From Cephalotus follicularis (lineage: Eukaryota; Streptophyta; Magnoliopsida; Oxalidales; Cephalotaceae): a DNA stretch of 64,000 bases. The DNA lies in assembly GCA_001972305.1 (NCBI GenBank), contig BDDD01000365.1:401591-465590 (forward strand), given 5' to 3'. Of the stretch, positions 1-64,000 are shown piece by piece. The position numbers and the translations under genes were made by a program. The notes under the pieces were generated by a model that had not been told where the DNA came from, made no database searches, and was given only the letters and a program-made list of their open reading frames with translations. Position 1 is the first letter of the stretch, and each line of letters begins with the position of its first letter.

Positions 1-10
1 ATTGTAAGTG

Positions 11-985
11 TTACAATACGAGTTGTATTTGATTCATTGCGGACACATTCTCAGGAGAGTATTGGTTTTCAAAGTATTGTGGGAATTCTTCAAAAACATG
101 GCTTGGTGACTGGCACCAAGAACACATAGGGGTGCTTTGATCGATGTGATTGACTTGTGCGGAATCCCTAACTATAGACTCTAATCTCATGAGGAGGCTG
201 TCTAGCTGTGCCTCCTTAGCAACTACTCCTTCTATAACGTACCCCTTACTCGACAACGCTCTCTCAGAAACTTGAGTAAACTCCCACTCCCTAGTTCGTT
301 CACCCAAATCTAAAAGGAAATTCCAAGTCTTGTTCTCATCGGTGTACGAGGTGAACCCATCGGGACACATTGACTCGACCAATTGCTTGGCCTGATAGTC
401 GATGCCTTCGTAGATGATTTGACATAAATGCCACGTGTTCAAACCGTTATGAGGACACTCTAGGAGAAGGTCTTTGAAACGTTCCATGCATTGAGAAAAT
501 GATTCATTGGGTCGCTGGTGAAACTGGAGAATGTCATTCCTAAGCTTATTGGTTTTATGGAGCGGAAAGAATTTCTTTAGGAATGAGACAATGAAATGGT
601 CCCATGTAGAGATGGAACCATTTGGGAGACTATAGAGCCACTTTTTAGCTCCATCTTTGAGAGAAAAATTGATAAATCGCAATTTGATCACATCATCCGA
701 GAGTTGCTGGACTTTCATGAGGGCACATACCTTCTCGAACTCACGAAGGAAGAGATATGCATCCTCATTAGGTAATCCGTGAAAGTGCGGGAGCATGCTA
801 ATAAATTGAGATTTCAACTCGAAATTGTTCCCTTGAGGTGTAAGCAACAGGATATAGGATGGTTGCGCTGTCCTCACAGGATAGAATCTATAGTGCAGAG
901 TTTGGATGGGTCGTTCATCCGCCATTGGTGCTTGTTGATTAATTCGCTCAAGACGATTATTTGTGCCACGCACCCACTCAATCAT
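11..985 (-). CDS. gag: Retrotransposon gag polyprotein (Athila-like), fossil element
   Basis: An open frame of 324 codons starts about 330 bp inside the primer-binding site, as expected for gag of this element. It carries a plant retrotransposon gag core with the signatures FHGLPNEDAYLFLREFE, KKWLYSLPNGSI, FLKKFFP and CPHNGL, which in this family form the capsid assembly domain. A Cys-rich stretch (CSWCQSPSH) near the C-terminus may be a zinc knuckle, but it is atypical. Gag would package the element RNA in cytoplasmic particles. The frame looks open over the visible part; pol lies beyond the left edge. Confidence 0.75.
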   Translation of the reverse strand: MIEWVRGTNNRLERINQQAPMADERPIQTLHYRFYPVRTAQPSYILLLTPQGNNFELKSQFISMLPHFHGLPNEDAYLFLREFEKVCALMKVQQLSDDVIKLRFINFSLKDGAKKWLYSLPNGSISTWDHFIVSFLKKFFPLHKTNKLRNDILQFHQRPNESFSQCMERFKDLLLECPHNGLNTWHLCQIIYEGIDYQAKQLVESMCPDGFTSYTDENKTWNFLLDLGERTREWEFTQVSERALSSKGYVIEGVVAKEAQLDSLLMRLESIVRDSAQVNHIDQSTPMCSWCQSPSHVFEEFPQYFENQYSPENVSAMNQIQLVL

Positions 986-1314
986 AAACTAAGAAAACCT
1001 ATTAACTAAGGAAATCCTAAACTAAAGCAGAAAACGCAAGGTTAAATCAGATTTTTTTTTTTAATTAAAGTTTATGAAAGACCTAAATTAAACTAAGATT
1101 GTTAAAACTTATCCAGAAAACAAAATTAGCTGAATTAAGTTTTGTTAAAGCTTATGCAAGATATGAAAGTTTGTTATAAAGCTTATGCAACGAACCCTAA
1201 TTAAACTATGTTAGAAATTGTTAGATAAATTACAGAAACGAGAAAATAAAAATAAAGACAAAAATAAATACTGCGAATCAGTCAAACAAATTAAAACTAA
1301 TTTAAAACTTGCTT

Positions 1315-1331
1315 CCTCGGCAACGGCGCCA
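1315..1331 (-). other. Primer-binding site, tRNA-Asp type
   Basis: On the minus strand this reads TGGCGCCGTTGCCGAGG, complementary to the 3' end of plant tRNA-Asp(GTC) with one difference. It lies seven bases inside the LTR end at 1338 and fixes the orientation of the element. Confidence 0.8.
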
Positions 1332-1744
1332 AAAACTTGTTCACGAATTTTGAAAAGAATTAAATTTATACCGCTAGTGTACGGTTGTGCAGTAATGGGT
1401 CGAACGCTAGGAAACAAGCTAAATTAATTTTAATCTATCAAACCTAGGCGAAGTATGCAAAATTGAGGTTTAATATTAAAATCTACTCCTAAACATGCAA
1501 GAAATAAACTAATTATTAAAACAGCAGCTGAAAGCGTCGACGCTATGAAGCAAAGCGTCGACGGTTAAGAACACTAATGCGAATTTGATAGAAATAAAGC
1601 ATGAAAATTAAGAACTAGTCAAAGCAGCAAATAAACTAACTGAAATATAGAAGAGAAAAGCGGTTTTAGGGTACAGAAACTCACCAGAGATTATATTGAA
1701 ACACTCACTTACTTGATTGCTCAAACGTTGATAACCAATGGCAG

Positions 1745-1897
1745 CTAGGTCGATACGGAGTGCGACTGTGATGACAAATCGTATGAGTAGTCATTCTAGG
1801 TCTATACGGAGTGTGGCAGCGGCAACAAATCATATGGGTAGACATGCTATGTCTATACGGAGTGTGTTCGTCGTGACAAACCGTATGAGTAGACTCC
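1745..1897 (-). repeat. Three tandem copies of a 51-bp unit in the LTR
   Basis: Units begin at 1745, 1796 and 1847, each with CTAGGTC/CTATGTC followed by TATACGGAGTG. The period is exactly 51 bp. The short ORF across it shows a 17-residue repeat containing TPYRP, which is only the repeat read through and not a gene. Confidence 0.85.
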
Positions 1898-2180
1898 TTT
1901 GATTGCATTGAAAACCATTCATTCAACAATATTCTTATTCACCAACAAAGTGTTTGTGGATTTTAATCAGACAGACAAAGTGTGTGTGAAGGCAGAAAAT
2001 TGAAGAACAAATCAAAACTTCAAGGATTTTATTGATGGAGTTGAATCAATACAATCTAGGCTTTGTTCTAACCCTAAAAACCTTAAGAGTTTAGCTAGAA
2101 AACATTGTAATAAAAACTAGAATTGAAGAAAATGGCTACAAAGCTTGTCACTAGCTTGTACACACTGTTATGGCCGGCCT

Positions 2181-2195
2181 TATAATGTATTTATA
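2181..2195 (-). promoter_or_regulatory. TATA-like promoter of the Athila-like LTR
   Basis: The minus strand reads TATAAATACATTATA, an excellent plant TATA context, placed between the upstream motif array and the LTR part that leads to the primer site. It is the likely start region of the genomic RNA. Confidence 0.5.
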
Positions 2196-2278
2196 CTTAC
2201 AAAATTGCTAAAAACGGAAAGAAAATAACCTAGTTACAAAACTAGCAAAAATTAGAAACTTTCCAAATTTGCTGCCAG

Positions 2279-2570
2279 TCGTAAGCATCGATGCTTATGT
2301 CTTGAGCATTGACAGTTTGGGCTTTAGCGTTGACATGTGAGACTTTAAGCGTTTAAACGTTGACTTGAATATTCAGTGAAGCATTAAGCATCGACGGTTT
2401 CAATCAAAGCGTCAACAGTTTTTGTAAAGCGTTGACTCTTATTTAAAAACGTCGACGCTTAAAGTGTGTAATTCGATTATTAACCTTCTGTACCAGAGCG
2501 TTGATGCTTTGACATTAACCGCTGGCACTTTGAGTCTAGGCGCCAACGCTTACAAGAAATGCGTCAATGC
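2279..2570 (-). repeat. Phased array of AAGCGTCGACGCTT-like motifs in LTR U3
   Basis: About eleven variants of a near-palindrome with core TCGA/TTGA/TCAA/CCAA start their core at 2288, 2309, 2330, 2360, 2391, 2412, 2432, 2452, 2501, 2543 and 2564. The steps are 21, 21, 30, 31, 21, 20, 20, 49, 42 and 21 bp. The spacer sequence is otherwise different between units, so this is not a simple tandem repeat. Confidence 0.8.
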
Positions 2571-2750
2571 TTTGATCTATTTTCTGCAAATTTTTCACCA
2601 ATTTGAACCATTCTTCATGGACTTTGATCTTTTTACTCTTTTACCTGAAAATCAATCATATCCAACCAAAGTAATATGTTCCAAGCATAAAAATATAACA
2701 AATGACTCCTTGAAAACAACATATTTTTATGCTAAACACTATGGCAGACC

Positions 2751-3586
2751 TCCCCGAAACTCCTTGTTCCAGTCTGCCTATACCTGGCCAGGATTTAAGT
2801 TTGTAACAAACATAAATCTATATAACCTATGACCCTCAATATGGGTGTGATGATCCTCTGATGCGCACTCGCTCATACATCTCAATCTAGCTTCCACAAG
2901 GCCCAAAGACAACCCTTTTGCTAGCACATGGCTAGTGCTGGGGATGGTAGAAATCAAAGCCAAGCGGTTACTACACAATGCATGCTAGCCGCTCAAGTAT
3001 AAGGATACAACGCCAATGACGAATGATCAACTAGTCTCCTCTGACTATACACTACTAAGACTATAGGAAACCTATTGACAAAGGTATTGACTATCCAAAT
3101 AAGTAACCTATGAGGGGTCGGTTCAGTGTCATGCTTCCTTATACGCACCTCGCGTTAGCTTTAGGGTTAACCCAAATGGCATAGAGATGATCAATCCTCC
3201 CTAACATCGGGAGCAAGCGTAACACAGCAAGTCTTTGTGGTTCATCAATTGCCCTATGATCGTGAACCTATGACTTGGACCATTTTATCGGAAGGGAGTA
3301 AGGATCTCATTCTCATAACCTCTCAGGCAAGAGATCCAACCCTATTTCAGACAAGGCGTTATATGTGTTTTCAATTGACTTTGTGGTCAACTATTGTTCC
3401 ATTGAAATGGGTTCGGATAATACATATAACATTTTCCATTTTTACTGAATACACACATTAAACTAGAATGGAATTAAGACTGTATTAATCAAAAGTGTTT
3501 ACATACAAGCATGCAGCCACCCTCGTGGCATGCAGGGGCACCCCTAATCTAATAGTTATTTGTCATTATAACTTCAGTTTGCATTG
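2751..3586. other. Intergenic or unclassified repeat sequence
   Basis: No coding region is supported. The stretch at 2830-3460 has the look of a decayed LTR or leader (moderate GC, mixed short ORFs), but no TG...CA ends or partner copy could be found here. Confidence 0.4.
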
Positions 3587-3990
3587 ATGTGGGGCCAGAT
3601 ACCAACATTTGAAGAAGTATATCCTATAGTTGACCATAGATATTGTGTTAGACATGAAATTCAAATTTCAAAAAGAAACATCCTCATAAGGCATTGAAAG
3701 ACCTCATTTGGGAAGCAGCAAAGGTTACAATCATATCAGATTGGAAGCTGAAAATGAATACAATCAAGGAAATAAAGATTGAGTCCTATGGTTATTTGAT
3801 GGGAATAGACCAAAAGTACTAGGCTAGACATGCATTTAGGGTTTTCCCTAAATGTCACATGCTCTTCAACAACCTCTATGAGTGTTTTAATAGTGCAGTA
3901 TTGGAGGCTAGGAACAAGCTCATTGTCACATTGTTGGAAATGATAAAGGTTTACATTATGGAAGGCTTTGAATGTGAATTCATTAATCAT
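3587..3990 (+). pseudogene. MuDR-like (MULE) transposase remnant
   Basis: Conceptual reading gives the C-terminal half of a plant MULE transposase: an EEVYPIVDHRYCVRHE block, then KHPHKALKDLIWEAAK, then ARHAFRVFPKCHMLFNNL and ECFNSAVLEARNKLI. In MULEs these lie between the DDE core and the SWIM zinc finger. The first block ends in a stop at about 3689-3691. The second block continues in another frame and has an internal stop before ARHAF, so at least one frameshift and one stop are present. The SWIM finger and both ends are not recognisable. It is a dead fragment of a cut-and-paste transposon. Confidence 0.75.
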
Positions 3991-4361
3991 ACTTGTATTT
4001 TTCATGATAAAAAACATGTTATGTTGTCTAACAAGTTTATCTAGTGTTTCAGTTTTGTAGAAGAGAATGAAACAGATACAAGAAGCATCAGTGATCAACA
4101 AAAAATCACAATCAGTCAAGAAGATATACTCAAGCTTAAGCAGACAAAGAATTGGGCAAAACAGACGTAGCACTAAAACAGATGACTAGTTCTACATTGG
4201 ATTAGTTGATCAGTCTTGTGCTGAAATTCATATGTCAAATAGACTAGTGCTTCAATGTTGAGGAGTGCACAAAGATCAATGAAGAACTAAGACCAAGTTC
4301 TCCAACAGAAGCCTCAAGATCAAGTTTGGCTCACCAAAGCTAAAATTCATGACCAAGTGGC
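3991..4361. other. Unassigned sequence between MULE remnant and copia fragment
   Basis: It is AT-rich with no protein similarity that I can recognise on either strand. It may be MULE tail or copia internal sequence too decayed to read. Confidence 0.3.
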
Positions 4362-4742
4362 AAAACAAACACTCCCACTAAATCTAAATACATAGCAGCC
4401 TTAGACGCCGCCAAGGAAGGTGTTTGGATGAGGAAGTCCATCACTGAAATAGGTGTTGTTCCTACCATTAGTAGTCCAGTTGTTCTATATTGTGACAATG
4501 ATAGGGCCGTAGCACAGACCAAGGAACCAAGGTCTCACCAGCGATCCAAACACATCGAACGGTGCTATCATTAGATCCGAGATATCATTGGTAGGAGAGA
4601 CATATAGCTTGAGAGAGTCATCTTAGAGGCGAACACTGCAGATCCACTGACCAAGGTTATGAGCACAAAGGATTTAGAGTGTCATCGTATTACGATAGGA
4701 TTAGGCTTTAGGAGTGCATGGCTTGAGGGTCAAGTGGAAGAT
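4362..4742 (+). mobile_element. Ty1/copia RNase H tail (element C), fossil
   Basis: Translation shows the end of copia pol: SKYIAALDAAKEGVWMRK, VLYCDNDRAVAQ, RSKHIERCYH and NTADPLTK, which is the RNase H domain followed by the usual C-terminal tail ending just before a purine-rich tract and the LTR. Only this 3' end is present. The element is broken, and its upstream part is missing or unreadable. Confidence 0.85.
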
Positions 4743-6371
4743 TGTTATATAGGGTGACCTGACAAACAATTAGATAGCTCTTGTATTTGGGCTTATCTAT
4801 ATATAAAACAATCTTATTCCATTTATATGACTTGTGCTTTTATTCAAATTGTTTATGGCATTATATCACATGTGTTGTATCTTATAATTGAAATAGATTA
4901 ATTTTGTATTACCTACTTACACATGTGATGCCCTATCATTTAACATTGGATGCCTAGCATGGGGTAGTGAGATTGGCTACGTTATTCCTTGTGACAAAAT
5001 AGTTCCAAGTCGTAGGTTCACTTACTGGGCATTAGTGAACCGGATAGACTTGCGCGCACTATGCCTACTGCCGTGGGTGGGAGGATGGAGAATCTCACTA
5101 CCATCTGTAGGGAACACTAAGGCAAGTGCGAGGTGCGCACTTGGAGTGTGTACACTGAACAAGACCCAATTAGGAAACACTATTTGGATAGTCGCTATTC
5201 TCATGTCAATAGTGATTCTTACATGTGGCGGTTGTGTATAGGTGTTGGACACTTAATGAGTTCGTGGAGGACTCGTCTAATCCTTAGACCTAAGCGATTG
5301 CTCTATATCACATAGAGACTATCTTGCTTTGATCTCCACCTTACTCGATTCTTTCGTAGGGCTGACAATCAAGTGGTCTTTGGGCTTGATAGAATCTGTA
5401 TGAATTTATGCGAATACACAAAATGGGATCGTCACACCTGAGAGAATGCGATCGGTTCTAATTGGTCTGATTATACTATAGATTATTGAAATCCTTGGCC
5501 AGGTTAAGGTAGACTGAAAATTGGATTTCCAAGAAAGTCTATCGTAAGTCATAATAATAATCAGACATTTTAATTACTGAGATAAAACTAGGGTTGACAC
5601 GCATCCATACCCTAGACCTTAGTCGGGTCCAAGTATGACGAGAGATTATAGTACACGGTAACTGACTACAGGAAAAAGTCACGTGTTACGGAAGTGTGTG
5701 ATAATCAATGAGGAAATTAATTAGATTAATTTATCACCTAGATAATATTGGATATTAGTCCGAGAGCATTTAAATAGGTTTGAGACTATTTAGAATGCAA
5801 AACCGAGCCTTGGGGGCGTTTCAGTAATTTATCAACACTACCGATAATAACCGGGTCTTTAAGGTCCCTACTCAAGAATAGTATCTCATAAATATTGTAC
5901 ATTTACATCTTGGTGAAAAACTAATAAAAATCATGTTTGAGTTAGTGGATACGAGAGGTGTGTCACCATTGGATGGTGACACTTGCCATAATCTCTCACA
6001 CTCTCACTTAACTTAATATAAAAGGGTGACAATAAGAAGAAAAGTGAGACTCTCTCATTTTGTGCAAGGCAGCCAATTATGAGAGGAGAAAAGGAAGAGG
6101 AAAAGAAAACCTAGGGTTTGAGCTTTCATCTTCATCTCTCAACCTTGGAGCTTGATCTCTTCTTCCCCATTTCTTGATTTTTCTTCACCAAGACCTAGTA
6201 ACTATTTAGGGTGGATCAAGATTGATAATCTCTTGTCAATATTGAATTACCCTTCTTGGTAAATAGGTTAGGGCTTCAAGCTCTTATACAATTAACTTTT
6301 TTTTGAGACAATCTTTGTCTTAGGAGAGCTTGCGTATTATAATAGTAGCTTGAACTAGAGAGTTAGAAAAA
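4743..6371 (+). repeat. 3' LTR of copia element C (interrupted by element A)
   Basis: It starts TGTTATATAG directly after the purine tract AAGTGGAAGAT. The late part (about 6000-6371) has the pyrimidine-rich leader look of a transcribed R-U5 region. It is cut at 6371 by element A and probably resumes at 16812, but the final CA end could not be placed. Confidence 0.6.
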
Positions 6372-6534
6372 TGTTGGCTTTTGTCACACCTTTAAATGTT
6401 TTTAAAGATTGATATTTCGATGATTAACAAACATGGAATACATGTATGCATATTTTTCTATCTTACGAACTCATATACATTCTTGAAATAATGTCCAAAA
6501 TGTTGCAAAGCTCCAAAATTCAGGTACAGCGCAA

Positions 6535-6912
6535 AACAGCCGACTGCCCAATATCAACAGCCGACCGTTGGAGTTGAGTAGCCGACTGTCTGAGGTTGAG
6601 TAGCCGAATAGAAATACAAAGAATCCCAGAAACTGGAATGGCACTCCACCAGCCGACTGGAACAGGGGTCCAGCCGACTTCTGAGGAGAAACAACCGACT
6701 GCCCAGAATTGCTAGCCGACTGTCCAATTAGACCAGTAGCTTTTTGGAAATCCTATCTTCCTCCACCAGCCGACTGAAATAGGGATGCAGCCGACTCTTT
6801 CATCAAAACAATCGACTGTCAAGATCAACCAGCCGACTGCCTGCACCAATGGCTATATTTTGAAATACGCGTCATCGACTCCAACTGACTGCCAAGATAA
6901 TCCAGCCGACTG
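6535..6912 (+). repeat. 21-bp phased array of AGCCGACTG motifs in U3 of element A
   Basis: About fifteen motif copies lie in groups of four. GCCGA-type cores start at 6539, 6560, 6581, 6603; 6652, 6673, 6694, 6715; 6769, 6790, 6811, 6832; then 6874, 6884 and 6905. Steps inside groups are 21-22 bp, and groups are 49-54 bp apart. Spacers are not repeats of one another. Many copies contain the DRE/CRT core GCCGAC; others read ATCGAC or AACCGAC. Confidence 0.9.
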
Positions 6913-6947
6913 GATCGGGTTTGAATTTTAAAAATACATTCGTTGGA

Positions 6948-6960
6948 GCATGTCTTTATA
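6948..6960 (+). promoter_or_regulatory. TATA-like box of LTR A
   Basis: GTCTTTATAAGCAAA lies about 40 bp after the last array motif and before the leader-like CAAGCAACTCAGGC segment. Position and sequence fit a copia LTR promoter. Confidence 0.45.
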
Positions 6961-7624
6961 AGCAAAAGTGAGATATCAATCCAAAAAAGAGATAGCAAGA
7001 CAACACTCAATTCTTTCAAGCAACTCAGGCTACATACACAATATTCTCAATACCAAAAGAGATCAATATCAAGAGCAAATCTACAACTTTCAAATCAATA
7101 TCAAAGCTTGCTTCAAGAGCATTATTGTCAACTTGTAAACATACTTGAGTGTTGTCATTCGTGAGATTTACTTAGCCATATCCAACATTTGAGAGGTTAT
7201 TTCGAGCAACCAAAACATCATTGTAATCTTTCATTGTAATAGGGGAGTGTACCCTTAGTGAGATAATCAAGAGGAGTGAACTCTTAGTAAGATTATCAAA
7301 GGGGAGTGAACCCTTAGTGTGTAAGTGATTGAGGTCAATCACTAAACTTGTAAGGTGTTTTGATTTGCACCCGGAACCCAAAATCAAAGTGTACTAGAAG
7401 GAGTCTAGTGGAATCTCAAGGAGGTCCTTGGGAAAAGTGGACGTAGATAAGAGTTTGTCGAGCCACTCTAAACTATGTTTGCAATATCTCTAACTCTATC
7501 TCTTTATTGTTTTTTACTTATCTTTGATAACTTACTATCGTTTGTATCTTTGCATTGTTGTTTCTTTTTGTCTAAGATCTAAAATCAACCCCATATCTTT
7601 AGGTTGCCATATAGAACTTTCAAT

Positions 7625-7636
7625 TGGTATCAGAGC
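7625..7636 (+). other. Primer-binding site, initiator tRNA-Met
   Basis: TGGTATCAGAGC is complementary to the 3' end of plant initiator tRNA-Met and follows the LTR end after two bases. Confidence 0.9.
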
Positions 7637-7701
7637 GGTTATCTCATAATTCTTAACTGTTAGAGATATAAAGATCCAGGGCAACCTCATCAAATCTAAA
7701 C

Positions 7702-9299
7702 ATGGGTCTTGAAGGTTCCTCCATAACTAGAACTCCTTATTTTGATGGGAATAATTATAGTTTTTTGGAAAACTAGAATGACCATTTTTTTACAATCCTT
7801 AGACTATCAATTGTGGCAAATTATTGTTAATGGTCCTAAGGTTCCCACGAAAATTGTAGAAGGAGTAGTCTCTATAAAACCCGAAGATGAATTTAATGAT
7901 AATGATTTTAGAATGCTTCAATTAAATTCAAAGGCTAAACATGCTTTGTTTTGTGCCTTGGTTCCAAATGAGTTTAATCGTATTTCTTCATGTGATTCTA
8001 CTAAAGAAATGTGGAACTTGTTAGAAATTACATATGAAGGTATCAACCAAGTAAATGAATCAAAGATTAGCATGATTGTACATGAATATGAATTGTTTAT
8101 GATGTATGATGATGAATGTATTAATGATATGTTTACTCACTTTACTACGATTATTAATTCTCTTAAAAATCTTGGCAAAAGTTGTCCTAACCAAGAGTTT
8201 GTTAGGAAAATTTTAAGGTGTTTGCCAAAAAGCTGGACACCAAATGTGACATTGATTGAGGAAGCAAGGGACCTCACGACTCTTCCACTCGAACAGCTCC
8301 TTGGTTCTTTGATGACACATGAGACTACAATGAAAAATCATGAAAGTGAGGTGACAAAGGTGAGAAAAACTGTTGCACTAAGAGCCTCGAAAGAAGAAAA
8401 TGAGAGTGATGAAGATGGAGATATGGCCCTTATCACAACTCAATTTAAGAAGTTCCTCAAGAGTCAAAAAGTTAAAAAGGCTTTCAAGAAGTACTCTCAT
8501 AAAGAAGAATCAACAAAGAAAGAGGAATTAACTTGCTTCAAATGCAAAAAGCCAGGACACTTTAAAAGTGATTGCCCGAGTCTTAAAAATAAAGAGCAAT
8601 TCAAGAAAAACAATGAGCACTCCAAGAACAAGAAAGCTATGATTGCTACATGGAGTGATAGTGATTATTCGAGCTCCAATGAAGAAAGTGATGGCAAAGT
8701 AGCCAACATTGCATTCATGGCAATGGAAGAAGAAGAAGAAGATGAGGTAAATTTCTCTTTTGATGAGTTACAGAATGCTTATGAGAATTTGTTTTGTGAA
8801 TATGAAAACATTTGTTTGAAGAACAAATCTCTCAAGAAAAATATTATTTCTCTATCAAAAGAAAATGAGTCTATAACGAATGAAAATAATAATTATAAAA
8901 TGAAATAGAAGTGTTAAATATTTCTTTAAAGTTGTCAAATGATTTTAAGAAAGAAAATGAAGATTTGAAACTAGAAATTGATGCTTTGAAGAAAACTTTT
9001 TTTAAGTTTTCAAATAGTAGCGATAAATTGGATAATCTCATAGGTTTACAAAGACGTGTTTTTGACAAAGCCGGTTTAGGCTATGACGAAATGAAAAATG
9101 TTAAACACTCTAAAGTTTCTTTGTTAAAAAAATGAGCCCAAATTCACTTGTAATTATTGTGGTAGACAATGACATATTTCTACTTCCTATTTTTATAAAA
9201 AGAAATTAGGTCTTGTTAAAACTAGAAGCATTTGGGTTCCCAAAGGAACTTTTGTAACTAACATGCAAGGACCCAATTTCACTTGGGTACCAAAAGCTT
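7702..9299 (+). mobile_element. gag: gag region of element A (fossil)
   Basis: The reading shows a copia gag (UBN2-type): LQSLDYQLWQII, TKEMWNLLEITYEG, FTTIINSLKNLGK and RKILRCLPKSWTP form the capsid-like core. One CCHC knuckle follows (CFKCKKPGHFKSDC), then an acidic, coiled-coil-like tail and a terminal WVPKGTFVT/TWVPKA repeat typical of SIRE-lineage gag ends. Its relatives in element B share the same tail. Broken, a few breaks. Confidence 0.85.
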
Positions 9300-10037
9300 G
9301 AATTTTTTTGTAGGTGTGCTTGAAGATGGTATTGAATGCTTCAAGTACATGAGTTAAGTATAGAAAGTGTTTGTCAATTGGTATCACAATCTCATTATTA
9401 GTATAAATCTTGAGATTGGTAGGTTTATTGGCAAAATTAGTATAAAGTTGAATGCATGACAAAAACGCTTGCTTTTATAGAATGTTTTTAAAACCTTTCA
9501 ATTGTTATAAATTTGCTTTATTCTCTCTTCATATTCCTAGCTTGCCTAAATTGTCATTGTGTATATGTGTTGATGTACATATGCTTAGTATTACTTTTCT
9601 CTAAATCATTGATCTCTCAATTGATATAGAAATTGTGTATGCAATTGTTCAGGAGGGGCTTTAATGCTTAAACACATGCTATGGTTAATGGGGAGCTTAG
9701 TTACCTTTTTGTTGTTTGACAAAAAAGGGGGGAGAGTTATACGAAGTTCAAAGGGATATGACAACAAAAGGGAGAGAGTCACAAAAATGGTATAGTCAAT
9801 TATATAAATTGAGTATGCATACAAAAAGGGGGAGAGTCTATCGAGTATGCATTGTCCTCAAACACATATTTTGTGTGTGCTATATGAATTTTATTGCTCA
9901 AAGACTTTCATAATATGCTAGACTTGATATTATTGGAGTTTGGTTAATATTATTGGACATTGGTTAATAAAAGTGATAAATTTGTCAAAATTATGCAAAA
10001 TTCGTTATATTTTGTCAATCATCAAAAAAGAGGAGAT
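9300..10037 (+). other. 3' leader of element A with purine tracts
   Basis: No pol is present. The stretch holds several AAAAAGGGGGGAGAG-like purine tracts (near 9720, 9765 and 9820) and a final AAAAAAGAGGAGAT just before the 3' LTR at 10038, which would be the polypurine tract. Element B has a similar long 3' leader with repeated purine tracts. Confidence 0.6.
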
Positions 10038-10335
10038 TGTTGGCTTTTGTCACCCCTTTAAACCCCTTTAAAAGTTTTTAAAGGTTGATATTTCGATGAT
10101 TAACAAACATGGAATACATGTATGCATATTTTTCTATCTTACGAACTCATATACATTCTTGAAATAATGTCCAAAGTGTTGCGAAGCTCAAAAATTTAGG
10201 TACAGCCCAAAACAGCCGTGTTGACGATTTAGTCTCAATCCTAGTTTTGATGATAACATATTTGCATTTAACAAGTTCACTTAATGTGCAAGTTATTAGA
10301 AAGATGTACAAAAGACAAAAGACTGCTACAAGGAA

Positions 10336-10905
10336 AAGACATCGATCCCTATTGCAAAAGACATCGACGTCTTAGAGCTACGAAAGTTACAGGCCACTTC
10401 TGGAGAAAGACATCGATCCCTTTCAAGAAAGACATCGACGTCTTTAGTGCACCAAAGTTACAGGTCAAATTTGAGCAAAGACATCGATCCTTACAGGCAA
10501 AGACATCGACGTCCAAAGGAAAGACATCGATCCCTTTCAAGAAGACATCGACGTCTTAAGCTTCCAAAGTTACAGGTCAAATTTGAGAGAAGACATCGAT
10601 CCTTGTTTCAGAAGACATCGACGTCCAGCAAAAGACATCGATCCCTTCCCTAAGACATCGACGTCTTTCTAGACCCATTTGCCAAAGCCAGAAAAGACAT
10701 CGACCCTTGAAGAAGAAGTCGATGTGATGCTCATAACTTCAAATACCTGGACTCATTCCCAGCAAAGACATCGACGCCTATAAAAGACATCGACGTCTTT
10801 TCAAAATGATTGATCCGGGAATTAGGGAACGGCTAGTTAACGCACTTTCAACGGCTAGTAACAGTCAAAGACATCGACACCTTTCTGAAGACATCGACGT
10901 CTTTA
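10336..10905 (+). repeat. Alternating, phased GACATCGATCCC / GACATCGACGTC array
   Basis: Eighteen motif copies have ACATCGA-type starts at 10339, 10361, 10410, 10432, 10481, 10503, 10524, 10544, 10593, 10614, 10634, 10654, 10697, 10717, 10768, 10787, 10871 and 10891. Steps are 19-22 bp within pairs and mostly 20-21 or 43-51 bp between pairs. The first member of nearly every pair is an asymmetric ATCGATCCC form and the second the near-palindrome GACATCGACGTC. The ORFs across it (repeats of SIPFKK/DIDV) are read-through of the array. Confidence 0.95.
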
Positions 10906-10993
10906 TGTCAGCAGAGACAAAAACAAAGTTGCATCAACACATTTTTAAATCATAAGCTTCCAGGATTTATGCAACGGCTACAAGACTTTTTTG

Positions 10994-11003
10994 TCTATAA
11001 ATT
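10994..11003 (+). promoter_or_regulatory. TATA-like box of LTR B
   Basis: TCTATAAATT lies about 100 bp after the last array motif and before the AACA/CAAT-rich leader. It is the likely LTR promoter. Confidence 0.5.
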
Positions 11004-11519
11004 GAAGATTCAAAACCTTCAGAAGAAAGGAAATTACACAACAATTCAACAATAATTACACAACATCAAGAGAGAAATCAAATTCAAGCATTCTAGTGTC
11101 AAAAAGCTCAAGTGCTCTATAGTGTTCTCAAAAGCTTCAAAGCTCTATCCTTTGAGTTTTTCTTTGTGATTCATATTATGTTCTGTATAAGCCAAATCAA
11201 ACCTATTGAGAGGTTATCTTGTAAACACATTCACAAACACATGTAAAAGAGGAGAATCCTCTAAGGTCTTGTGATTGAGTTCAATCACAAAGTTGTAAGG
11301 TGTAACGAATTGCTACCGTAATCAATTCAAGATAGTGGAAACTCAAGGAGCTCCCTTGGGAAAAGTGGACGTAGGCAAGAGTTAGCCGAACCACTCTAAA
11401 TCGGAGAAGTTTTTCTTTCCTTTCACTCTTTACTTTTAAAGTTTTTAATTTTCTGATATTTACATCAATATTCAATTCACCCCCCCCCTCTTGTATATTG
11501 CAAGAGTGCTTATTTCAAT

Positions 11520-11530
11520 TGGTATCAGAG
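11520..11530 (+). other. Primer-binding site, initiator tRNA-Met
   Basis: TGGTATCAGAG begins two bases after the LTR end at 11517, which places the start of the internal region. Confidence 0.9.
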
Positions 11531-11576
11531 AGGTTAACCTTATTTCTTAATTGTTAGAGGTTACAAAGATCCTTCA

Positions 11577-12532
11577 TGGAATTGAATATGTCAAACAAGG
11601 AAAGCATGTCCATCTCAAAGCCTCCATTTTTCGATGGAAACAACTATAGTCATNNNNNNNNNNNNNNNNNNNNNNNNNGCAAAGAAGAAGTTTGGAAGCA
11701 AACACTTCAAGAAGACATTACCCTCAAAATCCGAAACAAAGAAGGAAGAAATAATTTGTTTCGAATGCAACAAACCCGGACATTACAAGAGTGAATGTCC
11801 AAGGTTAAAGAAAGCCAAAGATACAATCAAAAAGAAGAAAGCAATGCTAGCTACATGGTCGGATAGTGATGAATCAAGCTCCGAAGAAGAAGAGAACAAA
11901 GAAGTAGCTCAACTAGCATTGATGGCAATCGACGATAGTGATGAAGATGATGATGAAGATGAAGATGAAAACGAGGTAAGTGAACTTCTTGAATTACTCG
12001 AAAATTTTAGTCTAGAAAATACTTCTCTCAAAAGAAATATAAAAGCTCTTAATAGAGAAAATGTTAGTTTAAAACATGAGGTAGAATACCTATCGACTAA
12101 GTCATTAGATGATAAGACTATCTCTCTTGAAAAGGAAAATGAGACCCTAAAAATAGAAGTTGATGCTCTTAAGAAGACTTTCTCGAAATTTTCAAATAGT
12201 AGTGAAAAACTTGATAAACTCTTACGACTTCAAATGTGTGTTTTTAACAAGGCTGGCCTAGGATATGATGAGATGAATAATGTTAAACATTTTCAAAAAT
12301 ATCTTGAAAAGAAAGATAGTAGAAAGACCTCATCTAGCATAGCTTGCACCTATTGCAATAAAAATGGTCACACTACACACAATTGTTATCACAAGAGAAA
12401 TGACATGCACAAGAGAAATTTTTTATTGAAAAATAAAGTGTTTAAATTAAGAACTATATGGGTTCCAAAAGGAACATCTATTACTAACCCCCCTGGACCC
12501 AAAGCAACTTGGGTACCAAAGTCTTCAACGTA
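11577..12532 (+). mobile_element. gag: gag region of element B (fossil, contains an assembly gap)
   Basis: The start of gag (MELNMSNKESMSIS, PPFFDGNNYS) is followed by a run of N and then the zinc knuckle CFECNKPGHYKSEC, an acidic stretch, a long Leu/Asn/Lys-rich coiled-coil region, a second CCHC-like motif (CTYCNKNGHTTHNC) and the SIRE-type tail IWVPKGTS/TWVPKS. The capsid core falls in the gap and cannot be judged. Confidence 0.85.
11654..11678. other. Assembly gap (25 N)
   Basis: A run of 25 N lies inside gag of element B. A full gag core should need several hundred more bases than fit here, so the run is probably a placeholder of unknown true length. Features that cross it have uncertain length. 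Confidence 0.95.
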
Positions 12533-12550
12533 AATTCTCTTGTTTTGTAG

Positions 12551-14812
12551 ATGTCACCAAAGAGGAATCATTGGTACCTTGACAGTGGATGCTCCAAGCA
12601 TATGACGGGTAACAAACGCCTATTTATAACTTGGAAACCAAAAGAAGGAGGAAACGTAACCTTTGGAGACAACACAAAAGGACAAATCGTTGGAACCGAC
12701 TCCATAGGTAATAAAGACATTACTATTACTAATGTATTGCATGTTAAAGGACTCAAACACAATCTCCTGAGCATAAGTCAATTGTGTGACAAGAATTGTA
12801 GAGTCATTTTTGAAAATACTTCATGTAGAGTCATTGACAACAACAATAACGCCACTAAATTTATTGGACAAAGAGAAGGCAATGTATATGTTATAAATTT
12901 AAATGATCTTCAAAATCAAAATGTTAAATGCCTTGTCTCTTTAAATGAAGATAGTTGGATGTGGCATAGAAGGCTTGGTCATGTTAGCATGAGAACTATT
13001 GCAAAGATTTTTAAACATGATTTCGTAAAAGGTCTTCCTAAATTGAGCTTTCAAAAAGATAAATTTTGTGATGCTTGCCAACAAGGAAAACAAATTAGAA
13101 CAAGTTTTAAATCAACCAACATTGTCTCAACTTCTAGGCCACTCGAACTACTTCATATGGATCTTTTTGGCCCAATAAACATAAGAAGCTTAGGTCATGA
13201 AGCTATCATTGGAAATATTCAACAAGGTATTAGGACTAGGTCTAGTGCAAATACTTGTAATTATGTTGCATTTCTTTCTCACTTTGAACCCAAGAACTTT
13301 GTAGAAGCCGAAAAGGATGAAAATTGGATAGTAGCTATGCAAGAAGAGTTAAACCAATTTGAGCGGAACAAAGTTTGGTTTTTGGTACCTAGACCTAAGG
13401 ATCATTCGGTAATAGGGACTAAATGGGTATTTAGAAATAAAATGGATAATCAAGGGATCATAATTAGAAACAAGGCTAGATTAGTTGCACAAGGCTATTC
13501 ACAAGAAGAATGAATAGATTATGATGAAACATATGCACCCGTTGCTAGACTAGAATCCATTCGATTGTTACTTGCATTTGCTTGCTTTAAAAATTTCAAA
13601 TTATATCAAATGGATGTGAAAAGTGCCTTTTTAAATGATTTTATAAAAGAAGAAGTGTATGTTGAACAACCTCAAGGTTTTGAGGATCCTTTCTTTCCAA
13701 ACCATGTTTTTAAATTAAACAAGGCTTTATATGGTCTCAAACAAGCCCCTCGAGCTTGGTATGAGAGATTGACAAAATTTTTGATTGAAAATGATTTCAA
13801 ACGAGGAAATGTCGATATTACCCTTTTTACAAAATCAAAAGGCAACGATTTACTTATTGTGCAAATATATGTTGATGACATTATTTTTGGATCTACTAAC
13901 GAATCTTTGTGCAATGAATTTTCTAACACTATGAAGTCAGAATTTGAAATGAGCTTAATGGGAGAACTCAACTTTTTTCTTGGACTTCAAGTGACACAAA
14001 ACAAAGAGGGAATCTTCATCAACCAAACGAAGTACGTAAAAGAAATACTTAGAAAGTTTGGAATGGAGAAAGCTAAAACAAGTAAGACTCCTATGAGCAC
14101 CTCTACAAAGCTTGACAAAGACGAACAAGGTAAAAATGTTGATCAAAAGCTTTATAGAAGTATGATAGGGTCTTTATTGTATTTAACTGCTAGTAGACCC
14201 GATATATTGTTTAGTGTGTGCTTGTGTGCTCACTTTCAATCAAACCCAAAGGAATCTCATTTGTTTGCTGTAAAACGAATTTTCAAATATCTTGCATATA
14301 CACCTACTCTAGGCTTATGGTATTCCCGAGACTCTAATTTTGATTTACATTCTTACTCGGATGCCGACTTTGGTGGATATAAAGTTGACCGCAAGAGCAC
14401 TAGTGGCTCATGCCAATACCGAGGAAGTATGCTTATTTCCTGGTTTAGTAAAAAGCAAAATTATGTTGCTTTATCTACCACTGAAGCTGAATACATTGTT
14501 GTAGGTATTTGTTGTTCACAAATCTTATGGCAAAAGCAACAATTGATTGACTATGGTGTTTGCGTAAAAGATGTCTCTATAAAATGTGATAACACTAGTA
14601 GTATTTGTCTAGATAAGAACCCTGTTCATCATTCTAGGACAAAACACATTGATATTAGATATCACTTTTTAAGAGAACATGTTGAAAATGGACACATTGT
14701 TTTAGAATACATTCCCACTAAAAAACAAGTTGCGGATATATTCACTAAGCCTCTGAATGAAAACTCTTTTTCAAAGTTTAGAAGAGAATTAGGTTTATGT
14801 GAGCTTGAATGA
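12551..14812 (+). mobile_element. pol: pol region of element B: protease, integrase part, RT, RNase H (fossil)
   Basis: Recognisable in order are the protease-like WYLDSGCSKHMTG, the pre-integrase zinc region (WMWHRRLGHVSMRT, CDACQQGKQ), the start of the integrase core (LHMDLFGP), the copia RT (NKVWFLVPRP, TKWVFRNK, YQMDVKSAFLN, QIYVDDIIFG) and RNase H (SYSDADFGG, STTEAEYI, TKHIDIRYH, DIFTKPL). The integrase portion is shorter than usual for the family. Broken, a small number of breaks. Encodes the copying and insertion enzymes of the element. Confidence 0.9.
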
Positions 14813-15486
14813 ATGTTTATTTGTGTGAATGATTTGATTTATTGTATGTTCATTTGATGTGATGATTGATTCGTGGTCATTGTTCTGTTTTTTATTGTAA
14901 TGAACCTTGTTATTTGTGTAATTTTTCTGAATTTTTATTGTAAGACAAAGTGTTTGCTAATGACATTATGGTTGTTTATGAATTGTGTTTGGTGTTTATG
15001 TTTTGGTTGTTATTGCTAATATCTTGTTATGATATTCAAATCTTGATTTCATAATGGGGAGTATAAATTGTTTATGTTCTATGATAATGTTCATGTTATT
15101 GATATTTTATTTACACTTTCTTTTATTAAGGGGGAGCTAATTTCTTCTATCTTTTTTATGCTATACAAAAAAGGGGGAGAAAGAGCTCAAAAGCATTGCT
15201 CAATTGATATTGCTTACATTTTATAATTAATGGGTACATTTTATAATTAATGGGGAGAAAGAGCTCAAAAGCATAGCTCATTGATATTTGTTTATATTCT
15301 CCAATTATGGGAGATAGAGCTCAAATAGCTCAAAACCATTGGAGATAGAGTTTCATTAAGATAAAGCTCAATAGCACATTCAAATGGAACTTTCTTTAAT
15401 GAACATTGCTTATTCATGCTTATTGATATCACTTATATTTATGCCTTTTTTGAGCAAATTTTTGACATCATAAAAAACGGGGAGAT
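14813..15486 (+). other. 3' leader of element B with repeated purine tracts
   Basis: A T-rich non-coding stretch is followed by AAGGGGGAGC (15128) and AAAAAAGGGGGAGAAAGAGC (15168), with imperfect repeats of GGAGAAAGAGCTCAAAAGCAT around 15176, 15253 and 15310. The last purine tract, near 15474-15486, abuts the 3' LTR. Multiple purine tracts are a known feature of SIRE-like elements. Confidence 0.6.
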
Positions 15487-15726
15487 TGTTGACGATTTAG
15501 TCTCAATCCTAGTTTTGATGATAACATATTTGCATTTAACAAGTTCACTTAATGTGCAAGTTATTAGAAAGATATACAAAAGGCAAAAGACTGCTGCAAG
15601 GAAAAGACATCGATCCCTATTGCAAAAGACATCGACGTCTTAGAGCTACGAAAGTTACAGGCCACTTCTGGAGAAAGACATCGATCCCTTTCCCCCCTCT
15701 TGTATATTGCAAGAGTGCTTATTTCA
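15487..15726 (+). repeat. 3' LTR of element B (240 bp, much shorter than the 5' LTR)
   Basis: It starts TGTTGACGATTTAGTC and ends TTGCAAGAGTGCTTATTTCA like the 5' LTR, and is followed by the AGCCG duplication. Most of the motif array present in the 5' LTR is absent here. Confidence 0.9.
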
Positions 15727-15731
15727 AGCCG

Positions 15732-16811
15732 ACTGCCCAATATGAACAGCCGACTGTTGGAGTTGAGTAGCCGACTGTCTGAGGTTGAGTAGCTGACTAG
15801 AAATACAAAGAATCCCAGAAACTGGATTGGCACTCCACCAGCCGACTGGAACAGGGGTCCAACCGACTTCTGAGGAGAAATAGTCGACTGCCCAGAATTG
15901 CCAGCCGACTGTCCAATTAGACCAGTAGCTTTTTGGTAATCCTATCTTCCTCCACCAGCCGACTAAAATAGGGATACAACCGACTGTTTCATCAAAACAG
16001 TCGACTGTCAAGATCAACCAGTTGACTGCCTGCACCAACGGCTATATTTTGAAATACGTGCCATCGAATCCAACTGATTGCCAAGATAATCCAGCCGACT
16101 AGATCGGGTCTGACTTTTAAAAATAGATCTGTTGGAGCATGTCTTTATAAGCAAAAGTGAGGTATCAATCCAAAAAAGAGATAGCAAGACAGCACTCAAT
16201 TCTTTCAAGCAACTCAGGCTACATACACAACATTCTTAATACCGAAAGAGATCAATATCAAGAGCAAATCTACAACTTTCAAATCAATATCAAAACTTGC
16301 TTCAAGAGCATTATTGTCAACTTGTAAACATACTTGAGTGTTGTCATTCGTGAGATTTACTTAGCCATATCCAACCTTTGAGAGGTTATTTCAAGCAACC
16401 AAAACATCATTGTAATCTTTTATTATAATAGGAGAGTGTACCCTTAGTGAGATAATCAAGAGGAGTGAACTCTTAGTAAGATTATCAAAGGGGAGTGAAC
16501 CCTTAGTGTGTAAGTGATTGAGGTCAATCACTAAACTTGTAAGGTGTTTTGGTTTGCACCCGGAACCCAAAATCAAAGTGTACTAGAAGGAGTCTAGTGG
16601 AATCTCAAGGAGGTCCTTGGGAAAAGTGGACGTGGGCAAGAGTTTGCAAAACCACTATAAACTCTGTTTCCAATATCTCTAACTCTATCTCTTTATTGTT
16701 TTTTACTTATCTTTGATAACTTACTATTGTTTGTATCTTTGCATTGTTGTTTCTTTTTGTCTAAGATCTAAAATAAACCCCATATATTTAGGTTGCCATA
16801 TAGAACTTTCA
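15732..16811 (+). repeat. 3' LTR of element A, distal part
   Basis: It resumes LTR A after element B with the same AGCCGACTG array, leader and U5, ending AGAACTTTCA. The array keeps its 21-bp spacing, with several motif cores changed relative to the 5' copy. Confidence 0.9.
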
Positions 16812-17789
16812 GAAACCTATGGTTAGATTCTCTAATGAGCCGAAATTTTTGGGAAGAAAGCTCAAGGGATTTTGCTAACAAGAGAGTGGTGGAGACTTGG
16901 AGTCATTCATGGGAACATCCCAAGCTAGTACCGGCAAAGTGAAGGAGCCTCCACTTTTGGTATAACCTCTTACTTGCTCCCTTTGTATTCTTTGGTTTTG
17001 TTTATCACATATGCATGCTTATGTGATATTTGATTATGGCTTGGTATGGTGATCCTTTGTTGCTAGTGAGTTGATTATGGTTTGGTATGGTGATACTTCG
17101 TTCTACCTCAAATGCATGGATTGTGTGTCCAAATTCATACTCAAGTGCTCATCAAGGCACTACAATCCATGCATATCATAAAGCAATAAATCATTTTAAA
17201 TGCAATTAAGGTAGGGAAATTCCTACTATTCAATACAAAGCTTTAACTGATGGATCTATTATATAATGGAGGAGAGACTTAAATCTCTAGCTTTTATCAA
17301 CTACCCATTATTCCCGTTATCATTTAGGTTCCAAGTTTGTAAGATTTGGAGAAAGTTTGGGTAAAGAGAGAGAGAGAGAGAGATTGAAGAAAGAATTGTG
17401 AGAAAATGAAATGAAAATACGAATTAAGCTTCTATTTATAGGTTTTCTTTGTTTTCCCTTTTAAATTCAAAACACTCACATCTCTCATATACAACTAATT
17501 ACCCCCATGTTATCTCTCATGTGTGCATATATAACATTTCAATATCTCATAAACATGCATATATGAGTATATGCTTAAATACGGACAATGAATGTCCCAA
17601 TCACTGTATAAACATTTCATATAAATACCTATCAATCTATATGAGTATAAAATACCCCAATACATATCATAATCATATACACAAACATCTCCATAATATT
17701 TACTATAATAATATGATGCAATATATGTTAAAGCAATTATGAGTCATTTTCGAGCATTACATGTGTGAACTTGAGTCTCTTCATTTTTT
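16812..17789. other. Unassigned repeat-like sequence; possible end of LTR C
   Basis: The first 200 bases plausibly continue LTR C after element A. The rest is non-coding with direct duplications such as TTGATTATGG(C/T)TTGGTATGGTGAT at about 17031 and 17072. A (GA)n run lies at 17364-17383. Confidence 0.4.
17364..17383. repeat. (GA)n microsatellite
   Basis: About ten GA units lie in a GA-rich leader-like stretch. Confidence 0.85.
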
Positions 17790-18272
17790 GTCTACCATGT
17801 CATCACTTAATCATGCTCCCAGTTCTGACTCTATTTTCTCAATTCATTATGGTGAAACAACATCTAGCCTTTAATATTCTAGGTTAGGTCATATTTCAAC
17901 TTCAAAATTGCAAACTCTAATTTGTTCAAATGTGTTAGGATCTGTGTCTTTAGAAAAATTAGATTGCATGCCTTGTTAAATAAAAAAAAACAAAGTGCTT
18001 TAGTGTTCAATGTCGGTAATTCTTTAGCATGTGCTCCCTTTGATTTAATATATTTCAATGTTTTGGTCCTTATAAACTCCCACTACGGAGGCTTTCGTTA
18101 TTTTGTTGTGTTTATTGAGTTTTCCAAGTTTACATGGATTTATTTGCATCATAGGTTTGAACTATTAGATATCCATCAAATTATTGCAAAAATGAATATT
18201 ACTCAATTTTTAAAAATCATAAAACTCTTCCACTCTGATAATGTCAAAGAATATATCCAAAATACATTTTAG
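17790..18272 (+). mobile_element. Ty1/copia integrase remnant (fossil)
   Basis: Readable pieces are RLGHISTSKLQTL with LEKLDCMPC (pre-integrase zinc region) and the integrase core FDLIYFNV, GGFRYFVVFIEFSKFTWIYL and LFHSDNVKEY. The copy is old, with several breaks, no recognisable ends, and it belongs to a lineage different from elements A and B. Confidence 0.75.
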
Positions 18273-18654
18273 ATATATAGGACTGACGAACTTACACTAA
18301 ATGTATCAATTGACTGACAAACTTCAAAATAGCTCATTCGAGAAACTCAATTTCCAATTATGGCTTAATCGAGGACTTAACGTGAGGAACTTGCTCTTGA
18401 AAAAGTATGTTAAACACTATATATACTCACTATTTTATTCTTAATTTTCTATCATGTCGGGTCCTCAATTGAGTCAAAATTGATAGTGAGTAAGCCGTTT
18501 GAAGTATGAGGGACAATTAGTATATTTAATATAAATTTGAAGGACAAAATGGATTTTTGACATATATATTAACGATATACGATTATTTATCAGTTGTATA
18601 TGGTTTACTATGTACCATATAATGTTAATCGCACCAATTAAATTTAGTAGTTAG
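18273..18654. other. AT-rich non-coding sequence
   Basis: No gene or repeat end is recognised. It ends in GTTAG immediately before element D, and a GTTAG also lies three bases past the far end of D. Confidence 0.4.
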
Positions 18655-19339
18655 TGTCACACCCGTTCCCTACAACAACCGCTATCCTACTGAGAACGGA
18701 TATGACGTTCCACATGACAACTTCCTTTCGGAAGTCACCACATGATTTCTATAAAACTCACGTTAAACTTGGAAATCAAAAAGTTAAACGTTTCCAAAAC
18801 TTTAAAAAAAATTTCTAACTCTTAAATTTTTACGAAAATCGGGCAAGTAGTATCTGTTTATAGGACTATGCCCCCTGTAAAGAAAAACACATTTTATAAA
18901 CACACTCCCGAAGGAGGAATCAACAGTTATAATGGGGCTCAGCCCTCAGCAAACCACATTTTAAAGCAGTAAACATGGGTTGGGCTCAGCCTCAACCATT
19001 TCAACAAGCAATAAAAGTAAATCTATAGGGCTCGGACCTTTTAAAAGCAAAACTATAAAGGAACACATTATATGAAAACATTAATATAAAACATGATGAA
19101 TGCGTAATTTAATTGCTGATGCAGTATGCTATGCATGTGTTAAAATCCTGGTAGCATGCCTTGCCCTCGTGGTCCATCATCAACAACAACTAGCAACTCC
19201 TTGCCATCATCTGAAATGGAAACACTGGGAGGGAGTTAGTCCAAAAATAGTATAATAATTATTATTATTATTATTATTAACAAATGGCATTCACGTAATT
19301 TACACGTCAACCGCATTAAAAGTGACACGGGGTGTCACA
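18655..19339 (-). repeat. 3' LTR of element D (685 bp)
   Basis: It matches 22178-23230 almost base for base but is about 370 bp shorter. It contains an (ATT)n run at 19255-19280 and three GGGCTCAGCC/GGGCTCGG motifs. Confidence 0.9.
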
Positions 19340-19340
19340 A

Positions 19341-19352
19341 TCTCCCCCCTTA
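19341..19352 (-). other. Polypurine tract of element D
   Basis: The minus strand reads TAAGGGGGGAGA immediately before the 3' LTR start, the usual plus-strand primer site. Confidence 0.75.
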
Positions 19353-22161
19353 AGAAATTTCGTCCCCGAAATTTACTCACATCACAAGATGAAGAAATGT
19401 GAATACATGTTTGCTTATTTCGTCCTTACTCCCCAAGAAGTATCTCTCAAAAAGAACTGATCTCGTATGTCATGGATCTGCACTGGTACTCTCTCAACAT
19501 CACACATGGAAACTATCATAGATGCATTCCAGCTCTGTAGATAAGTTGAACTGGTAGACAAATGCACCAATACATAAAGTGGTCTCGAGTGATCCAATGT
19601 CGTTGGAGCTGAGCCTTCGCAGCTTTCTAACTTGATCACTATTGTACCGTGATGCCCGTAGAAACACTTTTTCATCCAGCTGAAACTTCATGTTCACGCG
19701 ACATCTGTTTACGTACTCATCACCGATACCATCCCAACATGAGTGTATCTCGTGTTGCCAACCGTACAACATCATAGAGGTGTCATGCTGCTAGCTTGAA
19801 TCTATGAAAGTCATAAGACAAGCCCATCTTAGAACTATTCTCATCCAAGCACGCTTCCGCTGCGCTACTCTGATGGAATTCTGTGCGATAGTGCTGATAT
19901 GATCGTTCCTCAAAGTGGTCTAGATCATAGATGAGCTGAATCGATAGATGTGAGCCGTTTAGGCTGTCATTTCAGTATGACTTATATCGCATCGTACCTT
20001 AACAATGTCCGTGTCGTTCATATAATGAAGTCCATCGCGACATGCTCCCATATAACGTCAAAAACCACATGAGCCATCCATTCAAGTAAATAGGTACGTT
20101 TGTGAAGTCAACGAGGCACACGAACATCATGCGTGTCGAAGCAACAAACGCTTGGACAACGAACAAGGAGCGAAGTCCCACATGCATTTCATATTCCGTA
20201 TCTAACTCTACGAGAAAAGTCTAGTAGCCCACAACAACGTCGAATGAGCAAAGCATACTTGGAACACAAAACAACTATGTGATCAGCCAACCTGAAAAGG
20301 CGTTGGGCAAAAATATTCCGAGGGACAATGGGATCCCGTTTCATAGGTACGTAGCACAAGATCTCAATGCAATCCACCAATAGCAAGGATGTCCGAAGAC
20401 AAGCTGAAAAGGCATGCGTATTGATCGATCGATGAATCAACATGGGGTCAGCCAAGCCACGCAACCAAAATACTCGAGCGTCCAACATACACAAAGCAAG
20501 AGGTTATCTAAACGAACCACAAACGAGACGATGAATAGTCGTCGTCAAACACGTGGAAACATCGAGAGAACCAAAGCTTGCACCGGTAGGTGTGAAATAA
20601 GAATGCGTAAAAACTCCTGGTGCGGATAATCAAGGCTGACGATCGAAACATCATGTATAGGATGCATAAGCTCAAGGCACCATGAAGGCAAGTTGCACAT
20701 ACTCATGTCATCATGCGTACAAAACGTAAATCACATGCAGAAGAACATGCACATAATTACGCAGATAAACTTCGTGCAAGCACCACATTATGCGTTCACC
20801 ATCGCCAAGCAAGCAGCAAAAAGTGAATAGAATAGCATGCGTACAAGCTCTTCGTGTGGACAACGAATGCATCGTCGCATAAAACGTACATGAACGCACA
20901 TCAAGACGCACACGCAACAGCCAAGCGCACAACAATTTGCATTGCTAGCACAAGGGCACAACAATCATAGCGTACTCTTCCACTTGAGAATATAAAGCAA
21001 CTGCAATAGCTTGAAGTTTCACTATTGCTCCACATTGAGTTGCTGGTATGTTGAACATCTCATTATCAGAACTACAATATTTCTCTTCATGTTGTTCTAC
21101 CAGAAGTGCTCCCTCCAGCAACGACACACTTGGTACTTTTAGGTTGTATCATGGAAAATGAGTTATGTCTTCACAAAACTTTCGTTTGACGGCTTCATCG
21201 TGAGACGCACGTAACCTGTCCCATACATCAACGTTCTATTATCTTGAAGCGAGCATTCAATGCGGTTACAATTCTATCACCGAGCATCGCTGATCTGGTC
21301 CTGCAATATCCGTCTCTCCCGAAGAGTAGACGATAGAGCTCCCATGCATAAGACTAACAGGATCACATGCAATGATCCGACTCCGCTAAGTAAACGAATA
21401 ACTTGTCCAAAGATAAGAAAGAGAAGTACAAAACTTCTTTCTCAAAGCATCGGTAATCACATTGACTTGGGTATTCGTTAGCGTAACCATAGTCCTTAAT
21501 CATCTCTACGCAGCTCTGCTAGAGACTCGAATCCCTGTCGATAAGGATCTACATAGGGCCGATATTCGTCCACAATAGATGAGGTCATCTAACCATAGCC
21601 CTTATAGGCTAAAACCTTTATTGTACTCTGTTAACATTTCCACCAAATACTCAAGCAAAAACGTACTATGATGGTTGTTTGAACCTCTTTGAACAATTCG
21701 TCATCGTGATGATTCATCACTGCAAAGCAGTACTGAAACATATACAAAAACCATAGAGTAGTTCTATCGCGTACATCGCGCCTTAATAGTTTACAAGTCT
21801 CGAGTAGCTAGGCTATAGCCAGCTAGAACTCTGACTCCGACATATCGATTAAACAAAGGGCTATAGGAAAGATACGTCATCGCGACTAACTTGGCCGCTA
21901 CGCAAAAACAGAGATGATATCCTAGAATATCTTCGATCTTGGAATCCTTATATTTACATCTTACTCTAACTCAACATAAGCCATCTATCTGGAAAACTTA
22001 AAAGATCTCACTATTTATGTCCACAGCGGGACCATCTTACCGACCACGGGGCATGCTACCGAACACATGACATGCAATGCATGATATGCAAGAGTTTGTA
22101 AAACTTAAAACCACTTTGGAAAAACATTTTACTTTAGAAGTATAGAGAATCTAAAACCAAA
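19353..22161 (-). mobile_element. Decayed gypsy pol interior of element D (fossil)
   Basis: Faint but ordered pol signals on the minus strand include an RNase H end resembling NVITDALRKK near 21450 and a C-terminal integrase block (MKFQLDEKVFLRAS, then FVYQFNLSTELECIYDSFHV) near 19500-19700. VPVQIHDIRDQ near 19460 resembles the chromovirus tail. Overall similarity is far lower than for element F or J. None of the short ORFs here is a credible gene. Confidence 0.55.
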
Positions 22162-22162
22162 G

Positions 22163-22174
22163 GCTCTGATACCA
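22163..22174 (-). other. Primer-binding site, initiator tRNA-Met
   Basis: The minus strand reads TGGTATCAGAGC, three bases from the 5' LTR, and sets the orientation of element D. Confidence 0.9.
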
Positions 22175-22177
22175 AAA

Positions 22178-23230
22178 TGTCACACCCGTTCCCTACAACA
22201 ATCGCTATCCTACTGAGAACGGATATGACGTTCCACATGACAACTTCCTTTCGGAAGTCACCACATGATTTCTATAAAACTCACGTTAAACTTGGAAATC
22301 AAAAAGTTAAACGTTTCCAAAACTTTAAAAAAAATTTCTAACTCTTAAATTTTTACGAAAATCGGGCATGTAGTATCTGCTTATAGGACTATGCCCCCTG
22401 TAAAGAAAAACACATTTTATAAACACACTCCCGAAGGAGGAATCAACAGTTATAATGGGGCTCAGCCCTCAGCAAACCACATTTTAAAGCAGTAAACATG
22501 GGTTGGGCTCAGCCTCAACCATTTCAACAAGCAATAAAAGTAAATCTATAGGGCTCGGACCTTTTAAAAGCAAAACTATAAAGGAACACATTATATGAAA
22601 ACATTAATATAAAACATGATGAATGCGTAATTTAATTGCTGATGCAGTATGCTATGCATGTGTTAAAATCCTGGTAGCATGCCTTGCCCTCGTGGTCCAT
22701 CATCAACAACAACTAGCAACTCCTTGCCATCATCTGAAATGGAAACACTGGGAGGGAGTTAGTCCAAATGACTAAGTGAGTAGAAAAAAAAAATCTCCTG
22801 TACATCCATCAAAGAATTGGATGTGCTGAATAAAACAGAGGATCATATAATCAAAAATATGTACAAGAATAAGGCAAGTAAATCATGAACAAACTAAAGG
22901 CTCAATAAGATCCACAAACCTTATCAAAATCCACAAGGAACATATCCAGATTCACAAAGTATATCAAAAACTACAAAGGGTATCAAAATCAACAGGGAAT
23001 ATCAAGATAACCAAAAGAACATCGAGATCCAAAAGAATAATCAAATCAACTGAAGATATCAAGATCCATAACAAATCATGATCCTAGCGCCTTCTAGACG
23101 CGCCAGACCTCATTTCAATTTTTTTTTTATAATTATAATAGTATAATAATAATTATTATTATTATTAATAACAAATGGCATTCACGTAATTTGCACGTCA
23201 ACCGCATTAAAAGTGACACGGGGTGTCACA
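22178..23230 (-). repeat. 5' LTR of element D (1053 bp)
   Basis: It has the same ends as the 3' LTR plus an extra 370-bp segment (about 22768-23140). It contains the box GACTAACTCCCTCCCAG (minus) shared with other Tekay-like LTRs in the window. Confidence 0.9.
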
Positions 23231-23662
23231 ATAGTTAGGGGCTATCTGAGATACTCTCGTAACGAGCAACCCCTAAATAATGTCACACCATTTTGTAAAA
23301 GAATTCGAGCATATAGCATAAAGATTTTATAAAGCTCTGAGATACCCTAAATTAAAAATTTATTATTATTTTTTAAAATTTTTTGTATAAATGCTTCAGA
23401 TGATATAATAATATAATACAAATTTAGAAAATCAAATAATTTTATAAAGTGATATACTAAATAGATTTGTATTTGCACATATCATCCAGAATATTACAGC
23501 ATACCAAGCGACCTCTTAATGCATGACACATGTCATTTATGTTTATTATTTAGGTTCACATGCATACATCATTGTCTATGTGACATTTATTAACAAATGT
23601 TTCATCATTCATTAAAAGATTTTGAGAAATCTAATATTATTTTTAGAATAATAATGCTAACT
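23231..23662. other. AT-rich intergenic sequence
   Basis: No gene is seen. A short inverted pair TTAGGGG/CCCCTAA spans 23236-23276 next to element D. Confidence 0.4.
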
Positions 23663-23847
23663 ACAATTGCAACTGAGATCCTCTGCTGCATTTTGTGTAG
23701 CATTCCCTGCTTCACAAAATGCTGGCCATTGAATCTCAATTTTTTTATAAAACAAAATTAAAAAGATTGAAAAATTGAGATCTAATACCCTGCACTTTGT
23801 GCAACAGAGAATGTTGTGCTGCAGAGGATCTCAATTCTTACAATTGT
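23663..23847. mobile_element. MITE with about 30-bp terminal inverted repeats
   Basis: The left end ACAATTGCAACTGAGATCC pairs with the reverse complement of the right end, ACAATTGTAAGAATTGAGAT, and pairing continues through CCTCTGC(T/A)GCA. Further inverted similarity lies inside (GCATTTTGTGTAGCA against TGCACTTTGTGCAACA). It is about 185 bp with an AT-rich centre and no ORF, which fits a miniature inverted-repeat element. The target duplication is not clear (possibly TA). Confidence 0.7.
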
Positions 23848-24653
23848 GATGTTAAAATATCATTAATATTTGTTGAAACATCATTAATGATGTTTTGATT
23901 TTTAATAAAATAATCATTAATAATATATTAATAATTCAAATATGATGCGCTTGTGATGACATAGTTAATAACATTACTCTTAGGGTTATTTGTTTCGGGG
24001 AATAATTTGAAGAGGAATAACATCACATTTCTAGCATTCCATTCCCAGGTAAAAGATTTCCACATATAATCACATTCCGGTTTGGTTGACACTACTATAT
24101 TATTAATAATGTGTCATTTATATGCTTGTTTTTTCTACTAGAATATGACATAAATTATCACAATACACTTGCCATATATTACTTTCATAACATAATACAC
24201 AACTTAGCATATTTATATACAATTAATTTATCTTATTTTTAAATAACATAATATATCATAAAAAAAAATATAACGATCCATGATTACTATTTAACATTGC
24301 ATAGTTTTAATAACCGATATTAAAAATAAATGTTAGATGTGTGAGAGTAGAGTTAGATTTTTAAATAATAAAATAAAAACAAAATAAAAAATATATATGA
24401 ATTTTCAAACACTCCTGTCCACGTGTTCAGGATTCTCTTGAACAACCGACCCTTAACAAAATGCCATTATAACATTCACCAAGGGAGAGTTAAATTATCA
24501 TTTCCAACTTTTAAAAATATTGAAAGATCTTAGATCGGTAGATGCTCTTGGTATCGTTACATACGCATCTGTTTTTGAGACCACAAATAAAGGATACCAC
24601 TAATTTCTCCCGCCAAAAAAAAAATTCCTATTCCTCAACTCCATTATCATCAA
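23848..24653. other. AT-rich upstream region of the VAR3-like gene
   Basis: No coding region is seen. The last 100 bp before the first ATG are richer in C and A and could hold the promoter and 5' leader, but no clear TATA box was recognised. Confidence 0.4.
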
Positions 24654-24741
24654 ATGCATAAACTTTTCAAAACAAGAAATGGATGCCGCTACACAATCCT
24701 TAAAGCCCACCTCAATAACCCCACAAAACTGATACCCATTT
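24654..24741 (+). CDS. VAR3/OZ1-like gene, 5' piece of exon 1 (cut off by element E)
   Basis: An ATG at 24654 opens a frame of 29 codons that reaches element E at 24742. The same frame resumes immediately beyond E at 28140, after the CATTT duplication, and leads into recognisable VAR3-like coding sequence. The encoded start (MHKLFKTRNGC) is basic and could be part of a plastid transit peptide, which is usual for VAR3. A second ATG at 24681 is in another frame and stops soon. The start is therefore likely but not proven. Confidence 0.5.
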
Positions 24742-25239
24742 TGTTATGCACGTGGCTCTGTGAACGTGTGAGAGGGGTAGGATTTGCTGGAGATTCAAGA
24801 ATAAAGTCCTTAGATAACCACCTCAACTCACTTTTTGCCTCACTTTTACCTTTCTTACCTATTTTGACAAAATTAACAAACAACTAAAGGAAAGGCAGTG
24901 TTAAGAAGAATTCACAAGTGTTTACTTCGAGGGAAACAACCTCCTTAGTCAAAGTCTATATTGATAATAATTGGATGCCCAATACATTTGCTTCTTGTCA
25001 CTTATATAGAAAAATCCCACATAACCACTTCTCTTGATATCCCATGATTCTCTCTACATGGCCCACTATTTTCTATAAACCAGGGAACCACTCACCCATT
25101 TACCAAGGCTCATGACAACTAAATAACCAAGACACAACAACTTACTAGACTAATGCCATGTTGATACTAACAGTACCATGTGGCTTATTTACTAAAACAT
25201 AGATAAACATAGTGACATAACATTCCTCCCCTCTAAAAT

Positions 25240-25883
25240 TCTCTCTTGTCCTCAAGAGAAGCTTCAGGGAAACGCAGCTTTAAGTCTTCTTGATTTTCCC
25301 ATGTAGCATCAGCTGGTGTTAGTCCCTTCCAATGCACCAAAACTTCAGCTTTTTTTTTTTTTTTGCGAATGCGACGATCCGGAATGGCTTGCGGCTGAAT
25401 TACGATTACATCTTTATCATTGGAAATGATAGGTAGCTCTTCTAAAACTGTAGCATTTTATCCAATTTTTTTCTTGAGGCAAGAAACATGGAACACTGGG
25501 TGAATTTTTGACCCGCTTGGTAACTGGAGCTTGTATGCCACCATTGCAATCTTCTCAATTATTTGAAAAGGCCCGTAGTAACGTGGTGACAGCTTGAGAT
25601 TTTTTTTAAGTGCCACAGAGACTTGGCGATATGGTTGCAGACTCAAATAAACAAAATCTCCAACATCGAAGCTTCGGTCCGTCCTATGAGCATCATAGAC
25701 TTTCTTCATTCGATTCTGAACTGCTAATAATTGATCTCTGAGTTGCTTTAAGACTTGGTCACAGTCCTTGAGCTCCTTATCCACAGATTCAACTTGAGTT
25801 GTGCTAGGAATGTAAGTCAAGAGAGTTGGAGGAGTATGACCATAGACTACCTCATATGGCGTCTTCTTTGTTGCCGAATGCAC
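25240..25883 (-). mobile_element. pol: Element E: integrase C-terminus with chromodomain-like tail (fossil)
   Basis: The minus strand reads TPYEVVYGHTPP, DVGDFVYLSLQPYRQ, KLSPRYYGPFQIIEKI and HPVFHVSCLKK (integrase GPY/F module). It is followed near 25250-25350 by EVLVHWKGLTPADATWE, the core of a chromodomain that in chromoviruses targets integration to marked chromatin. Confidence 0.8.
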
Positions 25884-25996
25884 ACTTTGCTTGGCCGGAT
25901 GACCCCAGTCTTTAATAATTCTGCTACCATATTCTCAATCTCTGTTTTCTGATAATGAGGAAATCTGTATGGTCGCATAGATACAGGCAAGCTTCC

Positions 25997-26419
25997 TTAT
26001 TTTAAAGGGATTTGATGATCATGAGTTCTCTTAGGTGGAAGCCCACTAGGTTCCTGAAAAATATCCCCAAAATTCTGAAAAATTTGACTAAGTTGTATGT
26101 TAGTTATCTCATGAGAAGTTTTTGGAGAGGAGTTACCAAGTGTTTGCATGGATAAGGAATTAATTTGTAGCAAAATTCCTTCTTTTTTCTTCTTCACTTC
26201 TTTGCTGAACTTAGTCGCATCTACAAGCTTATCCTCAGAAGTCTTCATTCCTTGCAACACAATTTTCTTCCCATCGACCACAAAGGACATCCGTAGCTTA
26301 GAAAAATCCCACATAATGGGACCCAACGTACTCAACCATTGGGCACCAAGGACTACATCATATCCTTCTAAGGGCAATAGACACAAGTCTAATGTGATAA
26401 GGACCCCTTGCAACTTCAT
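25997..26419 (-). mobile_element. pol: Element E: protease end and start of RT (fossil)
   Basis: LEGYDVVLGAQWLSTLGPI is the C-terminal part of a gypsy aspartic protease. FGDIFQEPSGLPPKRTHDHQIPL is the segment that leads into gypsy RT. The RT and RNase H core is not recognisable nearby. Confidence 0.75.
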
Positions 26420-26589
26420 GCATACTCATTTGCAACGTCCTGCACTTGCTATTTTCTCTCCATTGGCAACAGCTACTTCAAATTTCCTTCACCATCCGGA
26501 GTTAGACCCATTTTTCTTGAAACTTTATTATTCAAGAAATTATGGGTGCTACCAGAATCAATTAAAAATATTACCGATTTGTGACCCAT

Positions 26590-27639
26590 CTATCCTGGAA
26601 CTCGCATTGTTTGGGGGGCCCTTGAACCAGAGATTGCATGTATGGAGATTTCTGGTATGTCTTCTACATTGGTTTGGTCAGCTTCATCCTCCTTTGCTTT
26701 GACTTCATCATCATCAGACCAAGACCCTTCTATGAGAAATAACTTCTTACAACGGTGACCAGGGCCAAATTTCTCATTGCAGTTGAAACATAATCCTTTA
26801 GCTCGGCGTTCACTTAACTCAGCTGGGGTTAATCTTTTGATTGAGATTGATGTTTTGGTTGAATTAGGTTGATTGAAGAAGGATCTCTTGGGCTCAATTG
26901 GTGTGATCTTCATGGTAGCTTGGTTGCGAGCTTCGTAGAGGCGGGCTAAACCGATAGCTGATGTCAAGGTGGAAGGTTTGGCAGCTTGCACTTCCACTTT
27001 AATTCCATCCTTAAGACCACTGATAAAACAACATACTTGTTGTTCTTGTGTCAATTGACCAGCACGGATTAACAGCCGTTCAAATTGGGTTTGATAGTCC
27101 CTTACCGTACCAACTTGCTGTAGCTTTGTCAAATCTCCAAAGAAGTCTTGGTATTGTGTAGGGCCGTATCTCACATGGAGTCCTTCCTTAAAAACTTGCC
27201 AGGTGACCACCTCATGTTCTTCCTTCATCAACTGGTACCATAATTGGGCGTCGCCTTCAAGGTTGAAAGAAGCAAGTGGCACACGTTCTTCCTCTGGTGT
27301 TTGATGGAATTCAAAAAATTGTTATGCTCTACAAACCCAACTGGTAGGATCTTCTGTGCCATTGAACTTAGGAAAGTCCAACTTCACCATCCTAGGAAGA
27401 TAACTTCCGGCCGATCCTGTCATGTCCGATGTGTTGTACCCATCATAAGCCCTTCCTCCTGCTCTATGTCGCTGATTAGCTGATGACTCACTTCGGTCAC
27501 GGTGGTCATTGTCAAGACGAGTGTTGATGGCAGCGAGCATCTCTTGCATGGAGTCCATCAATTCCTTGAACTTAAGTCCTTGTTCCTCCTTCAAGCTTCC
27601 TACTTCAGCCTCAAGTCGCTCTAGGCGTGGGTCAGCCAT
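26590..27639 (-). mobile_element. gag: Element E: gag region (fossil)
   Basis: It starts MADPRLERLEAEVGSLKEE just inside the primer site and continues through PKFNGTEDPTSW, ASFNLEGDAQLWYQ, QTQFERLL and the knuckle CFNCNEKFGPGHRCK. This is the gag type of chromoviruses near the Reina/CRM groups; the exact clade is uncertain. Confidence 0.8.
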
Positions 27640-28139
27640 GTCTGTCTCTGATACCAAACTGTTATGTACGTGGCTCTGTGAACGTGTGATAGGGGTAGGA
27701 TTTGCTGGAGATTCAAGAATAAAGTCCGTAGATAACCACCTCAACTCACTTTTTGCCTCACTTTTACCTTTCTTACCTATTTTGACAGAATAACAAACAA
27801 CTAAAGGAAAGGCAGTGTTAAGAAGAATTCACAAGTGTTTACTTCGAGGGAAACAACCTCCTTAGTCAAAGTCTATATTGATAATAATTGGATACCCAAT
27901 ACATTTGCTTCTTGTCACTTATATAGAAAAATCCCACATAACCAATTCTCTTGATATCCCATGAATCTCTCTACATAACCCACTATTTTCTGTAAATCAG
28001 GGAACCACTCACCCATTTACCAAGGCTCATGACAACTAAATAAACAAGACATAACAACTTACTAGACTAAAGTCGCGTTGATATTAACAGTACCAAGTGG
28101 CTTATTTACTAAAACATAGATAAACATAGTGACATAACA

Positions 28140-30607
28140 CATTTCGAATCTCCACAGCCCCACTAAAACCCTGGACTCCAATCCAAAGCTAGGATTGATT
28201 CTCGATGAATTTGAAGAGCTGCAATCATCCAAACCCAAGAACCAAATCTCTCACTCATCATCACTCTCTGTCCGACGGTATGATTTAGGTAGGCCCACGA
28301 ACGAAAGCGAAACGACGGTTCATATTTCGCATCCGTGGCCCAAGTGGGTTAATCTGATGGAGTTTTTGTTGAAGAGAGGGTACTTTGATGGAGATGGGAA
28401 CCCTTTTGAGAGAGGTGAATTGGGTTTTAAGGAAGCCAACGGTATTCGTACTGCTTGCCTTAATTTTTCCCGGGATCGGTACAGTCTTATAAGGTAATGG
28501 GTGACTTTGAGATATGCACGTAACCTGTTTGATATTGTGTTTACATGAGTGGCGATGCTTTTGTTTTTCAAAAAATTTTAGAATTAAATCTTATCTGCTT
28601 TAGATGTGGAAAATTTACTATCTCATTCTTGGTTAACTGCAATGCAACTGCTGTATTTTCCATTATGTGTGCTATACTGAGATTTTTCGTTCGTTTTAGA
28701 ATTAAATTAACTAAATTTAAAAAAGTAATTAAGCTTATTAGATGCTTTCATTGCCAGGCAATTATCAAGAAAAGATATCCAGGTCGTTGTAGGAAGTGGT
28801 TGCCCAAGCATTGACAGGAAAGTTGTCAATTCTGGGAAGCGTCTACGGGCTCATGTGGGAATTGATGAAGGAAATGTATGTATTGCACATTCTTGCCATT
28901 ATTTACTAAGCAGTTGACATTGCCAAAAGGAAATTCATTCGTTGTCATTTTTTCCTGTTATCTCAATCGTCATTCTAAAAAATCTGTTTCTTTGATACAC
29001 TAGTTATTCATTACACCTAAGTGGAGCAACCATCTTAGTAGGTTTGCAGCTCCTGCAACTTGAGAGGAAGCTGTGAGAGGGCATATGTGAAGGCAAAAGA
29101 ATATGAGGTCAGCCGGACAGCGGATGTAATGCGAATTTTATTGACATATGGGCTCGATACCGTTACTGCTACAGTGGAAAACAAGCAATGTCTAAATAAA
29201 GTGGTTAAAGAATCAGTGAGAAGGCTTCTGAACCAAATGGTAGAGTTTAGCATTAAGGAATTTGATTCTGATCTTCCAAATTCTACAAAAAGGAATGCAA
29301 CAATGCAAGATCATTTGAGTTTACAAGAAAAAGGCCACGTTAATGTTCCTCCAATGAAGCAAGGCAATTGGCGATTTCCGAAGTGATTGTTAGCTTATTT
29401 TGCTGCAATCTTTTATCTTTCTTGTTGATATTTCAGTAATTTGATAATATTGAATCTTGTTACATATTTCACGTACACGGGGATACTCTTTTCTTTTTAA
29501 TTTTTATTGGCAGATGCAATTTCCTTAATTTTGCCGGAAATATAAGGTGCTTGCGCTATGATGGTTTATTCCAGGAAAGACTTAGTCTACTAAAAGTGGA
29601 TCAGGAGCATCTTCCACTAAAAAGTGGAGACTGGATATGCGACAAGTATAATTAATCGTTTTCACTTCAATATCCTTTACAGCTTTGTTAATCATTGTAG
29701 TTTTCAATCATTACAGATGCAATTTCTTCAATTTTGCAAAGAATACAAAATGTTTGCAATGCAAAGAGAAACCTTCAAAGCGTCAGCTCAATCCAGGGGA
29801 GTGGGAATGTGAATCGTGAGTTAAATTCCAGGCTTTCTGTTTTTGGATCAATACAGAAATAAATTGCTTATAAAAGTGTAATGACACGGTCCAACTCCTG
29901 TAATTGATGCCTGCTCCGGTCCATTGAACCTCATGGTTTTGTCTCTAAAACATGCCTCATGAGTTTGGGAGAGTTATTTACATATTAAAGTCTAGGAATA
30001 TGTCCTCTAGAGTTGATGCATGTGACATTCCAACAGATTTGACACGTCCTTGGGTTATCACAAAACTTATGTATTCATTGAAAACAGCCGTATTTTATTT
30101 GAACTCCTAAATTTGTTATCATGTAGATGCAATTTCATAAATTTCAGAAAAAACATGGTGTGCTTGAAATGTAATCATAGGCGGCCAAAGGCATCAAATG
30201 CTTCAAGCCCATTAGCTGATCCTAAGCATGGCAATGGAGACTATCATACATGCAGCAGGCGGAGGTCTGTCAGTGGTGAAAATATAGCCAATGACCATAA
30301 ATATGTGGGACGTCGAAGCAAACATGGAGATTTGTGGAGGTTTGTTGAGTCAGAGGGTGAAGACCAGGATAGCTCAGAGTCATGGGATGAGGTTTCAGGA
30401 TTGGCTAATTTTCCTGTAGAGGGAGGAGGCAAGAGCAAATTGTCTCTAAATGGACCAATGAAAAAGGGATGGAGGTTGGAGATGTTAGAAAGGAGCAGAG
30501 GAGCTGAAAAGGCTGAAGAAAGGGATTCTGAATTGAGATCTGTCGCCCGTCAGTGGAAGGAATTTCTTGAATCTACCGATGATGAAGAGATGGCCGACTG
30601 GTTTTGA
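28140..30607 (+). CDS. VAR3: VAR3/OZ1-like RanBP2-type zinc-finger protein, main part
   Basis: Exons by frame and GT-AG sites are 28140-28493, 28758-28875, 29042-29382, 29514-29645, 29717-29815 and 30127-30607. Landmarks are WPKWVNLMEFLLKRGYFD, SRKDIQVVVGSGCPS, VCSSCNLRGSCERAYVK, MRILLTYGLD, three RanBP2-type fingers and an acidic C-terminus ending EEMADWF. In Arabidopsis, VAR3/OZ1 is a plastid protein needed for chloroplast development and C-to-U RNA editing. Fingers 2 (WICDKC..CLQC) and 3 (WECESC..CLKC) keep four Cys. Finger 1 reads WRFPKC..CLRY, so two of its four Cys are replaced. Exon 1 is split by element E. It may be a damaged paralogue or a gene using a new start. Confidence 0.85.
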
Positions 30608-30940
30608 CATAGATAAATGACAAACAGAGGTTTATCTTTGTAAATTATAATAGTTGTGGGGTGGGGTATTGATTGAATATCAAAATACGAAGTGAATTTA
30701 GACATAAACGTGTAAGAACTCGGTGGAGTTGGAACCAAATCCTGCATCAACAATTTCAACCAGGCAAAAGCTAATAATAGCACGGCTTAATGCATTTTCC
30801 TCTTCACAAAGCCTTCATTTATTTTAGCATTCTATCGGCACACATGGTAATTGAGTTACCTCATTTTACATTGGAATTTAAAAGTTTAGAAAATGTCTAG
30901 ACAGATTATACCATACAGGTTCCGTAAATATGACAGTATT
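30608..30940. other. Intergenic sequence between two convergent host genes
   Basis: The 3' ends of the VAR3-like gene and the dioxygenase gene face each other across 333 bp. No further ORF is credible. It must hold both polyadenylation regions. Confidence 0.6.
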
Positions 30941-33900
30941 TCAAAGCTTATAGTAGTTTGTCAAAGATTTGCCGTCCAGCTCCTTTGTGAAAAACCTTGT
31001 CATATAGTCTGAGTAAGGGAACTGCCGGTAAATAGCTGGTTTCTCCGGGGATGTGAGCTCTGGCAATGGCCCGTACATCTTTCCCTCTCTGTTGGGTTTA
31101 AGAAAACTGCAATTGAGATTCTTGGTTCTTGGGATGGATTAGCCAATACCCTGTGCTCCACACTTTTGTATTCATCATTGGACATTATCTGCACGATAAA
31201 TAACAGCAGAATTAGGGAGTCCAACAAGGAGGCACAATAAGTCGGGCCTTGTAGGTGCTTACCTGAAGAACATCTGCAATGTTAATGACAATAGCACCAG
31301 GGACAGGTTTAACATCCACCCATTCCTCACCATATTTGACCTGCAGGCCTCCAATGTGATCCTGCAGCAATATAGTAAAAACTCCTGGATCCGTATGAGA
31401 TGTAATCCCAATCGTCAAATCAGGTTGTGGACAGTATGGATAATAATGGCCCACCATCAACCTCCCTTCCAAGCATGTCAAATCCTTCAACCTCCCTGTA
31501 TTCAATCCCAGCCCCTCGCACAACATCCCCATCAAGAGGTCTCCCAGACGTTTGGTCTGCGAGTCCCACTCAACCACTTCATTTCTACATATCTCAGGAA
31601 TTTCTTCAAGATCAGCAAGAGTAGGACCCAATCTCACCTGAAGTGTGTCCCTGTAACCACAGTGAAAATTCAAGAACATGGTTATCGTTTCTTATAGACG
31701 TGGCCTTTTTTAAGATTAATTAATGGTAATCTTGAGGTCCAGAAATGGATTCTCCTTTTGCCATGTCTCCCCGTTAATGAGTTTAAACCCAATAGGTCTT
31801 CCCTTCAGAATGCAAGAGATACCATCAGCATACCAAGCCCCCACACACAATATATAGGCATTGAACTAATTAATTTGGCCACAAAAAAAAAAAAAAAAGT
31901 CGTCCTATTAGATTCTATCACATATACAATTTATTTTAACAAATTTCATTAACCCACTTTTACAATTTTTAAAAAGCTAATCACAAACTTCTTCAATAGC
32001 CACTCTATAGACCCTATCCACACATTTTCCAACTTGTATCCGCGTTATGGTTGCACAAGGTCTGCGGACACTTTCATATAAAGAATTGATCAAATAACGA
32101 ATAACTACAGATTTAATATTTGTTTGAAGATCCATCAAACATACACACACACACATTCAACACCAACATCATACATCAACACGCTATAAAATAATAAAAT
32201 GAAACTGTGGGATACTCAAAATAAATGGTAATTGTTGTAATCAGAACAACATCCCAAAACGGCTCTCTCTTCTGACCAAATTAAAATTGCAAAAAATACC
32301 CCTCACATTTCATATATAAGTAACAAAAAAAATTACTATAAATTAATGTGTTTTTTATTCATGTCTTGTAGGATAACCATACGTACTTATCATGCTACAA
32401 CTTGTACCTCTTGCCTAGAATTTAAAATCAAGTCAATGCTATAACTTGCACAATGCATGGAAGCAATTTGTACATCTTGCCTAGAATTTAAAATCAAGTT
32501 CTAAAGAGAGAGCTTCTAAATTAGAATATCCAAATGTTGGAACTTTTCTTTCAAATCCTTAACGTGTGCACTTAATATTTTATTTTTATTTATTTTACTA
32601 AATTTTCATCAAGTAATAGAGATAAAAATATAAATTTTCAACACACTTTTTCATAATAACTCATGTGACATTACATATATCATGTATTTAATTCATTCAT
32701 GAAAAATAATGGAACCAGACCATGTGTTTTATTCTTATCATGTGTAGAGCCGTATATGTTAGTATAAAAAAGTTAATAAATGTGTTAATAAATTTATCAT
32801 TATTGTAAAAAATAGAAAAAAAAAAGGTCAAATTAAGTATTTTCCTTTTTGAGTTTTATAAAATTTTTAAAATGCCTTTCATGTTTTGATTTGGTTAAAT
32901 TAGACTGTTGAAGTTTTAAATTGATTGAAATTAATTTTCATCCGAAGTGGTTGAGGGTGGAAAAATTATGGAATAACACATACAACCCATGTAAATATAA
33001 TCAATAATAAAAATTCAGGTAAACAGTTTATAAAAAATTATCATATTATTATATTCTAATATGAACTCTTATTATTAATTGTGTCTACGTGAACTAGTTA
33101 GTTATCATTTTTTTTTGGTGTAACAAATTATTTGATATCTTTTTTTAGGGCTAGTTAGCGATTTAGAATCTATAATATCATTTCCATGTTTTGCTTAAAT
33201 TTAATTTTAATTAAACCAAAGACTTGATCGTTTAAAATTAATTTAAAACTTAAAAGCGACAATTCCATATTCAAATAAAAAAAAGTTTATGAAATAACTC
33301 TTAGAATTTGGTGACCATGAAAGGAAAGATGTAATATTTCCTTAAGCAAAATACAAAAAAAAAAGAAAAGAAAAGAAAATTCCAAAATCATAACGTAACA
33401 CTTTAACCCCTCACTTCGTAAATAACGATATTCTGATTTTAACAAACACGCATTAAATGTCTTTTCATAAATTAATAAACTCAACAGAAAATGATAATAA
33501 AATCACTTAAGTGTTAGAGCGGTAATCGTATATATTTTTTTTTTAATTTTACCCTATTTTCTTAAAAAAAAGCAAAAGTAAAAAAAAAAAAAAAAAAGAC
33601 GTACCTCCAACTGGCGGCTTTGGACTGTAACAAGTCAATATTAGAAATGAAAGATACACCGCTGGCCATCCCTCCTCTACGGTAGAACCGCGCCTTAATC
33701 TCCGTGGGCTGCTCATGGAACGCCTTGATGGATCCAATCGTACGCTCCAGAACTCCCAATGGGATCCCGTGATTCACAATCTGGAAGAAACCCAGTTCCC
33801 GAGACGCCCGCGATATCTGGTCCACGGCCTTTGACCGAGGGACCGAGAGGTCGATGGTGGGGATGATATTTGCGTCGGGTCGGGTCGATCTCCTGAGGCC

Positions 33901-34077
33901 GGTAAGGGTCTCTGGTGGGTGCACGAAGAAGCGAGGGATTGTGGTGAGGCCCGAGTCGATTAGGCCTTTGACCCCAATTTTCGAGTCGTCGAATTGCTTC
34001 ACCTCTTTTACACGGTCGTATTCTCCTTGTTTTGTTGCTTTTATGTGCATCATCATCTGTGTTGTTGCCGTCAACAT
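30941..34077 (-). CDS. 2-oxoglutarate/Fe(II)-dependent dioxygenase (ACC oxidase homologue type), probable pseudogene by frameshift in exon 3
   Basis: Exons on the minus strand are 34077-33605, 31650-31263 and 31188-30941, with a long AT-rich first intron of about 1.95 kb. Exon 1 has the DIOX N-domain ([24 protein letters not shown]). Exon 2 has [23 protein letters not shown] and the iron ligands in HTDPG. Exon 3 has the third ligand in SVEHRV and the 2-oxoglutarate site PRISI. Near 31082-31098 the frame shifts: the expected tail ([32 protein letters not shown]) continues only in another frame to a TGA at 30941-30943. The family oxidises small metabolites in the cytosol; the substrate cannot be inferred. 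It resembles the ACC-oxidase-homologue (DOXC) group, not true ACC oxidase. Confidence 0.85.
31651..33604 (-). other. First intron of the dioxygenase gene
   Basis: Donor GTACGT at 33604 and acceptor TTACAG at 31651 join SWR and DTLQVRLGP in frame. The interior is AT-rich with poly-A/T runs, and no gene or mobile element is recognised in it. Confidence 0.75.
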
Positions 34078-35290
34078 GCTCTCTCTCTCTCCCTCTCTCT
34101 CAGACAAATAAAACCGAAAGCTTTTGAATTTAGACAAATTAGATTTGAAATTTCTGTTGCTTGTAAGTCTTTTGTTATGAAATGTTACGTGCAGTTTAAG
34201 GAACTTAGACTGTCGCAATCTCAATGTCAAATTATTGTTGTTGGAGTATGTGAGCTTCTAGCTCGAAGTTTCCAATATACGAATGGTAAAACCATATATA
34301 GAGTAGCTGAAATCTATAAGTTTTGTTGATTAGTACTTTGTGCTTTGAAGTTAATTGATTAGTTATTTAAATTTTTAAATTTTGTGAGTTTTTTTATTAA
34401 CTTATATTTAAAATTTATTTCTTAATTCATAGTATTTTTAAATTTATTTATTAATTTATAGTGTTTTTTGTCACATCAACCCTATGTTACTATTTCATTT
34501 AAATCACAACTTTAAAAAAATCAAAAACAAAAATACATTTTTTTTCACTAAATCTCTACTATTTTCTCTCTTTTTCAATCATATCCCTTTTGTAATATGT
34601 AACTATCAAGGTGAAACTTTTTTTTTCCTCCATCAATCTAATAAAATGAATTTATTTTTTTATCATAATTTTAATTAAGCAATTAATACATTGATATTTA
34701 GGTAGACGTATGTTTACATTAGATTTCAAGATTTTTTTTCATTTATTTATAAATTGCGTCAAATTAATCATTTATTAAATTAAAGATTTGAAAATTAATA
34801 AAAGAGTCACCATTGCTTTAAAAACCAATGATTTTTTAAGTTTTTATTTTTGATTTTACTACTACATATTGCTTTGCAGACCTACAAAATTATGACATAA
34901 ATGTTTTTATTTGATTTCAAAGGCATAAAATGACTAAAAACTATTTGTCACTTTGTTAGGTACACATGTCTATTCTCTTCTTATAGTTTGTTCTTTTGTT
35001 AGTTTGTTCTCTTACACATGTACATGAATTGTATGAATATAATCGAAATTAAATTTCTTTTTGGTTAACTATGTGCTAAGAGATTAATTTGCTTTTTGAC
35101 TATAATTATTTTAACGTTTCATCTATTATTAGTATTTATATTTCAATTTTTGTAGTCTAGAGAAGCACTAGTATGTAGCAACTTTTTATGTGTTTTAGTT
35201 AGAAAATCATAATGTTTTATCTAACATGTAAAAACATTACTATTCAGGCTTATGGCTGGAAGATATGTTACCATACTTTATTATTAGGAT
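34078..35290. other. AT-rich intergenic region
   Basis: It holds the presumed promoter and 5' leader of the dioxygenase gene, with a CT-rich run at 34079-34101 just upstream of its ATG (GA-rich in the transcript). Beyond about 34350 it is very AT-rich, with no ORF I can support. Confidence 0.5.
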
Positions 35291-35419
35291 GAGAGCATTA
35301 TACAAAGTTCAGAAGGATTATCTAATGATAAGTCCCTAAAAAGGCAATTAACGTTGAGCTTGAAATAAAAACGCATGCAGCTGCTTGATAAAATGTATTC
35401 CATCACATCATTAAATAGA

Positions 35420-37416
35420 GAAAAATAAAATCTACAAATGACTTGTAGATATCCTTCAGTTGTTGGGCAAATGTTGAAGTATAATCCTATTCCCATTAAG
35501 GACGACGACGATATATATATCATGCTCAATGCTCTTGCTATGCATCCTAAACTAAGCAGCATCGACTTGTATTTGGAAGTCCAACCCATTTGCATTGAAG
35601 ATCAAACTCCAATGACAAGATTTTGTCTCTTCACACGATTGGTTTTGCAAGAGAATAACCTAGTAGCTGACCAATCTATGGCTTGGATTGATGAATTTCC
35701 AACACCATTAGATGATTTAGGCCTTAACACTCAAGCACAAAAAGGTGACAATGGAGAGTGGCAGCAAAGTCATTAGCCTCATCATAGCACAAGGTTCAAT
35801 ATGTGTGACGGTTATTTCTCTCATATACCCAACAAGATTACTGAAAACTTTTATATTTTTTAATTGTTGTAATAATGTATATCTTTTTTTCCTTCATAAG
35901 TAACAAAGATTCTAATTGTGAGAGAGGCAGAGACATTGACTGGAATACAATCTCGCAAATGGTCAATGCAGAAGTTTGTGCAGATATTTTTCAGATTAAC
36001 AATGTGAATAATGATATAGTACATATTGAAGATGTCAATGAAGAAATGACCGAATAAAATATGTCAGGGGAAGAGGATATGGATGATAAAATTAGAAATG
36101 ACTTAGGTAATTTCTAACCCAATGTGTCTTCAAGACAGACAATGGTACAATTGGAGCATGGAATAGGACATATTCCACTAGGTGGCATTTGCATAAGGCT
36201 CCTAGTGTGAACATCAATGATTTAGATGCATTTGATAATGCAGTGGTGAGCAATTGGTCAATATTACAACAAGGCAGTACATATGATCCAACTCAAGAGT
36301 TATGTAAAGGACAAAATTTCAAGACCAAAGAAAAGGTGATTGGAGTAGTTAAATTATATTCTTTCGAAAGCATCAACAATATGAAGTGGTTGAAACTTGT
36401 CCAACTATTTGGAGACAAAGATGCGAAAAGCGGCTGCCAATGAAAACTTCATGCATGTAAGCGTAACACTCATAAACTGTTTGAAATCACACAATATACT
36501 GTACCTCGCACTTGTTTGTACCCAAACTTAGTCGAGCCCACCCATATATAGATGCAGATTTGATTGCACAAGAAGTTCAACATCTAGTGAAAGAATAGCC
36601 ATCTATTATGGTATCAACCTTAAGAGCAGAAATAATTTATAAACTCAATTATACCGTATCATACAAGAAAGTTTGGATGGGCAAATAAAAGGCAATTGAG
36701 CAGGTGTTTGGTAATTGGGACACTTCTTATACTTTATTGCCTAAATTCATGGTTGCACTTCAATCTTATAACTAAGGTACAATCATGGAGTGGTGTACAG
36801 AGTCTTCTGCAACTGGTAATGAGGTTGAGTTTCATCATGTTTTTTGGGCATTTTCTCCATCTATTGAGAGGTTCAAGCATTGTCTCCCAGTTATGAGTAT
36901 TGATACGACTCATTTATATGGTAAGTATCATGGTACAATGATGATTGCAATGGGAATTGATGGTAATAATTAGTTATTACAGCTTGCCTTTGCTATTGTT
37001 GAGACAGAAAATTATAGTAGTTGGCGATGATTTCTCTGTTATGTAAAGCAACATGTTGTCCAACAGCCTGAAGGAATTTGTTTAATATTTGATCGGTACA
37101 ATGGTATTATTAAAACAGTTAATGAGGAGGGTTCTCCATGGAAAGAGCCATGTGGTTTTCATCATTATTGTCTAAGAAACTTTTTATCGAACTTTCAAAA
37201 TAAGTTTCATGATTCTAACTTGAAGGCTTTAGCATACAAAGCCAACAACCAGAACCAACTTCGAAAGTTCAATGTCATTATGGAAGAAATTGGAAAGATC
37301 AAACCTAGTGCTTGAGAATGGCTTGAGAACCATCGACTTTTAAAATGGGCACTTGCACATGATGGTGGTAAACATTATGGAATTATGACCACTAATTTTT
37401 CAAAAAAAATTAATAG
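35420..37416 (+). pseudogene. MULE (MuDR-like) transposase, N-terminal two thirds
   Basis: Fragments in order are an N-terminal region (YPSVVGQMLKYNPIPI, PKLSSIDLYLEVQPI), a DNA-binding region (DPTQELCKGQNFKTKE, VIGVVKLYSFES) and the DDE core: FHHVFWAFSPSIERFKHC, SIDTTHLYGKYHGTMM with the first Asp, ICLIFDRYNGI with the second Asp, then GFHHYCLRNFLSNF and NQNQLRKFN. Stops such as TAG at 36973 and several frame changes make it a dead gene. It is cut at 37416 by retroelement F, and the same protein resumes at 59922. Confidence 0.85.
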
Positions 37417-39686
37417 TGTAACTCCCCGATGTTAATTTTGGATAAATTAATGCCTTGGGCCTAAGGAAAATTTTCTTTTGTTGGACCAAGTGTTTGGGCT
37501 TGATGGTGTTAAGGTCCAAGTGGAAAAGAGAAGATATTTTGGGATATTTGGTATCTTGGGACACGTGAAGCTTCTTGAGGAAGTTTGGCTTTTGTATGAT
37601 AGTTTTGGTTGAGGCAGGTGATAGTTGTTCATTCTATCAGTTGCGTTAGGAAGGTGTTTTTGCTTGAGAGCTTTTCCCTTTCTTCTCCGTTCGTTCTTGA
37701 AGCTTCTTTCGTTGTATCCAAGGATTTGAAGCGTTCTTGCCGTTTCCGATTATGTATGCTCGTTGTCTTGGGTTGATATGTTGTCCCCTGTTAATTGAGT
37801 ATTTCTTGCTTTGATATCATGTGTTGTTCTCGGATGCTGGGTACTGGTAAGCTCAGGTATGTGAGACTCGCATGGATGAAGAGGAGTGTGGTGTTGGATC
37901 CCAATTTCATTCAACAGTTGCATTGCCTATGATGGGCTGTTGGGTCTGACTGTGCCTAGGTTCCATTACCTAGATCTGCTCATTCCGTTGGTCTATGACG
38001 GTGTGATGTATGAGGGCAGCCGATGGATCCGCTACTTCCTTGGTCAGGCTATGTTGAGTTCTCGGACATGAGATTGCCGACTAGGGATGGTTGAGCGGTG
38101 ATTCGCTTGCCTTTGTGTCAAAGTTCTCCTCTGTCATCTTCCGACGAGGGTGGAGCTGAGCGGTGATTCGAGGGCCCCTTAGTCGATGATCGACCTACGT
38201 GATTGCCGACGAAGGAGAGCTTGTGTAGCCCTTCGATCGAAGTTCATGTGTTGTTGTGCTCTGGACATGTGGTATCTATATGCGTATATGAGGGATGTGT
38301 ACAATCCTGTAGCCCATGACCTCGCCGATGTGGTTTCGACAGAGCTGTTACTTGTGAGCACCGATGTGGTTCCGGCAGAGTGGTTACTTGTGGGTGCTGA
38401 GGTGGTTCCGGCAATGCAGAGGATGATGTGACCGAGGTGGTTCCGGTTGTGGTTGTGAATCCGCGCAGTACCAGTGTTCCTCTGATCAATGTGATCCTTG
38501 GAGTCTTTGATCATTGTGTTGATTTCTCGGAGTGGTTGGCCTCTCGGTACTTTATTATCATTATTACCTTCCTTGAGATTTATGTTATTGAGTTGGTTAC
38601 TCTGACGTTTCTTTATATCTCATTTTTCTAACACTTATACATGTACTCATATTCCTCTCTGTTTCTTGAGCAGCGTTATACATATATGTTAGGTTGGTCC
38701 AGTTGGACATGGTTGAGATGTTGTATTCCTTGTGTCCAGGGATTTTGGACTCCTCGGGAATTTCTTGTTCTTGCTCACTAGTCAGTTGGACTAATCCCCT
38801 CTAAGTTTTTGTGCAGTGGAGATCGTGGGTTGATGTTCCTTTGATCCACCCGACCAAGGCTTACATTGGAATAGGTAGACCTTGGCGTGAGCACCGTAGC
38901 CGGCTTTTATGCTATTTTGGACATGCATGCATTTGGGGCATATTTTTGGGGGTTTTTGTGTAGTATCTTTGGCGATTCGTGGGAATCTTTAAGCCCTGTA
39001 ATTAATGATAACCTTTAATGTATTCAACCTATGGTTTTCATATGTTTTTGATTGCTTGGGGATGCTCGGAAAATTTTGATTTTTATGCCTTGGGATGTTT
39101 TATGATGTTGTTTCATGCGCTCAGGTGTAGTGTTAAGCTATGGTGATATTTGAGATGCGCCCGAGGACTCTTTAGCCTCCCCGGAATAGGTAGGCTCTCT
39201 TTGGCATAAGTATATCGTAGGCTTTAGTCAGACCAGACCTTTAGTTTGTGGATGGGGCATGCTAGCGTGGGAACCAAGTCCTTGGATATAGTGTCCTCGG
39301 GCATGGTGTCCTCGGATACTTATGTATATAATGTCCTTGTATTTTATATACATGGTGTCCTCGGACATAGGGTGTACTTGGATGTGGGGCGTAGCGTTGA
39401 GTTAGTTTTGCCTCCTCGGTATAGTTGCCCGACCTTCCACCCATATCCTTGCGTTGTATAGTAGACATCGTCGTTTCAAGAGCTCGGGTACAGCCCAGTT
39501 CTAACGCCTTTGTGTTCGTGGTCTTTTGGGGACCTCGGTAAGTCTATCCTCGGGAGACGTTGCTTATGTCGAATCCCATAGTTTGTTTTTTGAGGCTTTT
39601 TGTTAGTGTAGTTGAGGTAGAGGATCCTTGTGGTGTATCCTTCCTCCTGGCGCGCCTCGGGTCGTGGGGAACGAACGGGTGTGTCA
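37417..39686 (+). repeat. 5' LTR of element F (2270 bp)
   Basis: It starts TGTAACTCCCCGATG and ends GGGTGTGTCA just before the primer site. It carries a 36-bp tandem repeat (38324-38450) and a group of GTGTCCTCGGA motifs (39278-39380) at about 15- and 25-bp steps. It lacks a 400-bp segment that the 3' LTR has. Confidence 0.9.
38324..38450 (+). repeat. Four tandem copies of a 36-bp unit in LTR F
   Basis: GATGTGGTT/GAGGTGGTT starts occur at 38327, 38363, 38399 and 38434 (steps 36, 36, 35), with GTTACTTGTG between the first copies. Confidence 0.8.
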
Positions 39687-39691
39687 GTTTT

Positions 39692-39702
39692 TTGTATCAG
39701 AG
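39692..39702 (+). other. Primer-binding site, iMet-like
   Basis: TTGTATCAGAG resembles the iMet-complementary TGGTATCAGAG and lies five bases past the LTR end. Confidence 0.6.
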
Positions 39703-39813
39703 AGACCGGTTGAGTTTCCTAGTGATTTTCTTTGGGGAGATTTGGGTTATGCATTGCATGCATTTCATGTAGAGTATTGTTGTTAGTAATACCATAATCT
39801 TGCATGTAAAGGT

Positions 39814-41130
39814 AGATGGTGCTCATCGTCAAACTAGAGGACGTGGTCGGGGTAGAGGTAGAGCAGTTTCCCCACCACAGGTGGATATGGAGTTACCTCC
39901 TGATGAGCCTAGAGTATAGACAGACCCTGGGGTGGTAGGACCGGATGCTGGACCGGCAATGGTAGCCGATGTTCCGGTGGCGCAGTCTGCAGTGCAAGGA
40001 CCTCCTCGAGTTGGTACAGGTGGTCAAGTTGAGTGGATGCAGTTCACTTCGATGATAGCTAAAGCGCTAAGTGCTTCTCAACATGAAGCTTTGCCGATTG
40101 AGCGTTTGCAGCGTTTAGGCGCTACGACCTTTGAAGGAACATATGATCCGGCGGATGCTGAGACATGGTTGAATCATCTAGAGAAGATTTTCGTTCATAT
40201 GGGAATCGCCAATGACTCATGTGTTGGGCTTGCATCATTCTTGGTGTGGAGGAATGCTCTTCTCTGGCAGGAAGCCTCAAGGCCAGAAATGTTGATGTTG
40301 CAACGATATCTTGGGACGTTTTTAGACGAGAGTTTCATCAGTATTTCTTCCCTGCTACAAATGTTAAGGAGAAGAGACATGAATTTCTTCAGTTGCGCCA
40401 GGGGAACATGACTATGACGCAATATGAGTATCGCTTCATGGACTTGTCTCATTTTGCCCCGGCGTTGGTGGCAGACCAAGAAGAGAGATGTGAGAAATTC
40501 TTAGACGGGTTGAGACCCAAGGTAAGGCACACAGTGGTAGCGAGAAGCTGGACTATTTTTGGCGATTTGGTAGAGTCTGCCAAAAGAGTGGAACATAGTA
40601 TCTTGGAACAGAGGAGCAGACTGGACAAAGTTCAGAAACGGGATGCTCCATAGGCTGCTCAGGGGGAGAGTTCCTCCAAGGGCCAAGGGAAACTGAAGAA
40701 ACGGTTCTTTTCCAAACAAGTTGATGGTGGAAACCGTGGACAGGTTAAGTCTGAGGGACAGAGAACATTTTCTCCGCAATCAGCTTATGCTCCAGTAGCT
40801 AGTAGTGCATAGCAGAGCACGCATCATAGTACATCAGCTTCTCCACAACCGCCGAGATGCCAGAGGTGTGGCAAGTCTCATTTTGGGAATTGCGGAGTAG
40901 AGACAAGAGCATGTTTTCAGTGTGGTCAGGTAGGACATATCAAGATGAATTATCCACAGGCTCAACAGACCTCAGCAATGCCTGGACCAGTTGCTTCCAA
41001 TAGGAAATCTACAGGACGAAGAGTTGGATCAACAGCTTCGCAGATGGGTACATGCAGAGCAAGTGGTAGCTGACCACAAGGCAGACCTGCAGCGACTGCG
41101 AGAGTTTATGCTCTGAACATAGATGATGCC
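39814..41130 (+). mobile_element. gag: gag region of element F (fossil)
   Basis: A basic RGRGRGR start is followed by the Tekay-type gag core (ERLQRLGATTFEGTYDPADAETWLNHLEKIF, then TQYEYRFMDLSHFAP and EEKCEKFLDGLRP-like) and two knuckle-like motifs (CQRCGKSHFGNC and CFQCGQVGHIKMN). Broken. Confidence 0.85.
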
Positions 41131-41134
41131 CTCG

Positions 41135-44100
41135 GATCTCCAGATGTGGCAATAGGTAAGGCTTATATCTTTGGTAGAGATGCCATCATTTTGTTTGATA
41201 TGGGAGCCTCTTTATCTTTTGTTGGCCATGCATTTTGCATTCATGCGTGCTATGTGTTGAGTTCCTTGGATGAAAAGATCACGGTATCTGTTCCAACGGG
41301 CCAGAGCTACCTGGTAGAACGAGTCTACAAGCTTTGCGAACTTGTGATTAAGGGGCGGAATTTTCTAGCCGACCTTATTCCCTTCCGCATCGACGATTTT
41401 GATGCCATCCTCGGCATGGATTGGCTTGTGACGCACCGAGCAGTGGTGGATTGTTCTTGGAAGGTTGTTTCCTTTCGTTTGCCTAACGAGTCAGAAATGG
41501 AGCTAGTCTGTGAACAACACTCATCACCTTGTAAGATGATCTCGGCTTGGGTAGCATATAAGGTCTTGGGAAAAGGTGGACAAGGATTTTTGGATCATGT
41601 AGTGGATGCTCAGATGCCTCTGCCAGAGATGAAGGACATCTTAGTGGTTCGTGATTTTCCTAACATTTTTCCAGAGGAGTTACCAGGTCCTCTACTAGAC
41701 AGAGAGATAGAATTTGCTATCGAGTTGATCCCTGGAACGACTCCTATATCCCTTGCTCCCTACCGTATGGCATCGGTAGAATTGAAGGAGTTGAAGGTGA
41801 AATTGCAAGAATTGCTGGAGAAAGGATTTATTCGACCTAGTAGTTCTCCATGGGGTGCTTCGGTTTTGTTCGTGAAAAAGAATGATGGGGCTATGCTCTT
41901 ATCTATCGATTACAAGCAGCTCAACAAGGTCACTATGCGTAACAAGTATCTGTTGCCACGGATTGATGACTTGTTTGACCAGTTGCGAGGTGCCAGTGTG
42001 TTTTCAAAGATAGATCTTCGATCGGGCTATCACCAGTTGAAGGTGAGGGAAAGAGACAGTTCAAAGATGGCTTTTCGATGAGTTCTCTGTTATGCCATTT
42101 GGGCTAACCAATGCGCCTGCCTCATTCATGGATTTGATGAATCGAGTGTTTCAACCTTTTCTTGACACATTTGTGGTGGTGCTCATAGACGATATTATGG
42201 TGTATTCTCGGAGTTGGGCTGAGCATGAGGAACACCTGAGGACGGTTTTGCAGACCTTGAGGAACCACAAGTTGTATGCCAAGTTCAGCAAGTGTGAATT
42301 TTGGCTGGACAAGGTAGTGTTTTTGGGTCACGTGATCTTGGGCCAAGGTGTCGAGGTAGACCTGAGGAAGGTCAAAACAGTGTTAGCTTGGGAGCGATCC
42401 AAGAACGTGCTCGAGGTGCGTAGTTTCCTTGGTCTGGCTTGCTATTACCGAAGATTCGTCGAAGGGTTCTCTTTGATAGCAGCTCCTCTGTCGAAGTTGA
42501 TGAGGAAGGAAGTGAAGTTTGTTTGGTCCGAGGACTGTGAGAAAAGCTTATGTGAGTTGAAGGATAGGCTTACATCAGCCACTGTGTCGACTCTTCCTTC
42601 TCCAAATGTTGGTTTTGTGGTATACAGTGATGCCTCCCATCAAGGGTTAGGTTGTGTGTTGATGCAAGAAGGGAAGGTTATAGCCTATGCATCGAGATAA
42701 TTGAAGAATCATGAGTTGAATTACCCTACCCATGATTTGGAGTTAGCGGCGATGGTGTTTGCTTTAAAGATATGGCGCCACTACTTGTATGGAGAGGTTT
42801 GCCAAATCTTTACTGACCACCAAAGCTTAAGGTATTTGTCCTCACAACAACACCTTAACATGAGGCAGAGGAGATGGATTGAGCTCATCAAATATTATGA
42901 TTGCACCATTGAATATCATCTTGGTAAGGCCAACGTCGTGGTTGATGTGCTGAGCAGGAAGTCCTCAGTTTCCCTGGCTCACATCCAATCGGTTTACCTT
43001 CCGATGTTAGAGCAGTTGAGATCTTTGGGTGCAGAGCTTGTAGCCGAGGACAATATAGCAGCGCTCGCTTCTCTGCAAGTGAGATCTGTGTTGGTAGAAC
43101 AGATCCGAGAAGCGCAAGAATATGATTGGAGGCTAGCGAAGTTTATGAAGCAAGTTAGAGAGGGATCTCGGACAGACTTCCACATCAGAGATGATGGTAC
43201 TCTGATGTTTGGTCAGATGATATGTGTACCTCACGTTGAGATGATTAAGAGGGAGATTTTGGAGGAAGCTCATTGTTCTCCTTGGTCAATGCATCCTGGG
43301 AGTACCAAGATGTATCGTGATCTAAGACAGTTATGTTGGTGGCATTCCATGAAGAGGGAGATCACTAGGTTTGTGGCAAAGAGCCTGACGTGCCAGCAGG
43401 TGAAGGATGAGTGTCAGAAGCCCTCAGGTTTTCTCCAATCGCTTCCTATCCCAGAATGGAAGTGGGATCATATAACCATGGATTTTGTTTTGGGTTTTCC
43501 TTTGACGAAGAAGAGGCACGTTGGAGTATGGGTAATAGTGAATAGACTGACCAAGTCTGCTCACTTTTTACCGATAAGGATGGAGTTTAGCCTGGACAGG
43601 TTAGCTCGGTTGTATGTGGACGGTATCGTCATGTTGCATGGGATTCCCAGTAGTATTGTCTCGGACAGAGATCCTCGGTTCACTTTGAGATTCTGGCGAA
43701 GCTTGCAGAGAGTGTTGGATACGGAGTTACGACTCAGTATAGTGTATCATCCTCAGACCGATAGGCAGTCTGAGCGTGCCATCCAGATTCTTGAGGATAT
43801 GTTGAGAGCCTGTGTTATGGATTTCAGAGGTAGTTGGGATGACCACCTGACCTTGATCGAGTTCGCCTACAACAATAGCTACCAAGCTAGCATTGGTATA
43901 TCTCCTTATGAAGCTTTGTATGGTAGACGTTGTAGAGCCCCTTTATGTTGGAATGAAGTGGGAGAGCAAAGAGTTTTGGGACCTGAGTTAGTCTAAGACG
44001 CAGCCGAGAAAGTGAAGATCATCCGAGACAGATTACGTGCAGCCCAGAGCAGGCAAAAGAGTTATGTGGACAAGCGCGTAAGGACTTGGAGTTCTCGGTG

Positions 44101-44544
44101 GGTGATAAAGTGTTCCTTCGTGTATCGCCATACACGATAATCATTCGTTTTGGCAAGCGTGGCAAGCTTAGCCCGAGGTTCATAGGTCCTTTTGAGATTT
44201 TGAAGAGGATTGGAGCTGTTGCTTATCATCTGGATTTACCTCCAGAGTTGTCCAGAGTTCATGATGTTTTCCACGTATCTGTGTTAAGGAAATACATTGC
44301 TGATTCTTCCCGTGTTTTGATTGACCCGATCGAGTTATCCATGGGAGATTTGCCAATGTTGGCTTATGAAGGAGCACCAGTGCAAATTTTGGATCGTCGA
44401 GAGCAAATGTTGCGAAATAGCACCATCCCATTGGTGAAGGTTTTGTGGAGGAACCATGTAGCCGAGGAAGCAACCTGGGAATGTGAGGACCAGATGAAAG
44501 AGAGTTATCCCGACCTCTTCCTCAGAGCAGTGTTCAAATTTTGA
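41135..44544 (+). mobile_element. pol: pol region of element F: protease, RT, RNase H, integrase, C-tail (fossil)
   Basis: In order: protease around 41180-41480 ([12 protein letters not shown]); RT around 41640-42350 ([52 protein letters not shown]); RNase H around 42600-42960 ([44 protein letters not shown]); integrase zinc region and core ([50 protein letters not shown]); and the GPF module ([22 protein letters not shown]) with a tail EEATWECED near 44480. All domains are present. Broken, fewer than ten breaks by eye. Confidence 0.9.
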
Positions 44545-44557
44545 GGACACAATTTCT

Positions 44558-44572
44558 TTAAGGGGGAGAGAT
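44558..44572 (+). other. Polypurine tract of element F
   Basis: TTTAAGGGGGAGAGAT directly precedes the 3' LTR start at 44573. Confidence 0.8.
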
Positions 44573-45933
44573 TGTAACACCCAAGTGTTAATTTTGGATG
44601 AATTAATGCCTTGGGCCTAAGGAAAATTTTCTTTTGTTGGACCAAGTGTTTGGGCTTGATGGTGTTAAGGTCCATGTGGAAAACATAAGATATTTTGGGA
44701 TATTTGGTGTCTTGGGACACGTGAAGTTTCTTGAGGATGTTTGGCTTTTGTATGATAGTTTTGGTCGAGGCAAGTGATAGTTGTTCATTCTGTCAGTTGC
44801 GTTAGGAAGGTGTTTTTGCTTGAGAGCTTTTCCCTTTCTTCTCCGTTCGTTCTTGAAGCTTCTTTCGTTGTATCCAAGGATTCGAAGCGTTCTTGCCATC
44901 TACAAGTGTAGCAAGGTAAGTGCTTTCTTCTTGATTGATAGAGCGGCCGACGTGATGTTTCGTACGTTACGTTTTGAAGCAGAGTTATGGGTATGCAAAG
45001 TCCAGTTAGGCTTTGTTATAGCTTTGTGCATGTGGGTGTTCATGCATGTTCTTCGTTCTTGTGTTAGGGCAGAGGAAGCTAAGTTGTTTGTGTGTGTGTG
45101 TGTTGATCTTGTAGAAGAAGATCTAGGCGTTGAGTCCGCACAACAAGGGACTTAGTCCGAGGACAGGCTTGCAGTTATCTTGTGAGTGGGATACTCCCTT
45201 TTCTCTATCATTTGATTCTAAGAGTTTTTCTGTATAATGTGCCTGGTTTTTGTTCCATGATATTATTGTTGACCAGAAGTTGTTTTTCCTGTTGTCCTTC
45301 TTGAGTATTACATGATGAATTACCGTTTTTGAGTATGTATGCTCGTTGTTTTGGGTTGATATGTTGTCCCCTATTAATTGAGTATTTCATGCTTTGATAT
45401 CATGTGTTGTTCTCGGATGCTTGGTACTGGTAAGCTCGGGTATGTGAGACTCGCATGGCTGAAGAGGAGTGTGGCTTTGGATCCCAATTCCATTCAATTG
45501 TTGCATTGTCTATGATGTGCTGTTGGGTGTGACTGTGCCCAGGTTCCATTACCTGGATCTGCTTATTCCGTTGGTCTATGACGGTGTGATGTGTGAGGGT
45601 AGCCGATGGATCCCCTACTTCCTTGGTCAGGCTATGTTGAGTGCTCGGACATGAGATTGCCAACTAGGGATGGTTGAGCGGTGATTCGCTTACCTCTGTG
45701 TCGAAGTTATCCTCCGTCATCTTCCGACGAGGGTGGAGCTGAGCAGTGATTCGCGGGCCCCTTAGTCGATGATCGACCTACGTGATTGCCGACGAAGGAG
45801 AGCTTGTGTAGCCCTTCGATCAAAGTTCATGTGGTGTTGTGCTCTGGACATGTGGTATCTATATGCGTATATGAGGGATGTGTACAATCCTGTAGCCCAT
45901 GACCTCGTTAATGTGGTTCCAGAGGAGCTGTTA

Positions 45934-48359
45934 TGTGACGACCCAAATTCCCTGCTGTAGTGTTCATGCATACATCGTACCGTATTGTACCATTTTGGAC
46001 CATACTGAACTATTTTGAATTGAGGTATTCTTATACCTATTGATATTGTATTGATCATATGCATGTATAGTCGAGATTTTTTGGGCCGAGTTTCGGAGAG
46101 TTGATCGAATCGACTATTTAAGTCAATTCTTTCTTTCCTTTCTCTCATATTTCTCATTTTTCTTCTCTCTCTATCCTTCTCCCTCTCTCTCTCTAGCTGA
46201 GCAGCCTCCATCTTCCACCATTGCATCCTCTGATTGTATCTCCCTCGACAAGGACAGCGATTGCAAGTAGTGGGTTGGCGATTGAACGACATAGCAGCCG
46301 ATTGAGAGATTGGAAGCTCAACTTTGAAGCTTCATTGATAGGTAGGACTTCTTACTTGAATTGCCTGCCTCCTGTATTGATTGATTGATTGATTGTATTG
46401 ATTGAATGACTGATTGAATGATTGAATTGAATGAATTGGGGTTTTTAGGGTTTATAGCAAACCCTTGACCAAATTGTTGATTAAAGGATTGAAATTGAAA
46501 TTGGAAGGTTGTAACTAGTCTTACTAACCTCAAATGATTGATTGTAAACTTTGGTTTTCAAATAATGGCTTTAAATTGGATTTTGACTTGAGATTGGCCC
46601 TATTTTTTGCACAAAATCGACTTTGCCCAGAAAAGACATCGACCCTTAGCCCAAAGACGTCAATGTCTTTCTCATATGAGTGCTTCATCCTTATTTCTGC
46701 AGCAAAGACATCGACGTCCTTCAAAGGCGTCGACGTATTTGCCTCGAGATGTCTCTCCCCTGGAAAGACATCGATGCCGAACATCGATGCGCATTCTCAG
46801 GCTATTTTTATTGAAACGCGTCGACGCCATTCTTAAAGGACATCGACTTCTTCGGCCAGATCTCCACACAAATAAGGAAAGACATCGATGTCTTTTAAAG
46901 ACATCGATGTCTTTCCACCGTTTTAAAGAGGAGTCGATGTCTTTCATAAAAGACATCGATGCCTAATGTACTGAAAGGAGTTTTTATCTGTTTTAAAGCT
47001 GGTTTTCAACTTCTTTTCACATTGCCACTTGGCTAGAGCCTCACTTGAGGTGTTCAAGTGTTTGAAAACAGTTTTAATGATTGTATTAATTGAATGATTG
47101 TTTGAGTCATGAGTGTTGTTCTGAGTCTAAGTCGGTAAAATGGACGCACGTTTCCATCCCTCCTTTAGGCACCACCATTTATCGGCCTTGCTTCGACGTT
47201 GTATTGATACATTGATCGATTGCTTGAGTCGTGAGTGTTGTTGTGAGTCTAAGTCGGTAAGATGGACGCACGTTCCCATTTCTCCATTAGACACCACCAC
47301 TTATTGACTTTACTTAATGTTGTATTGACTCGATCGAATGATTGATTGTATTGTATGGATCCTATAGAGCAACCTTGTGGTTACGTCGGCATGTTAGGTT
47401 GACTTTGTCCACCTATTCTGTCGACCGTTTCTTTTATCATATTGTCTTGCTGACGAGCATGTGCTGACGAGCACGATTGATTGACGATTGACGCTCACTA
47501 AGGGCTGTAGCTCTCTAATGGCATTAGTAGCTCCCTCAGGTGTAGCTCATCGAGATTGTGTTGGCCCAGCCATAGGCTGGAAGATCTATGCGTTCCAGAC
47601 CTGATTAGTCTAAGAACCGTAGGTAGATCTCCCACCCTTTTCGAAGGACTACCTTCCATGGGATTGATCACTGCTAACTACTTTACATTGAATTGACACC
47701 AGTCGCATGCTTTATAGGATATTGATTGATTGATTGGGTGTTCATACACCACCATTGAGTGTCTGCCATTCATTGATTGTTATAGATCCTATCCGTGTGC
47801 TCTGTTATGGGCCACTGTCATACGGGTAGTCTGATCGCCAATTGCACATATACATTTGCCATGTCATGCATTGATATTGTACACCGCACATTGATATTGT
47901 ATAAATTGTCACCGATATTGCACATTGTACATGCATACATGTTGCATGGGGTTTCTGCTTAGCCAGTGTGGCTAACCCCATCCTTCGGGGTGGGGCTGTG
48001 TTGTACCTTTGTGTACGGCATAGGTAGGGCAGCAGGTAGTAGTGGACAGAAGGACTGAAAACCCGTTGACCACACGACTTCTTGGGTATCGTGAAGCTGA
48101 TAGAGATATTGTAGTGAAAGATGGAAATGTACTGCATTGTAATACTGTTTAAAGGATTGATAATGTATTGAAAAGACTAATAGTGTAAAGGATCTGTATT
48201 GCATTGTATGGATGGATTTGTATTGTATCTTCCGCAACTGATGTGTATTGAAAAGTTTTAAAGTTTTCCGTATTTTTATATTGTTAGTCCCGACCATTAT
48301 ATTGTGTATTGGATTGAGAATAATGCCACGTGTCCGCCCTGCGGGCGCGGGGTGTTACA
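45934..48359 (+). mobile_element. Solo LTR G (2426 bp), gypsy type
   Basis: It starts TGTGACGACCC, ends GGTGTTACA and has a perfect TGTTA duplication (45929-45933 and 48360-48364). No coding domain lies inside, so it is best read as a single LTR left by recombination. A TATA-like GACTATTTAAGTC is near 46110 with a CT-rich leader after it. A GACATCGATGTC array lies at 46630-46965, downstream of that promoter. Confidence 0.85.
46630..46965 (+). repeat. Paired GACATCGATGTC array in solo LTR G
   Basis: TCGA-type cores lie at 46639, 46660; 46711, 46730; 46744, 46771, 46784; 46821, 46843; 46885, 46904; 46934 and 46956. Most fall in pairs 19-22 bp apart, with 51, 42 and 30 bp between pairs. The motif is the same class as in copia element B although G is a gypsy-type LTR. 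Confidence 0.85.
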
Positions 48360-49734
48360 TGTTACTTGTGAGAGCCGATGTGGTTCTTGCAGAGTGGTTA
48401 CTTGTGGGTGCCGAGGTGGTTCCGGCAGTGCAGAGGATGATGTGTCCGAGGTGGTTTCGATTGTGGTTATGAATCCGCGCAGCATCAGTGTTCCTATGAT
48501 CAATGTGATCCTTGGAGTCTTTGATCATTGTGTTGATTTCTCGGAGAGGTTGGCTCCTCGAACTTTATTATCATTATTACCTTCCTTGAGATTTATGTCA
48601 TTGAGTTGGTTGCTCTGATGTTTCTTTATATCTCGTTTTTCTAACAGTTTATATATGTACTCACGTTCCTCTCTGTTTCTTGAGCAGCGTTATACATATA
48701 TGTTAGTGTTGGTCCAGTTGGACATGGCCGTGATGTTGTATTCCTTGTGTCCAGGGATTTTGGACTCCTTGGGAATTTATTATTCTTGCTCACTAGTCAG
48801 TTGGACTAATCCCCTCTCAGTTTTTGTGCAATGGAGATCGTGGGTTGATGTTCTTTTGATCCACCCGACCAAGGCTTACATTGGAATAGGTAGACCTTGG
48901 TGTGAGCACCGTAGCCAGCTCCTCGGCTATTTTGGACATGCATGCATTTGGGGCATATTTTGTGGGGTGTTTGTATAGATTCTTTGGCGATTCTTGGGAA
49001 TCTTTAAGCCTTGTAATTAATGATAACCTTCAATGTATTCAACTTATGGTTTTCATATGTTTTTGATTGCTTGGGGATGCTCGGCAAATTTTGATGTTTA
49101 TGCCTTGAGATGTTTTATGATGTTGTTTCATGCACTGAGGTGTAGTGCTAAGTTGTAGTGATGTTACAGATGCGCCCGAGGACTCTTTAGCCCTCCCCGG
49201 AATAGGTAGGCTCTCCTCGGCATAAGTATCTCCTAGGCTTTAGTCGGACCAAACCTTTAGTTTGTGGATGGGGCATGCTAGCGTGGGAACCAAGTCCTCG
49301 GATATAGTGTCCTCAGACATGGTGTCCTCGGATAATTATGTATATAGTTGTCACACCCCGATTTCCATAAACAAGAGATATGGTAAAGGCAATTAACATA
49401 AAAGATTCAGCTTATGCAAAATACCAAGAATTTAAACTTTTGAAACATGATATCAGTTGCGGAAGCATTAAAACCCATAAGCTGAAAAGCATGTAACGTG
49501 CATCCCATATTACACGTTACCAAATACATGTCTGTCATAGTTGAAAGCCGACAAGACGAAGCGTGATAAAAAATACTGTAACGCCCGGAATTTTCGCACG
49601 TTGTAATATTTGTTTTCCAAATGTAACCTTGTTGTTGATTTAATGAGAAAGATGAATATTTTCGGTTGTTATGTTGATTCTAAATCAATTAAAGTGCTTA
49701 GAAGTTTGATTACTTAGTAAGTACACCAAAAAAA

Positions 49735-49880
49735 CAATCGACTGGTACGATAGACCAGCCGACTGGTTGAGTGTGTACTGGAACAGTCGACTGGTGGGAT
49801 GAACCAGTCAACTGGCCAACTGTCGAGCCACCTGGCAACCACAGCCACGAGGACAGCCGACTGTCGGGGAAGAACAGCCG
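49735..49880 (+). repeat. CAGTCGACTG/CAGCCGACTG array upstream of promoter in LTR I
   Basis: Cores lie at 49738, 49759; 49787, 49808; 49857 and 49878. There are three pairs, each exactly 21 bp apart, separated by 28 and 49 bp. Confidence 0.85.
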
Positions 49881-50709
49881 GCTGGATTATGCTCTGTTTT
49901 ATTTGCATGTGACGAGATCACATGCAAGGATTGATGAGGAGGAAGTGTGTGCCATCTGTGCGTCATGCGGCCAATGCAGAGGGAAGGGTCAACACCTGTG
50001 CGCCATGCAGGTCATGGGACAAGGAAAAATCAGTCCTGTGAGTGTGTGAATGCAGAGATGAGAGGTATGTGGCATTTAGTGCCATGGGGAAAGGAGTGGA
50101 GGAAAGAGGGAGAGAACCACCTGCATAAAACGTTCTCCTCTTCACCCCTCTCGCCCAGTGAATACAAAGGAAGAAAAACCAGTGAGAGTTACAGAGAAAA
50201 ACAGTGAAGAATCTTGAGAGAAAGAGAGTGAGTTTCTCAAATTGTTGAAAAAACAAGGAGAACTTGGAGAGGACAAATTGGAGCTACTGGACTTAGAGTT
50301 GAAGCTTCTGGGGAGCTCAAAACGTCACTGTTGGAACACAAAGAGGTGGACTTACAGATTCCTAACTTGGAATCAAAAGGTAGGGGAAGTTATGATTGTA
50401 TTTTTGAGTTCAAGATTACTGCATGTTTATGCGATTGGTTGCCTACTAGTATAAGCTATGATGTTCAGTTGATATGCCATGATCACTACTGGTTTTATGC
50501 ATGCCATGTTACTGTGGAGAATCCTTGAACTTATGCACATGCATGTTGAATTTTATCTTGGTATTGGATTGCTGGATAAAATGCTTGCTTACTGTTGTTT
50601 TCTATGGACTTGTTGCGAACTGATTGATGGTATTCTGTCTTGAGAATATATATGGTTGCTTGCAATGATCCTTTGAGTGATATATATTGGATTGCATGTA
50701 ACTGGGTTC

Positions 50710-50880
50710 CAGAACAGTCGACTGCCGAAGGAAGACAACCGACTACTCAACCGAAATAGTCGACTGTTGAAGGATAACAGTTGACTGCCTGATGAACAAG
50801 TCGACTGGTAGAAGGAACCAGCCGACTACTCATGTACTGATTACCCAGAACAGCCGACTGGTGAAGAATCCAGCCGACTG
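50710..50880 (+). repeat. CAGTCGACTG/CAGCCGACTG array downstream of promoter in LTR I
   Basis: Eight cores lie at 50718, 50739, 50760, 50781, 50801, 50822, 50854 and 50874, with steps of 21, 21, 21, 20, 21, 32 and 20 bp. The motif class is the same as in copia element A. Confidence 0.9.
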
Positions 50881-52192
50881 CCAAGCTACTGTTTGGTCCT
50901 CTCTTACTTAAAACGAAGCGCGATGATCCCGACTCCGTTTAGGATGCATTAGAGCATTTGTATGCATTGCATATGTACTAATTACTGCCTGTTTATTGAC
51001 TGATTATAATTGTTTATGATTTCTAGATTGCAATGTAAATTTGGGAATGCATATGTGAAACTGGAAATGACTATTTTGAATACAAAATAGATTTTTGATA
51101 ATAATACATCTCAAACAACTAGGAAAGTGACTTCCACCCTACTGAACTATTTAAAAGTATTTTTCCACTACTTAAAATACATATTTCAAATGTTTATGAC
51201 TCTTGAAAACATTTTGAAATAAACTTCCTATTGTCGATCTAAACGATCGCTACTGCACTGTTTACTGTATTGATTCACTGTATTTGCTCTGTGAATTTAC
51301 TGTGTTTGTACTTGAGCCACTAGTTGCATGACGGAGACTGTCAGCGCCGGCTAGTGGTAGGGTTGACCTAGGAGCCAGGAGTTGGCTGGGTAACTCACTG
51401 TACTGTACTGTTGCCTCGCTTGGTTACCTGGAGGAGGGACCGCAGTGGGAGTGTAACGTGGGGCTAGGAGATGGTGGCGTTACACACACTGCCTGCCTGT
51501 TGTGGGCCTTTTTCGGACTTACTGTACTGCTTGTTGTCCTTTTTGGACATTACTGTGCCTGTTGATGTAGCCCTGGCCGGGCTACTACTGTACTGTTATT
51601 GCATGCATATATTTTTCATATATATGTACCTACTGTTATTTTCAATGTACTGCTAAAATATATATTTTTCATATATATATAAACTGATATTTCTTGCACT
51701 GCATCATTTACGCATACATCACATGACATGCATTTAGTGTTGATCTCGAACTACCTCTATGACTTAGCCGAGTGAGGACAAAGGCTAACCCCCTACTTTG
51801 CAGATTGATGCAATGGACCGGTTGGATTAGTATGGACGAAGAACAAGCCTTATCTTAGTTGTTGTTGGTTTTATTTCTTCCGAGTTGTAATAAACTGGTT
51901 TGGTTTAAGGACTACTGTTGTACTGTACTGATGATTATCTGTTGTACTTTACTTTTGGGTTAATGTACTCTGATCACGCTTCGTTTTGTGGGCTTTTATC
52001 AATGACGGACCTGTAATGGGTAGCGTGTAATATGGGATGCACGTTACGTGTTTCAGCTTATGAGTTTAATGCTTCCACAACTGATGTCTTGTTTAAAAGT
52101 TTAAATTTTAATGGTTCTTGCATGAGCTGAATATTAATGTTAATTGCCTTTACCGCTTTTATGCGTGTCTACCAAAACCCGGGGCGTGACAA

Positions 52193-53404
52193 ATACATTA
52201 TCCAGTAACATCATCAGACAAGTAAACCGAAAGTACAGTACATAACACCCATTCAATACATAACCAACTTTACAAAACCCCAAAGGGACATAACCCTAAG
52301 CAAAAACATTATTAAAACTTTTTCTTCATCCATGCTGGTTCCCAAAGCCGGTCCAGTGCATCAATCTGTAAAGCAGGGGGTTAGCCTTTGTCCTCACTCA
52401 GCTAAGCATAAGTGCAATTTGGGATCAACATTATATGCATGTCATGAGATGTATGCGTAGTGATGCAGTATAGTAAAAATATCAGTTTATATATATATAT
52501 GAAAATATATATAAGTTAGCAGTACAGTAAAATAACAGTGGAGATATATATACGAAAATATATATGCATCAATAGTACAGTAGCAACCCGGCCAGGACTA
52601 CATCAAACAGGCACAGTAGCATCCGCATAGGACCAGTAAACAGTAAACAGTAAGTCCACAAAGGGACTAACAAGCAGGTAATCAGTACGAACAATGTCGC
52701 CAACTCCTGGCCCCACGTCGCACTCCTAACTTTGGCCCCGCCTCCAGACGGCACGAAGTAGGCCACAGTACAGTACAGTGAGTCACCCAGCCAACTCCTG
52801 GCTCCTAGGTCAACCGTGCCACTAGCCATCGCTGGCAATCTCCGCCATGCAACTAGTACGGCACAAACACAAACACAGCCCAAACACAGCATAGTCACAG
52901 TGCAAACACCAAAAATAGTCATAGTAACAGTACGGTTCAAGCAATTTTATAAAATAATTACTTGATCAAAATTATATCAGTTTACTTCAAGTCATTTAAA
53001 ATTAAAAAAATATAAAAGCATTTCTAAAATGATTGTAACGATTTTAGAAATTAATCGTAGTCAATAATCAGTCAATAAACAGTACATATGCAATGCATAC
53101 AAATGTTCTAGTGCACCCTTACTGAAATCGGGATCATCGCGCGTCATTTAAGCGAGAATTGTCCAAACAGTGCCTTAGAGCGTCGACGTTTTCCATGGGT
53201 GTCGACGCTTATCTCCTCTAAGCGTCGACACTCAATGTTTAGCGTTAGCGCTTCAAGTGGTATTCTTCGCGTCATCAGTCACCTTTAGCGTCGATGCTTC
53301 AAGGTAAGGAACCTTGAGAGACGGCACTTTTCCTTTGGCATCGACGCCTTGAGGTAGGATCTCAAGCGTCGACGTTTATCATGCCTTTGATCACACTCAA
53401 AACT
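52193..53404 (-). repeat. Left arm of a large inverted repeat (minus-strand LTR)
   Basis: It is the reverse complement of 54422-55804 with scattered differences and one extra segment of about 60 bp. The outer piece 49349-49576 belongs to the same arm, separated by solo LTR I. The GCGTCGACGC array is at 53170-53380. Confidence 0.85.
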
Positions 53405-54421
53405 ACGGCATTGACGCCTACGCAGCAAAGATGCGCACGTGAACCATGCACATGCACTTCGACGCCTTTTGATGACGTCGACGCCCTTTAGGAAAAACGC
53501 TATAAGCATCGACGCCTGCATGTAAACGTCGACGCTTTGTGTTGTGTTCCTGGTATGCACAGACAGCAAATAGACTTATCTCATGGAGGCCTTTTTCATG
53601 CCACTTTTCAGGCGCCTTCACATACGTTTTATGACATGTTATACATGCAATGTGACGCCTAACTTGCCAGGATTGAAAAAGGAATTGATGGGAAAGGACA
53701 TGTGTGCATGCATGGACTAAGAAAGAGGGGAGAAGGACACCTGCTACACCAGGTTTGTATGGGAGAGAGAGAGAATGAAACCAATGACACATGTTGAGCA
53801 TAACAAAATCTCCATTTGCATAAACACCCCCTCCTCTCGTCTCTCTCATCTGCTACCGTAGAAAAGGAAAGACAAGGGAGTTTTCAAAGAGAAACACTGA
53901 GAGAGAGATAAAACCAGGAAAGGTTTGGAGAGAGAGAGAGAGCTCAAAACTCCATTGTTGAGCAAGGGAGAGCTTGGAACTCGGATAACAACTGCTGGAG
54001 CGAACTTGGGAGTCAAGTCGAACCTGGGAGCTCAAAGGGACTGATTGAGTACTAGAAGTCATGGACTTTCGGCTTCTAACTTGAAGCCAGAGGTAGGGGA
54101 AGCCATAATTGTAATTTTGAGCTTAATATTCATGCATGGACAGTGATTTTTGTGCATAGTTTTCATGGTTAATTGAACTGTTTTTGGTCACTGAATTTAT
54201 GCCATGTTGTATTGGATGTGTAATATGATGTTGCATGTCGGTTTTCTAGGCTTAATGCATGTTGGATTGCATGTTGTTGAGTTGGAGAGGTTATTGTTTT
54301 GTCATGTCGTGAGGAAGAAGATAACTGATGCTCGAAACCGTCGATGCCTTTTAAAAACATCGACACTTTGGACTGTAAAATGCGATATTATTACTGAATG
54401 TGTATTAAACGTCGACGCAAT
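53405..54421 (+). repeat. Central part of LTR J (U3 end and leader)
   Basis: It lies between the inverted arms. It carries GCGTCGACGC-type motifs at 53440-53540, a GA-rich leader-like region (53870-53945) and AGGTAGGGGAAGCCATAATTG, also found in LTR I. It reads in plus orientation and appears unique to the plus-strand LTR. Confidence 0.65.
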
Positions 54422-54660
54422 AGTTTTGAGTGTGATCAAAGGCATGATAAATGTCAACGCTTGAGGTCCTACCTCAAGGCGTCGATGCCAAAGGAAAAGC
54501 GCCGATGCTCAAGGTTCCTTACCTTGAAGCGTCGACGCTAAAGGTGACTGATGACGCGAAGAATACCACTGGAAGCGTTCACGCTAAACGTTGAGTGTCG
54601 ACACTTAGAGGACATAAGCGTCGACGCCCATGGAAAACGTCGACGCTCTAAGGCACTGTT
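54335..54660 (+). repeat. GCGTCGACGC array in LTR J
   Basis: Cores lie at 54341, 54360; 54412, 54454; 54482, 54502, 54532; 54578, 54598, 54621 and 54640. Common steps are 19-23 bp, with others of 28-30, 42, 46 and 52. The position within the LTR matches the GACTG array of LTR I, but the motif is the GCGTCGACGC class of the Athila-like LTR. Confidence 0.85.
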
Positions 54661-55804
54661 TGGACAATTCTCGCTTAAATGACGCGCGATGATCCCGGTT
54701 TCAGTTAGGGTGCACTAGAACATTTGTATGCATTGTATATGTAATGTTTATTGACTGATTATTGACTATGATTAATTTCTAAAATTGTTACAATCATTTT
54801 AGAAATGCTTTTATGATTTTTTAATTTTAAATGACTTGAAATAAACTGTTATAATTTTGATCAAGTAATTATTTTATAAAATTGCTTGAACCGTACTGTT
54901 ACTACGACTATTTTTAGTGTCTGCACTGTGACTATGCTGTGTTTGGGCTGTCTTTGTGTTTGCGCCGTACTAGTTCTGTGGCAGAGATTGCCAGCAATGA
55001 TTAGTGGCAGGGTTGATCTAGGAGCTAAGAGTTGGCTGGGTGACTCACTGTACTGTACTGTGGCCTACTTCGTGCCGTCCGGAGGCGAGGCCGAAGTTAG
55101 GAGTTAGATGTGGGGCTAGGAGTTGGCGACATTGTTCGTACTGACTGCCTGCTTGTTAGTCCCTTTGTGGACTTACTATTTACTGTTTACTGGTCCTATG
55201 CGGACGCTACTATGCCTGTTTGATGTAGCCTATCCACTGTTATTTTACTGTACTGCTAACTTATATATATTTTCATATATATATTAACTGATATTTTTAC
55301 TGTACTGCATCACTACGCATACATCTCATGACATGCATGTAATATTGATCCCAAATTGCACTTATGCTTAGCCGAGTGAGGACAAAGGCTAACCCCCTAC
55401 TTTACAGATTGATGCAGTGGACTGGCTTTGGGAACCAACATGGATGAAGAACAAGTTTTAATAATGTTTTTACTTGGGGTTATGTCCCTTTGGGGTTTTG
55501 TTAAGCTGGTTATGTATTGAATGGGTGTTGTGTACCGTACTTCCGGTTTACTTGTCTTATGATGTTACTGGATAATGTATTTTTGATCACGCTCCGTCTT
55601 GTGGGATTTTAACTACGACAGACATGTATTTGGTAACGTGTAGTATGGGATGCACGTTACGTGCTTTTCAGCTTATGGGTTTTAATGCTTCCGCAACTGC
55701 TATTATGTTTGAAAAGTTTAAATTCTTGGTATTTTGCATAAGCTGAATCTTTTATGTTAATTGCCTTTACCATATCTCTTGTTTGTGGAAATCGGAGTGT
55801 GACA
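54422..55804 (+). repeat. Right arm of the inverted repeat; end of the 5' LTR of element J
   Basis: It ends GGAGTGTGACA, three bases before the iMet primer site TGGTATCAGAGC (55808-55819). It contains the box GTGAGGACAAAGGCTAACCC at about 55376, conserved in the other Tekay-like LTRs. Confidence 0.85.
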
Positions 55805-55807
55805 GCA

Positions 55808-58800
55808 TGGTATCAGAGCATATTCCATATATGCTTAGCTAGGATATTATCGTCGACAATTAACCGATTAGATAAGGAACTTATTCAAGCTAATGAATTC
55901 CTTGGTGATTAACAAATTGTTTGCTTGAGATGATTACTGATGACATCTTTCCATATAGGAACAAAATATGGATGGAAGGAGAAGGCACGTGAGGCCTCAA
56001 GCTGCTGAGGATAACGTACCTCAGGAAACGAACGAAGGAGGGGATCTGATGGATCACATAAACGAGTATTTCCAACAATAGATGGCTGCTAGCATGATTC
56101 ATCTGCAAGAGATTAAGTGGTCATACACATATCGTATAACTGACTATTTCCAGCAGCAGATAGCTGCTAATACCGCTCACCTAGAGGAAATGCGGCAGTT
56201 GTGTGTCCAAACTCTACAGGTCAAACGGACTAGGCTAGCTCCGTAAGAGTGGCAAGATGTTGACTCTTCAACCAAGTCATCCAGGAATAGTTCTCAGCAA
56301 ACGACCACTAAGGGAACTCTGGGTCAAGGGAGTGGGGCGAGAAAGGAGACTTGTCTCCACTGTGGGCGTAAGGGCCATCAGCTACAGGAATGTTGGTTAA
56401 AGAATAAGTTATGCATGAGGTGTGGGGAAACTGGCCATGTGATGAGGGATTGTACAGGAAATCCATCTCAACAAACTGCTAACCGTGGAACTCCTAGTCA
56501 GGGGAGAAATACGAGAGTTGGAGGTTGCAGACATTGTGGTCGTGCGGATCACCAGCTGAGGAATTGCTGGAAGTGGAAAGGATGGTGCTTGAAGTGTGGA
56601 GCCTCTGACCATTTGTGGAGGGATTGTCCGGAGAGACAAGGAACAATACTGGCTGGACCTATGAGTAATCGTGATGCTGCGGCGAGATCCTCGCATCAGA
56701 GAAATACCGGTAAAAGCATCATGAGAGGTAAGGCCTTCGCTCTTGCTTTTAAAAGCTTACCTCTATTACTAGAAGTACATTGTATTGATACTGATTGTAA
56801 GTGTCTTGTGGATGTTAAGTTAGGACCTTTGGGACTAACTCGTGAATAAAAGGATGATTGTTCTAAGTAACTATGTGAGTAAACGAATACACATGTATAC
56901 AGTCTAGTATGTGACGACGCACACACTTAGAGAACGTCTAGACCCCCTAATAGTGTGATAAATGCATAGATCGTATCGCATCGGTATCGATTATATAGAA
57001 TGGTTATCGGTAATGAGTTGATGAGACTTGAATGGAATTATCCAATGTTGAACAAGGCAAGTACAAGTTTGGGCTCGATCATGTGATCTTTCTTGATCAC
57101 ATAGTATCTGGAGAAGCCTTGATGGTGGATCCGTCAAAGACCGAAGTCATGCGGGACTGGCCGCAACCAAAGAATGTGACGGAGGTGCGTAGTTTCCTTG
57201 GGTTGGTGGGGTATTATCGGAGGTTCATCCAGAACATTTCAAGGATAGCCATGCCTTTAACTAGGATAACCCAGAATAAGACTTTGTTCGTCTGGGACAA
57301 TGATTGTGAGGTCAGCTTTTGAGAGCTGAAGAATCGGTTGGTTACTGCACCTGTTTTGTCATTACCTGAGGGTAATGAAGGTTTTACAGTCTACAGTGAT
57401 GCATCGGGTAAGGGCTTGGGCTGTGTGTTAATGCAGCGGGGCATAGTGATTGAATATGCCTCGATGAAGTTGAAGCCCTATGAGGAGTACTACCCGACGC
57501 ATGATCTTGAACTGGTAGCGATTATTTTTGCTCTTCAGAAATGGAGGCACTATCTGTATGGGGCGTAATTTGATATCTTTACGGATCATAAGAGTTTGAA
57601 GTACCTGTTCTGGCAGGATACGCTGAACATGAGGCAACGAAGGTGGGTAGAGTTCTTTAATGATTATGATTGTAGTGTTCAGTACCACCCAGGGAAAGCG
57701 AATGTGGTCGTCGACGCCTTGAGTCGCAAGGCCGTGATTGCCAGTATGATGGTGTCGCAATGGAAGATGTTGGAAGACTTCCAAGAGTGGACTCCGTCCT
57801 TACGATCACCGGGTATTTTTGTGGCTAGCATGAGAGTACAGACATCATTGCTTGATGAAATAAAGAACGCTTAAGCACATGATCCTGAATTGCAGTAGAT
57901 TCGGGAGAATCTGAACTCGTAGTCTGATTTTTGGGTACATGTCGATGGTATTCTGAGATTTCGGGGACGGGTGTGTCTACCGGATGAACACGGGTTAAAG
58001 AGTGAGTTACTCTATACGGCTCACAATTCTCGGTACAGTATCCATCCTTTTAGCACCAAGATGTATCAGGATATGAAGAAGAATTACTGGTGGTCAGGTA
58101 TGAAACGCGAGATTGCCGAGTATATTGCGAAGTGTCTGACTTGTCAGCAGGTCAAGACCGACAGGATTATTACAGCCATTGCCAGTTGCAGAGTGGAAAT
58201 GGGAACACATAACCATGGATTATGTATCAGGATTTCCACTGACTAGACATTGTCACAATGCAGTGTGGGTTATCGTGGATAGACTCACGAAGTCAGCTCA
58301 TTTTCTACCCACTCATGTCACAGATTCAGCAAGCAAGTTGGCTTGGTTGTACGTCAAGGAGATTGTGAGGTTGCACGGTATTCCCATGAGTATTGTTTGT
58401 GATAGAGATTCGATCTTCACTTCCAACTTTTGGAAGAGGTTTCAGACAGCTTTTGCGACAAAGCTGAACCTGAGCACTGCCTTTCACCCATAGACCGATG
58501 GGCAGTCAGAGCGTACCATCTAGACCTTGGAGGATATGCTTCGAGCCTGTGTTATCGACTTTGCAGGTACTTGGGAGGACCATATTTCCCTGATAGAGTT
58601 TTTATATAACAACAACTATCACTCCAGTATCTGTATGGCCCCATACGAGGCTCTGTATGGGAGGAAGTGTAGATCACTCGTTTGTTGGGGTGAGGTCGGT
58701 GAACGACCGTTGCTTGGATCTGATCTGGTTGAGGAGACTTCGGAGAAAGTCAAGGTGATCAAAGAGAAGCTGCTTGCTGCTCAAATCCGACAGAAGAGCT

Positions 58801-59301
58801 ATGTGGACAGTGTCAAGAGGAGGCCTTTGACTTTCAGTGTTGGTGATCATGTGTTCTTAAAGGTTTCACCATGGAAGGGCGTGCAAAGGTTTGGGAAGAA
58901 GGGCAAGTTAGCTCCGCGCTATATTGGTCCTTTTGAGATTCTGGAGAGAGTTGGGGAGGTAGCCTACCAGCTTGCCTTACCTCCTGCACTGTCGAACGTG
59001 CACGAAGTCTTCCATGTGTCTATGCTGAGAAGATATATTCGAGACCCATCGCATGTCTTGGATTATGATACGGTTCCTTTGCGAGATGACCTTTCTTGCG
59101 AGGAGTTGCCAGTGCGGATCCTGGACTGGAAGACGCAGGGGCATGAGGAACCGAACCATCTCTATGGTGAAGGTTCAATGGCAGTTCCACCAACCGGATG
59201 AGGCCACTTGGGAATGTGAGGATGATACCCGATAGCGTTACCCGCACTTGTTCTAGTACTGTTATAATTTCGAGGACGAAATTCCTTAAAGGAGAGGTGG
59301 A
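55808..59301 (+). mobile_element. Element J interior: Tekay-like gag and pol (fossil)
   Basis: A shortened gag with four CCHC knuckles (56350-56640) is followed by the RT end ([16 protein letters not shown]), RNase H ([32 protein letters not shown]), integrase ([60 protein letters not shown]) and the GPF module (LAPRYIGPFEILERVGEVAYQL). Protease and most of RT are not recognisable. A purine tract AAAGGAGAGGTGGA precedes the LTR start at 59302. Broken, several breaks. Confidence 0.85.
56350..56640 (+). mobile_element. Four-knuckle CCHC region in gag of element J
   Basis: Four C-x2-C-x4-H-x4-C motifs occur: CLHCGRKGHQLQEC, CMRCGETGHVMRDC, CRHCGRADHQLRNC and CLKCGASDHLWRDC. Motifs 1 and 3 resemble each other, as do 2 and 4, which suggests duplication of a pair. 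Such knuckles bind element RNA; one or two are usual in plant gypsy gag. Confidence 0.8.
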
Positions 59302-59558
59302 TGTAACGCCTGGGATTTTCACACATTGTAATAATTTAATTTCCGATGTAACCTTATCACGGAATTAATCGTCGACGCTTTAGCCCGAAATTTCAATACT
59401 TAAATCAAAGAACTCCTTTGAAATTCCTTTTTCAAATTTCGACCATTAAAAAGAGAAAACATCATCAAAGTCGGGAATTTCATTATTCTCATTAATTCTG
59501 TGATAATGTTACATCATAAATTAAATTATTACAATGTGTGAAAATCCCGGGCGTTACA
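59302..59558. repeat. Short inverted LTR-start pair at the right end of block H
   Basis: TGTAACGCCTGGGATTTTCA at the left and its near reverse complement at the right form arms of about 75 bp around an AT-rich centre. The left arm is the 3' LTR start of element J and the right arm is the outer end of block H. Confidence 0.8.
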
Positions 59559-59921
59559 ATAGTGTGTTTGTATTTTATGTACATGGTGTCCTCGGACATA
59601 GGGTGTCCTCGGACGTGGGGCGTAACTTTGAGTTAGTTTTGCCTCCTCGGTATAGTTACCCGACCTTCAACCCATATCCTTGTGTTGTATAGTAGATGCC
59701 GTCGTTTCGAGAGCTCGGGTACAGCCCAGTTCTAACGCCTTCGTGTTCGTGGTCTTTTGGGGACCTCGGTAAGTCTACCCTCAGGAGACGTTGCCTTACG
59801 TCGAATCCCATAGTCTATTTTTTTTGAGGCTTTTGGTTAGTGTAGTTGAGGTAGAGGATCCTTGGGGTGTATCCTTCCTCTTGGCGCGCCTCGGCTCGTG
59901 GGGAACGAACGGGTCGTGTCA

Positions 59922-60553
59922 AATAGTGTGTTAAAAGGGGCTCGTTTTCTACCCATTACTGAATGTATTCAACTTACATTCAATAGATTAGTTCGTTATT
60001 TTGATGTTCGACGTGTTTTAGGAGTAAGTGCCCAAAATAACGGAGAGGTATTCACTCCTTATATTTTTGCAAAGGAGACAACCTTGATGGTTAAGGCAAA
60101 TGCACACACACTTAAATTGTTTAATCATAATACATGATTGTTTGAAGTAGTAACACAAATGGGAAAAAATATGTAGATAGTGAATTTAGAGAAAGGTATA
60201 TGTCGCTATGGGAAAGTGGCAAATTAACAAATATCCATGTTCTCATGTTTTGAGTGTGTGCGAGGAGCTGTCATTGAATAGTTGGCAATATGTAGAGAAA
60301 TTTTATTCCATTGAAGAGTATTCAAGGACTTGGGCTCCCCAATTTCACCCCCTTCAGCATGAAGCTTATTGGTCAGAAGCAAATTTCAAAATGATTCCAA
60401 ATTATAGTATCAAACGATCAAAGAAGGGTCGACTGCAATCTACATGACTTCGGAATGAAATGGATGTCAAAGAGGGGCGTAATGTAGTGCGTTGTGGAAT
60501 ACGTAGAGAGAAAGGCCATGATCTGTGTAAATGCCCTGCTAGATCATCGAAAG
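59922..60553 (+). pseudogene. MULE transposase, C-terminal third (continues from 37416)
   Basis: It resumes at NSVLKGARFLPITECIQLTF after the AATAG duplication of F and reads through VRYFDVRRVLGVS, the SWIM-type region (CRYGKWQINKYPCSHVLSVC, where the usual second Cys is Tyr), YSRTWAPQFHPL and a CCHC-like end (CGIRREKGHDLCKCP). Internal stops occur after FNHNT and after LQST. The gene is cut again at 60553 by solo LTR K. Confidence 0.85.
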
Positions 60554-63441
60554 TGACACGACCCGTCCTAGACTGCCTCACCTGGACGAGCCACGTCACA
60601 GGAGAATTCCACCATCTCCTCTTCCAACTCAATTTTTAACTTAACATTCATTAACTTTATAGGAGGTCTGCATAAGATTACTGGTTACCGTATCACTATG
60701 GCAGAGCACGCTAAAGCTTAAAAGGTATAATAATTAAAGCATTCACTGATATACTTCAGACCTACAACGGATGGTCTGACTTAAGGTTTCATATCACATG
60801 CTTCCTCTAGCAGAGCACACTAAGGCTTAACATTTAGCTTAAGGCAGACTATGTTTCCACTACGTCATACAACAGACCTACGCTGGGTGGTCTGACTACA
60901 ACTTCCTACTCTGGACTCTACATCCAGACTTTATTTTGTCTTATCTCGTATATTCACGTCCTCTGATTCTATAATCAGACTACGCGTTTGGCAGGGAATG
61001 GGGCGCTGAGCTCCGAGGTCTACGTTACAACCTCCAGCTCTGTTTAAGCTTCTCTACTTCAAGGCTGACCTCTTCCTCTGAGGTCTACCACAAAGCTTTG
61101 AGCTCTGACATATACTTCCTAGTCTGATCTCTGACATATGCCTAACACCTTTCCTACCAAGTCTAACGTGTGGTCTCTACTTCTGAAGTATGCATTTAAA
61201 GCACTGAGGTCTGACTCTAAGCCCTACTCCAAGGTCTACTTCAAGCCGGGAGCTCTGACCTCTGCTCCCGAGGTCTGACCTTCACCTCCGAGGTCTGCCT
61301 TACCACTGATCTCTACTCCCCGAACTCTGACTTAACACTTGAGCTATGCCTAGTCTTTTGGACACTTCCTTTCACCTCTGGGCTCTACACTAAGGCCTCT
61401 TACATTTACTTATGCTAAAACTCAAGATCAACACAAGATATCACTGTCATTTACTTATATAAAAACATCAAATATCATACCATACTCATCTACCTGGCAG
61501 AGTAGCCACATAGGCACTATATTTCATTTAAACAGATTTAACCACATAACCTTAACAATCTGGGATTCAATTACCACAAGTTCTCAGATTTGAATATAAA
61601 TCATCATAATATTACAATAATCCCAAAATGCCCCATGTATGCATGTGATGCTGGTCTGAATTGCCAGCAAGGGTGCCTAGACCCGTGGTCTACCTTTATC
61701 CAGATATCACTTCTACTGCTCTGGTGGATCAGGTGGATTATCCTCTGCTCTTTCAACTGCAAAAGAATCTGGGAGGGGGTTAGTCCAAATGACTAGTGAG
61801 TGAGGACAAAGCATTTCCTGCTGCACCCAACAACAACAGGATGCGCTAAAGGAATTATGCCATGTTATGCCCAACTGGGAAGAAACATCAATATAAAATC
61901 ATGACTTCAATAAAAAAAATGCTCAAGCAATACTCAACAAATATAAATGAGAGTCACAATGAAAATCAAGGTATCTGAACATCAAAAATTCAAAGATACG
62001 ACTACTGATTACAATTCAAAATATGTGCCAAAAAATCATAAAATCAGAGGAGGATGCTGGTACCACTATCATATCTCAATCTCATATATGATGCCCTATC
62101 TGATTGGCAATACTGCTCTATCGCCATATCTCAATGGCAATACTTTGCTCTGCCGCCATATCTTGATGGCAAAAACAAATCAACTGCTGTATCCAATACG
62201 AATATCTAGGCCATAGACTACAGGACTCTACATATTCTTCATATACTGGTATAGAGTGTCTTTGCCTTTGCCTCATCAGATGGGGTGGCATGATCAATGC
62301 ACGAACCCAGCCCTAGTCAGAGAAATTACATATCTGAACCTCGACCGAGGGAACGTCGTTTACCACACGGATATACCCTCATCGAAAATCATATATCATA
62401 AAGTATCCAACATGGTCAAATGGATGAGGGATAGAACCTCAACTGTATTCACACTCAGCATACTGTCATAGACCAACGGTCATGCTGCAGATCCAGGTAA
62501 TGGAACCCAGGGGTAGTCCCACTTAATATCCCATCATAGACAATGAGCCATGTTAATGAGAGTTGATCGTCAAACGTCCACCTCACCATCGACTGGTAAT
62601 ACATATCAGCAATCAGGGCACCTAGCATCAGAGTACAACATGGTATAACAATTCACGATATCAGATGCATCAGAATAGGACCAAGTCACCCAGATCATTG
62701 AGCACACATACGCTCGGAATCATATCAAAATCAAGAACTACGTCAACGAAAGACAAGTGGGATTCAATTTCCGGTCAATTATCACATACCATGAACACAA
62801 AGAGGCCACATATAAACAAGACTCTCAAAAACAAGGTAACAGAGGAAGGGAATGTCCCACTCACTGGTATACTACAAGGTACTCCCGCATACTAGCTTCT
62901 ATGTGCGCCAGCTCAACCCCTGGATCCTCATCTGCAAAGTCATCACATAACCGGCTTAAAATCGTATGCTCTATACTCATAACATGAGCTACATGCTCAA
63001 AACATCATTACCTCAACCACCTCTACTTCAAAATGAAACTTACTTAAAAGCGCAATACACGGATACTATTAGCAGAGAAAAGGTGAGCTTACCTTAAACA
63101 TATACCAGTCGTCTGGTTGTGAATCACTTGTCACCTCAAAGTCTTGAAAAAAATATCGTCGAAGGAAGAACTGAGCACTTACAAGCGTAACACCACTTCA
63201 GTTGAACTAGTCAAATGAAGAATACTCTAGTTTCTTCACTTGATAAACCATGCATAGGAAACAGTGAAGCTTTCTCAAGAAGCTTTGCAAGATACATCAC
63301 TCTCATGGGCCGAACTTTCCATAATTGGGCCTTTAATTTGCATATCTCATCCATAGTCCACTTATTAAATATTTCCATACTAAGCCCAATAAGCTAGCCC
63401 ATCAAATAATCACACTCCAACTCAGGGTACGGGGTGTTACA
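60554..63441 (-). mobile_element. Solo LTR K (2888 bp), gypsy type, minus orientation
   Basis: Ends TGACACGACCCG and GGGGTGTTACA with a perfect GAAAG duplication (60549-60553 and 63442-63446). On the minus strand it reads TGTAACACCCC...GGGTCGTGTCA, similar to the LTR ends of F. No coding domain is found in 2.9 kb. It contains a (C)GAGGTCTGAC array (61010-61330) and, near 61770, the box TTAGTCCAAATGACTAGTGA shared with element D. Confidence 0.85.
61010..61330 (-). repeat. Array of GAGGTCTGAC-like motifs in LTR K
   Basis: At least twelve variants (GAGGTCTAC, GAGCTCTGAC, AAGGTCTAC and similar) have cores near 61017, 61037, 61063, 61082, 61102, 61122, 61208, 61233, 61252, 61272 and 61292. Most steps are 19-20 or 25-26 bp. 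The core is not TCGA, but the spacing matches the other arrays. Confidence 0.75.
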
Positions 63442-63798
63442 GAAAGCTTCATCTAACATTGGACATTAGCTTATTAAGGGGATTTCATGGTAGTTTGTGA
63501 TCTATATTTGATGATTTTTTTTTGTACTTTGATGTTAGCTTTCGTTTATTGTATTCAGTTTTTCATTGTGTTTGCTAGGTTCTATTATGATTTGGAACTA
63601 AAATAAAACAAAATGCTTATTTTTGCATTACTTGTTTGTTATTAGTTCAATAGTTATTAATTTGACTTCTATATGCAATTGATTATTATGCTGCTATGAA
63701 GTCTGTCTTTTATTAAACAACAATAAATATGATGGAGTAGGTGAATGGATGACGCTGCAAAAGTCAGTTTTGAATTTTAATTATTGGCCTTCAATTTT
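63442..63798. other. Flank of the MULE beyond LTR K
   Basis: AT-rich non-coding sequence follows the GAAAG duplication. It is probably the 3' end of the MULE; no terminal inverted repeat could be confirmed. Confidence 0.4.
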
Positions 63799-64000
63799 GA
63801 AATAAAACACTCTTGCAATATACAAGAGGGGGGGGTGAATTGAATATTGAGGAATATGCGGAAATTTAAAAACTTTAAATTTAAAGAGATAAGGAAAGAA
63901 AAACTTCTCCGAAATTTAGAGTGGTTCGGCTAACTCTTGCCTACGTCCACTTTTCTCAAGGGAGCTCCTTGAGTTTCCACTATCTCGATTTGATTAAGGA
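63799..64000 (-). repeat. LTR of family B, minus orientation (runs off the right edge)
   Basis: It starts TGAAATAAAACACTCTTGCA on the plus strand, the reverse complement of the family B LTR end, and continues through the G run and GCCTACGTCCACTTTTC. The rest of the copy lies beyond the window. Confidence 0.85.

What the first reader, a model, noticed from the sequence alone, without database searches (positions are those of the whole stretch)
2279..61330. Convergent phased-motif architecture in at least six LTR families of both superfamilies
Arrays at 2279-2570, 6535-6912, 10336-10905, 46630-46965, 49735-49880 with 50710-50880, 54335-54660 and 61010-61330 share one design: short motifs at 19-22 bp, with longer steps often near 30-32, 42 or 49-52 bp. 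Three motif classes (CAGTCGACTG, GACATCGATGTC, GCGTCGACGC), all with a TCGA core, each appear in unrelated LTRs: copia A with gypsy I, copia B with gypsy G, Athila-like with J. I know of no described element feature that matches. A shared host factor family or a host silencing mark could drive it.
Basis: partly seen in the sequence, partly recalled or inferred. Interest (0 to 1): 0.95.

Follow-up and report, generated by a model that had tools for sequence, protein, structure and literature searches.

The report
Phased palindrome arrays shared between retrotransposons
Six jumping-gene families from both main groups in this plant DNA carry rows of the same short mirror-image DNA words about two helix turns apart in their terminal repeats, a feature described before in one group and seen here in another with shared words.

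Summary
The arrays are real. Steps of 19-23 bp make up 45 of 72 steps, against 10 expected, and longer steps also lie near whole helix turns.

The feature is not undescribed. It matches the palindromic "repeated motif" (RM) boxes of Sirevirus (copia) LTRs (PMC2829016), and elements A and B pass the Sirevirus signatures tested. What I did not find in the papers searched is such boxes in Ty3/gypsy LTRs (I, J, probably G, and an Athila-like element), with word classes shared across superfamilies. Related families (A/B; I/J) hold different classes in a like position of the LTR.

Corrections: 61010-61330 is a different, non-TCGA word; two of the three classes intergrade; B and G may share a ~114-bp block by exchange.

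Best explanation: enhancer-like arrays of dimer sites for a few host DNA-binding factors, recruited repeatedly by unrelated elements; the factor is unknown. RNA-hairpin silencing is the main rival; A's 5' array, strictly phased but not foldable beyond chance, argues against it as primary cause.

The parts
   Evidence: AGCGTCGACGCT at 1533 and a one-mismatch copy at 1554
2279..2572 (-). GCG-class array of the Athila-like LTR, much decayed (core TCGA in 5 of 10 listed boxes, counting 1533-1565; further decayed boxes unlisted)
   Evidence: (0 of 200 shuffles); gag hit at 14-988 minus
6372..7622 (+). 5' LTR of Sirevirus-type copia A
   Evidence: junction at 7621; Retrotran_gag_2 and zinc knuckle at 7727-8905
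6537..6912 (+). CAG-class array of A: 13 boxes, 9 of 12 steps exactly 21 bp; TATA-like box at 6957
15726..16101 (+). CAG-class array in the 3' LTR of A (LTR 10038-10218 and 15727-16811, split by element B)
10219..11518 (+). 5' LTR of Sirevirus-type copia B, inserted in the first box of A's 3' LTR array (TSD AGCCG)
   Evidence: RVT_2 in 12551-14809
10338..10901 (+). GAC-class array of B: 18 boxes, 11 of 17 steps 19-22 bp; TATA-like box at 10996
15606..15688 (+). remnant of B's array in its truncated 3' LTR (15487-15726)
45934..48359 (+). G: solo LTR with TSD TGTTA, probably gypsy by LTR layout and a weak match to I
   Evidence: G/I 39 bp, 82%, E 0.01
46612..46964 (+). GAC-class array of G (of 13 boxes 8 nearest GAC, 2 nearest GCG, 3 tied)
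49577..52191 (+). I: solo LTR with TSD AATAC, homologous to the J LTR
   Evidence: I/J E 3e-117
49735..49885 (+). CAG-class cluster 1 of I (6 boxes)
50715..50881 (+). CAG-class cluster 2 of I (8 boxes), abutting a block conserved with J
52192..53405 (-). minus-strand J LTR piece with GCG-class boxes at 53179-53376
53408..53536 (+). GCG-class cluster 1 of the plus-strand J LTR (5 boxes)
54338..54647 (+). GCG-class cluster 2 of the plus-strand J LTR (9 listed boxes), in the same slot as I's CAG-class cluster 2
56247..59198 (+). J internal region: zinc knuckle (56247-56846) and SH3_Tf2-1 domain (58524-59198), pointing to Ty3/gypsy
61000..61350 (-). K: array of a different palindromic word (CAGAGCTCTG / GAGGTNNACCTC), no TCGA; K LTR matches the E LTR
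   Evidence: E/K E 3.6e-14

Best explanation
The arrays are cis-regulatory arrays in LTRs: rows of dyad binding sites for dimeric host DNA-binding proteins, set at two helix turns (and at near whole-turn longer gaps) so that bound dimers sit on one face of the DNA and act together to drive element transcription. They are the same kind of feature as Sirevirus RM boxes, but here they also occupy gypsy LTRs. A few host factors (roughly a CAGYCGA-type and an RCRTCGA-type half-site) supply the word classes; arrays grow by local duplication, and a family can switch class while keeping the array in its slot. Shown: boxes, phasing, slots, class sharing, class difference between related families. Inferred: protein binding, dimers, activation, host origin of the factor, the switch as an event.
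For: Palindromic words with 0 of 200 shuffles in 8 of 11 LTR pieces. Steps of 19-23 bp in 45 of 72 against 10 expected; near whole-turn phase of longer steps (27 of 20,000 jittered sets). In A and B the array starts 165 and 119 bp into the LTR and ends 45 and 95 bp before a TATA-like box, broadly as in PMC2829016, which reports a start at 200-400 bp. I and J LTRs align (E 3e-117) with the array slot kept but the word differing, CAG against GCG class; A and B, both Sirevirus-type, also differ. Six families fall into three pairs, each crossing superfamily (A/I, B/G if G is gypsy) or gypsy lineage (J/Athila-like). A's 5' array has no excess RNA folding (z -0.35, 34 of 100 shuffles fold as well) yet has the strictest 21-bp steps. 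Boxes with a CCGA core in A and I face one way (GCCGAC 10, 7 and 5 against GTCGGC 0, 0 and 0). CG sites in boxes differ less between copies than CG sites elsewhere when two comparisons are pooled (6 of 58 against 26 of 94, p 0.013).
Against: No factor is identified and no binding or expression data were at hand. No plant genome was held, so the claim rests on one or two copies per family. Tandem units (71 and 112 bp in B) make steps non-independent and explain part of the regularity. Helical phase is weaker at 10.5 bp (mean cosine 0.20) than at 10.15 (0.45). B and G may share a block by descent. RNA folding exceeds shuffles in B, G, I cluster 2, J cluster 2, the Athila-like array (z -4.4 to -9.3) and moderately in A's 3' array (z -2.5, 1 of 100). 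The CG result is small, each comparison alone gives p 0.046 and 0.125, and in the J pair non-CG/CHG sites in boxes differ more than elsewhere (5 of 35 against 32 of 665, p 0.03).
Confidence: 0.55

Rival explanations
1. RNA hairpin and silencing reading: the palindromes matter because transcripts fold into hairpins that feed small-RNA production, as proposed for maize Sireviruses.
For: RNA folding beyond shuffles in B (z -4.4), G (-9.3), I cluster 2 (-5.4), J cluster 2 (-5.7), Athila-like (-4.8) and more weakly A 3' (-2.5). Small RNAs map to maize Sirevirus palindromes (passages of PMC10760457 and PMC5311732).
Against: A's 5' array shows no excess (z -0.35); 20 of 25 A boxes have a CCGA core that does not self-pair fully. 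Hairpins do not need helical phasing (inference). Palindromes fold by nature, so folding alone does not discriminate. I cluster 1, J cluster 1 and J minus were not folded.
Confidence: 0.2
2. Array exchange: one or more arrays moved between copia and gypsy LTRs by recombination or gene conversion, so class sharing reflects descent rather than repeated recruitment.
For: B 10688-10800 and G 46627-46740 align with like step order (19-52-19 and 21-51-19), an identical 21-bp start including an off-consensus CCCTT, and one spacer pair that 0 of 300 shuffles reach (best of 24 pairs); the array score is reached by 6 of 400 spacer shuffles. BLAST between LTRs also joins B/G (121 bp, 72%, E 5e-9) and A/I (35 bp, 86%, E 1e-5), boxes included. 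A/I1 27 of 400.
Against: No excess for A/I2 (389 of 400) or Athila/J (295 and 207 of 400). One Athila/J2 spacer pair also reached 0 of 300 (best of 9), but both stretches contain unlisted decayed boxes (GTCAACGCT), so it is not a clean spacer test. Spacers evolve fast, so old exchange would leave no trace, which cuts both ways.
Confidence: 0.2
3. Neutral tandem growth: local duplication of one box plus spacer gives a regular array with no function.
For: TRF units in A (22 bp), B (71, 22 and 112 bp) and G (19 bp).
Against: Within families most spacers differ while boxes are kept; the step is alike across unrelated LTRs; the slot is kept while the word differs in I and J; recurrence of words across superfamilies is unexplained.
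Confidence: 0.05

Closest known systems
Sirevirus repeated-motif (RM) boxes (Bousios et al. 2010, PMC2829016; sections 7, 9, 12 and passages seen)
   Same: Short palindromic words, 8-32 copies per element, clustered in the upper half of the LTR before a TATA box; each family has its own word; two published words have a TCGA core.
   Different: The paper calls the boxes Sirevirus-specific (absent from the other copia elements studied). Here boxes also fill gypsy LTRs, classes are shared between superfamilies, and steps are phased; phasing was not in the parts I saw. Arrays of A and B start nearer the LTR start than the published 200-400 bp.
Maize Sirevirus LTR palindromes with small RNAs (Bousios et al. 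2016, not held; seen only as cited in passages of PMC10760457 and PMC5311732)
   Same: Palindrome clusters in the regulatory region of LTRs, fast evolving.
Repeat arrays as regulatory regions of transposable elements in general (a discussion passage of PMC10760457, citing five papers not seen)
   Different: No shared words between superfamilies are mentioned in that passage.
Retand (gypsy) arrays of short tandem repeats between pol and the 3' LTR (PMC11963269, one passage)
   Same: A gypsy lineage with arrays of short repeats, and antisense ORFs often with DNA-binding capability.
   Different: Located outside the LTR in that passage; palindromic words not mentioned there.
CRT/DRE element GCCGAC bound by DREB/CBF factors (recalled, not tested)
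   Same: A and I boxes with a CCGA core mostly contain GCCGAC, in one orientation.
   Different: The other four families have mainly TCGA cores; binding not tested.

Membership tests
Sirevirus (elements A and B) | 5' LTR/internal junction CA-ATTGG-TATCAGAGC | tested here: met
   exact in A at 7621; one mismatch at the last base in B at 11516; signature from PMC2829016 section 12
Sirevirus (elements A and B) | AT/TG attachment site between terminal PPT and 3' LTR | tested here: met
   GGAGAT/TGTTGG before 10038 and GGGGAGAT/TGTTGA before 15487; signature from section 7
Sirevirus (elements A and B) | several PPT copies upstream of the 3' LTR | tested here: inconclusive
   GGGGGAGA at 9728 and 9828 (A) and 15173 (B); the published octamer's letters were not in the sections I read
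Sirevirus (elements A and B) | copia gag and reverse transcriptase | tested here: met
   A gag Retrotran_gag_2 (2.9e-27); B RVT_2 (1.7e-62). No reverse transcriptase of A was found among the ORFs searched
Sirevirus (elements A and B) | place in the Sirevirus clade of a reverse transcriptase tree | not tested
   no reference set was at hand
Sirevirus RM boxes | at least 8 palindromic copies in the LTR upstream of a TATA box | tested here: met
   A 13 and B 18 boxes, TATA-like sites at 6957 and 10996; palindromy is imperfect in 20 of 25 A boxes
Sirevirus RM boxes | CGG-CCG signature of the box core | tested here: not met
   cores here are mainly CCGA or TCGA; the published Tnd-1 box is also an exception
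Ty3/gypsy (element J and, by LTR homology, I) | gypsy-type protein domains | tested here: met
   zf-CCHC in 56247-56846, SH3_Tf2-1 in 58524-59198; I/J LTR homology E 3e-117
Ty3/gypsy (G) | homology to a gypsy element | tested here: inconclusive
   solo LTR; weak matches to I (E 0.01) and J (E 0.003), the J match lying in the box array
Athila lineage (left edge) | Athila-type pol phylogeny | not testable with these tools
   only a Retrotrans_gag hit; the tRNA-Asp type primer site is recalled; pol lies outside the window

The most novel reading that the evidence does not exclude
In a given plant genome unrelated LTR retrotransposons of both superfamilies write their enhancers in one shared 'code' of a few phased palindromic words set by the host's transcription factors, and families switch words in place; so RM classes follow the host, not the element lineage.
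Probability: 0.35. Interest if true: 0.82.

Novelty: new variant of a known kind. Interest (0 to 1): 0.62.

Why it matters
RM boxes were reported as a Sirevirus trait. If the same words recur in gypsy LTRs of the same genome, the trans-acting factor is likely a host protein common to many elements, and it could be found by binding assays on a few synthetic boxes. That would give a handle on how plant retrotransposons are switched on, and on why such regions attract small RNAs. It also offers a natural experiment: related families with different words in the same slot.

Tried and rejected
Whole-genome scan of the window's assembly: none held. First palindrome scans were little use: perfect 10-mers only (91 in the window against 63-70 in three shuffles), and a version swamped by AT-rich words; timed out. 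Box searches in viral contigs gave 3 contigs with one GAC box each, taken as chance, and 0 with paired GCG boxes; the CAG pair search did not run. Nine paper searches ran; three listings were cut (25 of 285, 20 of 89 and 15 of 16 papers), and most listed papers were seen as listings only. Faster change of boxes between A's two LTRs (14 of 120 against 40 of 960, p 0.0014) looked like targeted methylation, but within CG plus CHG context boxes do not exceed the rest (12 of 75 against 13 of 61). Half-site asymmetry: B 106 of 108 left against 87 of 108 right, J cluster 1 20 of 30 against 26 of 30, the other six arrays nearly even; no common rule. Flank similarity does not separate same-class pairs (z 3.3, 4.6, 7.9) cleanly from other pairs (z -0.3 to 6.6). 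One search counted three false 6-bp steps in B from a loose threshold; one search is the recount on hand-curated sites, which carries its own bias and leaves out A's 3' array, J minus, B's 3' remnant, the boxes at 1533-1565 and some decayed boxes (at least three Athila-like and one J, seen).
Full report
What is there. The window looks like plant DNA with nested LTR retrotransposons. Copia A (5' LTR 6372-7622) has its 3' LTR split by copia B (10219-15726; TSD AGCCG). A gypsy element E (37417-59921, flanked by AATAG; pol domains) carries in its 3' LTR a solo LTR G (45934-48359, TSD TGTTA) and a J element (49349-59558, TSD ATAGT), which in turn holds a solo LTR I (49577-52191, TSD AATAC) (borders read by eye). 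An LTR K, which matches E's LTR (E 3.6e-14), lies on the minus strand at about 60556-63442, and an Athila-like element with a gag hit lies at the left edge.

The arrays are more than chance. Whole-window hits to the three words are 39, 33 and 23, against at most 5, 4 and 2 in five shuffles each. In an unsupervised search over palindromic 5-bp arms with at least two G/C and a centre of 0-3 bases, 8 of 11 LTR pieces reach counts that 0 of 200 dinucleotide shuffles match. Their top words are CAGTCGACTG (A 5', A 3', I), ACGTCGACGT (B), ACATCGATGT (G), GCGTCGACGC (J minus, J plus) and AGCGTNNACGCT (Athila-like). The three others are E 5' (14 of 200), E 3' part (113 of 200) and K (4 of 200). Of 13 other pieces the lowest is 8 of 200. 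A looser setting gives 0 of 200 in 8 of 11 LTR pieces (K in, J minus at 3 of 200, E 5' at 3 of 200, E 3' part at 63 of 200) and in 1 of 13 others.

Phasing. With one array copy per family and hand-curated sites, 45 of 72 steps are 19-23 bp; random placement gives a mean of 10.0 and a maximum of 23 in 20,000. Arrays differ in strength: A, B and I cluster 2 have P of 0.0002 or less, J cluster 1 only 0.09. A uses exactly 21 bp in 9 of 12 steps. Of 26 longer steps, 5 are 28-32, 4 are 41-42, 11 are 46-54 and 3 are 70-71 bp; phase-zero periodicity near 10.15 bp is matched by 27 of 20,000 jittered sets, any-phase by 252 of 20,000, but the score at 10.5 bp is lower (0.20 against 0.45), and duplicated units in B are not independent.

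Same slot, different word. The LTRs of I and J are homologous over much of their length (E 3e-117). Both hold cluster 2 directly before the block that begins ACTGTTTGG. I has CAG-class boxes there and J has GCG-class boxes. A and B are both Sirevirus-type by junction and attachment signatures, share LTR sequence downstream (149 bp, 74%) and both have the array upstream of a TATA-like box, yet A is CAG class and B is GAC class. Each class recurs in another superfamily or lineage: CAG in A and I, GAC in B and G, GCG in J and the Athila-like LTR. The GAC and GCG words intergrade (exact RCRTCGAYGY in 9 of 18 B, 8 of 13 G, 8 of 14 J and 3 of 10 Athila-like boxes, 0 of 13 A and 0 of 14 I), so two half-site types may be nearer the truth than three.

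Convergence or exchange. Keeping boxes and shuffling spacers, the best local alignment is unremarkable for A/I2, for Athila against both J clusters and for the six cross-class pairs tried, borderline for A/I1 (27 of 400) and suggestive for B/G (6 of 400) (11 pairs in all). The B/G match runs over four boxes with like steps and includes one spacer pair that 0 of 300 shuffles reach, as the best of 24 pairs; an Athila/J2 pair also reached 0 of 300, as the best of 9, but both stretches contain unlisted decayed boxes. BLAST joins the B and G LTRs (E 5e-9) and, over 35 bp, A and I (E 1e-5), boxes included. I leave exchange open, mainly for B/G.

DNA or RNA. Arrays of B, G, I (cluster 2), J (cluster 2) and the Athila-like LTR fold as RNA better than shuffles (z -4.4, -9.3, -5.4, -5.7, -4.8). 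A's 5' array does not (z -0.35) and its 3' array does moderately (z -2.5, 1 of 100); 20 of the 25 A boxes read CCGA at the core. GCCGAC in A 5', A 3' and I faces one way: 10, 7 and 5 against none. GCCGAC is recalled as the CRT/DRE core; that is a lead only. Since A is the most strictly phased and least foldable, a DNA-level role fits better.

Change at boxes. Between A's two LTRs boxes differ more than the rest (14 of 120 against 40 of 960), but this follows from their CG and CHG content. CG sites in boxes differ less than other CG sites in A (2 of 24 against 9 of 28, p 0.046) and in the J pair (4 of 34 against 17 of 66, p 0.125); pooled 6 of 58 against 26 of 94, p 0.013. Against this, non-CG/CHG sites in J boxes differ more (5 of 35 against 32 of 665, p 0.03), and the Athila-like boxes keep TCGA in only 5 of 10.

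Known work. RM boxes in Sirevirus LTRs are described in PMC2829016 (sections 7, 9, 12 and passages seen): 13 elements carry 8-32 palindromic copies, stated to be absent from the other copia elements; words include Tnd-1 ACAATCGATTGT and Vitis CGGTCGACCG. PMC10760457 (passages) reports that maize Ty3 elements lack an obvious peak of such structures, and says that regulatory regions of transposable elements are often arrays of sometimes palindromic repeats. PMC11963269 (one passage) notes short tandem repeat arrays between pol and the 3' LTR of Retand gypsy elements. My nine searches of the held open-access library, three with cut listings, showed me no report of such palindrome arrays in gypsy LTRs; subscription papers are mostly not held, so this is not proof of absence.

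Verdict. Real, partly known. The copia arrays are new members of a described feature. The gypsy arrays, the class sharing across superfamilies and the differing word in a kept slot are what looks new, on one window only.

Noticed in passing
49349-59558: The J element has ends in minus orientation but its interior (53406 to about 59430) in plus orientation. The left breakpoint lies inside the box arrays, so palindromic boxes in the two LTRs may have mediated an inversion.
   Followed up: partly
10214-10218 and 15727-15731: Element B inserted inside the first palindromic box of A's 3' LTR (TSD AGCCG); a single case, in line with the weak palindrome preference of LTR element insertions reported in PMC6911290 (passages).
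   Followed up: no
15487-15726: B's 3' LTR keeps its first ~206 bp and, by eye, last ~34 bp; most of it is missing, by deletion or assembly collapse.
   Followed up: no
50380-51806 and 54092-55411: I and J LTRs show intron-like borders (AGGTAGGGG ... CCCCCTACTTTGCAG / TTTACAG), so cluster 2 may lie in an intron of the leader; judged by eye.
   Followed up: no
1744-1894: Three copies of a 51-bp unit (TRF) with inverted TATACGG/CCGTATG arms in the Athila-like LTR, a second array type.
   Followed up: no
39277-39367 and 49294-49334: E LTR has a few TGTCCTCGGACA-like palindromes, some 15 bp apart; borderline against shuffles.
   Followed up: partly
60556-63442: K, a minus-strand LTR related to E's, has its own palindromic word; its GAGGTCTGACCTC stretches resemble the rice Osr10 box CGGTCTGACCG in PMC2829016, by eye.
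   Followed up: partly
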